Source: Lineus longissimus (Eukaryota > Nemertea > Pilidiophora > Heteronemertea > Lineidae). Taken from it: a stretch of DNA of 64,000 nucleotides. The notes beneath the pieces are model-generated. The model had not been told where the DNA came from, searched no databases, and was given only the letters and a program-made list of their open reading frames with translations. Where the stretch lies: NCBI RefSeq assembly GCF_910592395.1, contig NC_088315.1, forward strand, positions 19,696,219 through 19,760,218, read 5' to 3'. Position 1 is the first letter of the stretch, and each line of letters opens with the position of its first letter. Of the stretch, positions 1-64,000 are shown in pieces. Both the position numbers and the translations under genes were made by a program.

Positions 1-1974
1 GCACGTCTGGCCCCTTCTGCAGCGGAAGCCCTAAAGAAGAAGAATTATAAGGGGTCAGGGTCAAAACGGCGTATGTGCTACTTTGGTCGTTTTGGAAGTG
101 TTGTATCATAATGTAAGTGCATTTACAAAACGAAGCTATTATCAAATATGTAAAGTCAAGGACTTAGTGAGCCCCCCTTTAGGTCGGGGGAGCTCCCCCG
201 AACCCCCCTACGAGCATATGTTAAGTGCAAGCTCTAACAACTACAGCTGTTACAATGGGGGGACACCCCCCAAACCCCCCTCCGTCGACATAGGTTTTTA
301 CCAGTGCGTTGGGGGGAAGCTCCCCCCAACCCCCCCGGTGGACAGTCAACTAGCCCTTCTGTGTCATACTGCTGGAGGGGGGGGGGGGGTGCGATGGGAC
401 CATCCATATAGTTCCTTCCGACACATTTTTGTTTTGGTAATGTAATACATTGTGATTGTCCTTATTCACGGGAATCGGGCGTTTCCAGTGATATACGACA
501 CAAATAGGTTGTCCTCATGCATTCACTTTGGAAACGCATTTTAAAATAGATGTTACGTCCTGGTAATGGGGCACGTCATCATCGCGTACATTTGGGAAAA
601 ACTCCCTAACGAGACCGGAGTAGACGGCTGAAAGTAGTTTAATTATTGGCCGCTAGGGTGCAGAATGTCGCTCACCCGAATTTTTCACGCAACTTTTGCT
701 AAATAGAGCTAGTTCTAGTTTGTGATTCATTTTGATACTTCAGATTTGGGCAGAAGACCAATATAACTTAGTCGTCAGTGTGGTTTTAAGCTGGAAAAAC
801 GTATTTGTTTTTCTTAAAGTGCCTTTTTTGGACGGGTGTGTGCGATTGTTTTGTTTTTATGTCACGTGACCTCGATCATGTCGACACAAAATTGAAATAA
901 ACCACCCTTTTCTGTCATTATTTAGGACGGATATTTCTCTAATAAAAATATTAATATAATTGGCCAATTTCTTAGGCATACGATGTAGCGAATTCCCATG
1001 AAGATTTAAATTAATTTAAATTAATTTCAACCAATGGGATAGCAACCACCACCGGAAGATCGCGGAGAAATCGGTAAACTCAACGGAGTTAATTCAGAAA
1101 AATACCAAAAAAAATTGTTTGTAGGATATACAATATTTACTCTCTTTATTTCTCATCAAATCAGTATGTACTCCCACACACACGTGTATCTTAAGAGCCC
1201 CTCCTAAAGGGGGGCTTATCAATTGATGTTAGTGTAAGGTTGTGTTCCAGGCAGTCAACCCTTTAAGTATAATCCCTATTACCTTCTTGAAGCCAATGGC
1301 CAGGTTATTGTGCTGACTGCCTGGTTGAACACTGTTGTGCTCCATTGTATTATTATGTATTTATAGTATTATAGTATAGTATATGTTAGTATTATGCAAG
1401 GCACACCGAATGTCTTTTGGTGTTGCCCCTTCTTGTGGAGAAGGCCTTGATAGTCCAGAGAGGACTGACGTACATGTACTTACAGAGAGAGACATTAAAG
1501 ACTAAGTTAGTTGGACAGAGAACGTGTTGATGTTGTGAGATATGTTCAGGGATCCGCGGTAGGTGAGGACTAGAGACGGTAACATTAGCGAAGTGCTAGC
1601 TCCTGTAGTATGTTTAAACAAGGAAGATATTTCAACAGATACATGCATATCATGTTTAGTATTACATTCAGGAAGAAAGGGTAAACAAGTTGGGTATGAG
1701 GTATGCTGTTTTCTTATGCAGAAACGGCTTCCAGAAAGACCAAAACGTCTCCAAACATGATCACCGGAATCATCACGGAACGTAACTGTGGGGCTACCTG
1801 AAATTCGAAAGCCTTGTCCAAAACCGGTTCACAACATTTGCAAAAATCATCATAAGACATCAGCAGAGACGTGATGCTACATGAGGCGGCGCATGGTGTC
1901 GAGTAGGAACATTATCCTCCTGGTTATCTAAATCCCACGGCAAAGTTGTCCCTTTAAAATACGTTCGTTCTTAC
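1..1974. other. Left edge; intronic or 3' part of the lysine-rich gene
   Basis: No complete gene is visible. The minus-strand lysine-rich gene leaves its last identifiable exon at 1975 with a GTAAGA donor, so this stretch should contain its next intron and perhaps later exons. I could not place another exon with confidence. One open minus-strand stretch near 1793-1900 contains the Cys cluster CKCC and ends at a GTAGCC donor-like site, but it has no convincing acceptor. G/C hairpins lie at 186-327. A short palindrome around 1195-1220 (gagcccctcc / ggggggctt) is the only other structure seen. Confidence 0.4.
186..345. repeat. Three G-run/C-run hairpins in tandem
   Basis: Three short palindromes, each a run of 5-6 G then a 3-5 nt spacer then 5-6 C, lie at 186-199, 257-271 and 311-327. 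Each is followed by 'aac' or 'gaac' or 'aaac' and a second C-run. Spacing is about 55-70 bp. The intervening sequences are unrelated, so this is a repeated structure rather than a simple tandem repeat. Each site could form a hairpin, and the C-rich pairs could form an i-motif or G-quadruplex. Confidence 0.6.
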
Positions 1975-4900
1975 CTTGCACGGGTTGGCATCTGTAAATA
2001 AAAAAACGGAGGGTTTAATTTCATTAGAGACGCATTCTTATTAGATGAATTACTGAAGAAAATTAAGTGACCCAAATAATAAGCCGCCACGGGTGCATGG
2101 CGCTAATGTGATGTAATGCACGAGTCTGCACGTGACGGACTAAAAATGGAGTTTTCGGGGCACATCTAGACCGGCCTGGCCCGTCCCACTGGCACATTTC
2201 GTTAGCCTCGGCGGACCATGGCACAAGAGTCCCTCACCTATGCAGACAGCCTTCTCCTCGCACGGCTCCCTCTTACAGCGCATCCGGATAACATGGCACT
2301 CTTCCATGTGGCGGCATCGCTTGGCCTCGCAGGGGTCCGGGATGTCCTCGGCCTGGAGGTCCGGCATCCAGTCCGGGGGTCTGTAGCTGTGGAGGACGTG
2401 GCGATCTCGGACGGGCGGCGGGTGGCGGGCTTGAAGAATAAGATAATTCAGTGCAATAGGTCGCCATGTGCCATTTTAAAATACTGATCTGACATCTGTA
2501 GAAGCCTTCTCCAAGTCTGGTGTTACTGGTAATACAACAACGGTAGACATGGCCAATAAGCCAGTGAAAAGCATTGAACCTGGCTGTCCTAATGCATTTC
2601 CCATTAGTCTCAGTGTGCAATGGAGAGTGTCCTCTGGTTGCAACAATCAATCAAAAACATATATTGCCAGGATTACTTCAACTGGGATTTTAGATCCCTA
2701 TTACACCGATAACAGGAAACAACTAGGCAATGCATCATAATAGGGCATGTTTGAAGTCAATAAAATAGTTGAATTTGAATCTGCTACCAAACTGATCGGT
2801 ACGCGGAAGAATTAAATGAGACTTACACATTTTTGTTTTCCCCGGCCGCCGCGTCCTGCCATGAGGCGGTACGCGCGGCCCTCTTGTCGGGACGTTGCTG
2901 ATAACCAAACCCATATCTGCGCTTCCTCGCCGCCTGTTTCCGCTCGTTCCTTCGCTGCGCCGGGATCCCCCAGGACCTATTTTACCCCGGTTCCTCCCTC
3001 CTCTAGGATGATCCTTCTTGGACCACGTTTTCCACTGTTGTCCTCTCTTCCCCTTTTCCATACTCGTACCCTTCCTGTTGCTCTTTCTCTTCGTGGCTTC
3101 CCCGCCCTTTCCCGCCTCACTGCCTTTCTTTGACTCCAAACCCATCTTTTTCAAACCCTTGTCTTTCCTCTTGCCCGCTCCCTTCTTCAACTTTTTAACA
3201 GCCTTCCTCGCCTTCGTCTGAATTCCTTTCACCGCGTTTCCCCCCGAAACTCCCTTCTCCTGCCCCTTCTTGCCCCTCACTAGCTGTACATGTAAACCAC
3301 CCAGGGCATTTAACATGTGCATGACCATCACCCTTGACACAACGTGCTTCCCGCCCGTCGCCCTTTTCAGTTTAACCGTTAAGACTCCATGCTTATGCAG
3401 AATGTTGGTAGTTGCATTTTCATCTCCCTGCTTGCCCTTATTTTCATTCTCTGCTTCAGGCGTCTTCCTTGGCCCCTTTTTCTTGGTCTTACTCCCCGAT
3501 TTACCGACTCCAGTGCGAATCCCATCATCGTCATCATCTTCATCCTCACCCTCTTCCTCGTCATCGTCTTCATCGTCATCCTCATCATCAGGAACTTTTT
3601 TCCCTTTTCCTTTCATTGACCGCTTTGACTTGTTTAAGCGTTCAGACGTCTTGAAGCGCTTTGACTTCTTTGACTTCGTTGATGTCTTCCCCTTAGTTTT
3701 CATGACTGCAATCTTGGTCTTGGTCTTATCAATATCGTCCATTAACTTTTCGGCAATCTCGGCTTTCTTAATCTTAATAGCCTTTTTAATTTTCTTCAAG
3801 CTCTTCTTTTGGGCTTTCTTCATGATCTTCGTCAAGGCTTTTTTACCCTTCTTATCTTTTGAACCTTTCTTAGCAGGTTTGGCCTCCTTTTTGCCTTCTT
3901 TCTCTTTTCCATCGTTTTTTTTCTTTTCGTCCCTCTTTCCATCTTTGTCCATCCCCTTGTTGTCCTTCTTTCCATCCTTGTCCGTCTTGCCTTCATTCTT
4001 CTTCCCTTTCTTGTTGGTCTTGGCCTTCTTCCCTACCTCCCCCTTCGTGACTTCCTTCCTTTTCCCGTCCTTCCCCTTCTTCCCCGCCTTCGCTGCCTTC
4101 TTCTTCAACTTCCTTTCTTCTTTCTCTAACCTCTTAACCATTTTGCTCATCACCTTTCGAATAGACTTATCCTTCTTCAGCTTTTTTAAAGTACTCTTCA
4201 AGGCTTTCTTCTTGCCAGATATGGTCTTTAGCTTCTTTTCTGACCCTTTTTTTGTTTTGTCTTTTCCTTTCTTTGTGTCTTTTTCTAGGGATTTCTTCAC
4301 AGACAATTTTCCTTTAGTCTTAGTATCCTTAACTCCTTCTTTAGCCATTTTCTTAATTTCCAATTTCACTGCTTGTTTCTTTTTCAATTTGGCTGACGTT
4401 CGCGCCTTTTTGAACTTGGCTGCCATGCTCTTTATTTTTAGTTTTGCTAAAACCTTTTTCACTACTGCTCGTCCTTTCCGATATGGCTTCAACGTTGGTG
4501 ATGTCATCTTTAGTTCGGGCTTGGTCTCACCCGTCTCTGAAAAGTAAGACAATGCTTATCAAATATAGTCCTTTGTCGAGGGCAATATGGATTTTTCTTG
4601 CCCGAGAATGGTGATATCACATTTTATGGGTTCGATAAAATCCATGTTACTCGAAAAAGGGCTTTATATGAATTTTCTTTATTACAAGACCTTCCACAAA
4701 TTTCCGCTTCAGACAGATTCTCGCTTTGCAAATCTTCAGATTAACACCGGATGCAATTTGAAAAGAGGGGGGGGGGGATTTCTTAATTGTCCAGAAGAAA
4801 TTTAGTTCTGATTGAAGAGGGTTCCTATCAAGATGGTATACTATAGTACCGTACATCGAGTTCTTTTGTCTTTATGATTATGATACTGCAAACCACCGCG

Positions 4901-7256
4901 GCCACGAAATGGCGCCACCCATTATTAACCCTGACCTTTCTCTGCGGGATGACCTTTGCTCCGGCACACAACCCGTGCCTTCCCACACGGGGCGCTCCCG
5001 ACACATATTGGTAAATCTACATAACACCGCTTGGGGAGTTCGCAGTCAAGGTCCTAAAATGAAAACAAAGGTTCATGATCTGACCTTGTTCTCATAACTA
5101 TGAGGTCAAGGACCATATTCTCGTAGATGTTAATGAGGTCAAGGATATTGGCCTCATTTCAACCCATGAGGTCAAGGACCTTGACGTCCTTTCCAAGGAC
5201 ATTCCGTGATCAAGATGGATAAGTGATATCAAAAATTGGCCTCAGAACTGGGAAGAAATCCTTTTGATTTGAGTCAAGTCACCGATAGGCGTCTCTCCTA
5301 TATCTCAGTAGGCATCCCCTACATACAGGAGCTACCAATTTGACCCCTAGCTCCTGTCAGTACTCCCCTTTTACAGGGACGTAGCTAGCGGGGGAGGCAG
5401 GGGGCCGAGATGTCATCAATGAATGTTTATTTAGCGTGATTTTGGTCGAAAAAGCTCAAATGGTGTCATTTTGCCCCCCCCCCGAGAGCTTTCTGCCCCC
5501 CTTCCCTGACCAAAAGACTAGCTACGCCCCTCTTTAAGTGCCGTTGGCAGATACATGTACTTGCCTCACATTTCTCCTCGATGTCATCAGCTAGAAAATG
5601 CAATGGCAACAAATATATGGAAAGAACAACAATTTATGTTTGACAGAAACCATTACTAATACCAGGCACAGACGAGATGGTACATTGTACCTACACATGT
5701 ACTTTCAAAGTAGCTTGTGGCTAACCAACTGGCCGCATCGGAAAGAGCAACGAAACTCGAAGTTTTGACTCTCCACTGATGTCTGTTAACCACTAATTGT
5801 TGGTCCATCGGGATCAGTTGTATTTCGTGACAGGAAAACCAAATCCGATATAAATGTATTGTCGAAGAAGTCGTATACTGTACTAGTATGACTTGCCACC
5901 ATATCAATAACCGCTCACCTAATTTCCCCGTTCCTCTTACACAAAAACGTACATCCTCCTTCACCACGCATCTGTAACCTGGCCCGCAGTATTGCTGCAA
6001 TAGAAACGAACTGTGACTACATTAAGTATATTATCCCATGCTGGTTAAGCCTATCGACCCGACGAAAGGTGTTTCGTGGAGGTCGATGTTATCAAGACTT
6101 GCCCTGATAACCCTTTGATAAGACAGTCGAGCAATGGGAATTTAGACCAAGGTGCGAGCGACATTTGATCATGTATCGGGCTAGGCCAGAATTGTTATGG
6201 AAAACAACATAATGGTCACACCAATGAAGCATGGTTTGAAAGTAAAATAAATAGGGTCTCCTTTTGACGGCAGCGGTCGTGATTTTAACCTGGTCCGCCG
6301 ATCCGATTCCGGGGTTTGAGGCCAGTAGCCCAACCAACCGTGATTGTTGATGTCATTTGATCTCGCGTTGAATGACGTCATTTTATAACATCAGATTGAC
6401 GTCATATTGATGATATCATTCAATTGTTGCAAATTGATGACTAGTTGTAATCATTCTACAACTTTCTGAGTCATGACCGACTAATGTGAATAAAGGCTAG
6501 ACTTGGTGAGAAAATAAAGCGATTCCCTACCTTAGGACATTTGGTCTTCGAATCCTTGCCCTCAGTTGAGGTAAGACAGGCCAGAACCTGTAAGAGCGGA
6601 GTGAGCAGAGCCAAAAAGGTAATGGACGAATTGGGCTCCGATGATTCCGAGTTGCGATACCATCCCCAGTTACCTACGTGGCAACTTCCTCGCAAACCTC
6701 AAACAGCGTTAGCACCAATGCTGGTACGTTTTATATTATGATACTCAACCAGTAGCTTTACGCCAAATACCTAAGGATGCCAACCAAGTTGGCTCATATA
6801 GTTCATCTTTGCAGTCAATACCACCAGGACCGACGAAAAACCTGACATTGGATTATGCCGTTTTTGAACGAACATACATCTTGGCCTAGTTGTACAAACA
6901 ACTTTAGTCACTAACGCTGGCGTTAACTTGACGTTATCTCCTTCATTGGAGCCCTGTAGATCTAACGCCAAGTTAAGTAAACGCCAGCGTTTATAGTGAA
7001 CAACTTGTTTTCAACCACCAGGCCCTGGAATGATGTATGATAAGAATTTGACTTTTTGATGTGCCAGTTCCGACATATGGTTTAACTTCTTGAGTAAGCA
7101 TTTGTTTCGTCAACGGCCATCCAAAACGGCGGCGGCATATCAGGCCACGTTTAGAAATGATGTCAGATCATTTCAAATATTGATATCATATATCGTCTGC
7201 GATGTTGAACTTACCAAAGACACGAAAGTACTCCATTTGATCCTTGATCTCGCCAT
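1975..7256 (-). CDS. Secreted lysine-rich protein with Cys-rich (follistatin-N-like) modules, partial at 3' end
   Basis: Exons on the minus strand: 7256-7215, 6587-6531, 5994-5919, 4536-2827, 2429-2238 and 1991-1975, joined at phases 0, 0, 1, 1 and 1. Together they give 698 open codons, and every junction has a GT donor and AG acceptor. Exon 1 plus exon 2 make a textbook signal peptide (MARSRIKWSTFVSL then VLACLTS). Exons 2-3 give a small Cys module (CPKQYCGPGYRCVV...RFC). Exon 4 is the lysine-rich domain. Exon 5 encodes a Cys module opening DPCEAKRCRHMEEC and reaching AVCI, and the 17-bp exon 6 adds DANPCK, the start of a further module. The Cys spacing resembles follistatin N-terminal modules of extracellular proteins (family inference). 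A basic extracellular-matrix or biomineral-associated protein is a guess. The 3' end lies left of 1975 or outside the window. The donor used in exon 3 (GTGAGC at 5918) was chosen by phase over an earlier GTAAGA at 5940. Confidence 0.75.
2827..4536 (-). CDS. Large exon encoding the Lys-rich/Asp-rich domain
   Basis: This exon has a 3' splice site (TTACTTTTCAG) before 4536 and a GTAAGT donor after 2827. It encodes about 570 residues dominated by Lys in KK, KKA and KKG runs, with Gly, Ala and Ser and few hydrophobics. A single acidic tract of about 20 Asp/Glu residues lies at roughly 3535-3595. A more ordinary stretch follows it (3270-3400, including HVVSRVMVMHMLNALGG). Late in the exon Gly, Arg and Pro replace Lys. 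No enzyme motif is visible. Taken alone the exon would suggest a nuclear or nucleolar protein, but the signal peptide and Cys modules joined to it point to secretion. An internal ATG at 4507 could serve as an alternative start. Confidence 0.8.
5099..5190 (+). repeat. Three copies of ATGAGGTCAAGGA
   Basis: The 13-mer ATGAGGTCAAGGA occurs three times at about 35-bp spacing (starting near 5100, 5133 and 5168), inside an intron of the lysine-rich gene. The core TCAAGG resembles the extended nuclear-receptor half-site TCAAGGTCA but is not an exact match. It may be a degenerate minisatellite. Confidence 0.5.
5376..5535. mobile_element. MITE-like element with GACGTAGCTAG / CTAGCTACGCC ends
   Basis: Terminal inverted repeats AGGGACGTAGCTAGC (left) and ACTAGCTACGCCCCT (right) bracket about 160 bp with internal G- and C-runs. 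TTA occurs just outside both ends and could be the target duplication. No ORF lies inside. It sits in an intron of the lysine-rich gene. Assignment to a transposase superfamily is not possible from this copy. Confidence 0.6.
6030..6165 (+). repeat. Dispersed repeat, copy A
   Basis: About 130 bp matching 9345-9470 with scattered differences; shared words include GGTCGATGT, CCCTTTGATAAGAC and CAATGGGAATTTAG. It is non-coding and lies in an intron of the lysine-rich gene. Confidence 0.6.
6887..7015. repeat. Inverted repeat rich in AACGCCAGCG/AACGTTA words
   Basis: The left arm (ACTAACGCTGGCGTTAACTT) and the right arm (AAGTTAAGTAAACGCCAGCG) are near reverse complements around a short loop. The outer ends carry GTTGTACAAA and TTGTTTTCAA. 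The same style of element recurs at 51301-51500. It is a foldback/MITE-type repeat lying in the first intron of the lysine-rich gene. Confidence 0.6.
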
Positions 7257-9950
7257 ACCCCTTATCCCTGTCGACCCCTGGCCCTTGGGGTCAGGATCAA
7301 AATAAAGTCATGTATGAGGGCTCGTGTGGATAGAAGAAACGTATTGACTGCGTGTATAGAGGCTGCGGAGGTACGTAGGCACATACAGGGCCTATGGTTT
7401 ACTTTAGTTAGGCAGGCTAAGCGTTTAAATACTCTGTTGCTTGTCTTGAAAGGGAAATGTCGTGGGAGGACTGTCCAAGATTTGTCTTTTTGGTTGTGAA
7501 GTTTATATTTTGGAAAAGTTTGATTGTAAAATGCATTACATGTTTCATGGCGTCGGTTCAACTCTGACCTGCGCTCAAATTAGGCACTGTTCGTCTCAAA
7601 ACAATACTCAGCGAAACAAATTCCAATTCCAATAAAATGCAGGGCTTCGATGCATAATTCACTGTTATGGCTCCGACTTATACCCCCCCCCCTCCCCACA
7701 TATTATGGAACTGAGAAATTAAAACGACGTCGTATGTGCACCTGGGAAACAGCGGAGAAATCGGGACTCACGATAGCCAGAAACGAATCCCTACACTTGC
7801 TCGTCCCTTGAAGATTGGGCAATTAGCACCAGCAGGTGGCATTCAATAGTAAGTACCATCCAGAATATCTCCAATCGATTGATTGAGAGATAGCCGATTT
7901 CAATCGTGGGGTCCGCTGGATTACTAGTTTCCGATTATTGGCTGTGTCAAGTGACCAATAAGAGTGCAGAGATGTATAAATGCGCGAAAAGTCATTGGAT
8001 TGCACTTGCCAAATTTTGTTGAGGGTATAAGTTGAATAGGTTATTATTAGGCGAGCCAGGTTCATTAGATAGCAGCTCATTTCTGCCGACGATGGAGAGC
8101 TGAACTCATTCATATTTGCCATCGAGGAGCTCGTTAACATTCATGACAACGCGGTCAACAATACTTGAGGTCCAGCGAGGGACTCAGCAATGCATTCTAA
8201 TATAAGAGGGTCTACTGGCGACGTCGCCATATTGAAAAACCAATCTGCGTCACCACCACATGACGATGACGAGGTCGCGCATTTGGCAGAGTGAATTGGT
8301 CAAACAAATCTTCTTAAGATAAAAAAACCTAAGATGTACAGTGAGATGTTGGAAATATCTATTGGTCAAGGTCTTTACGAACGTCAAACCATTCGTCCTG
8401 CCAGCTTTTGTGGTCCTTTATGATGTGGCGGGTTGCTCTATTGTTGACTTTATTTCAGTCAACTTAACGGAATTATGCCATTAGGCAAGTTTCGCTAGCC
8501 TTATGAATGAAGAAGTGCGAAGGTTCTCATCACGTCAATTCAAGCACAATTCTTGACGCGATATTGAAATTTAAAATTTCATACTCAGTTGCACGAGAAG
8601 TCGGGTATCTTCAAAATCATTGTCGATAAAGTACATTTGCACAGGCCTTTCCACTTCGTACCTAGACGTTCGTATGTGGGTAGCGAAATCTGCCTATTAT
8701 GAACACAATGAACACAAAAAGGAATGTGGAAAGATCATGATATTTAATACACACATGTATTGTACATGTCGGAGGTTTTGGTTGAACTGACAAAAAAGAT
8801 GCAACCGTCGATGATTGGCCGGCGTTTGGCGTATTGTCCATCCTTCATTGAAATGAGGAGACTTTAGGACTGATTATACTGAACTTCCAGCGGTATTTCC
8901 TCCGTAGCCTCCGCCTGTGATGTCTGGAAGCTGAGCAATGTCAATACATTCAGGGTCAAGATCATGGGACTGATGTTCACCGCCGGAAAGTCGGCACCAC
9001 GCTCAGGACATCAAAACAATCATGTGCAGATTATTTAATACTGTGATCAGAAACTTTATTTGTTGACAAATAAAACCTTCTCTGTTGCGGATGTGTCGAA
9101 AAATGATAATGCTTATTGCGCAATAAGTAATGCAGATATAATGAGAGTAAACCAATATTAAACGTATCCAACTGAGAAAGTATTGATCTCAACTACGCAT
9201 GGTAGAAATTTGGTAAAAAGATTTGTGATTCAAACGCATACTGAACTCCCAGCGGTATTGCCTCCGTGGTCTCCGCCCATGACGCGCGTTGTCTGCAAGC
9301 TGATTAATGTCAATACGTTACATTTATTCGTCCTTTCCAGTTTAGGCTTATCGACTCCCATGCGAGCTGTTTCGTGGGGGTCGATGTCGTCAAGATTTTC
9401 CCTGATAGCCCTTTGATAAGACTGTAGAACAATGGGAATTTAGGTCTAGGTGCGACAGGCCTAAATTTCCGGTTTTGCGAGGTGAGGGGGAGATGAACAC
9501 GCTGATTGGCCGAGAGAGGCTCCAAATGGCGGGCATGACCGATATCATGCTGTCAGGGCTGTGGAGTGGGCACTAATAGTCATAGATTTAAGTTATTGTC
9601 ACATCACTGTCACATCATGTATATGTCTACTTATATTTCTCATTGCACTGATGTCTTAAAGGGGCAACCTGGGGATGCAATTTACCTGGCCATGAGGATA
9701 ATGACCCAGCGTGCCAGGTAGCGCCACCACTTTGATGCTGATTTCTAATAAGGATATTGGCCAGTTTTGCGGAGTAGTTTTTGACATGGCGTACGCATTT
9801 CAAGCAGGCCTATGGATACCTCCTGTTCTAGAGCATTGTTTATGCCAGTTCAATGATCTTTTAATTATATTGTTAGGAGAAGTCACGGTATTGCTGGGAG
9901 AGAATTTTGTATGAAAAAAACAACAAATTTATATCGCCCAAATCGTCCCT
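7257..9950. other. Upstream of the lysine-rich gene; no gene recognised
   Basis: This should hold the promoter of the minus-strand lysine-rich gene, but I see no clear TATA box. CCAAT/ATTGG words occur around 7930-7960. Two related stretches at about 8880-8960 and 9238-9316 share AGCGGTATT, CCTCCG and GTCAATAC. A segment at 8205-8300 resembles 54620-54735. No supported coding region. Confidence 0.5.
9345..9470 (+). repeat. Dispersed repeat, copy B
   Basis: Second copy of the repeat at 6030-6165, in the same orientation, about 3.3 kb away. It is non-coding. Confidence 0.6.
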
Positions 9951-11084
9951 TTAATATGTCTTTTTTTCGACCGAGTCACTCTCAAACAAAGTCCGCGCGA
10001 GCGTCACATATGGAATCACGGCAGCTATGCTTTTAGGCTTGGACTTCTTCAGCTTTATAAACCACGAGTGCCACCAATGGTGATCCGTGAAGGATTCTCG
10101 CGTGGGTCCATTATGGAAATCACCTCTGTTGAAAATTTCGCAAAATTTGCTGTATTTTTGGTTTAAATTAGGTTCACCGCAGTGCGGAAGCAGACCGTCT
10201 ATTACTTGCTGATCAATCCGCGGAATAAAATAGTTCGACGGTGCTAAGAAAACTGCGTTGGTACTGTTTTGGTCATGTGTCATGAGCTTGTTGATATTGT
10301 TGTATATTTTGAGCGTTCTTGTTAACATTACCGGTCCTGTAGCCACAACAACGTTGGATTCTTTAATTCCTTGCATATCTAACATGTCAATCAGAAGTCT
10401 CAGAAAGGGGTGATGCGGCCTGCACGCCATGAATGCATTGCATGCTAGTTTTTCCCCTTCACGAAAATTCCACGCTATCTCCGCATGCTCATTTGGCTCC
10501 GTCGCTATCACGCATGCGTACTTTTGACGAATAGGATCCAGAGATTTCAAGGGCTCTATGTCTAAATCTGCATAAATGCCACCAAAATGGTAGAGAATGA
10601 AATACCGAATAGCATCAGCTCGGAAAATCGCGGTCGGATATTTTTGAAACTTAGTGAAAAAATATGAATAATGTTTCCTTATGAAGTTCCTAGCATCGTC
10701 ATCTGTCCAGAACCAAACTTCGTAACCCGGGTTAGTTTTTGTCCACTTTTTCACCCAGTTCGCAGTACTCCCAGGAATAACTGTATTCTTCCACGTCAAG
10801 TGCACTATTTTAGGTATCCATGCGGCGCCATCTTGTGTTCTGCCGCGTTGTAACGCCAACTTTTGGTCACCAGCGTAATCAACGGATTCAGTATTCCCGG
10901 CGAGAACACTTCTAATGTTTGTATTTTCATTTGACGATTGACCCAGACTAGACGTACAACGGGTCAGAATAAACAAATTGATGAGATTTATAGTAATCAG
11001 AAACACAATCAAGACCAGACTAGCTTGCCTACATCGGCGAGGTTTGGTAATCCTCATACCAGTTACTCTGGCGTCCTGCAACAT
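9951..11084 (-). CDS. Type II membrane glycosyltransferase with DXD motif (Gly_transf_sug-like)
   Basis: An intron-free frame of 377 residues from ATG 11084. A basic N-terminus (RITKPRRCRQ) precedes one membrane span at about residues 21-41 (LVLIVFLITINLINLFIL), the arrangement of a Golgi type II enzyme. The catalytic part opens with WIPKIVHLTW (about 89-98). It then shows TNPGYEVWFWTDDDAR and the sugar-nucleotide site GGIYADLDIEPL, whose Asp-Leu-Asp (about 173-175) is the metal-binding DXD. This is the layout of the Och1/alpha-1,4-GalT related DXD family; donor and acceptor are unknown. The late segment TDHHWWHSW also fits the family. The start is not certain: a second ATG lies nine codons further in, and TTGCAG right after the first ATG could be a 3' splice site. 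Length is usual for the family and no disabling change is seen. Confidence 0.85.
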   Translation of the reverse strand: MLQDARVTGMRITKPRRCRQASLVLIVFLITINLINLFILTRCTSSLGQSSNENTNIRSVLAGNTESVDYAGDQKLALQRGRTQDGAAWIPKIVHLTWKNTVIPGSTANWVKKWTKTNPGYEVWFWTDDDARNFIRKHYSYFFTKFQKYPTAIFRADAIRYFILYHFGGIYADLDIEPLKSLDPIRQKYACVIATEPNEHAEIAWNFREGEKLACNAFMACRPHHPFLRLLIDMLDMQGIKESNVVVATGPVMLTRTLKIYNNINKLMTHDQNSTNAVFLAPSNYFIPRIDQQVIDGLLPHCGEPNLNQKYSKFCEIFNRGDFHNGPTRESFTDHHWWHSWFIKLKKSKPKSIAAVIPYVTLARTLFESDSVEKKTY

Positions 11085-12019
11085 GGTTAAAAATTTGACG
11101 GAAGATCCAGCCACGATTTTCACAATGTTCAACTCGTTGTGGTGGAAAGGCGAGCCCACGAAACTCTCAAGTACTTGCTTACATTCACTGTCGTGCTAGT
11201 CCAGTTTCTTTTTGTTGAAGGCATTTAGTTCTGACTTCTACAAAACGGTATTAATTCCTACAAAACACGTATTCCTCTGCTAAGCGATAAAATGCGTATT
11301 CGATATCTGAATCCAGCGTGCCTCTGCCAGGTGATAAAATCCGTACTTGATACCTCAGTTTACAAGAACACTGTCCTCATGTAGGCCTGCACTGGCCTTA
11401 TACCCTACAGTAGTCAATGCTTTATTCTTCTGTTTAATATATACTTACACTAACAGGTTCTCAATGTTTACTTAAGTAAGCAAAGCCCATACGGAAAAAT
11501 ACTTGAGGCTATGGACTTATTCAGGTTCACGCCATGTAGACAGAATCAAGTGTAATGATAGGATAAATGCTAATCATTTTTGGTGCAAGTTAACCTGGAT
11601 AGCAATGCTACGTATGTATGTTTTAAGTTGCCAACCAAACAGAGTAGAATTGACTAATATTTTGGTGAAAAACAACAGACAGGGTCTTGCTGTGACAACT
11701 GAAGGAACGCATAGCGGCTAGGCCCTGCGATAATCTACCCACAATCTTTGTTTCGCCACGACCTGGCCTACCTTCTTGAATGCGCCCGTTATTTCAAACA
11801 AGAGCAGCGGATTATAAAAGTCATTCAGACAATTTAATGAACTATGGACATAATCGGGAGATATGAACTTGTCGAAACGACATGCACTTGTCGTAACAAG
11901 AAGCTTTGATATGTGTTTTCAAGTTAATACGTCACTACTCCGTGACTTCGAACGACGAACGTTCTTCGCAAATAGCTCGCCGATGGCTCACGGACTATTA
12001 CTGCCACCTTTCGGCAATA
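11085..12019. other. Spacer between glycosyltransferase gene and tandem array
   Basis: AT-rich sequence upstream of the minus-strand glycosyltransferase gene. Short near-repeats occur (TACAAAACG... and GCGATAAAATGCGTA / GTGATAAAATCCGTA around 11238-11345). No gene or TATA box is recognised. Confidence 0.4.
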
Positions 12020-13274
12020 AAGTTTCTCGTCGATTGGGGTCTGATCGATCGTTTTCACGCGCCTGTGATGACATGCTGCAACGGTAGTGGCAGAGAGAAA
12101 ACACTCGATCTGCTTGGAGAATGGACGCACACTATGAAGGCATCTGTATTTTGGGAACGAGGAATCTTCAAATTTTTTCACAGCTGTTTTGACAGATCCG
12201 GTCCTTGTGGCGCACATGACCTTTGGTGGGTAGTGTTGAAGGACAATCTCCCAATGAGAGGATAGCCATTTGCTGCGGAGTAAAAGAATGCTGGTACAGG
12301 GTACTAGTAGCACTGAGCAACCGTTACTTATTGCAAGGCTAGGAGATTGGTTGAGATTTCACAGTAAGTGCCCCAGACGCATGTCGTTTCCATGGCTCTG
12401 AAGGGGGTCTGTCTAGTTCAAAATACTATTTTCTCAACGTCATGATCTTAGTTCAATGTACAGGGGATGCTTTGGTGATTTTATGATGCCATCTTCTGTG
12501 ACTTTGGACAAAGTCACCAATCCGGTTGGGCCTTATACGCGAACATACCTCAAAGCCGTGGGGCGAGATCGAGGGTGAATTTCCTTGGTTCGTGTTCTGG
12601 CCCATACCAGCGAAAAAAAGCTGTGATGGGGTACACTTTTGGCATTGAACCTTTAAAGTATATATATCTAGCTATCGTATGGAGGTCAGCTCATGTGCCT
12701 GAATAATCTCCTTTACATAGTGTATGAGCCTGTTCCTTGGTCCATATAGTAGGGGAATTTTGGTGTGGTTTTCGACCGTTTGTGGGATCTATAGGTGGTG
12801 TCAAACGGTGGCACTGCCTATTGGTCAAAAAACCAATTAGTTGCCATGAATAAGCCATGGAGACCTTCCCTACCAAAAAATGTGTAGGTTCTTGTTATCA
12901 ATGTCAGCAATTTGGTGTCTAGATCAATCCGGGACATGGCTTACATCCCATGTCAGGAGCAAGTCTGACGTCACCTACGCCCGGGGATGGGTCCACCGCA
13001 CTGGCTAGTGAGACCGATGTACAAGAAAATGTACCAAAATGGCGGCAAGCCGAGTAATTCTGGTGATAATGAAATAATATCTAAGAAAGTAAATTTTCAT
13101 AGTTATTGCCTGCATTTGCGATTTAATTTTTACTCGTATCGACACGAACATTTAATAAGCAACGACAGTAAAAGAGAAATAGAGTCCATTTCCGTGTAGT
13201 CGATTCCGGTGCGTCAGGTTTCTGTGGATTGCTCCATGTCACATCGTGGTTTATCAACCTCTCAAAAGACCGTG

Positions 13275-13511
13275 CTAGCAGTTTGCATAATTAGGGTGGT
13301 GATGGCAACAATGGTGGTCATCACAGCAGTTATGGGCGTTATGGTGATGGCAACAATGCTCATCAGCGCAGCAGTTCTCGGCGTTAGGATGGTGTTCGCA
13401 ACAATGGGCGTCGTGACAGTGGTGTAATAGACCGTTGCCCTCACTCGCTTGTACCGTAACACACATCACCGCTACCACCAGCAGAAGTATCATGCATGCA
13501 ACTCGCGCCAT
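13275..13511 (-). CDS. His/Cys-rich secreted peptide, copy 1 (78 aa)
   Basis: Start at ATG 13511, thirteen bases into exon 2, whose acceptor TTCCTTGCAG precedes 13524. Residues 1-22 are a signal peptide (MARVACMILLLVVAVMCVT, then VQA). The 56-residue mature part has 12 Cys and 16 His, arranged as three imperfect repeats of the pattern D-x-H-C-C-x-H-H-(P)-N-A-x-N-C-C, the last ending ANC before the stop. Exon 1 is non-coding (about 14734-14685, donor GTAAGT). An ATTAAA poly(A) signal lies near 13156, about 120 nt past the stop. I recognise no family. The composition suggests binding of Zn, Cu or another soft metal, or extensive disulphides; neither can be told from sequence. Confidence 0.8.
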   Translation of the reverse strand: MARVACMILLLVVAVMCVTVQASEGNGLLHHCHDAHCCEHHPNAENCCADEHCCHHHNAHNCCDDHHCCHHHPNYANC

Positions 13512-13778
13512 GTTTGCGAAAATTCTGCAAGGAAAGAAAATGAAAATTTTTGAATGTATTTCACGGGTCAGGTCACAGGCGTTTGTGAGGAGCTGGGATC
13601 GAGGGACTATTTTTCCGTTCACACCACCAACCATGCACAATGTAAATTATGTAAAGCGAATGTACATACCGGGATTAAAAAGTAAAGAAAGGTTGCAACC
13701 AAACTAGGCACCCAAATCGACTCCACAAAATCACCCTCTAGTATTATGATAGTCCAAATCACTCATAACGGCGTCAGT

Positions 13779-13901
13779 GAGTTTTCGCAAATCACCGAAA
13801 CGCCAACGCGAACGCCTGTCCCATTGTTCGATATCATGATCAGGAGGTCAAACAATGGAATAATCGTTCGCGCTGGCGTTTCGGGGGATTTGCGAAAACT
13901 C
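13779..13901. repeat. 123-bp foldback in the intron of peptide gene 1
   Basis: Arms GAGTTTTCGCAAATCaCCGA and GAGTTTTCGCAAATCCCCCG (reverse complement of the right end) extend through AACGCCA[A/G]CGCGAACG, about 36 bp, with an inner CCATTGTT/AACAATGG pair and a palindromic ATCATGAT near the centre. It is kept in all five units. Confidence 0.85.
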
Positions 13902-14684
13902 CCTATCTACAACTTCGAAGCTGGCATGCATTAATTGATGCGTCATAAATTTACAGATTGATCACTGCGTCTTTAATTTACAAATTGTTGCGTAACTTTG
14001 ATAAAATTGCAAAAAAGTCGGATCCAAACGTAAGTCCTCCGGTTTTCTCCATCGCTTTCATCTCAGACCAATGTACCTCGTCCCTGCATTTCATTATCGA
14101 GAACGGAGTGTATTGAAAACCTCTGGTTATGCGAGTATGTAAAAAAGAGATAAAAAGAGAATTCCGTACTTCGACAAAATGCCCCTTATCTGATTCAACT
14201 CTATAGAACTGCAGCGCTTAAGTTTATCTTTGGTATGATATAAAAACCCCGACTATCTGAGTTCAGGAAAAGATTTGCCATCATTTTGAAAAAGACAAAT
14301 TTTCTAGAATTTCTCAAGTTAAAAATTCTTAGTTTTATCAAGTCTTGCTGTTGATTACACGAGATGCTAAAAAACCCAAGAGAATCGCAGACACTTTCTC
14401 CGATGGTTGCTAACCCACCGACAACTTCGTCGCGAGTGAATCCAGCTTTAGATTGAAGCCAACCTCTAGATTGGAGCCTTAGATGGACTGTATTTAACTC
14501 ACAGTTTTCTCATCGTGGCGAGGCTATGCCAGGACACCAAGAGAGATGTGTTCTGGTTTTCATGCGCAGTTTGAAACGATCGGTGATATTCTTAGCCTTG
14601 GCTCGGAGAGGTGACAACCCTCGGAGAAGTTGTTGCTGGATCCCCGGGGTAAATAAATCAAATCGACAATTAACATGGACTTAC

Positions 14685-14763
14685 CTGTTTGTCTGTACGA
14701 GGTCTGGAGATATCTTGAAGTCGAAGTTTCGAATGAAGTTTCTGGTGAAGCAAGGGGTTTATA
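14685..14763 (-). promoter_or_regulatory. TATA promoter and non-coding exon 1 of peptide gene 1
   Basis: TATAAA (14763-14758) lies 29 bp before an initiator-like TTCATTC whose A is at 14734. The inferred exon 1 runs to 14685 and ends CAG before GTAAGT. A TTGGCCAA word lies about 50 bp upstream of the TATA box. The same arrangement is found in all five units. Confidence 0.75.
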
Positions 14764-15376
14764 AAGGCGGGCGGACAAAGCGCGTTGTGAGCCATCTGGC
14801 GATGGCAAATTGGCCAATTAGACCATCGATGAGTTTATCAACATCATCATTATAAACCAGACAAAGCCAATTGAAATTATTTAAAGTAGCTTTTATGATG
14901 ATAAGTTAAGTACTTATGTGAAGTGTTCACGCCTTGGCCCAATGCCGGCAATGCAACACGTACTCGCAATTGTTGATTCACTTCATACAGATCAGATATT
15001 TATCAATTACAAATTTCAAATTTTTAACGAACGCGTGATCTTCAATGTCATCTGGACTGTCGATGTAAATGACTGCGTGGATAATCAGCGAGTTTTCGAT
15101 TAAAACAGGAGGGCCCTTATCAAACCTTGGAAGGTGTAATTACAACGTCCTAAACTAACTTAATGAGGCAACTATCGTGGTGCTTTAAATTGACTCTTCA
15201 ATTCAATTCTGAACAAGGGAAGGAATGTTTCATCTGATCATTCCATTAATGCCACTCGTTTGCTGCACGTTCATCTGTCCTTCTTGCTGACCTCCATGGT
15301 GTACCATTGTTTTTGCCCAGTGACCTTTCTAGGTCTACCGCTATCTCGATCCAAAAAAATGCCGGGAAATCAGTAA

Positions 15377-15557
15377 ATCAGTCTGAACATTACCGGGACA
15401 TTGCCCTTGGCAGTATTATTGGTAAGGTATTTATTATATTATTCTTGTGAGATACAGGGATATTCTTACCTCCAGTGACTGTCAATTTGGATTCATAAAT
15501 GGTCTTTCGACAACTTCTTGTAGCTTTGTTACGGAAGAGATGATAAGATATTACATC
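15377..15557 (+). mobile_element. Non-LTR retrotransposon RT fragment, 5' part (unit 1)
   Basis: Translates with one frame to the finger-region sequence YRDILTSSDCQFGFINGLST. It is cut off at about 15557 by the composite insert and resumes at 18721. No start codon context and no intact ORF remain. Confidence 0.7.
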
Positions 15558-18500
15558 TATATCATAATACTATAAGGCGGCTCGATAAAGTGCCATTTGG
15601 GGGTAGTGTTTCGTCTCGAAATTTTGCACGTTTGCAGGTGATATGTTATCCTGATGCAACGTTATGTTTATTTTCGGAAATTTACTTCAGCGGAGCAGTA
15701 ATGAGGGATTTTTAATCGGACACTGTCAATTCTCCTTACCACTCACAGAAGCCAAGTCATAGCTGTTTAGTTATGCAGGGGCTTAATCAATTACCTGCAC
15801 TCCCTGTGGGGTGGCTAACATTACCTGTTGAACGGCTGGCTGTAGGGGGATGATTGGAACAGCCTGTACCTGTTGACCTGCTGAACTAAGGTTAGTGTTA
15901 TTTTCAATCCACGATTGCAGGTCACCTAATGTTCGAGATTTCGCGGGGAAAGAAATTGTAAACAAACGTATGTGTGCAGTTCAAATGTAAACAAACATGT
16001 ATTTTTGGTACTTTCGGTTGCTGGACTTGGGTTTTCCCGCAGTAAGGAGCTGGGGTCAAATTGGTGGTCTATTTATATGGGTGCTGTGTTAGCCAGAGCT
16101 AGCCCTTGATTATGAAGGGATTTTCAAATGAAGGTTACCATGGTCTGTTTATGTGCTCACCACAGCTTTCAATAATTGATCTGAAGAGGCGCGCTGAACC
16201 TGAAATGGCCTTATCAAGGAGCTGCTCATGGTGCTGAACATCTAGCTTGCCTGTCGAGTAAGTGCCTTGCCCGAGACCTGGCTTCATGAAGGAGGAGCAC
16301 GCATTTTAAAGTTATAGTAGCGATAGTACAATTTGTTCGAGCCATTTGGAGGCCGACATGTGAAGGCCTATCTGGGTATTCCTTCTTCTCCGTATAAAAA
16401 GGCGCATATTGCTGACAAAGAAACGAGGCATTGCCTCATCATCTCTATCGGACCAACTGATATACTTTTATATGCACGCATACAGCACGCCACAGCTATG
16501 TCCGAGTCTGTGGACAAATGGTTGGTTTAATTTGTCTCTTCGATATGGCTCCTTTGATATTGGATTAGATTTTCATTGCAATTCAATCTATTCAAGGTAT
16601 AGCCCATTTGAACCTGCCTTCGCCACGGGTACAATGCTAGCAACTCAATATTTCTATAGATATTTTTTATGGTATATATATAGCTCGGTGATTTTATTGA
16701 AAATGTTTGCAGTTGATTTAAATGTTTGAATGGTTTAAAAACAAAATTTTTAGAAGCGAGGTCAACAGGGTCAAAAGAAATAGTTTTTGGCGCCAATGAT
16801 GTCGGCAATGGCAGATTTGAATTAAGATTCGAGTCGATTCTTTTGGAAGCCGAAAGTGCGGATGCACAGGGCAATTGCATTTAGAAAGCTCCACCGACTG
16901 ATAGTCAAACCATCCCTTGAGTGCTCGAAAACCTAGAATCAGTGTGTACTTCAGCTTGAAAAGTTCGCGGGTGAAGGGGTTTTCTTCATGATGATATTGA
17001 TAATGATAACAATGATGATGGTTAAAGAGCGCTGGCGGATCCAGGAACTGGAAGAAGAGGGAGCCTGCACTGCATTTCTCATCAAAATTGCTGCACTACA
17101 GGTGTGTTCCAAAATATCATGGTCAATTTCAAAGATTCTATAACAATCAGGGGGCGTGCCTCTGGTGCACCCCCTTGGATACGCCCCCGATAAACGTTCA
17201 TGGATGAAAGTAGAAAGCTAAAAAAGAAAACGATATAAGATTCGCCAGGGTTTGAATCTAATTCGAATCCGCGCCTGATAAACGTTCATGGATGAAAAAT
17301 GGAAAGAAGACCTTTCAAAAAAAACAAAAAAAACATTAGCCGGGGTTCGAACCCGTGACCACCCAATCTAAAGGGCAGCGCCTAACCGCTGAGCTATCAG
17401 GGCGGTCATGTTGACGTGAGATATTCAGCAATCTGGAATAAGATACGCGCCATGATACGCGCCATGATTGTGGCTAGGTCACGCTGGCGGAAGAGTAATT
17501 GGGTGCAAATAGTTCCAAGGTAACCGTATAACTCAATATTACTATAGATATTTCTTAATATATCGTATATATATAGCTCGGTGATTTTATTGAAAATGTT
17601 TGCAGTTGATTTAAATGTTTGAATGGTTTAAAAACAAAATTTTTAGAAGCGAGGTCAACAGGGTCAAAAGAAATAGTTTTTGGCGCCAATGATGTCGGCA
17701 ATGGCAGATTTGAATTGAGATTCGAGTCGATTCTTTTGGAAGCCGAAAGTGCGGATGCACAGGGCAATTGCATTTAGAAAGCTCCACCGACTGATAGTCA
17801 AACCATTCCCTGGAGTGCTCGAAAACCTGGAATCAGTGTGTACTTCAGCTTGAAAAGTTCGCGGGTGAAGGGGTTTTCTTCATGATAATATTGATAATGA
17901 TAATTATGATGATGGTTTAAGCGCGCTGCTGGTGGATCCAGGAACTGGAAGAAGAGGGAGCGTGCACTGCATTTCTCATCAAAATTGCTGCACTACAGGT
18001 GGGTTCCAAAATTTCATGGTCAATTTCAAAGATTCTATAACAATCAGGGGGCGTACCTCTGGTGCACTCCCTTGGATACGCCCCCGATAAACGTTCATGG
18101 ATGAAAGTAGAAAGAAAGCTAAAAATAAAACGATATAAGATTCGCCAGGGTTTGAATCTAATTCGAATCCGCGCCTGATAAACGTTCATGGATGAAAAAT
18201 GGAAAGAAGACCTTTTAAAAAAACGAAAAAATATACTCGCCGGTTTTCAAACCCGTGACCACCCAATCTAAAACGTAGCACTCTAACCGCTGAGCTATCA
18301 GGGCGTTCATGTTTTACGTGAGATATTCGGCAATCTGAAGACAGGCCTTAGGGTACGCGCCATGATTGTGGCTAGGTCACGCTGGCGGAAGAGTAATTGG
18401 GTGCGAATACTTCCAAGGTAACCGTATCAATATCATAATACTATAAGGTTGCTCGATAAAGTGCCATTTGGGGGCAGTGTTTCGTCTCGAAATTTTGCAC

Positions 18501-18720
18501 GTTTGCAGGTGATATGTTATCCTGATGCAACGTTATGTTTATTTTCGGAAATTTACTTCAGCGGAGCAGTAATGAGGGATTTTTAATCGGACACTGTCAA
18601 TTCTCCTTACCACTCACAGAAGCCAAGTGATATTGCATTAGATTTTCATTGCAATTCAATCTATTCAAGGTATAGCCCATTTGAACCTGCCTGCGCCACG
18701 GGTACAATGCTAGTCAATAA
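15558..18720. mobile_element. Composite insert with terminal direct repeats (unit 1)
   Basis: Interrupts the RT fragment; the unbroken site is seen in unit 2 near 25720. A 197-bp direct repeat marks both ends (15561-15757 and 18432-18628, nearly identical). Inside are a 60-codon minus-strand frame (15783-15965) and two ~0.9-kb subrepeats (from about 16642 and 17530), each with a minus-strand tRNA-like head (17338-17406 and 18239-18307). The heads show A-box TAGCTCAGCGG and B-box GGTTCGAACCC, but the ends of the tRNA-like part do not pair as an acceptor stem, so these are SINE heads rather than tRNA genes. Confidence 0.7.
15783..15965 (-). other. Conserved 60-codon frame inside the composite insert (copy 1)
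   Basis: Short minus-strand frame starting MFTISFPAKSRTLGDL and ending ATPQGVQVID-stop, with Gln/Val/Pro-rich character. Near-identical copies lie at 33479-33661 and 43023-43205, with only a few substitutions. It may be the C-terminal exon of a host or transposon protein captured by the insert; I do not recognise the family. Confidence 0.4.
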
Positions 18721-19450
18721 TGATTCCCCAGTGTATTCTGCAATGCTGGACGCATCCAAGGCATTCGATTGTATCAACTTTATCAAGTTATTCAGGATAT
18801 TGCAGCGCAAGGGATTGTGCCCCTAATTTCACGTTTTTAGCGACTTTGTGTACCACCCAGAGAGTGAATATTAGGTGGGAAGATTACACCTTCCCCTCAT
18901 TTACTGTTTCAAATGGAGTCAAACAGGGGGGAGTGTCGTCTCCGATTCTTTTCAACCAAAACATAGGGGAACTTCTCGAGAAGCTGTAGAGTTTAAAAGT
19001 AGGTTGCCATGTAGGCCATTATTTCGCTGGAGCATTTGCGTATGCCGACGACGTTATCATTATTGCTCTGTCGCTTTAGGCTCTGCGACAACTGCTCAAA
19101 TTTTTGATGACTATTCTAAAGAGTAAAAGATCAAGTTCAATGCTGGAAAATCTAAACTGCTAGTTTTTGGCACAAGGAATGTAGAAGACTTTATGGTCCG
19201 CGTGACATGACCCCTAGTTTACATGAAATACATCTGGGGATTCCTATAGGGCCAAATATAGAGGAAGAAAGAATTGAAACAACAATATCTGACATGTACA
19301 AACGTACACATTTATTATTAGTGCAGTTTCAATATGCCTCTACTGTGGTGAGATATGCTCTATTCAAGAGTTTTCGTACGTCCCTTTACGGCAGTCCAAT
19401 GCTGAATTTGGCTCACCACTCATTGTCAATATCGGGGAAACACCAGTCCA
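18721..19450 (+). mobile_element. Non-LTR retrotransposon RT fragment, 3' part (unit 1)
   Basis: Successive frames give LDASKAFDCINFIKLFR (palm motif A), GVKQGG-SPILFN (motif B), FAYADDV (motif C) and a C-terminal segment HLGIPIGPN. At least two frameshifts and a stop after GELLEKL make it a pseudogene. Confidence 0.75.
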
Positions 19451-19489
19451 GTCAAAACCATCTGTAAAGGACCTTGGCTTTAGTCTTGA

Positions 19490-20175
19490 CTGACACTCTC
19501 AATGAGAGACAATGTTAACAATGTCTGTAAGGCAGCTTCTTTTGCCATCTGGCGAATCGGTCGTATTCGTCACCTACTCGACCAACAGTCAACCGAACAG
19601 CTAGTCCATGCTTATATAACATCTCGGCTGGACTATTGTAACAGCTTGCTGTTCCGCCTCCTGACGCGTACATCAACAGACTACAATTAATCCAAAACTC
19701 AGCTGCTAGGCTTGTTGTGCGTGTCAGGAAGTATGACCACATCACCCTGGTTTTAAAGATGCTCCACTGGCTGCCAGTCAAACAAAAATGTGTTTTCAAA
19801 TTTCTGCTCTTAGCATAGAAATGTTTTAATGGACTTGCACCAAAATACCTTTGCGACCTTTTGGTTGCCCACCAGCCAGCACGACCTTTACGTTCCTCGT
19901 CAATGGGAGCTGATCGTTCCTCCTCGTTACAAAACACAGTTCTACGGTGCTAGGGCGTACTCAGTCGCCGCTCCCTTTTGTGGAACGATCTGCCCCACAC
20001 ATCGGGTGTGCTGGTTCGGTGGACAGCTTCAAGGTCGCGGTTAAAACCCACCTTTTTAAATCCTTCTAAATGTTGTTTTAAAAATGTTTTTAAATTAATA
20101 ATGTTTTATATTGTAAAGTGCACTGAGGTTTCACTGAAACATAGTGCGCTATATAAGCACTTTTATTATTATCTA
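19490..20175 (+). mobile_element. CR1/L2-like LINE 3' end (unit 1)
   Basis: Encodes the hallmark C-terminal stretch of CR1/L2 elements (YITSRLDYCNSLLFR, NSAARLVVRVRKYDHIT, LKMLHWLPVKQK) with frameshifts. It ends in the typical tail GCGCTATATAAGCACTTTTA followed by TTATTATT. It is joined directly to the preceding RT fragment of another family. Confidence 0.75.
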
Positions 20176-21329
20176 CTGGCATAATACCTGTGGCACATGT
20201 TGTTTGCGGGTGTTGGCTTACTGTGTGGTTGGGGCAATTTGGGCAAAATGAAATGATATGTCTGGGGGTTTTGATGTTTTCTTGTTTTTGATGATTGGGA
20301 CAATCTGGGTGACATGGGTTGATTGGTCTGAGGGGTTGTGACCGGAAAAATCAAACTCCACTCCATTTTGACGAACTATTTCGCAAATTGTGAAGAGGCA
20401 ATGGCGTGAAGTTACGAACTTAGTACAACAAATGCCGCGAGCATAGTGGGTGGCAGCACCAGACGGAGGAAGTAGTTCGCCTAGGGTTTTTTCGACACCC
20501 TCCGCACGGACTCCGCTCGTTCCGGAACACTCACTTACTTGTTAATCTGCAGTGGTTAGCCTGTTTTTTTTGCAGTGAAGAAATGTTAATCGGGATTTTA
20601 TATTACATTTTATATTTGCCCCGGGTATTCATAAAGGGAGCTGTGCGCTACATTGCGCCCAGTGCTGGGGTCGGGTGAGGCAGTTTTGTTATTATGTGAC
20701 GCGTATCACGTGATGAATTCCCATACGGTACTTCGAAAAATTAAGAGCGATTAACAACGTAAGGTGAAAGAGTACGACCAAAATAAAGGGGGGAAATTGC
20801 GGAGATGGATGAATGCTTTAAACATATAGTGGCCCCAATACTTTCCCGGCTTATCTTTGTATAATCCCACACTTTTGATTTAATAGATGGCCCCATATGC
20901 AAATCAGACCTGCTGAAATGGCCCCTTATGTTAATGAGTATGCCCATATATAGAAAGAACAAAAAATGCCATTTCTCCGAGATCGCAGCAAAATTTACCC
21001 ATTTAACCCGGCGAGGACCATCTCCATATCAACCACGACTTTCAGGAAACGTTTCGAGGTCATCCGATCTGAACTGACGGAGGAAACATGTGACAAACTA
21101 TTTCAGCTCTACGTCCATTATAGTAGTGATTATTTACTTATGAAAGTCAGAGATCTGCCCACGGACGATCTGCTGCCCGCAAGTGCCATCTGTGTGCATA
21201 ACTTGAGAAATTTATTTGAAGATTTTGTGGCATTATGTATGAAGTTCATGAGTCGTCTTTCAAGGGTTATCATGATGTCATAATCATCAAGGACAGCAGG
21301 GATAAGGTAATTGTAGGTTGAGGGTGAAA

Positions 21330-21803
21330 TACCCAGAACCCTACGCACACTTTTCCTCCACGCAGTGTATACACACTGTATATGGGACCACCGCGGTGAT
21401 CCCAAAACGGTTTCGCAACCTAGACAGCAGTATGTCCTGATCAATGGTGTCGAAGGCGGCCGAGAGGTCGAGGAGCACCAGCACAACCTCCTTGCCTTGC
21501 TCGAGTGCCACAAGTAGGTCGTTCACCACGTGCAACAAAGCAGTTTCAGTGCTGTGCCCCTTTCTGTAGGCAGATTGCATCCGTGGGTAAAGGCCGCTTG
21601 AGTTGACGTGTGCGATAAGCTGCTCCGCCACGACCTTCTCGACTACCTTCGACACGAAAGATAAGTTAGAGACTGGGCGGTAATTGCTCGGAATGTCACA
21701 GTCAAGTGATGGCTTTTTAAGCAAAGGAATCACAAGGTCTATTTTGAAGCAAGTTGGCACCACACCCGATTGCCACGAAGCGTTCGTCAGTTTTGCAAGA
21801 AAT
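21330..21803 (-). mobile_element. CR1/L2-like RT fragment, minus strand (unit 1)
   Basis: Reads FLAKLTNASWQSGVVPTCF, NYRPVSNLSFVSKVVEKVV, QSAYRKGHSTETALLHVV and [13 protein letters not shown] (RT palm motif A), then loses similarity at RFGITAVVPY. It faces the plus-strand LINE end at 20175. It is cut at 21803 by the unit junction. Confidence 0.75.
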
Positions 21804-22283
21804 CGCGCCTGTGATGACAAGCTGCAACGGTAGTGGCAGAGAAAAAACACTCGATCTGCTTGGAGAATGGACGCACACTATGAAGGCATCTGTATTTTGG
21901 GAACGAGGAATCTTCAAATTTTTTTCACAGCTGTTTTGACAGATCCGGTCTTTGTGGCGCACATGACCTTTGGTGGGTAGTGTTGAAGGACAATCTCCCA
22001 ATGAGAGGATAGCCATTTGCTGCGGAGTAAAAGAATGCTGGTACAGGGTACTAGTAGCACTGAGCAACCGTTACTTATTGCAAGGCTAGGAGATTGGTTG
22101 AGGTCTCACAGTAAGTGCCCCAGACGCATGCCGCTTCCATGGATCTGAATGGGTCTGTCTTGTTCAAAATACTATTTTCTCAACGTCATGATCTTAGTTT
22201 CAATGTACAGGGGATGCTTTGGTGATTTTATGATGCCATCTTCTGTGACTTTGGACAAAGTCACCAATCCGGTTGGGTCATAA

Positions 22284-22754
22284 GGCCCTTTACACATGCA
22301 ACTTTTTCCAATGAAACATGGAGAAACATTGAGAAACATGAAACATTGAGAAACCTTACCTTGGACGTTTACACACTGAAACACTATGAAACACTCATAT
22401 GCATTTGACTTGTCACTTTTAGCCATTTTGCCATTTTGGATATGGAGTAAAAATCACATGACTTTTTATCACAGTCTGATTGGCCACAGAGTTAAAATTT
22501 AATCGACACTTGTAGAAACTTGATGAAACCTGTCCCGCATTTACGAGCATGTTCGTAAATTGCTTCATGTTTCTCCTAGTTTTACAAGGTTTCAAGAAAG
22601 GGGTTTCATCATGTTTCTTCATGTTTCTTGACCAGTTCACACATGCAACATGAAGAAACTTTTAGGTTTCATGGTTCAAATTACATAGCCTGTCAGTCAA
22701 GTTTCTCTTAGTTTCTATGTGTTTCTCCTAAAAAGTTGCATGTGTAAACCGGCC
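22284..22754. mobile_element. MITE with GGCC...TTTACACATGCAAC termini, private to unit 2
   Basis: Near-perfect 25-bp terminal inverted repeats: GGCCCTTTACACATGCAAC on the left and, reverse-complemented, GGCCGGTTTACACATGCAAC on the right, each continuing to TTTTT. The 471-bp body is internally repetitive (GAAACATGAGAAACATT-type words) and non-coding. The other units read straight through GGTTGGGCCTTATACGCG here. The termini resemble non-autonomous PIF/Harbinger-type elements (inference). Confidence 0.85.
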
Positions 22755-23436
22755 TTTATACGCGAACATTACTCAAAGCCGTGGGGCGAGATCGAGGGCG
22801 AATTTCCTTGGTTCGTGTTCTGGCCCATACTAGTAAAAAGAAGCTGTGATCGGGTACACTTTTTGCATAATCTCCTTTACATAGTATATGAGCCTGCTCC
22901 TTAGTCCCTATAGTAGGGAAATTTAGGTGTGGTTTTCGACCGTTTGTGGGATCTAGGTGGTGTCAAACGGTGGCGCTGCCTATTGGTCAAAAAACCAATT
23001 AGTTGCCATGAATAAGCCATGGAGACCTTCCCTACAAAAAACTGTGTAGGTTCTTGTTATCAATGTCAGCAATTTGGTGTCTAGATCAATCCGGGACATG
23101 GCTTACATCCCATGTCAGGGGCAAGTCTGACGACACCTACGCCCGGGGATGGGTCCACCGCACTGGCTAGTGAGACCGATGTACAAGAAAATGTACCAAA
23201 ATGGCGGCAAGCCGAGTAATTCTGGTGATAATGAAATAATATCTAAGAAAGTAAATTTTCATAGTTATTGCCTGCATTTGCGATTTAATTTTTACTCGTA
23301 TCGATACGAACATTTAATAAGCAACGAGAGTAAAAGAGAAATAGAGTCCATTTCCGTGTAGTCGATTCCGGTAGGTCAGGTTTCTGTGGATTGCTCCATG
23401 TCACATCGTGGTTTATCAACCTCTCAAAAGACCGTG

Positions 23437-23673
23437 CTAGCAGTTTGCATAATTAGGGTGGTGATGGCAACAATGGTGGTCATCACAGCAGTTATGGGCG
23501 TTATGGTGATGGCAACAATGCTCATCAGCGCAGCAGTTCTCGGCGTTAGGATGGTGTTCGCAACAATGGGCGTCGTGACAGTGGTGTAATAGACCGTTGC
23601 CCTCACTCGCTTGTACCGTAACACACATCACCGCTACCACCAGCAGAAGTATCATGCATGCAACTCGCGCCAT
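23437..23673 (-). CDS. His/Cys-rich secreted peptide, copy 2 (78 aa)
   Basis: Encodes the same 78 residues as copy 1. Exon 2 begins at 23686 and the ATG is at 23673. Exon 1 is inferred at about 24896-24847 with a GTAAGT donor, and the intron is full length (about 1.16 kb). Identity over the whole gene including the intron points to a recent duplication or gene conversion with copy 1. Confidence 0.8.
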   Translation of the reverse strand: MARVACMILLLVVAVMCVTVQASEGNGLLHHCHDAHCCEHHPNAENCCADEHCCHHHNAHNCCDDHHCCHHHPNYANC

Positions 23674-23940
23674 GTTTGCGAAAATTCTGCAAGGAAAGAA
23701 AATGAAAATTTTTGAATGTATTTCACGGGTCAGGTCACAGGCGTTTGTGAGGAGCTGGGATCGAGGGACTATTTTTCCGTTCACACCACCAACCATGCAC
23801 AATGTAAATTATGTACAGCGAATGTACACACCGGGATTAAAAAGTAAAGAAAGGTTGCAACCAAACTAGGCACCCAAATCGACCCAACAAAATCACCCTC
23901 CAGTATTATGATAGTCCAAATCCCTCATAACGGCGTCAGT

Positions 23941-24063
23941 GAGTTTTCGCAAATCACCGAAACGCCAACGCGAACGCCTGTCCCATTGTTCGATATCATG
24001 ATCAGGAGGTCAAACAATGGAATAATCGTTCGCGCTGGCGTTTCGGGGGATTTGCGAAAACTC
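23941..24063. repeat. 123-bp foldback in the intron of peptide gene 2
   Basis: Same arms and spacing as the copy at 13779-13901. Confidence 0.85.
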
Positions 24064-24846
24064 CCTATCTACAACTTCGAAGCTGGCATGCATTAATTGA
24101 TGCGTCATAAATTTACAGATTGATCACTGCGTCTTTAATTTACAAATTGTTGCGTAACTTTGATAAAATTGCAAAAAAGTCGGATCCAAACGTAAGTCCT
24201 CCGGTTCTCTACATCGCTTTCATCTCAGACCAATGTACCTCATCCCTGCATTTCATTATCGAGAACGGAGTGTATTGAAAACCTCTGGTTATGCGAGTAT
24301 GTAAAAAAGAGATAAAAAGAGAATTCCGTACTTCGACAAAATGCCCCTTATCTGATTCAACTCTATAGAACTGCAGCGCTTAAGTTTATCTTTGGTATGA
24401 TATAAAAACCCCGACTATCTGAGTTCAGGAAAAGATTTGCCATCATTTTGAAAAAGACAAATTTTCTAGAATTTCTCAAGTTAAAAATTCTTAGTTTTAT
24501 CAAGTCTTGCTGTTGATTACACGAGATGCTAAAAAACCCAAGAGAATCGCAGACACTTTCTCCGATGGTTGCTAACCCACCGACAACTTCGTCGCGAGTG
24601 AATCCAGCTTTAGATTGAAGCCAACCTCTAGATTGGAGCCTTAGATGGACTGTATTTAACTCACAGTTTTCTCATCGTGGCGAGGCTATGCCAGGACACC
24701 AAGAGAGATGTGTTCTGGTTTTCATGCGCAGTTTGAAACGATCGGTGATATTCTTAGCCTTGGCTCGGAGAGGTGACAACCCTCGGAGAAGTTGTTGCTG
24801 GATCCCCGGGGTAAATAAATCAAATCGACAATTAACATGGACTTAC

Positions 24847-24925
24847 CTGTTTGTCTGTACGAGGTCTGGAGATATCTTGAAGTCGAAGTTTCGAATGAAG
24901 TTTCTGGTGAAGCAAGGGGTTTATA
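24847..24925 (-). promoter_or_regulatory. TATA promoter and exon 1 of peptide gene 2
   Basis: TATAAA at 24925-24920, initiator A inferred at 24896, donor CAG|GTAAGT at 24847/24846. It differs from copy 1 by AGAAC for CGGAC just upstream of the TATA box. Confidence 0.75.
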
Positions 24926-25529
24926 AAGGCGGGAGAACAAAGCGCGTTGTGAGCCATCTGGCGATGGCAAATTGGCCAATTAGACCATCGATGAGTTTAT
25001 CAACATCATCATTATAAACCAGACAAAGCCAATTGTAATTATTTAAAGTAGCTTTTAGGATGATAAGTTAAGTACTTATGTGAAGTGTTCACGCCTTGGC
25101 CCAATGCCGGCAATGCAACACGTACTCGCAATTGTTGATTCACTTCATACAGATCAGATATTTATCAATTACAAATTTCAAATTTTTAACGAACGCGTGA
25201 TCTTCAATGTCATCTGGACTGTCGATGTAAATGACTGCGTGGATAATCAGCGAGTTTTCGATTAAAACAGGAGGGCCCTTATCAAACCTTGGAAGGTGTA
25301 ATTACAACGTCCTAAACTAACTTAATGAGGCAACTATCGTGGTGCTTTAAATTGACTCTTCAATTCAATTCTGAACAAGGGAAGGAATGTTTCATCTGAT
25401 CATTCCATTAATGCCACTCGTTTGCTGCACGTTCATCTGTCCTTCTTGCTGACCTCCATGGTGTACCATTGTTTTTGCCCAGTGACCTTTCTAGGTCTAC
25501 CGCTATCTCGATCTCAAAAAATGCCAGGA

Positions 25530-26445
25530 AATCAGTAAATCAGTCTGAAAATTACCGGGACATTGCCCTTGGCAGTATTATTGGTAAGGTATTTATTATA
25601 TCATTCTTGTGAGATACAGGGATATTCTTACCTCCAGTGACTGTCAATTTGGATTCATAAATGGTCTTTCGACAACTTCTTGTAGCTTTGTTACGGAAGA
25701 GGTGATAAGATATTACATCAATATTGATTCCCCAGTGTATTCTGTTAATGGTGGACGCATCCAAGGCATTCGATTGTGTCAACTTTATCAAGTTATTCAG
25801 GATATTGCAGCGCAAGGGATTGTGCCCCTTATTTCACGTTTTCAGCGACTTTGTGTACCACCCAGAGAGTGAATATTAGGTGGGAAGATTACACCTTCCC
25901 CTCATTTACTGTTTCAAATGGAGTCATACAGGGGGGAGTGTTGTCTCCGATTCTTTTCAACCTATACATAGGGGAACTTCTCGAGAAGCTGTAGAGTTCA
26001 AAAGTAGGGTGCCATGTAGGCCATTATTTCGCTGGAGCATTTGCGTATGCCGACGACGTTATCATTATTGCTCTGTCGCTTTGGGCTCTGCGACAACTGC
26101 TCAAATCTTGGATGACTATTCTAAAGAGTAAAAGATCAAGTTCAATGCTGGAAAATCTAAACTGCTAGTTTTTGGCACAAGGAATGTAGAAGACTTTGTG
26201 GTCCGCGTGACATGACCCCTAGTTTACATGAAATACATCTCGGGATTCCTATAGGGCCAAATATAGAGGAAGAAAGAATTGAAACAACAATATCTGACAT
26301 GTACAAACCTACAAATGTATTATTAGCGCAGTTTCAATATGCCTCTACTGTGGTGAGATATGCTCTATTCAAGAGTTTTAGTACGTCCCTTTACGGCAGC
26401 CCAATGCTGAATTTGGCTCACCACTCATTGTCAATATCGGGGAAA
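25530..26445 (+). mobile_element. Non-LTR RT fragment without the composite insert (unit 2)
   Basis: Continuous from YRDILTSSDCQFGFINGLST through the motif A region, with a frameshift there, then GVIQGGVLSPILFNLYIGE (motif B), FAYADDV (motif C) and HLGIPIGPN. It reads across ATTACATCAATATTGATTCC, exactly where units 1, 3 and 4 carry 3-4 kb of extra DNA. Confidence 0.75.
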
Positions 26446-26499
26446 CACCAGTCCAGTCAAAACCATCTGTAAAGGACCTTGGCTTTAGTCTTGACTGAC

Positions 26500-27080
26500 G
26501 CTGTCAATGAGAGACAATGTTAACAATGTCTGTAAGGCAGCTTCTTTTGCTATCTGGCGAATCGGTAGTATTCGTCACCTACTCGACCAACAGTCAACCG
26601 AACAGCTAGTCCATGCTTATATAACATCTCGGCTGGACTATTGTAACAGCTTGCTGTTCCGCCTCCTGACGCGTACATCAACAGACTACAATTAATCCAA
26701 AACTCAGCTGCTAGGCTTGTTGTGCGTGTCAGGAAGTATGACCACATCACCCTGGTTTTAAAGATGCTCCACTGGCTGCCAGTCAAACAAAAATGTGTTT
26801 TCAAATTTCTGCTCTTAGCATAGAAATGTTTTAATGGACTTGCACCAAAATACCTTTGCGACCTTTTTGGTTGCCCACCAGCCAGCACGACCTTTACGTT
26901 CCTCGTCAATGGGGGCTGATCGTTCCTCCTCGTTACAAAACACAGTTCTACGGTGCTAGGGCGTACTCAGTCGCCGCTCCCCTTTGTGGAACGATCTGCC
27001 CCCACATATCAGGTGTGCTGGTTCGGTGGACAGCTTCAAGGTTTCACTGAAACGTAGTGCGCTATGCACTTTTATTATTA
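26500..27080 (+). mobile_element. CR1/L2-like LINE 3' end (unit 2)
   Basis: Same C-terminal RT region as in unit 1 with the same frameshifts. The tail is shortened (TTTCACTGAAACGTAGTGCG then TATGCACTTTTATTATTATT) and it lacks unit 1's private segment. Confidence 0.7.
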
Positions 27081-27239
27081 TTCATTATTTACTTATGAAA
27101 GTCAGAGATCTGCCCACAGACGATCTGCTGCCCGCAAGTACCATCTGTGTGCATAACTTGAGAAATTTATTTGAAGATTTTGTGGAATTATGTATGAAGT
27201 TGATGAGACGTCTTTCAAGGGTTATCATGATGTCATAAT

Positions 27240-27990
27240 CATCAAGGACAGCGGGGACAAGGTAATTGTGGGTTGAGGGTGAAATACCCAGAACCCTACG
27301 CACACGTTTCCTCCACGCAGTGTATACACACTGTATATGGGACCACCGCGGTGATCCCAAAACGGTTTCGCAACCTAGACAGCAGTATGTCCTGATCAAT
27401 GGTGTCGAAGGCGGCCGAGAGGTCGAGGAGCATCAGCACAACCTCCTTGCCTTGCTCGAGTGCCATAAGCAGGTCGTTAACCACGTGCAACAAAGCAGTT
27501 TCAGAGCTGTGCCCCTTTCTGTAGGCAGATTGCACCCGTGGGTAAATGCCGCTTCAGTTGACGTGTGCGATAAGCTGCTCCGCCACGACTAAGTTCTCGA
27601 CTACCTTCGACACGAAAGATATGTTAGAGACTGGGCGGTAATTGCTCGGAATGTCACAGTCAAGTGATGGCTTTTTAAGCAAAGGAATCACAAGGTCTTT
27701 TTTGAAGCAAGTTGGCACCACACCCGATTGCAACGAAGCGTTCGTCAGCTTTGCAAGAAATGGTGCAAAGTCAGTTTCAAAGTCTTTTAGCAGAGATGTC
27801 GGCAAAGGGTCAAGCTCACAGGTGGTTGATATCAGACGTTTTAGAATACGGGTCACTTCGGCCGTTGAAATACTGGAGAATTGCGTCAGTTCACTGCCAG
27901 TGAAGGTCGGTACACCAACAGGGTTTGTAGAATCGTCATCTCCAAAACCAGACCGAATCTTCAAGATTTCTCGTGGAAAAAAACAGCAAA
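27240..27990 (-). mobile_element. CR1/L2-like RT fragment, minus strand (unit 2)
   Basis: Longer version of the fragment in unit 1. An upstream part (STTCELDPLPTSLLKDF) leads into NYRPVSNISFVSKVVE, and a frameshift separates this from QSAYRKGHSSETALLHVV and [13 protein letters not shown]. It is a pseudogene. Confidence 0.75.
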
Positions 27991-27999
27991 CTGATCGGC

Positions 28000-29335
28000 A
28001 AGTTCAGGGCATAGAGTGTCAAGAATAGATCTGGTCAGGAGAAGGAAGTTTACACCACTATGGAATATACCGGGCTTGCCAAACAGGGCAAAAATACTAC
28101 CCTCTTTGGCGAGCCGGAGAGGTTACAACATGTTGGCCAATCAGAGAGCAGTGACGTCATATTCGAATTTATATGCGCATATTTAACAATGGCCGACTTC
28201 CCGCTCTCGATTCAATTTCTGTTACTAAACTCGGGTTTTGGTCAATAATCCATGAAGAAGCATGTACATGTACATGACTGTATGGATTTACAAAAAAAGT
28301 CATAAACATGGTTTGACTGATAAGCATGTTAAATGCATTAGTGTGCATTTAAGGCGTTTCACTGTAACTCCAGTGTTGCTTACCGTGTTGCCACGAATGA
28401 TAATGAGCTCCTGGATGGTTGAATATGCATGAGTTCGGCTCTCCATCTAGGGCAGAAAAAAGGCGCTGTTTGGTGAGCCGGGCTTGCCAAATAGTCGCTT
28501 CCCTTTCTTTATCAATATTTTGTAAAATTTGTCACAGCACTGCACTTCCACACCATGCACCATTTCATGTATTGATTGTACTCAGTCTCTGTTGAGTACG
28601 AATAAACATACTATATCTATACGCATACATTTATATATATCATCTTTTAATTGCCAGACCTAAGCATCGCGGTATTTCTAAATTATAAGGCAAAGTCGTA
28701 CAACAGCCTGGGTACATCCCCAACAGTTGTCGAAAACAGCGGACGGTACGCATTGCTGCACACAGAGGCCAAAAGTGTACTCGGGCTTTAGTTGTACCGG
28801 TTTCCTTTACATAATCTTTACTTTCAGACTGAGTGTTCAATTGACGCCAGTTACTGTCGTCTGACACAATTCTAAACGCCTCAACGAAAGTATTTTCCCC
28901 TGTTAATGATCGGCCAGGTTTTGTAAAGTATACACAGCATTGAACATTTCCGGATATCACCGCTAGGCTTAAAGGTGGACTATAGGAAGGAGAACAGGGG
29001 CTAATGCAGCCATATTGAAGTAACAAGTATACACAGTAAGGGCCCTTGGCCATGTCAGACTTAAGCACTAAATACATCACTCGTACAAGCGTGAATCATT
29101 TCGACCTACTGTGAAATGTGAGAGACCCCTGTAGGCGGCTTTGTGTAACTTTATCTTGCCTGCCTAGCTGCTGCCTATATTGTCCCTTTAATATATACAG
29201 GAAGTTCACAGTTAAATGGTTTTCCTCTAAATTTTTCCAAGTCCAATTCTAGGCCCACAAGGGGCACGTTAAACTAGGCAAAATCTTAGGGTAGTGAACC
29301 GGTCCTTAGCTCACACAAGATGGCCTAATAAAATC
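28000..29335. other. Segment private to unit 2
   Basis: No convincing gene. A 146-codon minus-strand frame (29080-28640) is open but has no recognisable domain. Part of it (about 28646-28745) recurs at 52249-52445, so it is more likely a dispersed repeat than a gene. The segment includes two stretches mentioning GGGCTTGCCAAA (28070 and 28480). Confidence 0.4.
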
Positions 29336-30686
29336 GCTAAAGCATCCTCTGAACATGAAAAATGAGATCCTGGCGTTAAAGTAAGTAGTATTTGGAACAC
29401 GAAGACCGACTCATCTCCATGGAAACGGCCGGCTTTTTTGGTGGTGGTTGGGGGGGAGGGGTGGGGGTACAAAGTGGCGAGTTTTATCCTCGTCGATTGG
29501 GGTCTGATCGATCGTTTTCTCGCGCCTGTGATGACATGCTGCAACGGTAGTGGCAGAGAGAAAACACTCGATCTGATTGGAAAATGGACGCACACTGTGA
29601 AGGTATCTGTATTTTGGAAACGACGAATCTTCAATTTTCTTTCACAGCTGTTTGGACAGATCCTGTCTTTGTGGCGCACATGACCTTTGGTGGGTAGTGT
29701 TGAAGGACAATCTCCCAATGAGAGGATTGCCATTTGCCTCCGAGTAAGAAAACGCTGGTACAGGGTACTAGTAGCACTGAGGAATCGTTACTTATTGCAA
29801 GGCTAGGAGATTGGTTGAGATCTCACAGTAAGTGCCCCAGACGCATGCCGTTTCCTTGAATCTGAATGGGTCTGTCTTGTTCAAAATACTATTTTCTCAA
29901 CGTCATGATCTTAGTTCAATGTACAGGGGATGCTTTGGTGATTTTATGATGCCATCTTCTGTGACTTCGGACAAAGTCACCAATCCGGTTGGGCCTTATA
30001 CGCGAACATACCTCAAAGCTCTGGGGCGAGATCGAGGGCGAATTTCCTTGGTTCGTGTTCTGGCCCATACTAGTAAAAAAAGCTGTGATCGGGTACACTT
30101 TTAGCATAATCTCCTTTACATAGTATATGAGCCTGTTCCTTAGGCCCTATAGTAGGGAAATTTTGGTGTGGTTTTCGACCGTTTGTGGGATCGAGCCAGG
30201 TGGTGTCAAAAGGTGGCGCTCCCTATTGGTAAAAAAACCAATTAGTTGCCTTGAATAAGCCATGGAGACCTTCCCTACAAAAAAATGTGTAGGTTCTTGT
30301 TATCAATGTCAGTAATTTGGTGTCTGAATCAATCCGGGACATGGCTTACATCCCATGTCAAGGGCAAGTCTGACGTCACCAACGCCCGGATGTGTCCACT
30401 GCACTGGCTAGTGAGACCCGAGGGAGCGATGTACATGGAAATGTACCAAAATGGCCGCCAGCCGAGTAATTCTGGTGATAGTGAAATAATATCAAACAAA
30501 GTTAATTTTCATAGTTATTGCCAGCATTTGCGATTTAATTTTTACTCGTATCGATACGAACATTTAATAAGCAACGACAGTAAAAGAGAAATAGAGTCCA
30601 TTTCCGTGTAGTCGATTCCGGTGCGTCAGGTTTCTGTGGATTACTCCATGTCACATCGTGGTTTATCAACCTCTCAAAAGACCGTG

Positions 30687-30890
30687 CTAGCAGTTTGCAT
30701 GATTAGGGTGGTGATGGCAACAATGGTGGTCATGGGCAGGGCAGCAGTTATGGGCGCTAGGATGGTGTAAGCAACAATGGGCGTCGTGACAGTGGTGTAA
30801 TAGACCTTTGCCCTTTCCCCCATGTCGATCTCCCGTAACACACATCACCGCTACCACCAGCAGAAGTATCATGCATGCAACTCGTGCCAT
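30687..30890 (-). CDS. His/Cys-rich secreted peptide, copy 3 (67 aa)
   Basis: Start at ATG 30890; exon 2 begins at 30903. The signal peptide is identical to copy 1 through MCVT, followed by GDRHGGKGKGLLHHC instead of VQASEGNGLLHHC. The mature part has 8 Cys and 15 His and only two repeat units (HCCLHHPSAHNCCP and HCCHHHPNHANC). Exon 1 is inferred at about 32415-32366. The intron lacks a block present in units 1, 2 and 4 (joined at GTACTTGCCAACCC). This is the second peptide type. Confidence 0.8.
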   Translation of the reverse strand: MARVACMILLLVVAVMCVTGDRHGGKGKGLLHHCHDAHCCLHHPSAHNCCPAHDHHCCHHHPNHANC

Positions 30891-31158
30891 GTTTGCGAAA
30901 ATTCTGCAAGGAAAGAAAAATGAAAAATTTTGAATGTATTTCACGGGTCAGGTCACAGGCGTTGGTGAGGGGCTGGGATCGAGGGACTATTTTTCCGTTC
31001 ACACCACCAACCATGCACAATGTAAATTATGTACAGCGAATGTACACACCGGCATTACAAAGTAAAGAAAGGTTGCAACCAAACTAGGCACTCAAATCGA
31101 CCCCACAAAATCACCCTCTAGTATTATGATAGTCCAAATCACTCATAACGGCGTCAGT

Positions 31159-31281
31159 GAGTTTTCGCAAATCACCGAAACGCCAACGCGAACGCCTGTC
31201 CCATTGTTCGATATCATGATCAGGAGGTCAAACAATGGAATAATCGTTCGCGCTGGCGTTTCGGGGGATTTGCGAAAACTC
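31159..31281. repeat. 123-bp foldback in the intron of peptide gene 3
   Basis: Same foldback as in units 1, 2, 4 and 5, with unchanged arms. Confidence 0.85.
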
Positions 31282-32365
31282 CCTATCTACAACTTCGAAG
31301 CTGGCATGCACTAATTGATGCGTCATAAATTTACAGATTGATCACTGCGTCTTTAATTTACAAATTGTTGCGTAACTTTGATAAAATTGCAAAAAAGTCA
31401 GATCCAAACGTAAGTCCTCCGGTTCTCTACATCGCTTTCATCTCAGTCCCATGTACCTTGTCCCTGCATTCTTTCAATCCCACGTCATTATCGAGAACGG
31501 AGTGTATTGAAACCATCTGGTTATGCGAGTTTGTGAAAAAGAGATAAAAAGAGAATTCCGTACTTGCCAACCCACCGACAACTTCGTCGCGAGTGAATCC
31601 AGCTTTAGATTGAAGCCAAACTCTAGATTGGAGCCTTAGATGGACTGTATTTAACTCACAGTTTTCTCATCGTGGCGAGGCTATGCCAGGACACCAAGAG
31701 AGCTGCGTTCTGGTTTTCATGTGGAGTTTGAAACTCTGTTTTCGGCGTCTTAACTACAAAACACTGAGATACATGTTGTCTGATCCGGGAAGCGCAATTT
31801 GCTTTCTTTTAAATACTGAAGACTGAGATGCAACAGTAGTCTAAAATTTAAAGGTGTTCGTTCACATACATTTACTATTGGTCCAACTATATCTAGTTCC
31901 TTTTTCTAACGCCAGCCGACATCCGTCAGCCATAATGCATGATAAATGCATGCATGCTTCCGTGTTATTGGTATGCAATTGGGGTATGATGTTTCCCGAT
32001 TGCTCGGTGTTATGTGTACACTGGCTTTGTCATGCAAATACAACAAGGTATGTGTATTGTTTCAATCATCCCAAATCTGTCAAAAACGACGAGAGCCGGC
32101 GCCGGATTGGCGTTTGACATTTTCATGGAAACGGCCAACAAAGTAAACCATCGGTGTGAGCCAAAAAGAATGCCTGTTTCTATTTGTTCTGCATAGCCTC
32201 AAGACAACCAGGGGACTGATATACGATATACAGTCCAAAATGGTCTATATCTTAAGCTATCGGTGATATTGTTAGCCTTGGCTCGGAGAGGTGACAACCC
32301 TCGGAGAAGTTGTTGCTTGATCCCCCGGAGTAAATAAATCAAATTGACAAATAACATGGACTTAC

Positions 32366-32444
32366 CTGTTTGTCTGTACGAGGTCTGGAGATATCTTGAA
32401 GTCGAAGTTTCGAATGAAGTTTCTGGTGAAGCAAGGGGTTTATA
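32366..32444 (-). promoter_or_regulatory. TATA promoter and exon 1 of peptide gene 3
   Basis: TATAAA at 32444-32439, initiator A inferred at 32415, donor CAG|GTAAGT at 32366/32365. One C-to-T type change lies next to the TATA box (AAAGGTGG on the plus strand). Confidence 0.75.
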
Positions 32445-33064
32445 AAGGTGGGAGAACAAAGCGCGTTGTGAGCCATCTGGCGATGGCAAATTGGCCAATT
32501 AGACCATCGATGAGTTTATCAACATCATCATTATAAACTAGACAAAAAAAATTGAAATTATTTAAAGTAGCTTTTATGATTAAGTAAAGTACTTATGTGA
32601 AGTGATCATGCCTTTGCGCAATGCCGGCAATGCAACACGTACTCGCAATTATTGATTCACTTCATGCAGATCTACGTGTACCGGCGTTGTGTGTATCATC
32701 AGGTATAGAACAACTCAAAATAACCCCATAAATATGTGGTTTTTAAATCGCATTGTCGATGTAAATGACTGCGTGGATAATCAGCGAGTTTTCGATCAAA
32801 ACATGAGGGCCCTTAACAAACATGGAAGATGTAATTACAACATCCTAAACTAACTTAATGAGGCAACTATCGTGGTGCTTTAAATTGACTCTTCAATTCA
32901 ATTCTGAACAAGGGAAGGAATGTTTCATCTGATCACTCCATTGATGCCACTCGTATGCTGCACGTTCATCTGTCCTTCTTGCTGACCTCCATGGTGTACC
33001 ATAGTTTTTGCCCAGTAACCTTTCTAGGTCTACCGCTATCGCGATCCAAAAAAATGCCAGGAAA

Positions 33065-33253
33065 TCAGTAAATCAGTCTGAAAATTACCGGGACATTGCC
33101 CTTGGCAGTATTATTGGTAAGGTACTTGATTATATTATTCTTGTGAGATACAGGGATATTCTTACCTCCAGTGACTGTCAATTTGGATTCATAAATGGTC
33201 TTTCGACAACTTCTTGTAGCTTTGTTACGGAAGAGGTGATAAGATATTACATC
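33065..33253 (+). mobile_element. Non-LTR RT fragment, 5' part (unit 3)
   Basis: Frame NYRDIALGSIIGKVLDYIIL followed by RYRDILTSSDCQFGF, cut off by the composite insert. This copy is the least damaged of the upstream parts. Confidence 0.7.
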
Positions 33254-36200
33254 CATATCATAATACTATAAGGCGGCTCGATAAAGTGCCATTTGGGGGT
33301 AGTGTTTCTTCTCGAAATTTTGCACGTTTGCAGGTGATATGTTATCCTGATGCAACGTTATGTTTATTTTCGGAAATTTACTTCAGCGGAGCAGTAATGA
33401 GGGATTTTTAATCGGACACTGTCAATTCTCCTTACTACTCACAGAAGCCAAGTCATAGCTGTTTAGTTATGCAGGGGCTTAATCAATTACCTGCACTCCC
33501 TGTGGGGTGGCTAACATTACCTGTTGAACGGCTGGCTGTAGGGGGATGATTGGAACAGCCTGTACCTGTTGACCTGCTGAACTAAGGTTAGTGTTATTTT
33601 CAATCCACGATTGCAGGTCACATAATGTTCGAGATTTCGCGGGGAAAGAAATTGTAAACAAACGTATGTGTGCAGTTCAAATGTAAACAAAAATGTATTT
33701 TTGGTACTTTCGGTTGCTGGACTTGGGTTTTCCCGCAGTAAGGACCTGGGGTCAAATTGGTGGTCTATTTATATGAGTGCTGTGTTAGCCAGAGCTAGCC
33801 CTTGATTATGAAGGGATTTTCAAATGAAGGTTACCATGGTCTGTTTATGTGCTCACCACAGCTTTCAATAATTGATCTGAAGAGGCGCGCTGAACCTGAA
33901 ATGGCCTTATCAAGGAGCTGCTCACGGTGCTGAACATCTAGCTTGCCTGTCGAGTAAGTGCCTTGCCCGAGACCTGGCTACATGAAGGAGGAGCACGCAT
34001 TTTAAAGTTATAGTAGTGATAGTGCAATTGGTTCGAGCCATTTGGAGGCCGACATGTGAAGGCCTATCCGGGTACTCCATCTTCTCCGTATAAAAAGGCG
34101 CATATTGCTGACTAAGGAACGAGGCATTGCCTCATCATCTCTATCGGACCAACTGATATACTTTTATATGCACGCATACAGCACACCACAGCTATGTCCG
34201 AGTCTGTGGACAAATGGTTGGTTTAATTTGTCTCTTCGATATGGCTCCTTTGATATTGCATTAGATTTTCATTGCAATTCAATCTATTCAAGGTATAGCC
34301 CATTTGAACCTGCCTGCGCCACGGGTACAATGCTAGCAACTCAATATTTCTATAGATATTTCTTAATATATGGTATATATATAGCTCGGTGATTTTATTG
34401 AAAATGTTTGCAGTTGATTTAAATGTTTGAATGGTTTAAAAACAAAATTTTTCGAAGCGAGGTCAACAGGGTCAAAATAAATAGTTTTTGGCGCCAAAGA
34501 TGTCGGCAATGGCAGATTTGAATTCAGATTCGAGTCGATTCTTTTGGAAGCCGAAAGTGCGGATGCACAGGGCAATTGCGTTTAGAAAGGTCCACCGACT
34601 GATAGTCAAACCATTCCCTGGAGTGCTCGAAAACCTGGAATCAGTGTGTACTTCAGCTTGAAAAGTTCGCGGGTGAAGGGGTTTTCTTCATGATGATATT
34701 GATAATGATAATAATGATGATGGTTTAAGAGCACTGGCGGATCCAGGATCTGGAAGAAGAGGGAGCCTGCACTGCATTTCTCATCAAAATTGCTGCACTA
34801 CAGGTGTGTTCCAAAATATCATGGTCAATTTCAAAGATTCTATAACAATCAGGGGGCGTACCTCTGGTGCACCCCCTTGGATACGCGCCTGATAAATGTT
34901 CATGGATGAAAGTAGAAAGAAAGCTAAAAAAGAAAACGATATAAGACTCGCCAGGGTTTGAAGCTAATTCGAATCCGCGCCTGATAAACGTTCATGGATG
35001 AAAAATGGAAAGAAGACATTTAAAAAAAACGAAAAAATACATTCGCCGGGGTTCGAACCCGTGACCACCCAATCTAAAGCGCAGCGCTTTAACCGCTGAG
35101 CTATCAGGGCGGTCATGTTTGACGTGAGATTTTCGGCAATCTGAAGACAGGCCTTAGGGTACGCGCCATGATTGTGGCTAGGTCACGCTGGCGGAAGAGT
35201 AATTGGGTGCAAATAGTTCCAAGCTAACCGTATTACTCAATATTACTATAGATATTTCTTAATATATCGTATATATATAGCTTGGTGATTTTATTGAAAA
35301 TGTTTGCAGTTGATTTAAATGTTTGAATGGTTTAAAAAGAAAATTTTTAGAAGCGAGGTCAACAGGGTCAAAAGAAATAGTTTTTGGCGCCAATGATGTC
35401 GGCAATGGCAGATTTGAATTAAGATTCGAGTCGATTCTTTTGGAAGCCGAAAGTGCGGATGCACAGGGCAATTGCATTTAGAAAGGTCCACCGACTGATA
35501 GTCAAACCATTCCCTGGAGTGCTCGAAAACCTGGAATCAGTGTGTACTTCAGCTTGAAAAGTTCGCGGGTGAAGGGGTTTTCTTCTTGATGATATTGATA
35601 ATGATAACAATGATGATGGTTAAAGAGCGCTGGCGGATCCAGGAACTGGAAGAAGAGGGAGCGTGCACTGCATTTCTCATCAAAATTGCTGCACTACAGG
35701 TGTGTTCCAAAATATCATGGTCAATTTCAAAGATTCTATAACAATCAGGGGGCGTACCTCTGGTGCACTCCCTTGGATACGCCCCCGATAAACGTTCATG
35801 GATGAAAGTAGAAAGAAAGCTAAAAAAAAGAACGATATAAGATTCGCCAGGGTTTGAATCTAATTCGAATCCGCGCCTGATAAACGTTCATGGATGAAAA
35901 ATGGAAAGAAGACCTTTTAAAAAAAAAAAAAAAAACATTCGCCGGGGTTCGAACCCGTGACCACCCAATCTAAAGGGCAGCGCTCTAACCGCTGAGCTAT
36001 CAGGGCGTTCATGTTGACGTGAGATATTCAGCAATCTGGAATAGGATACGCGAAATGATACGCGCCATGATTGTGGCTAGGTCACGCTGGCGGAAGAGTA
36101 ATTGGGTGCAAATAGTTCCAAGCTAACCGTATAACTCAATATTACTATAGATATTTCTTAATATATCGTATATATATAGCTCGGTGATTTTATTGAAAAT

Positions 36201-37317
36201 GTTTGCAGTTGATTTAAATGTTTGAATGGTTTAAAAAGAAATTTTTTAGAAGCGAGGTCAACAGGGTCAAAAGAAATAGTTTTTGGCGCCAATGATGTCG
36301 GCAATGGCAGATTTGAATTAAGATTCGAGTCGATTCTTTTTGAAGCCGAAAGTGCGGATGCACAGGGCAATTGCATTTAGAAAGCTCCGCCGACTGATAG
36401 TCAAACCATTCCCTGGAGTGCTCGAAAACCTGGAATCAGTGTGTACTTCAGCTTGAAAAGTTCGCGGGTGAAGGGGTTTTCTTCATGATAATATTGATAA
36501 TGATAATAATGATGATGGTTTAAGAGCACTGGTGGATCCAGGAACTGGAAGAAGAGGGAGCGTGCATTGCATTTCTCATCAAAATTGCTGCACTACAGTT
36601 GGGTTCCAAAATTTCATGGTCAATTTCAAAGATTCTATAACAATCAGGGGGCGTACCTCCGGTGCACTCCCTTGGATACGCCCCCGATAAACGTTCATGG
36701 ATGAAAGTAGAAAGAAAGCTAAAAATAAAACGATATAAGATTCGCCAGGGTTTGAATCTAATTCGAATCCGCGCCTGATAAACGTTCATGGATGAAAAAT
36801 GGAAAGAAGACCTTTTAAAAAAACGAAAAAATATACTCGCCGGTTTTCGAACCCGTGACCACCCAATCTAAAGCGTAGCACTCTAACCGCTGAGCTATCA
36901 GGGCGTTCATGTTTTACGTGAGATATTCGGCAATCTGAAGACAGGCCTTAGGGTACGCGCCATGATTGTGGCTAGGTCACGCTGGCGGAAGAGTAATTGG
37001 GTGCGAATACTTCCAAGGTAACCGTATCAATATCATAATACTATAAGGTTGCTCGATAAAGTGCCATTTGGGGGCAGTGTTTCGTCTCGAAATTTTGCAC
37101 GTTTGCAGGTGATATGTTATCCTGATGCAACGTTATGTTTATTTTCGGAAATTTACTTCAGCGGAGCAGTAATGAGGGATTTTTAATCGGACACTGTCAA
37201 TTCTCCTTACCACTCACAGAAGCCAAGTGATATTGCATTAGATTTTCATTGCAATTCAATCTATTCAAGGTATAGTCCATTTGAAACTGCCTGCGCCACG
37301 GGTACAATGCTAGTCAA
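33254..37317. mobile_element. Composite insert with three subrepeats (unit 3)
   Basis: Same insertion point and same terminal direct repeats as the unit 1 insert. It holds three ~0.9-kb subrepeats (from about 34338, 35234 and 36133) with minus-strand tRNA-like heads at 35044-35113, 35941-36009 and 36839-36907. The third head has a decayed B box (GGTTTTCGAA on the plus strand). The 60-codon frame is at 33479-33661. Confidence 0.7.
33479..33661 (-). other. Conserved 60-codon frame inside the composite insert (copy 2)
   Basis: Same frame as 15783-15965 with one Gly-to-Cys type change (TLCDL for TLGDL). Confidence 0.4.
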
Positions 37318-38030
37318 TGATTCCCCAGTGTATTCTGCAATGCTGGACGCATCCAAGGCATTCGATTGTATCAACTTTATCAAGTTATTCAGGATATTGC
37401 AGCGCAAGGGATTGTGCCCCTCATTTCACGTTTTTAGCGACTTTGTGTACCACCCAGAGAGTGAATATTAGGTGGGAAGATTACACCTTCCCCTCATTTA
37501 CTGTTTCTAATGGAGTCAAACAGGGGGGAGTGTTGTCTCCGATTCTTTTCAACCTATACATAGGGGAACTTCTCGAGAAGCTGTAGAGTTCAAAGGTAGG
37601 GTGCCATGTAGGCCATTATTTCGCTGGAGCATTTGCGTATGCCGACGACGTTATCATTATTGCTCTGTCGCTTTAGGCTCTGCGACAACTGCTCAAATTT
37701 TTGATGACTATTCTAAAGAGTAAAAGATCAAGTTCAATGCTGGAAAATCTAAACTGCTAGTTTTTGGCACAAGGAATGTAGAAGACTTTGTGGTCCGCGT
37801 GACATGACCCCTAGTTTACATGAAATACATCTCGGGATTCCTATAGGGCCAAATATAGAGGAAGAAAGAATTGAAACAACAATATCTGACATGTACAAAC
37901 GTACACATTTATTATTAGTGCAGTTTCAATATGCCTCTACTGTGGTGAGATATGCTCTATTCAAGAGTTTTAGTACGTCCCTTTACGGCAGCCCAATGCT
38001 GAATTTGGCTCACCACTGACTCATTGTCAA
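37318..38030 (+). mobile_element. Non-LTR RT fragment, 3' part (unit 3)
   Basis: Motifs as in unit 1 (LDASKAFDCINF, GVKQGGVLSPILFNLYIGE, FAYADDV, HLGIPIGPN) with the same stops. Confidence 0.7.
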
Positions 38031-38094
38031 TATCGGGGAAACACCAGTCCAGTCAAAACAATCTGTAAAGGACCTTGGCTTTACTCTTGACCAG

Positions 38095-38454
38095 ACCCTC
38101 TCAATGAGAGACAATACTCAGCTGCTAGGCTTGTTGTGCGTGTCAGGAAGTATGACCACATCACCCTGGTTTTAAAGATGCTCCACTGGCTGCCAGTCAA
38201 ACAAAAATGTGTTTGCAAATTTCTGCTCTTAGCATAGAAATGTTTTAATGGACTTGCACCAAAATACCTTTGCGACCTTTTGGTTGCCCACCAGCCAGCA
38301 CGACCTTTACGTTCCCCGTCAATGGGGCTGATCGTTACTCCTCGTTACAAAACACAGTTCTACGGTGCTAGGGCGCACTCAGTCGCCGCTCCCCTTTGTG
38401 GAACGATCTGCCCCCACACATCAGGTGTGCTGGTTCGGTGGACAGCTTCAAGGT
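38095..38454 (+). mobile_element. Internally deleted CR1/L2-like 3' end (unit 3)
   Basis: Jumps from ATGAGAGACAATA to CTCAGCTGCTAGGC, losing about 180 bp present in units 1, 2 and 4. It ends at GACAGCTTCAAGGTT, where unit 4 begins. Confidence 0.7.
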
Positions 38455-39788
38455 TCCATCCTTTGAACATGAAAAATGAGATCCTGGCGTTAAAGTAAGT
38501 AGTATTTGGAACACGAAGACCGACTCATCTTCATGGAAACGGCCGGCTTTTTTGGTGGTGGGTGGGGGTACAAAGTGGCGAGTTTTATCCTCGTCGATTT
38601 TGGTCTGATCGATCGTTTTCTCGCGCCTGTGATGACATGCTGCAACGGTAGTGGCAGAGAGAAAACACTCGATCTGATTGGAAAATGGACGCACACTATG
38701 AAGGCATCTGTATTTTGGAAACGACGAATCTTCAATTTTCTTTCACAGCTGTTTTGACAGATCCGGTCTTTGTGGCGCACATGACCTTTGGTGGGTAGTG
38801 TTGAAGGACAATCTCCCAATGAGAGGATTGCCATTTGCTGCCGAGTAAGAAAACGCTGGTACAGGGTACTAGTAGCACTGAGCAACCGTTACTTATTGCA
38901 AGGCTAGGAGATTGGTTAAGATCTCACAGTAAGTGCCCCAGACGCATGCCGTTTCCATGGATCTGAATGGGTCTGTCTTGTTCAAAATACTATTTTCTCA
39001 ACGTCATGATCTTAGTTCAATGTACAGGGGATGCTTTGGTGATTTTATGATGCCATCTTCTGTGACTTCGGACAAAGTCACCAATCCGGTCGGGCCTTAT
39101 ACGCGAACATACCTCAAAGCGGTGGGGCGAGATCGAGGGCAAATTTCCTTGGTTCGTGTTCTGGCCCATACTAGTAAAAAAAAGCTGTGATCGGGTACAC
39201 TTTTAGCATAATCTCCTTTACATAGTATATGAGCCTGCTCCTTAGTCCCTATAGTAGGGAAATTTTGGTGTGGTTTTCGACCGTTTGTGGGATCGAGCTA
39301 GGTGGTGTAAAAAGGTGGCGCTTCCTATTGGTAAAAAAACCAATTAGTTGCCTTGAATAAGCCATGGAGACCTTCCCTACAAAAAAATGTGTAGGTTCTT
39401 GTTATCAATGTCAGTAATTTGGTGTCTGAATCAATCCGGGACATGGCTTACATCCCATGTCAAGGGCAAGTCTGACGTCACCAACGCCCGGATGTGTCCA
39501 CTGCACTGGCTAGTGAGACCCGAGGGAGCGATGTACATAGAAATGTACCAAAATGGCCGCCAGCCGAGTAATTCTGGTGATAGTGAAATAATATCAAACA
39601 AAGTTAATTTTCATAGTTATTGCCAGCATTTGCGATTTAATTTTTACTCGTATCGATACGAACATTTAATAAGCAACGACAGTAAAAGGGAAATAGAGTC
39701 CATTTCCGTGTAGTCGATTCCGGTGCGTCAGGTTTCTGTGGATTGCTCCATGTCACATCGTGGTTTATCAACCTCTCAAAAGACCGTG

Positions 39789-39992
39789 CTAGCAGTTTGC
39801 ATGATTAGGGTGGTGATGGCAACAATGGTGGTCATGGGCAGGGCAGCAGTTATGGGCGCTAGGATGGTGTAAGCAACAATGGGCGTCGTGACAGTGGTGT
39901 AATAGACCTTTGCCCTTTCCCCCATGTCGATCTCCCGTAACACACATCACCGCTACCACCAGCAGAAGTATCATGCATGCAACTCGCGCCAT
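39789..39992 (-). CDS. His/Cys-rich secreted peptide, copy 4 (67 aa)
   Basis: Same protein as copy 3. Start ATG 39992; exon 2 from 40005. Exon 1 is inferred at about 41778-41729. Its intron is full length like units 1-2 (it keeps TTCGACAAAATGCCCC), whereas copies 3 and 5 have the deletion, so intron and peptide type do not track each other. Confidence 0.8.
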   Translation of the reverse strand: MARVACMILLLVVAVMCVTGDRHGGKGKGLLHHCHDAHCCLHHPSAHNCCPAHDHHCCHHHPNHANC

Positions 39993-40260
39993 GTTTGCGA
40001 AAATTCTGCAAGGAAAGAAAAATGAAAAATTTTGAATGTATTTCACGGGTCAGGTCACAGGCGTTTGTGAGGAGCTGGGATCGAGGGACTATTTTTCCGT
40101 TCACACCACCAACCATGCACAATGTAAATTATGTACAGCGAATGTACACACCGGCATTACAAAGTAAAGAAAGGTTGCAACCAAACTAGGCACCCAAATC
40201 GACCCCACAAAATCACCCTCTAGTATTATGATAGTCCAAATCACTCATAACGGCGTCAGT

Positions 40261-40383
40261 GAGTTTTCGCAAATCACCGAAACGCCAACGCGAACGCCTG
40301 TCCCATTGTTCGATATCATGATCAGGAGGTCAAACAATGGAATAATCGTTCGCGCTGGCGTTTCGGGGGATTTGCGAAAACTC
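40261..40383. repeat. 123-bp foldback in the intron of peptide gene 4
   Basis: Same foldback as in the other units, with the arms intact. Confidence 0.85.
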
Positions 40384-41728
40384 CCTATCTTCAACTTCGA
40401 AGCTGGCATGCACTAATTGATGCGTCATAAATTTACAGATTGATCACTGCGTCTTTAATTTACAAATTGTTGCGTAACTTTGATAAAATTGCAAAAAAGT
40501 CAGATCCAAACGTAAGTCCTCCGGTTCTCTCCATCGCTTTCATCTCAGACCCATGTACCTCGTCCCTGCATTCTTTCAATCCTACGTCATTATCGAGAAA
40601 GGAGTGTATTGAAACCATCTGGTTATGCGAGTTTGTAAAAAAGAGAGAGAATTCCGTACTTCGACAAAATGCCCCTTATCTGATTCAACTCTATAGAACT
40701 GCAGCGCTTAAGTTTATCTTTGGTATGATATAAAAACCCCGACTATCTGAGTTCAGGAAAAGATTTGCCATCATTATGAAAAAGACAAATTTTCTAGAAT
40801 TTCTCAAGTTAAAAATTCTTAGTTTTATCAAGTCTTGCTGTTGATTACACGAGATGCAAAAAAACCCAAGAGAATCGCAGACACTTCCTCCGATGGTTGC
40901 CAACCCACCGACAACTTCTACGCGAGTGAATCCAGCTTTAGATTGAAGCCAACCTCTAGATTGGAGCCTTAGATGGATTGTATTTAACTCACAGTTTTCT
41001 CATCGTGGCGAGGCTATGCCAGGACACCAAGAGAGCTGTGTTCTGGTTTTCGTGCGCAGTTTGAAACTCTGTTTTCGGCGTCTTAACTACAAAACACTGA
41101 GATACATGTTGTCTGATCCGGGAAGCGCAATTTGCTTTCTTTTAAATACTGAAGACTGAGATGCAACAGTAGTCTAAAATTTAAAGGTGTTCGTTCACAT
41201 ACATTTACTATTGGTCCAACTATATCTAGTTCCTTTTTCTAACGCCAGCCGACATCAGTCAGCCATAATGCATGATAAATGCATGCATGCTTCCGTGTTA
41301 TTGGTATGCAATTGGGGTGTATGATGTTTCCCGATTGCTCGGTGTTATGTGTACACTGGCTTTGTCATGCGAATACAAGGTATGTGTATTGTTTCAATCA
41401 TCCCAAATCTGTCAAAAACGACGAGAGCCGGCGCCGGATTGGCGTTTGACATTTTCATGGAAACGGCCAACAAAGTAAACCATCGGTGTGAGCCAAAAAG
41501 AATGCCTGTTTCCATTTGTTCTGCATAGCCTCAGGACAACCAGGGGACTGATATACGATATACAGTCCAAAATGGTCAAGTTTAAAAGAGGTAGCCTTTG
41601 ATCTTAAGCTATATCTTAAGCTATCGGTGATATTGTTAGCCTTGGCTCGGAGAGGTGACAACCCTCGGAGAAGTTGTTGCTGGATCCCCAGAGTAAATAA
41701 ATCAAATTGACAAATAACATGGACTTAC

Positions 41729-41807
41729 CTGTTTGTCTGTACGAGGTCTGGAGATATCTTGAAGTCGAAGTTTCGAATGAAGTTTCTGGTGAAGCAAGGG
41801 GTTTATA
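41729..41807 (-). promoter_or_regulatory. TATA promoter and exon 1 of peptide gene 4
   Basis: TATAAA at 41807-41802, initiator A inferred at 41778, donor at 41729/41728. Confidence 0.75.
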
Positions 41808-42609
41808 AAGGCGGGAGAACAAAGCGCGTTGTGAGCCATCTGGCGATGGCAAATTGGCCAATTAGACCATCGATGAGTTTATCAACATCATCATTATAAA
41901 CCAGACAAAAAATTTTTGAAATTATTTAAAGTAGCTTTTATGATGATAAGTAAAGTACTTATGTGAAGTGATCGTGCCTTTGCGCAAGTCCATACATACA
42001 CAATCCTGCAAAAATCAATTCATTGTGTACTCCCAATATTCCCTTGCAAAAATAATGAAGCACTTTGATGATAATTGGATGTTTCTTCAAATGACGCAGC
42101 AGGATTTGTAGAAAAACCATGGACGCCGATGATAACTCGTAAAGGGGTACGCCGCACGTAGTTTATGTATAGTATACACAACGGCAATGTTGATATTCAT
42201 CGATATTCAGTAGGTATTTACATAATTTTAAAATATATATTTATCAATTAGAAATTTCTAATTTTTAACGAACGCGTGATCATCAATGTCATCTGCACTG
42301 TTGATGTAAATGACTGCGTGGATAATCAGTGAGTTTTCGATCAAAATGTAAGGGCCCTTATCAAACTTTGGAGGTGTAATTACAACATCCTAAACAAACT
42401 TAATGAGGCAACTATCGTGGTGCTTTAAATTGACTCTTCAATTCAATTCTGAACAAGGGAAGGAATGTTTCATCTGATCATTCCATTAATGCCACTCGTT
42501 TGCTGCACGTTCATCTGTCCTTCTTGCTGACCTCCATGGTGTACCATTGTTTTTGCCCAGTGACCTTTCTAGGTCTACCGCTATCTCGATCCAAAAAAAT
42601 GCCAGGAAA

Positions 42610-42797
42610 TCACTAAATCAGTCTGAAAATTACCGGGACATTGCCCTTGGCAGTATTATAGGTAAGGTATTTATTATATTATTCTTGTGAGATACAGGGA
42701 TATTCTTACCTCCAGTGACTGTCAATTTGGATTCATAAATGGTCTTTCGACAACTTCTTGTAGCTTTGTAACGGAAGAGATGATAAGATATTACATC
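42610..42797 (+). mobile_element. Non-LTR RT fragment, 5' part (unit 4)
   Basis: Corresponds to 15377-15557 and is cut off by the composite insert at the same point. Confidence 0.65.
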
Positions 42798-45700
42798 TAT
42801 ATCATAATACTATAAGGCGGCTCGATAAAGTGCCATTTGGGGGTAGTGTTTCGTCTCGAAATTTTGCACGTTTGCAGGTGATATGTTATCCTGATGCAAC
42901 GTTATGTTTATTTTCGGAAATTTACTTCAGCGGAGCAGTAATGAGGGATTTTTAATCGGACACTGTCAATTCTCCTTACTACTCACAGAAGCCAAGTCAT
43001 AGCTGTTTAGTTATGCAGGGGCTTAATCAATTACCTGCACTCCCTGTGGGGTGGCTAACATTACCTGTTGAACGGCTGGCTGTAGGGGGATGATTGGAAC
43101 AGCCTGTACCTGTTGACCTGCTGAACCAAGGTTAATGTTATTTTCAATCCACGATTGCAGGTCACCTAATGTTCGAGATTTTGCGGGGAAAGAAATTGTA
43201 AACAAACGTATGTGTGCAGTTCAAATGTAAACAAAAATGTATTTTTGGTACTTTCGGTTGCTGGACTTGGGTTTTCCCGCAGTAAGGAGCTGGGGTCAAA
43301 TTGGTGGTCTATTTATATGGGTGCTGTGTTAGCCAGAGCTAGCCCTTGATTATGAAGGGATTTTCAAATGAAGGTTACCATGGTCTGTTTATGTGCTCAC
43401 CACACTTTCAATAATTGATCTGAAGAGGCGCGCTGAACCTGAAATGGCCTTATCAAGGAGCTGCTCACGGTGCTGAACATCTAGCTTGCCTGTCGAGTAA
43501 GTGCCTTGCCCGAGACCTGGCTACATGTAGGAGGAGCACGCATTTTAAAGTTATAGTAGCGATAGTGCAATTTGTTCGAGCCATTTGGAGGCCGACATGT
43601 GAAGGCCTATCTGGGTATTCTTTCTTCTCCGTATAAAAAGGCGCATATTGCTGACTAAGGAACGAGGCATTGCCTCATCACTCTCTATCGGACCAACTGA
43701 TATACTTTTATATGCACGCATACAGCACGCCACAGCTATGTCCGAGTCTGTGGACAAATGGTTGGTCTAATTTGTCTCTTCGATATGGCTCCTTTGATAT
43801 TGGATTAGATTTACATTGCAATTCAATCTATTCAAGGTATAGCCCATTTGAACCTGCCTGCGCCACGGGTACAATGCTAGCAACTCAATATTTCTATAGA
43901 TATTTCTTAATATATGGTATATATATAGCTCGGTGATTTTATTGAAAATGTTTGCAGTTGATTTAAATGTTTAAATGGTTTAAAAACAAATTTTTAGAAG
44001 CGAGGTCAACAGGGTCAAAAGAAATAGTTTTTGGCGCCAATGATGTCGGCAATGGCAGATTTGAATTAAGATTCGAGTCGATTTTTTGGAAGCCGAAAGT
44101 GCGGATGCACAGGGCAATTGCATTTAGAAAGCTCCGCCGACTGATAGTCAAACCATTCCCTGGAGTGCTCGAAAACCTGGAATCAGTGTGTACTTCAGCT
44201 TGAAAAGTTCACGGGTGAAGGGGTTTTCTTCATGATGATATTGATAATGATAATAATGATGATGGTTTAAGAGCACTGGTGGATCTAGGAACTGGAAGAA
44301 GAGGGAGCGTGCACTGCATTTCTCATCAAAATTGCTGCACTACAGTTGGGTTCCAAAATTTCATGGTCAATTTCAAAGATTCTATAACAATCAGGGGGCG
44401 TGCCTCTGGTGCACCCCTTTGGATACGTGCCTGATAAACGTTCATGGATGAAAGTAGAAAGAAAGCTAAAAAAGAAAACGATATAAGATTCGCCAGGGTT
44501 TGAAGCTAATTCGAATCCGCGCCTGATAAACGTTCATGGATGAAAAATGGAAAGAAGACCTTTTAAAAAAAAACAAAAAATCATTCGCCGGGGTTCGAAC
44601 CCGTGACCACCCAATCTAAAGCGCAGCGCTTTAACCGCTGAGCTATCAGGGCGGTCATGTTTGACGTGAGATTTTCGGCAATCTGAAGACAGGCCTTAGG
44701 GTACGCGCCATGATTGTGGCTAGGTCACGCTGGCGGAAGAGTAATTGGGTGCAAATAGTTCCAAGCTAACCGTATTACTCAATATTACTATAGATATTTC
44801 TTAATATATCGTATATATATAGCTCGGTGATTTTATTGAAAATGTTTGCAGTTGATTTAAATGTTTGAATGGTTTAAAAACAAAATTTTTAGAAGCGAGG
44901 TCAACAGGGTCAAAAGAAATAGTTTTTGGCGCCAATGATGTCGGCAATGGCAGATTTGAATTAAGATTCGAGTCGATTCTTTTGGAAGCCGAAAGTGCGG
45001 ATGCACAGGGCAATTGCATTTAGAAAGCTCCGCCGACTGATAGTCAAACCATTCCCTGGAGTGCTCGAAAACCTGGAATCAGTGTGTACTTCAGCTTGAA
45101 AAGTTCGCGGGTGAAGGGGTTTTCTTCATGATAATATTGATAATGATAATAATGATGATGGTTTAAGAGCACTGGTGGATCCAGGAACTGGAAGAAGAGG
45201 GAGCGTGCATTGCATTTCTCATCAAAATTGCTGCACTACAGTTGGGTTCCAAAATTTCATGGTCAATTTCAAAGATTCTATAACAATCAGGGGGCGTACC
45301 TCCGGTGCACTCCCTTGGATACGCCCCCGATAAACGTTCATGGATGAAAGTAGAAAGAAAGCTAAAAATAAAACGATATAAGATTCGCCAGGGTTTGAAT
45401 CTAATTCGAATCCGCGCCTGATAAACGTTCATGGATGAAAAATGGAAAGAAGACCTTTTAAAAAAACGAAAAAATATACTCGCCGGTTTTCGAACCCGTG
45501 ACCACCCGATCTAAAGCGTAGCACTCTAACCGCTGAGCTATCAGGGCGTTCATGTTTTACGTGAGATATTCGGCAATCTGAAGACAGGCCTTAGGGTACG
45601 CGCCATGATTGTGGCTAGGTCACGCTGGCGGAAGGGTAATTGGGTGCGAATACTTCCAAGGTAACCGTATCAATATCATAATACTATAAGGTTGCTCGAT

Positions 45701-45962
45701 AAAGTGCCATTTGGGGGAAGTGTTTCGTCTCGAAATTTTGCACGTTTGCAGGTGATATGTTATCCTGATGCAACGTTATGTTTATTTTCGGAAATTTACT
45801 TCAGCGGAGCAGTAATGAGGGATTTTTAATCGGACACTTTCAATTCTCCTTACCACTCACAGAAGCCAAGTGATATTGCATTAGATTTTCATTGCAATTC
45901 AATCTATTCAAGGTATAGTCCATTTGAAACTGCCTGCGCCACGGGTACAATGCTAGTCAATA
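42798..45962. mobile_element. Composite insert with two subrepeats (unit 4)
   Basis: Same structure as in unit 1. Subrepeats start at about 43882 and 44776, with minus-strand tRNA-like heads at 44587-44656 and 45482-45550. The 60-codon frame is at 43023-43205. Confidence 0.7.
43023..43205 (-). other. Conserved 60-codon frame inside the composite insert (copy 3)
   Basis: Same frame as 15783-15965, with Thr-to-Ile and Ser-to-Gly changes (NNINLGSAG). Confidence 0.4.
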
Positions 45963-46690
45963 ATGATTCCCCAGTGTATTCTGCAATGCTGGACGCATCC
46001 AAGGCATTCGATTGTATCAACTTTATCAAGTTATTCAGGATATTGCAGCGCAAGGGATTGTGCCCCTCATTTCACGTCTTTAGCGACTTTGTGTACCACC
46101 CAGAGAGTGAATATTAGGTGGGAAGATTACACCTTCCCCTCATTTACTGTTTCTAATGGAGTCAAACAGGGGGGAGTGTTGTCTCCGATTCTTTTCAACC
46201 TATACATAGGGGAACTTCTCGAGAAGCTGTAGAGTTCAAAAGTAGGGTGCCATGTAGGCCATTATTTCGCTGGAGCATTTGCGTATGCCGACGACGTTAT
46301 CATTATTGCTCTGTCGCTTTAGGCTCTGCGACAACTGCTCAAATTTTTGATGACTATTCTAAAGAGTAAAAGATCAAGTTCAATGCTGGAAAATCTAAAC
46401 TGCTAGTTTTTGGCACAAGGAATGTAGAAGACTTTGTGGTCCGCGTGACATGACCCCTAGTTTACATGAAATACATCTCGGGATTCCTATAGGGCCAAAT
46501 ATAGAGGAAGAAAGAATTGAAACAACAATATCTGACATGTACAAACGTACACATTTATTATTAGTGCAGTTTCAATATGCCTCTACTGTGGTGAAATATG
46601 CTCTATTCAAGAGTTTTCGTACGTCCCTTTACGGCAGTCCAATGCTGAATTTGGCTCACCACTCATTGTCAATATCGGGGAAACACCAGT
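45963..46690 (+). mobile_element. Non-LTR RT fragment, 3' part (unit 4)
   Basis: Motifs and stops as in units 1 and 3. Confidence 0.7.
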
Positions 46691-46734
46691 CCAGTCAAAA
46701 CCATATGTAAAGGACCTTGGCTTTAGTCTTGACT

Positions 46735-47279
46735 GACACTCAATGAGAGACAATGTTAACAATGTCTGTAAGGCAGCTTCTTTTGCCGTCTGGCGAATCG
46801 GTCGTATTCGTCATCTACCCGACCAACAGTCAACCGAACAGCTAGTCCATGCTTATATAACATCTCGGCTGGACTATTGTAACAGCTTGCTGTTCCGCCT
46901 TCCTGACGCGTACATCAACAGACTACAATTAATCCAAAACTCAGCTGCTAGGCTTGTTGTGCGTGTCAGGAAGTATGACCACATCACCCTGGTTTTAAAG
47001 ATGCTCCACTGGCTGCCAGTCAAACAAAAATGTGTTTTCAAATTTCTGCTCTAAGCATAGAAATGTTTTAATGGACTTGCAACAAAATACGTTTGCGACC
47101 TTTTGGTTGCCCACCAGCCAGCACGACCTTTACGTTCCTCGTCAATGGGGGCTGATCGTTCCTCCTCGTTACAAAACACAGTTCTACGGTGCTAGGGCGT
47201 ACTCAGTCGCCGCTCCCCTTCTGTGGAACGATCTGCCCCCACACATCAGGTGTGCTGGTTCGGTGGACAGCTTCAAGGT
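46735..47279 (+). mobile_element. CR1/L2-like 3' end (unit 4)
   Basis: The longest undamaged C-terminal RT frame of the array copies: 103 codons from MRDNVNNVCK through YCNSLLFRLPDAYINRLQLI to LHWLPVKQKCVFKF. The other copies have lost one base in the run before LPDAYI. It ends at GACAGCTTCAAGGTT, the unit 4/5 junction. Confidence 0.75.
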
Positions 47280-48622
47280 TCCATCCTCTGCACATGAAAA
47301 ATGAGATCCTGGCGTTAAAGTAAGTAGTATTTGGAACACGAAGACCGACTCATCTTCATGGAAACGGCCGGCTTTTTTGGTGGTGGTGGGGGGGGGGGGG
47401 GTGGGGGTACAAAGTGGCGAGTTTTATCCTCGTCGATTTTGGTCTGATCGATCGTTTTCTCGCGCCTGTGATGACATGCTGCAACGGTAGTGGCAGAGAG
47501 AAAACACTCGATCTGATTGGAAAATGGACGCACACTATGAAGGCATCTGTATTTTGGAAACGACGAATCTTCAATTTTCTTTCACAGCTGTTTGGACAGA
47601 TCCTGTCTTTGTGGCGCACATGACCTTTGGAGGGTAGTGTTGAAGGACAATCTCCCAATGAGAGGATTGCCATTTGCCTCCGAGTAAGAAAACGCTGGTA
47701 CAGGGTACTAGTAGCACTGAGGAATCGTTACTTATTGCGAGGCTAGGAGATTGGTTGAGATCTCACAGTAAGTGCCCCAGACGCATGCCGTTTCCATGGA
47801 TCTGAATGGGTCTGTCTTGTTCAAAATACTATTTTCTCAACGTCATGATCTTAGTTCAATGTACAGGGGATGCTTTGGTGATTTTATGATGCCATCTTCT
47901 GTGACTTCGGACAAAGTCACCAATCCGGTTGGGCCTTATACGCGAACATACCTCAAAGCCGTGGGGCGAGATCGAGGGCGAATTTCCTTGGTTCGTGTTC
48001 TGGCCCATACTAGGAAAAAAAGCTGTGATCGGGTACAATTTTGGCATAATCTCCTTTACATAATATATGAGCCTGCTCCTTAGTCCCTATAGTAGGGAAA
48101 TTTTGGTGTGGTTTTCGACCGTTTGTGGGATCTAGGTGGTGTCAAAAGGTGGCGCTCCCTATTGGTCAAAAAACCAATTAGTTGCCTTGAATAAGCCATG
48201 GAGACCTACCCTACAAAAAAATGTGTAGGTTCTTGTTATCAATGTCAGCAATTTGGTGTCTGGATCAATCCGGGACATGGCTTACATCCCATGTCAGGGG
48301 CAAGTCTGACGTCACCAACGCCCGGATGTGTCCACTGCACTGGCTAGTGAGACCCGAGGGAGCGATGTACATGGAAATGTACCAAAATGGCGGCCAGCCG
48401 AGTATTTCTGGTGATAGTGAAATAATATCAAACAAAGTTAATTTTCATAGTTATTGCCAGCATTTGCGATTTAATTTTTACTCGTATCGATACGAACATT
48501 TAATAAGCAACGACAGTAAAAGAGAAATAGAGTCCATTTCCGTGTAGTCGATTCCGGTGCGTCAGGTTTCTGTGGATTGCTCCATGTCACATCGTGGTTT
48601 ATCAACCTCTCAAAAGACCGTG

Positions 48623-48820
48623 CTAGCAGTTTGCACGATGAGGATGGTGATGGCAACAATGGTGGTCAGGGCAGCAGTTATGGGCGTTAGGATGGTGTAA
48701 GCAACAATGGGCGTCGTGACAGTGGTGTAATAGACCTTTGCCCTTTCCCCCATGTCGATCTCCCGTAACACACATCACCGCTACCACCAGCAGAAGTATC
48801 ATGCATGCAACTCGCGCCAT
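48623..48820 (-). CDS. His/Cys-rich secreted peptide, copy 5 (65 aa)
   Basis: Start ATG 48820; exon 2 from 48833. Type-2 sequence (GDRHGGKGKGLLHHC) with two repeat units and a two-residue deletion between them (NCCPDHHCC where copies 3-4 have NCCPAHDHHCC). It ends HPHRANC. The mature part has 8 Cys and 14 His. Exon 1 is inferred at about 50379-50330. This is the most diverged copy; all Cys are retained. Confidence 0.8.
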   Translation of the reverse strand: MARVACMILLLVVAVMCVTGDRHGGKGKGLLHHCHDAHCCLHHPNAHNCCPDHHCCHHHPHRANC

Positions 48821-49088
48821 GTTTGCGAAAATTCTGCAAGGAAAGAAAAATGAAAAATTTTGAATGTATTTCACGGGTCAGGTCACAGGCGTTGGTGAGG
48901 GGCTGGGATCGAGGGACTATTTTTCCGTTCACACCACCAACCATGCACAATGTAAATTATGTACAGCGAATGTACACACCGGGATTACAAAGTAAAGAAA
49001 GGTTGCAACCAAACTAGGCACTCAAATCGACCCCACAAAATCACCCTCTAGTATTATGATAGTCCAAATCACTCATAACGGCGTCAGT

Positions 49089-49211
49089 GAGTTTTCGCAA
49101 ATCACCGAAACGCCAACGCGAACGCCTGTCCCATTGTTCGATATCATGATCAGGAGGTCAAACAATGGAATAATCGTTCGCGCTGGCGTTTCGGGGGATT
49201 TGCGAAAACTC
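49089..49211. repeat. 123-bp foldback in the intron of peptide gene 5
   Basis: Same foldback as in the other units, intact. Confidence 0.85.
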
Positions 49212-50329
49212 CCTATCTACAACTTCGAAGCTGGCATGCACTAATTGATGCGTCATAAATTTACAGATTGATCACTGCGTCTTTAATTTACAAATTGTTG
49301 CGTAACTTTGATAAAATTGCAAAAAAGTCGGATCCAAACGTAAGTCCTCCGGTTCTCTCCATCGCTTTCATCTCAGTCCCATGTACCTCGTCCCTGCATT
49401 CTTTCAATCCAACGTCATTATCGAGAACGGAGTGTATTGAAACCATCTGGTTATGCGAGTTTGTAAAAAAGAGATAAAAAGAGAATTCCGTACTTGCCAA
49501 CCCACCGACAACTTCGTCGCGAGTGAATCCAGCTTTAGATTGAAGCCAAACTCTAGATTGGAGCCTTAGATGGACTGTATTTAACTCACAGTTTTCTCAT
49601 CGTGGCGAGGCTATGCCAGGACACCAAGAGAGCTGTGTTCTGGTTTTCATTCGCAGTTTGAAACTCTGTTTTCGGCGTCTTAACTACAAAACACTGATAT
49701 ACATGTTGTCTGATCCGGGAAGCGCAATTTGCTTTCTTTTAAATACTGAAGACTTAGATGCAACAGTAGTCTAAAATTTAAAGGTGTTCGTTCACATACA
49801 TTTACTATTGGTCCAACTTTACCTAGTTCCTTTTTCTAACGCCAGCCGACATCAGTCAGCCATAATGCATGATAAATGCATGCATGCTTCCGTGTTATTG
49901 GTATGCAATTGGGGTGTATGATGTGTCCCGATTGCTCGTTGTTATGTGTACACTGGCTTTGTCATGCAAATACAACAAGGTATGTGTATTGTTTCAATCA
50001 TCCCAAATCTGTCAAAAACGACGAGAGCCGGCGCCGGATTGGCGTTTGACATTTTCATGGAAACGGCCAACAAAGTAAACCATCGGTGTGAGCCAAAAAG
50101 AATGCCTGTTTCCATTTGTTCTGCATAGCCTCAAGACAACCAGGGGACTGATATACGATATACAGTCCAAAATGGTCAAGTTTCAAAGAGGTAGCCTTTG
50201 ATCTTAAGCTATATCTTAAGCTATCGGTGATATTGTTAGCCTTGGCTCGGAGAGGTGACAACCCTCGGAGAAGTTGTTGCTGGATCCCCCGGAGTAAATA
50301 AATCAAATTGACAAATAACATGGACTTAC

Positions 50330-50408
50330 CTGTTTGTCTGTACGAGGTCTGGAGATATCTTGAAGTCGAAGTTTCGAATGAAGTTTCTGGTGAAGCAAGG
50401 GGTTTATA
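50330..50408 (-). promoter_or_regulatory. TATA promoter and exon 1 of peptide gene 5
   Basis: TATAAA at 50408-50403, initiator A inferred at 50379, donor CAG|GTAAGT at 50330/50329. Confidence 0.75.
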
Positions 50409-50650
50409 AAGGCGGGAGAACAAAGCGCGTTGTGAGCCATCTGGCGATGGCAAATTGGCCAATTAGACCATCGATGAGTTTATCAACATCATCATTATAA
50501 ACTAGACAAAAAAAATTGAAATTATTTAAAGTAGCTTTTATGATGATAAGTAAAGTACTTATGTGAAGTGATCATGCCTTTGCGCAATGCCGGCAATGCA
50601 ACACGTACTCGCAATTATTGATTCACTTCATGCAGATCTACGTGTACCGG

Positions 50651-50823
50651 TGTAATATATTTGAGTGTTTCCCATGTGTCAGTGTTTCCCCTCATTGTTT
50701 GGGAACGCTCAAAAATAGATTGACAAGTTTTTCTGTGTATCCCCCCTATTGAAAAGTCGTGGTCTCTCTAGCTGCCTATTGTTTGGAAACACTGACACAT
50801 GGGGAACAACCACAGATGTTACA
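50651..50823. mobile_element. 173-bp MITE private to unit 5, with CCGG target duplication
   Basis: Terminal inverted repeats about 39 bp long begin TGTAATATATTTGAGTGTTT and, from the other end, TGTAACATCTGTGGTTGTTC; both continue to CCATGTGTCAGTGTTTCC. CCGG flanks both sides (50647-50650 and 50824-50827), and unit 3 has a single CCGG (32681-32684) with no element. Confidence 0.9.
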
Positions 50824-51300
50824 CCGGCGTTGTGTGTATTATCAGGTATAGAACAACTCCAAATAACCCCATAAATGTGTGGTTTTTAAATCAGTTGCAT
50901 TTGACGCCCTAGCCATTTGTAAGGGTTGCTATTGATGGCAGGGCCAATACGAACAAACGGATACTTCTCTTATCTTCATACTTGCTATAGTAACTGAGTT
51001 GCTTTGATTTTTGTTTTTAAATATTCTTTATTTTCTCCATTTATCACAGAGATGATTTTAAAATGATCAGCCCAATGAACACGTTTTGTTTCGGGGGGGG
51101 AATATTTAGTACGGGGGTGTTATCAAATAATTCAGGCAGAAGCAGTCCGATAAGTTCAAGGGTTGATGACTCAGAGCTAATTTAATTACAAAAAGTCCCT
51201 TATGATGAAAATTAGTGCTAGTCTATGTAACCATGAAAGGAGGAGACTTCGGGATTGATGTTCACCAACGGTAAGTCGGCATGAAAGCTTGTAGACCAGG

Positions 51301-51500
51301 GCCCGGTTGTTCAAAAGAAGAAATACACTTTTAAAGATAACTTAACGTTAAAATTCCTAACTTGGCGTTAAGATAACGTCAAGTTTTATTTTGAGTTGTT
51401 CAAACAATATTAGCCTAACATTGGCGTTATCTTTAACGTTAGATTTAACTTACCTAAAACCCTAAGTTAAATCTAACGTTATCTTTAACTTGGCGTTAGC
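51301..51500. repeat. AACGTTA-rich inverted repeat
   Basis: Opens CCCGGTTGTTCAAAAG. It contains a perfect 19-bp hairpin (51434-51452 with 51463-51481, arm TAACGTTAGATTTAACTTA, 10-nt loop) plus several further TTAACGTTA and GGCGTTA words. Same class of foldback as 6887-7015. Confidence 0.7.
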
Positions 51501-52240
51501 AGCCAATTCAAGATGGCGTCTGCCAACTTGGCACTTTTTCCTGTTGAGGGAGTTTTTCGAAAAAAACGTATTTATTTGCCGCACACGAATCATTTAGATA
51601 CATGTAGTACAGCGATTTTACGATGAATGTTGGTAAAGTAGGGATTGATCAATGTGCTGCGAGCGATGGCTAGTTGTGTCGTGTGACCTGGTGAGGAATT
51701 CTAACAGACTCTTGTTGCGTAACTCTTCTTATATTCAAAATTTCTAAGAAGCGCCAAAAACATCATTTTGCCCCCAAGTCCATACATACACAATCCTGCA
51801 AAAATCAATTCATTGTGTACTCCCAATATTCCCTTGCAAAAATAATGGAGCACTTTGATGATAATTGGATGTTTCTTCAAATGACGCAGCAGGATTTGTA
51901 GAAAAACCATGGACGCCGATGATAACTCGTAAAGGGGTACGCCGCACGTAGTTTATGTATAGTATACCCAACGGCAATGTTGAAATTCATCGATATTCAG
52001 TGCGTATTTACATAATTTTAAAATATATATTTATCAATTACAAATTTCAAATTTTTAACGAAAGCGTGATCTTCAATGTCATCTGGACTGTCGATGTAAA
52101 TGACTGCGTGGATAATCAGCGAGTTTTCAATCAAAACATGAGGGCCCTTATCAAACTCAAGAAGATGTAGTTACAACGCCCTAAACTAACTGATTGAGGG
52201 AATGCTCCAGGTGTTTTAAATTGACTCTTCAATTCAAATT

Positions 52241-53449
52241 AACTTCTAATTGCCAGACCTAAGCATCGCGGTATTTCTAAATTAGTAATTTTTTTCTCAC
52301 AGTAATGAGGCTTGGCTCATTTAATTCACAGAGCGCACGTGCTTAATTGGTCCTACGGACGTCCTTTTACACGATCATATAGTAAGGCGAAGTCGTACAA
52401 CATCCTGGGTACATCCCCAACAGTGTTAAAAACAGCGGACAGCAGTGGCAAGGGTAAATGCACGTTTTGTTGTTTACCAAACATTAAGGCGGTGAAAACG
52501 TCAAGGTAGTTTTATGTCTTATAAATTTCTTGACATCTATGTATAGTAACCCCAGGTATATGGCACTGCTTAACCCGCCGGCCATGTGGGAATTCCTTTA
52601 TGACCCAGTGGTTGGCGCGTTGGCCCCAGAGTAGAAGTTAAGCAACATTGAGCGCGGTCAACCTTTGGATCGGTGCCCGGTGCGAACAATACAATTTACA
52701 TTATTGATATTTTGCATGCTGGTAGCCTATGGCCTGTACATGTATATACTAGATTATAATAATATACTTCTGGGTCCTACTACACTCTTAGAATAAAGGT
52801 TTTTGAGTTTTTCAAAGTGAAAAATAAAACCTACGCGTGAAACATAACTCAATTGTAAAGTCAAAAATAAAAATATCGGGGTCAGGTTTTATATCCTTGA
52901 ATAACGCTATAATATGACCGCGCTGTCACGTACAAGAGAGCCATCGAAGAAATCTTTCGAAAAAATCTATTCGTACAGGAGGCTGCAGACCAGAAATCGC
53001 TCACCCGCTTGAGTTCTGTTTTTCATTCAACCCCGGCCAATATCTGCAGGCCAGAATCAGCCACAGGGCTCTATTTCTATTTCATTTCTTCATTTCTTAT
53101 TTCTTGTTTTCCTGAGGCTCGTTCTTTTATCCCCGTTACGTCAAAACAAGTAGTAGCAGCGCCAAATCTAACATTCAGGGGACCAACCTTTTTGGAATAA
53201 GACCTTGGCATTTTTCACTAAGCAGGCCGGCAAGGATCCTCAGAAGGCCGATATCGTAGCCAGATCAAGCTATCGCCCGTCAACAATCAACCTACGTCAG
53301 TTTCTATTTCGTCACGTCCGGTGCAACCTGACTATGCGTCCACCAAGGATCATAGAAGTGTGAAAAGAGCGGATACATTCGAAAAACTGCATTGTTCCAA
53401 AATAAGTGAATAAACTTTCTCGGTTTCTTTTGAAGTAAGTACGGACGGA
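52241..53449. other. Region between array and GPCR gene
   Basis: Carries partial copies of the repeat seen at 28646-28745 (here 52249-52290 and 52384-52445), a Pol III-type SINE head (52580-52690) and, near the end, the expected promoter/5' UTR of the plus-strand GPCR. No TATA box or other gene is recognised. Confidence 0.4.
52580..52690 (+). repeat. SINE-like head with tRNA A-box and 5S-like segment
   Basis: TGACCCAGTGG (52601) fits a Pol III A box. Downstream, AGAAGTTAAGCAACATTGAG and TTGGATCGGTG resemble the internal control region of 5S rRNA (AAGCTAAGCAGGG and TTGGATGGGAG). It is too diverged to be a 5S gene; most likely it is a 5S/tRNA-derived SINE. Confidence 0.4.
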
Positions 53450-56148
53450 ATGGATAACGATGCAAACCCACTAATGGTTATGCACGTCACAGATGACGTG
53501 CTCCCCAAAGGTCGGGAGTATCCGTTTTTGCTCGCCTTCTATGTCGTCGTTTCTTCCTATCTCTGGATTCTCCCTGTAGTGATCGGCGTGCCCGGGAACG
53601 TCATATCAATCCTCGTAGCCAATAGGAAGACCAACCGGGGGTTGTCTGCGTGTATTTACATGAAGGCATTGGCTGTAGCAGACACGTTGTTACTGCTTCA
53701 GCATGCACTTGCTCTACCAATATTGAACTGGGAGGTGGGGAAAAACATTGTCCACATGCGGGATGTCTTCTGTACGTAAGTATGCTATATCATCAATTAT
53801 ATTAGTTATGATTAGCATCCGCCCGACTCCAACCTCGAGTCGGCCGAATCCTTGTGGGAACCAGTCAACAGCTTTCCGCGGCCCGCGGTTTTCAATGTGT
53901 CTTATAAGAACTTCTAGTCGGATGTGAGAATTTGTAATGTATGAGTATGTTCTACACTACGACGAATTTATTTCAATCGTGTGCGGATCGCCGTAAACGA
54001 ACTGGTTGGGAGAAGTTTAGGCCCATAGAGGTAATTATTCTATTCATTTGTAGTGTAAAATATTTTTTGTAGGCATTTGCAGTTGTATTAAACAAAGCGG
54101 CTATCTGGTCTATTGCTATTCGATTTTGGCAATTCTGAGAGTGGCGTGGATGGCTGCACTTCGTCTCCAATTTTAAGAACGGTCTTAAATCTAAAGACTG
54201 TCTTTCAAGACAAAGTTTGTCCTCGACCCGGTGTGATTTGTTAAAACTTTATGATGAGATTAACAGCTCATGAAGAGGCGTTTTTAAATATTCACTTCAA
54301 GAGTTGTCAGCCTCATCTTTAAAAGGATTCTCCTGACAGGTTTTGTACAATCGTGGGTTGAATTCCCGGGTGTTTCATGTTTCTAGTTGCCTTCTTGTAT
54401 TGAGCTGGTTCAGCTAGTGTCAGTCCCCGCCAAAAAGGTCGTATCTGATTCGACGAGCCCGTGGTGCGTACTGAAAAAATGAGATGGCGTCGTACTGCCG
54501 TATTAAAGCCCCTTTGTCTCAGGAAGAATCCCTCGGTTTTGGTAGAAAACGGTTACAATGCAAAATTTAGGAAATTTACGAATAATCAAGACAATCTACA
54601 CTGAGGGTCTACTTGGGACGAGAATTATGGACGAAGTTTCCCTTAGGCCGTTCGTCGTCGCCATATTGAATAATCTGTCCGCGTCGCCACCAGACAATTG
54701 TGACGAGGTCGAGCAGATGGCAAAGTGATATTGCTAAGATAGTTCTCCAAAAAATAATCCTGGACACCTTTTCGATATTTGTGCGTTTTTTTACTCTCCA
54801 TATATCGTAATGATTGTATAAAAAACATTTGTAGCTGATTTTAACCCTTGAATGACATTTTTGAAAAAAATCGTTAGAATAGAGCTCAAAAGTAGTAATT
54901 TTTGGCGCCAAAGACGACATCAATGGCGGATTTGAACTGAAGTTCGAGTCGATAAGGGAATCAACTCGAATTTTCGAATGTCATAAAGTGTCTTTCTTTC
55001 AGGTTCCATTACTTGGCGTCGTACATCTACGCCATGCTTTCGGGTGTCTTTCTCACCGAGATGAGTATCGACCGGTTAATAGCTGTGCGGTTTCCGATGG
55101 CCACACGCAGGTTTTGCAACTCTTCAAGGGCTATTAAAACCGTCATCATCACCACTGTTCTCGTAGTGATCTTTAATATCCAGATACCATTTGTGATGGT
55201 TTATGTTAAGGACCCGGAAACAGGTGAAATATTTCAGATATTGAATTATCTCTCTAGATCTACGGGTTACTGATAAAGTGGTCATACAAAGTCATAAAGC
55301 AAGGTGGTTTTGAGTGGGAACAGTGTGAATATCTCTCTTAATGTCTCCGAGGGAATGAGCTCCTCCAGATTTATACAATTGTTATGTTTTTGCATTGTAA
55401 CCAAGGCGATGCTGATATTTCATCATCCTGCAAGTGGCGTTGCAACCTTCGATACGGATTGTGCTTGGCATTTTGATTGAATGTCAACATCGTCTTCCTC
55501 AGAACTCTGGTTTAAACAATCAATAACGCTGGCTTTGGACACCTAAATGTCACCAGCTGACCCTCAACGGTTAAAGTAGTGTCCTCATATAGTCTTGTTG
55601 CCAACCTTCTAACATTAGTTTCACTTTCGCCAGGGGCCGAGATAATGATATTTGACGTACCAGACCACCCCATAATCGAACTTCTGGCCTCCTTGTTACA
55701 AACACTCCTGGGAACGATCTTTCCATTCTTCATCATCCTGGGAAGTAACATCGTCATCATCATCACCGTCAAAACTGCATCGGCAAAACGATCGGGGATG
55801 GGAACAGGTCAAGGTCAAGGTCAAGGTCAGAAGCAGGAGCAACATTTGACCCGGATGTTGATTTTCATCAGCTGCGCGTACGTCGTGACGTCATTGCCTT
55901 TTCGGATGTTTATCATGCTAATGGATATTCCGGCAATTGGGGGCATTTACGATATGAAGGACACCTACTGGAATCTGCGTTATGGTATTCAAGGGTTTTT
56001 TCTAGTGAATGTTTGGATGTTTAACTATGCCATTAACTTTTATTTGTACTGTGTAGGGGGCGGTGCCAAATATAGAAATGATGCTGTCGAAGTTTGTAGG
56101 CCATTGATCATATGTTGCATTAAACATGGAAGGTCAAAAGGAAATTGA
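53450..56148 (+). CDS. Rhodopsin-family GPCR, three exons (353 aa)
   Basis: Exons 53450-53775, 55003-55223 and 55634-56148 join in phase (AC|G and G|GG) to an open frame of 353 residues. TM1 carries the GN signature at Asn50, TM2 the ALAVAD Asp at 78, and Cys108 sits at the TM3 start, exactly 25 residues before Arg133 of the DRY position, here DRL. TM7 reads NYAINFYLYC in place of NPxxY, a form common in peptide receptors. TM6 has SLPF where CWxP is usual. ICL3 contains a GQGQGQGQ tract from a hexanucleotide repeat. ECL2 as joined is very short and lacks the Cys that normally pairs with Cys108. This fits an invertebrate neuropeptide-type receptor; the ligand is unknown. Intron 1 contains dispersed repeats also found in the array (54895-54970) and at 8205-8300. 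Confidence 0.85.
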
Positions 56149-57049
56149 ATGGCATTGTTATGTCGGATCTTCATTTTCATTAATCTTGCCATTTGTCAGG
56201 TGGTGTTAATTATAAAACAGCTAGATTTATAATTGAACTGCACTTTACAGTGTAAATGCATTATGTGCCTACTGTGCGTCGTTTTGAATTCAGCGGTTAT
56301 GGTCAGGCAACCATAATCTCTTGGGTTGGTGCAAAATATGGAAGCAGTCGAAAAGCAGTTACAAACCACATTATCTGTTATCTAATTTGAGGTGTTTCAG
56401 AACAGAAATTGATACCTCACTATCGGTATTGATTGTCTCACCAAAACCGCTTGGGTGGAGCTAAAATGTTGGCCAAAACCTCGGCTACTCGGTTTTGGTC
56501 AACATTTTAGCTCCACCCTCGCGGTTTTGGTGAGACAACCAACACCTCAATTTCGGAATCAATTCCTTAACCAATAGACAGAGCAAATTGGGAGTTCATT
56601 GATGAAATCAACAGGGGCAGGTGCAGATGTGCGCTTTTTTCGCATCGTACCAACTTTTCGAAAAGACGCTGGTAAATCAAAGGGCAACTCATAACTGTAG
56701 CTTGTGATATTTGGGTGGTCGATCGCTCTGGTCAACGAGCTTCAATCCAACCATGGAATTGGTGGAGGCATCGAATGACTTGGGACGGGCTGAGCTTGGA
56801 TGATGAACAGTTTTGACTTGATTTCCGAAGGCCTTTTACGTTTGTAATCGGAGAGAGTGTTCCCGCGATGTTCTCCGCAGTTCACACACCAACTGACTGG
56901 CGTTCAAATCAACCGCGACCGATCATGACCAGAGAGTCTTTTGTTGTGTAATTGGATCAACTGATTAGCATTGTCATTATGGGGAGGACTGTGCAAAGGT
57001 ATACATACATGTACATGTAATTACTGAGCTGTGGCCTTGGAAAGATATT
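56149..57049. other. 3' flank of the GPCR
   Basis: Besides the palindrome at 56402-56570 no gene or other structure is recognised. Confidence 0.4.
56402..56570. repeat. Long palindrome downstream of the GPCR
   Basis: Inner arms of 48 bp (56433-56480 and 56491-56538) pair with only a few mismatches around a 10-nt loop; each starts TTGTCTCACCAAAACCGC or its near match. Outer flanks (GAAATTGATACC... and ...GGAATCAATT) extend the symmetry less perfectly. It is non-coding. It could be a foldback MITE or, if transcribed, a small-RNA hairpin. Confidence 0.8.
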
Positions 57050-58905
57050 AGGCAGGTTTGGCAAGCTTTACATATAACATACATACACACATTATAAAAT
57101 TTGTGTGGGGCGTCTTTCCACCGAACAAATCGTGCCTCGCGTACAGCAAGGTCTTTAACTGACATTTGAATTTAAGGACATCTGAAGCATCCTGAATATG
57201 AGATGGGATTCCAAAGAGATGGAGCGCAGGCAGAGAAAGCCCTGTCGCCAAACGAGGTCCCAGTTCGTTTTGGCAGCAACTTGACAGAGGATACTGACGA
57301 CCTCGTGTGGTGAGTGGCCTCTGCAAGTGGGAGATTTAAGTAGCCAGGGGCTAGTCCACGAAGCACCTTGAAACAATGGAGCAGCACCTTGAACACGACC
57401 CGGGACTTAATTGGCAGCCAGTGAAGTTCCTTGAGTACAGGCGTGATATGGTCACGCCTGCACGTCCTGTTTTGCACCAGCTGAAGAGGCGCAAGTGTCT
57501 TGGCCGGCAGCTCAAAAAGCAAGGCATTGTTGGAATCAAGTCTGGAGGTCACAAAGGCATGGACAAGCCTCCCAGTGCACGACTTGTTTAGGTACCGTCT
57601 GACCCGGCCAATCTTATACAAGCCATAGTTGGCTGCCGTACAGACTTTCTGCACCTGGGTTTGCATGTCCATACCCTCATCCAACCAGACACCAAGATCC
57701 CGCACACTGCCCGACTTAGGAATCCATACTCCATCCACAGTTACTCCCTGCACCGATCCGACCCTCCTCCGACTCACAATGTTAATCATATCTGTCTTTG
57801 GGGCATTAAGTGCTAAAAGCCAATCTCTAACATGCGCTATGCCAGACTCCATCCCTGGACACAGCCTCGTCACGCTCAACACCCTCGCCGCACTTCATAA
57901 AGCCAAGAAGCTGGTCATCATCAGCATATAGTTGGAACGGGACTTCCCATTGACGCATGATGTCTCCTAGTGGCAGGGTGTAGACCGTGAAGAGAATGGA
58001 CCCAAGAACGGAGCCCTGCGGTACGCCATAGCTAAGAGGAACAGGAACTGAACCTCTGCCTTCAACAGTCACAGACAACCTCCGTCCATGGAGATATGAT
58101 GAAAACCACTCCAAGACGGTCCCATCTAGATAAAGTCTTTCCAGGAGCCTACGAATGAGTATCTGCTGGTCAACCGTATCAAAAGCGGCTGATAGGTCCA
58201 ATAGAACAAGGACCGCCTCCTTACCAATATCAAGACCAGTGAGAATGTCATCTGTAACCTTGAGCATCACAGTTTCAGTACTGTGACACTGCCGATATGC
58301 TGACTGATTAGTGTCAAACAACTCGTAGGTGGACATGTGCTCTTTCAGTTGCGATGCCACAGCACGCTCAATCAATTTAGAGATAAACGAAAGATTTGAA
58401 ATCGGTCGGTAGTTGGCAAGAATGTTTTTGTCGAGTGATGGTTTCTTCAAGAGTGGCTTCACTTGGGCAAATATAAGTGATGATGGAACATGGCCACTCT
58501 CGAGCGACTTGTTAACGATCAGGGTAATGGCTGGGAGGAGAGATTCCTAACAGCGCTTCAGCAACCATGGTGGAATGGGGTCAAGGCTGCACCCCTTTGC
58601 TGGGAGCGACGTGATAAGTTTACGAATGTGATCTACAGTCACAGGTGTGAATATTTCGAATGCGGGTATATTACCTGCATCATCATTCGAATTGTCCATG
58701 ATGGTTTCCTCTGTAGAAGCATCCATGTTCTCACGGATCTTGCTAACCTTCCCCATGAAGAAGCTGCTGAACTGCTCAGCCAGATCTTCTGAATCCTGAT
58801 GCTCTGGAAGAGTAACAGTGGGCAATTTTCCTATCAACCGATCTACAACCTTGAATAGGTCCCTGTCCCTGTCAACTTTACGAAAAGGTACGACGGACAA
58901 GAATG
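57050..58905 (-). mobile_element. 5'-truncated CR1/L2-like LINE
   Basis: Minus-strand RT pseudogene. It has a pre-RT segment (LPAKGCSLDPIPPWLLKRC, 58547-58900), then finger and palm ([34 protein letters not shown], motif [15 protein letters not shown], motif [15 protein letters not shown], motif C LYADDDQ). After a frameshift comes the C-terminal region (LVHAFVTSRLDSNNALLFEL, HITPVLKELHWLPIKSR) and a terminal part reading LKFKCQLKTLLYARHDLF. At least three frame breaks are present. No endonuclease domain remains. Confidence 0.85.
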
Positions 58906-59889
58906 CCTTTTATCGTTCGTGTCGTGCCATTGGATCGTCTACTGAATTACTCTCAGTGTGAAACCAAATACGATGCATAACTCAGAATACTCTGCAGGCA
59001 ACGCGTGGTTCACTTAGGGTTAAAGCTTCCAGAGATGCAGGCCGAGACTTGTACATCAAAATATCCGGACAGCAACGTCCGATCGCGACCAATCTTTACA
59101 TTGCTGGAAAGAAATGAAGATATCCTTGATATATGAAGACTCTATTGAATCAGAGAAAGTACGAAATAATCATGTATGCTGTAAGAGATGATCCCCATCT
59201 GTAAAGATGTACGTTTATATCATACGCGTGCGCAATGACCCCTAGATCATGCCCCTGGTGGCACTTGCCGCAACTACGGGCACAGAGGGTGAGCTGCTAT
59301 GTTAGATCCTTGTCTAACTGCGCCCACTTGGCAACCTCATGTAGATTTATCGGCGTTGGCGTCAAATCAAAGTCTCGGAGAGAAACGGCCGCGCAACGCC
59401 GATAGATCGGCATGGGTCCTAACTTATGCTCGGAGACTGCTCGGCGGTACGAAGGTTGCTCAGTGACATGTTGCTGGCGGATGGATATTTACCTGAGCAA
59501 TCGATTGGATAAATCGCATCTCGTGATGTAAAGCGATTTGTATACTGCTTCACTGTATAGGCCTACTCAATATCAACAATGTAAAGCATTCAAAATGGTG
59601 CCACGGCATGTATTCTGATATTTCAAACAGATATACTTCCAATAACGCTTGTCAACAATGATTTAATATGTGAAATATCTGCACTTCTTTTGTATTCTGC
59701 CTTAGTTCTGGTGCTCACTCATGTTGTCGTTTGAAAGAGCCAATCAGATTACTCTGAATTGGGTCTTTGGGTTGGATAAATCATTATGCTAATTAGGTCG
59801 TCCTAATACAGGAGAGGTTTGATGCTTTGACCAGAGTCTTTTATTTGAAAGACTCTGCTGTGACCGAGCCTCGTGTGGGCCGACGGTTA
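58906..59889. other. Spacer between LINE and second GPCR
   Basis: No coding region, repeat family or poly(A) signal recognised with confidence. Confidence 0.4.
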
Positions 59890-61035
59890 CTACGCCTTCT
59901 TCCGACTTCGCCGACACATCAGAATAGTATTCATTGTTTCTCGATAATAATTCAGGGACACGCCATATATGATAAAGTTACAGCCATAATTTAACATAGT
60001 CAAATTATCGCCAAAGAGTGAAATTTGATACATGTCACTCATATACTTTCTCGTTATACTTGAGTCGCTCTTGGCTACGATGAAAGTGACAATGTCCGTA
60101 TAAAGCCACAAGACGGATCTTGGTGTTGTGAATATGAAATAGGCAGTTGAGACGCACAAGAGGTTGACAATACACCGCATATCGCGTTTACTACGTCGCT
60201 CCTCCTCCAGTGTTCCTAATTTAACATTCGAATTAGATTTTCTGATTCCGACAGCAATAATGATATTAAGAGTGAAAATTAAAAAACAGGGGATAATCTG
60301 GTTGGAAACCATGTCATAAATTCCTAGTGATATTTTTAAACTTCCTTCCATATCTAACTGGTACCAACATGTACTGTATCCATCTCTATCGTTCGCGTTG
60401 AAGTTCGCGAGGATGTGCAACTTCGTGAGACTTCCAACTACGACCAAGGCAGCAATGGCCTTAAAGCGCCGCTTGGCCGTGAAGATAGTCGACATTTCCA
60501 GCGGCATCCAAACAGCGAAAACTCTCTCGATTGAAAACACCACTATCAACATCGAGGAAAGGAAGATGCACACGTGTTCTAAATAGCGAAATATCTTACA
60601 CGCGGCTGCGAATTTGAGCATTAAATCGAATCCCATTTGGTCAAACTCCCGATGACCCCCGCTGGCGTAAGGGATGCCCCACTTAATGAACGCCCGGAGA
60701 CCGCTCAAAAGTAACATTCCCGAGTCGGTCACAGCAAGAACCCGCAGATATTGAGCGGAGACCGTGTCTCGCTTCTTGTTTATTGTGAATATCACGACAG
60801 AGAGAACATTGCCGAAAATCCCCGCGCAGACGATGACGGGCAGGATGTAGGCCTGAAACAATGCGGTGGCTTTCTGAAGACCGACAATGACGTCATCAGT
60901 TCTAGACTTATGAACACCAATCGTTGACATTGGGTATTCAGCTGTTGGCACTGCGTCTCCAACTGTTGACACTGCGTATCCAATCATTGACATTGCGTAT
61001 CCAATCGTTGACGCTGCGTATTCTATTGTTGACAT
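59890..61035 (-). CDS. Rhodopsin-family GPCR, single exon (381 aa)
   Basis: An intronless frame from ATG 61035. Residues 2-43 are six heptads of the form STIGYAM/V. TM1 (about 60-83) ends GIFGNVLSVV. TM2 has LAVTD. TM3 begins with a Cys (AACKIFRYLEHVC) and ends SIERVFAVW, so ERV replaces DRY. ECL2 has a Cys (YSTCWYQ) for the usual disulphide. TM5 has an IIPCF proline, TM6 reads FIFTTPRSV rather than CWxP, and TM7 reads NYGCNFIIYGV in place of NPxxY. The TM7 form and short C-tail (CRRSRKKA) suit an invertebrate peptide-type receptor; the ligand is unknown. The start is questionable because an in-frame coding-like extension lies upstream, broken by TGA. Confidence 0.88.
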   Translation of the reverse strand: MSTIEYAASTIGYAMSMIGYAVSTVGDAVPTAEYPMSTIGVHKSRTDDVIVGLQKATALFQAYILPVIVCAGIFGNVLSVVIFTINKKRDTVSAQYLRVLAVTDSGMLLLSGLRAFIKWGIPYASGGHREFDQMGFDLMLKFAAACKIFRYLEHVCIFLSSMLIVVFSIERVFAVWMPLEMSTIFTAKRRFKAIAALVVVGSLTKLHILANFNANDRDGYSTCWYQLDMEGSLKISLGIYDMVSNQIIPCFLIFTLNIIIAVGIRKSNSNVKLGTLEEERRSKRDMRCIVNLLCVSTAYFIFTTPRSVLWLYTDIVTFIVAKSDSSITRKYMSDMYQISLFGDNLTMLNYGCNFIIYGVSLNYYRETMNTILMCRRSRKKA

Positions 61036-61074
61036 TGCGTATCAAATCATTGACATCGCGTAATCAATCGTTGT
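60907..61074 (-). repeat. 21-bp minisatellite encoding the GPCR N-terminus
   Basis: About eight degenerate copies of a 21-bp unit (core ATTGGATACGC.ATGTCAACA on the minus strand). Each unit encodes one heptad, and several supply an in-frame ATG. Copies continue upstream of the annotated start. Confidence 0.8.
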
Positions 61075-61110
61075 GATTGAGTCGCCGTCGATTTCGGAGC
61101 CATTAGTCAT
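61036..61110 (-). pseudogene. In-frame N-terminal extension of the GPCR, interrupted by TGA
   Basis: From ATG 61110 the frame reads MTNGSEIDGDSITTIDYAMS then M-I, then TGA at 61044-61042, then Y-A and the annotated Met at 61035. The NGS glycosylation sequon is typical of a GPCR N-terminus. The stop sits where sibling repeat units have GGA (Gly), one base different. It could be a true nonsense mutation, an upstream ORF or a sequence error. Confidence 0.6.
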
Positions 61111-61784
61111 TGTGTTTATTTGAGAAAACTATTTTTCATCTCGGCCTGGGTTAGGTCAAGTAGGTGAAAAGCCGTTCTACGTTCAAGGAGCTGACGTGTG
61201 ATGAGATGAACGGAAAGAGATGTCTGTCAAGCCGAAGGACACTCGGCCGACCAGCAACCAGGGAAAGTTTTCAAAACTCGGCAAATGTGATACTAAATAT
61301 CGCATGGAATGTAACATCGAGTTTGCCCAAATGAACCAACCCTCATGCGTAACTAATTTGACTTGGTATATTCGCAGTTGATGTGGCAAATGGAAGGGGT
61401 GACGAGTGATTACATAATACACCGCCCCCTGTTGTCTGCTTAATCAACTGCAAAATAAATCAACACGATCAGTTGTGTATGAGCGAAATCGAAAAAATCA
61501 TTTCGTCTTTGCCTGGGGACAGTTTTCATGCGCGATGGAAACCAGGAGTAATCTCGTGCAATAATTATCGCAGCAGGCGTCGCATGCAACAGTCATCCGC
61601 AAAGGAGCGATCTTACCGCATCTCTCATCGACGTCGGTTTTCCATGACAACATCTACGTTGTAACTTAGATTGACAAGATCAAGACGACAAAATTGTATG
61701 CTTGCGATTTCAGTTGCCTGCAACGAAAGTCGCCAGTCGCAGGCCACGAGAAGACGCAAGCGCGATTGACTTGATTGAGGTGAC

Positions 61785-61915
61785 CACAATTAATCTCCCA
61801 ATGAGAGAGTAGCTAGCATTTCTCCACAGCAAAGGTACGTTCGTATAAAACGATGCTAGTACATGTATCACTGAGCAACCCTTACCAATGACGAGGTTTG
61901 GAGATTGGACCACAG
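61785..61915 (+). repeat. Diverged stand-alone relative of the array's 3' flank segment
   Basis: Shares the ordered words AATCTCCCAATGAGAG, ATGCT, GTA, CACTGAGCAACC, CTTAC and GGAGATTGG with 12245-12355 and its array copies. Both ends carry CAATCTCC in inverted orientation, suggesting a small transposon family. Confidence 0.6.
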
Positions 61916-63663
61916 CATGACGGCATCATAGCCAAAATTTTACTTTTTACCAATGCACATGCGTACAATGTACTTCCATTTCAAGGTCACAGGGTTTTAA
62001 AATTTTTAAACTTACCTTTACGACATAAGAGAGATCTTTGTGTCCTTGAGCAAGACACTCTACGGCTTAACACTAGATTGCTTCGTCCTATACGACAGGG
62101 CAAGCACTTGAGAATAATGAGTAGCTTGCGATGGACTCTACCTCCGACCGAGGACGAATTCACCAGGCAAATGAACTCAACTGGCGCCTAACCGTTGTTG
62201 CACTCAAAGACGTTCATCCCGCTTTAGCGGAGGGAAGTTTCCTGGAGAATAACAGATCAAAGTGCAGAGCGAATGCTAAGGACGATGAAGACGAAGAAGA
62301 CTTGTAGTTTATTTGAATGCGAACGTAATATCTGTGTCGGTGAAATGCCACAGTAACACTATCAAGGTGCATTTCACTGGACGCAAACAGTAGAAGTCGA
62401 ATGTGCCGACATATTATCAAGCAGTTCTTCTTGCAGGTCATCGGCGTGGACTTGATGACACCACCATGAGGGTTGCGAAAACTGCCGAACAATCTACTTG
62501 CGCGAACTCGTCTAAGTTAGACTCCCGGGGCAGTACATCTCGTCATCCTTTTCATACTGTCAGGGACGAGGCCACTCTACTGCGTCCGGGGTGTAGTCAC
62601 AGTTGGTTTACTTAAGTACCCGGTAGATATTTGTCGAGCCCGAATCTTTAGATACATCTGACTATATCGATACGTATTAATGCTTTCCTTGTAGCAGCCG
62701 CATTGGTTGTACACACATTCACAGCCAGCACGTGATACGATATCATTTACACCACGCATGGAGGTATAAATATGATTCACGTACTTTTGTTAAAAAACGT
62801 GACCTTTTGCTGCGTGTGCAGCATTAACCTTTGAAACTGTGAACAACAGAACAGATCAAGTCAGCCGAAAAGTTTATTTTTTCAGAGGCTGAATCATGTT
62901 TTAGGGGATCGAGTTTAACAATGTGTAAACCGGACTCCATTTTGATATTATAGAATCGCCATCGCGGTGTTCAATCGAAAACAAAATTCTTTTATTCGTA
63001 TACGATTTCGCTCATGCAGAACTACATTGTAATCGTGGCAAGTGTACTTGTACATATGTACATCTATCCTGACATAACCACTGGTTTTCAAGATACTCCG
63101 CCTCTCGATATTTCAGACGAGGAAGCAGTATCAAAAACCTGATCTCAGGATGCTGAGATATACTAGCAATCTCATTGAGGGTGGACATTTTCTGGTTAGA
63201 GTGGCATTGACCACCCTAAAGAACAAAAGGTACGATCAACGGACTCTTCTGCAGTAATATAACAGGTACACGATTGTCCACAGTGGACATTAGTCAGTAT
63301 TGAATAAAGTCTTTAACGAAGTACTTTCAAGGTTATTACAAATGACACCATACAGTCATTGTAAGATTTTATACATGTATTTCATAACTTACATTACATC
63401 AATGCTAATCGCCAAGGCCATTCGATATTCAAAGCCTACATTATCAAACCTTACACATGTCAAAATGCAGGTCTCGGTGACCCAATAAGGTCAGATCTTA
63501 TCAGAGCTTATCTCTAACACAGTTCGCCCCTTCGATAAAGAATTGTCCCGATTCTTCAAAATAACATCCGTGAGTCCAGGGACAGCATTAACCCGTTAGG
63601 CCCCATAAAAAAAAATGTTAGTTTATCATCCTTTTTTCTGAAGAAAGTGATGAGGGAGGGCGG

Positions 63664-63696
63664 TTTTTATTTTTTATTTTTTATTTTTTATTTTTT
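63664..63696 (+). repeat. (TTTTTTA)n tandem repeat
   Basis: Four to five copies of a 7-bp unit. Confidence 0.8.
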
Positions 63697-63841
63697 CAGA
63701 ACAGAAACGGGTATTTAAATGAAAGCAACATGAACAATTGAACATGAAATTGATGCTATAAATTTATGCTTAACTACACCCTGGTGCCTCTTTCATTGTC
63801 CTACAGGCCTGACGTCATTCTCACAAGTGAAAAGTTAGTCT

Positions 63842-63862
63842 CCCCCCCCCCCCCCCCCCCCC
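63842..63862 (+). repeat. Poly-C tract (21 C)
   Basis: Uninterrupted run of 21 C, flanked by T on both sides. Run length may be inaccurate in the assembly. Confidence 0.8.
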
Positions 63863-64000
63863 TATCCCCACCGCCACACCCTGATATTGCAGATCTTAAC
63901 GCATCACAGGAATAGCGTCTTTCAGTGCACATTTGACATCCGTGCACGTGGGGACATCCACGTTCCCGCAAAAACCCAACTGACGTCATACAAAGCAAGC

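What the first reader, a model, noticed from the sequence alone, without database searches (positions are those of the whole stretch)
12020..52240. Five-copy cluster of tiny secreted peptides that are half His plus Cys
The sequence shows five minus-strand genes, each with a signal peptide and a mature part made of repeated D-x-H-C-C-x-H-H-(P)-N-A-x-N-C-C units (12 Cys and 16 His of 56 residues in copies 1-2). I recognise no described family with paired HCC/NCC repeats. Expanded copy number plus a strong-looking TATA promoter suggests dosage selection. Metal sequestration or delivery, cross-linking of a secreted material, or antimicrobial metal withholding are inferences from composition only.
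Basis: partly seen in the sequence, partly recalled or inferred. Interest (0 to 1): 0.88.

Follow-up and report, generated by a model that had tools for sequence, protein, structure and literature searches.

The report
Histidine-cysteine secreted peptides in ribbon worm
A ribbon-worm chromosome, most likely of the bootlace worm, carries five neighbouring, intact copies of a gene for a tiny, apparently secreted peptide of which half is histidine and cysteine; it matches no family searched here, and its probable but untested job is binding metal in the worm's secretions.

Summary
Five intact minus-strand ORFs (78, 78, 67, 67, 65 aa) lie in a recent tandem array (12026-52237). Each has a hydrophobic leader and a mature part that is 49-50% His+Cys. 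The natural unit is a 4-Cys module, C-x4(6)-CC-x7/8-C: three in copies 1-2, two in copies 3-5. All five share a TATAAA, a CAG|GTAAGT donor 79 nt on, an intron, and an acceptor 13 nt before the ATG.

No relative was found in Pfam, NCBIfam, PDB, a 5.8-billion-protein collection, prokaryote, viral or phage DNA, or as sequence words in papers. The worm's genome could not be searched (11 of 11 genome-search runs unanswered), and no RNA data were available.

Best reading: a lineage-restricted secreted peptide family in which Cys form disulfides and His bind Zn/Cu, probably in skin or proboscis secretion. Secretion, disulfides, metal binding, tissue and expression are inferred. A disulfide-rich mucus or venom peptide is the close rival.

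The parts
13275..13511 (-). Copy 1 CDS, 78 aa: leader plus three 4-Cys modules (stop codon included)
13525..14684 (-). Copy 1 predicted intron (CAG|GTAAGT ... TTTCTTTCCTTGCAG), 1160 bp
   Evidence: predicted, no transcript
14685..14763 (-). Copy 1 TATAAA (first T at 14763) and predicted non-coding exon 1 (about 50 nt, ending at 14685)
   Evidence: start site not mapped, exon length is my estimate
13151..13156 (-). Copy 1 ATTAAA, candidate polyadenylation signal; a second ATTAAA lies 29 nt further on
23437..23673 (-). Copy 2 CDS, 78 aa, no nucleotide difference from copy 1 in the CDS
23687..24846 (-). Copy 2 predicted intron, 1160 bp; TATAAA first T at 24925
30687..30890 (-). Copy 3 CDS, 67 aa: leader plus two 4-Cys modules
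30904..32365 (-). Copy 3 predicted intron, 1462 bp; TATAAA first T at 32444
39789..39992 (-). Copy 4 CDS, 67 aa, same protein as copy 3
40006..41728 (-). Copy 4 predicted intron, 1723 bp; TATAAA first T at 41807
48623..48820 (-). Copy 5 CDS, 65 aa: leader plus two 4-Cys modules
48834..50329 (-). Copy 5 predicted intron, 1496 bp; TATAAA first T at 50408
12026..52237 (.). Tandem array of about five units (my reading: roughly 5-10 kb each) that carries the five genes; matching blocks are 91-99% identical

Best explanation
A recently amplified, lineage-restricted family of secreted peptides of a heteronemertean ribbon worm (most likely Lineus longissimus). Shown from sequence: intact genes with a eukaryotic promoter/intron layout, a hydrophobic N-terminal leader, and a mature part built of whole 4-Cys modules C-x4(6)-CC-x7/8-C with 4-7 His each. 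Inferred: the leader sends the peptide out of the cell; in the oxidising secretory pathway the four Cys of each module form two disulfides that make a compact scaffold; the His are left free and bind Zn(II) or Cu(II). The peptide is released in epidermal or proboscis secretion, where it sequesters or carries metal (withholding it from microbes, or setting and hardening secreted material). I give about 0.4 that metal binding by His is the main function.
For: Five intact ORFs of two types that differ by a whole module, with even Cys counts (12 or 8) in the mature part. All gaps inside the CDS are multiples of three (6 and 39 nt between copies 1 and 4, 6 nt between 4 and 5), while 7 of the 11 gaps outside it between copies 1 and 4 are not (alignment ends included). 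Modules 1 and 3 inside copy 1 differ at 5 of 7 synonymous but 8 of 41 non-synonymous sites (Fisher p = 0.011); the other two module pairs lean the same way (3.5 of 6.3 against 7.5 of 38.7; 5.5 of 6.0 against 7.5 of 39.0, not tested apart). So the modules seem to have been kept at the amino-acid level. All 8 aligned Cys survive 17 substitutions between copies 1 and 4; the same number of random substitutions keeps all Cys and no stop in 2.5% of 20,000 trials. The TATAAA-to-donor spacing is the same in 5 of 5 copies, and CAGGTAAGT occurs in the window only at these five places. Leader nearly invariant (1 of 57 columns) while the mature part varies (17 of 135; p = 0.016). A His-dependent, copper-chelating secreted antimicrobial peptide is known in ticks (microplusin; PMC5198042, passages).
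Against: No transcript, protein or metal data were available. The protein collection, which does list one protein of this window (P0001), returned none for this gene. The three prominent L. longissimus mucus peptide masses in print (3308.35, 3260.40, 6419.00; PMC5864730 passages) are assigned to nemertides, and none equals my predicted oxidised masses 6354.7, 5223.7 or 5084.6 (assumed cleavage sites). AlphaFold models are too weak to use (pLDDT 57.0 and 56.0). The selection signals are modest, rest on few sites and are not independent. Mature variability (17 of 135 columns) is above the intron (50 of 906, p = 0.004) but below the stretch upstream of the promoter (33 of 175), and the further 3' flank is also variable (30 of 359). 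pN against pS between copies 1 and 3 (15.5/109 against 1.5/23) does not prove positive selection.
Confidence: 0.42

Rival explanations
1. A disulfide-rich defensive or venom-type peptide (mucus toxin or antimicrobial peptide) whose scaffold, not metal, is the point. His are surface residues, perhaps a pH switch: copies 1-2 have no Lys or Arg in the mature part, so positive charge would rise only on acidification.
For: Even Cys, C-CC-C modules, conserved leader with variable mature part and invariant Cys, tandem copies. The likely host secretes Cys-rich peptide toxins in epidermal mucus (PMC5864730, passages), and so does another pilidiophoran, Kulikovia alborostrata (PMC11768458, passages).
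Against: Half His+Cys is unusual for such peptides (recalled). No similarity to any PDB chain even at E = 10. The words 'histidine' and 'metallothionein' do not occur in the main text of two nemertean toxin papers and one mucus proteome (word-start search, supplements not searched).
Confidence: 0.3
2. A structural or cross-linking component of a secreted material (mucus gel, lining, proboscis rhabdoids), joined by Cys oxidation and His-metal bonds.
For: Repetitive modular composition, His and Cys richness, several gene copies.
Against: Very short (45-56 aa mature), no long repetitive domain; no localisation data.
Confidence: 0.15
3. A secreted metallothionein-like detoxification or metal-storage peptide, with thiolates rather than disulfides as ligands.
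For: Cys are 17.0-21.4% of the mature part (8 of 47, 8 of 45, 12 of 56), with CC pairs.
Against: A hydrophobic leader points to an oxidising compartment; His exceeds Cys in the three distinct mature peptides; no Pfam or NCBIfam match.
Confidence: 0.08
4. Not an expressed gene: a minisatellite-like exon relic carried along by segmental duplication with transposons.
For: Array with transposon fragments; no protein of this gene retrieved.
Against: Five of five ORFs intact, in-frame indels only, promoter, splice and polyadenylation signals in each, synonymous excess between modules, Cys retention.
Confidence: 0.05

Closest known systems
Nemertides (alpha, beta) and other Cys-rich peptides of nemertean mucus
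   Same: Likely same animal; small secreted Cys-rich peptides (PMC5864730, PMC11768458, passages)
   Different: Alpha-1 has 31 residues and three disulfides, beta-1 57 residues and four disulfides; the term 'histidine' does not occur in that paper's main text; our peptide has C-CC-C modules and no PDB match at E = 10
Microplusin / hebraein (tick antimicrobial peptides)
   Same: Secreted and His-dependent; microplusin chelates Cu(II) (PMC5198042, passages)
   Different: Helical with no C-CC-C repeats (recalled); no Pfam or PDB sequence match of our peptide
Metallothioneins
   Same: Small, Cys-rich, CC pairs; metal binding expected
   Different: Metallothioneins are cytosolic and usually poor in His (recalled); these have a leader and more His than Cys; no Pfam match
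4-Cys conotoxins with C-CC-C order
   Same: Cys order C-CC-C within one module (framework recalled)
   Different: No homology evidence; here modules are repeated 2-3 times and His-rich

Membership tests
Metallothioneins | Match to a metallothionein profile | tested here: not met
   0 Pfam families at E up to 10 for 3 of 3 proteins; the sensitivity of the metallothionein profiles for such a peptide was not checked
Metallothioneins | No secretion leader | tested here: not met
   Hydrophobic leader MARVACMILLLVVAVMCVT in 5 of 5 copies; by inspection, no predictor run
Nemertide alpha / ICK toxins | Six-Cys inhibitor-knot pattern or match to a solved ICK chain | tested here: not met
   8 or 12 mature Cys in C-CC-C modules; 0 PDB chains at E up to 10
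Microplusin-like antimicrobial peptides | Sequence similarity to microplusin | tested here: inconclusive
   No Pfam or PDB match, but I did not check that a microplusin profile or chain is in those libraries
Microplusin-like antimicrobial peptides | Copper(II) binding through His | not testable with these tools
   needs purified peptide
Secreted Cys-rich peptide families (general) | Leader, even number of Cys, conserved leader and variable mature part | tested here: met
   secretion and signal cleavage themselves not tested
Expressed gene family | Spliced transcripts across exon 1/exon 2 | not testable with these tools
   no RNA reads available; protein collection returned no product

The most novel reading that the evidence does not exclude
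A previously undescribed extracellular metal-handling module of animals: a 15-18 residue C-x4-CC-x8-C unit in which two disulfides hold four to seven His (counts) as a Zn/Cu site, used in whole-number repeats and gained or lost between neighbouring gene copies. It would give ribbon-worm secretion a metal-based defence or hardening chemistry besides its known neurotoxins.
Probability: 0.25. Interest if true: 0.75.

Novelty: new variant of a known kind. Interest (0 to 1): 0.55.

Why it matters
If expressed, this is a compact, repeat-built His/Cys peptide with no relative in the collections searched, in an animal group whose secretions are studied for peptide toxins. It gives a small, synthesisable test of how disulfides and His can be combined in an extracellular metal-binding module. 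It also shows a gene family that changes by gaining or losing one 4-Cys unit. It may be missing from current gene sets, in which case mucus proteomics searched against them would not see it.

Tried and rejected
Homology: protein collection with copy 2 and with the four-row alignment A1 (15 candidates, none at E up to 1); Pfam and NCBIfam, 3 proteins each; PDB sequences; prokaryote contigs (52: 191 pattern matches, none confirmed); viral contigs (53: 20 pattern matches, none confirmed; the patterns came from the leader); phage records with copy 1. All negative. In some searches my reference for copy 2 had two extra residues in front and lacked the last Cys, and the references for copies 4 and 5 also lacked the last Cys; the later calls used exact frames. 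The prokaryote, viral and phage collections are not animal collections, so those negatives say little. Rfam (gathering threshold) and tRNA scans of the window: nothing.

Papers, all 10 searches: exact sequence words (six terms, any one enough), 0 papers (35); nemertean + histidine-rich + mucus, 0 papers (30); Lineus longissimus + histidine, 9 papers, listing and abstract starts seen only, none about such a peptide by title (70); three broader searches gave one paper each, none about such a peptide by title and abstract start; one was swamped by unrelated zinc and copper papers (59); three served to find the genome, mucus and microplusin papers (24: 10 papers, 34: 10, 51: 7). Supplements and papers outside the held library were not searched.

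Mass match: predicted 6354.7 would come near the published 6419.00 only with a metal added (my arithmetic); that peak is nemertide beta-1, with sequence and four disulfides reported, so rejected.

Purifying selection on promoter plus exon 1: not significant against the intron (p = 0.19); a longer invariant run (147 columns) lies in the intron over a foldback element. Positive selection on the mature part: suggestive only. Structure: two AlphaFold jobs, pLDDT 57.0 and 56.0, not used further. Searches listed other open frames; at the threshold of 11 His+Cys in 30, only one stretch besides the five came up, at 12.
Full report
WHAT IS THERE. The window holds five minus-strand ORFs at 13275-13511, 23437-23673, 30687-30890, 39789-39992 and 48623-48820. 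They encode 78, 78, 67, 67 and 65 residues. Copies 1 and 2 have the same CDS; copies 3 and 4 differ by one silent base; copy 5 differs slightly. All five start with MARVACMILLLVVAVMCVT. By the -3/-1 rule (my reading, no predictor run), cleavage after VQA (copies 1-2) or VTG (copies 3-5) leaves 56, 47 and 45 residues, with 12, 8 and 8 Cys and 16, 15 and 14 His. The best 30-residue open stretch in the window holds 20 His+Cys; 100 Markov surrogates reached at most 12.

THE MODULE. The repeat is best cut as C-x4-CC-x8-C: CHDAHCC-EHHPNAEN-C, CADEHCC-HHHNAHN-C, CDDHHCC-HHHPNYAN-C in copy 1; two such modules in copies 3-5, with a two-residue longer first gap (x6) in the last module of copies 3-4. The peptide ends on the last Cys of a module, and the two copy types differ by one module, so the number of Cys stays even. 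Gaps inside the CDS are 6 and 39 nt (copy 1 against 4; I read the 39 as a module lost or gained net of the two extra residues) and 6 nt (copy 4 against 5), all in frame; 7 of 11 gaps outside the CDS between copies 1 and 4 are not multiples of three, alignment ends included.

GENE MODEL. In 5 of 5 copies TATAAA starts 79 nt before a CAG|GTAAGT donor. An intron of 1160, 1160, 1462, 1723 or 1496 bp follows, ending TTTCTTTCCTTGCAG; then come 13 nt and the ATG. CAGGTAAGT occurs in the window only at these five places, each 40-110 nt after a TATAAA. ATTAAA follows at 316-355 and again at 345-384 nt from the ATG. Exon 1 would be about 50 nt (my estimate), non-coding. No transcript supports this yet.

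ARRAY. Self-comparison shows matching blocks, 91-99% identical, from 12026 to 52237; I read them as about five units of roughly 5-10 kb, with 0.9 kb tandem repeats between the genes and reverse-transcriptase sequence in at least one place (21344-21877). The duplications look recent, so conservation between copies is weak evidence of function.

SELECTION. Across the five copies 1 of 57 leader columns vary, against 17 of 135 mature, 50 of 906 intron, 6 of 150 first 3' and 30 of 359 further 3' columns, and 33 of 175 upstream of the promoter. Leader against mature p = 0.016; mature against intron p = 0.004; promoter plus exon 1 (3 of 126) against intron p = 0.19, not significant. Between copies 1 and 3 the mature part has 15.5 non-synonymous differences in 109 sites and 1.5 synonymous in 23: suggestive, not proof. 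Between modules 1 and 3 of copy 1 the picture is the reverse, 5 of 7 synonymous and 8 of 41 non-synonymous (p = 0.011), as expected for older repeats held by amino-acid constraint; the other two module pairs lean the same way. No Cys was lost in 17 substitutions between copies 1 and 4; chance for that with no stop is 2.5% of 20,000 trials. These tests use few sites and are not independent.

SOURCE. The window's glycosyltransferase (9954-11195) is in the protein collection as P0001 on a contig of 20,961,375 bases. Two named Lineus longissimus hits lie on contigs of 20,549,149 and 29,188,318 bases. Table 2 of the L. longissimus genome paper (PMC8593623, part 1 of 2 of the text read) gives chromosomes 8, 9 and 2 as 20.96, 20.55 and 29.19 Mb, with GC about 41%; the window has 43%. 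The window is therefore almost certainly chromosome 8 of this worm. This is an inference from lengths; the assembly itself could not be searched (11 of 11 genome-search runs unanswered: 6, 7, 18, 25, 31, 40, 46, 58, 65, 68, 71).

RELATIVES. None found: protein collection, Pfam, NCBIfam, PDB sequence, prokaryotes (52), viruses (53), phages, sequence words in papers (35). Searches used references that were off by one or two residues at the ends; 43, 44, 47 and 54 used exact ones. One protein of this window does appear in the collection (P0001), yet none came back for this gene, which suggests that it is missing from the gene set or lies outside the size and word limits of that search.

FUNCTION. 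The leader, even Cys, C-CC-C modules and His point to a secreted, disulfide-held peptide with metal-binding His. The likely host secretes Cys-rich peptides in epidermal mucus (PMC5864730, passages), as does Kulikovia alborostrata (PMC11768458, passages), and tick microplusin shows that a secreted peptide can act by chelating copper through His (PMC5198042, passages). Secretion, disulfides, metal binding and tissue are all inferred. AlphaFold gave no usable model.

VERDICT. A real, intact, recently expanded gene family with no detectable relatives in the searches made. It is a new variant of a known kind (secreted Cys-rich peptides), with an unusual His-rich repeated module. Interest rests on expression and metal binding, both directly testable.

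Noticed in passing
9954-11195 (-): Single open frame for a glycosyltransferase with DXD region (Gly_transf_sug, PF04488), 65% identical to a protein on a jgi contig and 36-41% to Lineus and Owenia proteins.
   Followed up: partly
2738-4555 (-): 606-residue open frame extremely rich in Lys (with Asp/Glu runs), no Pfam match.
   Followed up: no
54956-56145 (+) and 59893-61041 (-): Rhodopsin-type GPCR pieces beside the array: 55561-56145 and 59893-61041 pass the 7tm_1 cut-off, 54956-55270 falls below it, and 53414-53776 gave no match.
   Followed up: no
2143-2475 (-) and 5659-6021 (-): Cys-rich open stretches that may be exons of a secreted protein; only a sub-threshold Pfam match for the first, none for the second.
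   Followed up: partly
13776-13904: Foldback element of about 129 bp (45-nt arms, 80% complementary, with an outer 21-nt pair, 90%) inside the copy 1 intron; it lies in the longest invariant run (147 columns) of the five-copy alignment.
   Followed up: partly
16642-18445, 34338-37045, 43882-45688: Tandem 0.9 kb repeats inside the array units, about 93-96% identical.
   Followed up: no
57830-58546 (-), 21344-21877 (-): Reverse-transcriptase fragments (RVT_1); 27084-27761 is 96% identical DNA to 21129-21803, though the frame 27557-28003 gave no Pfam match.
   Followed up: no
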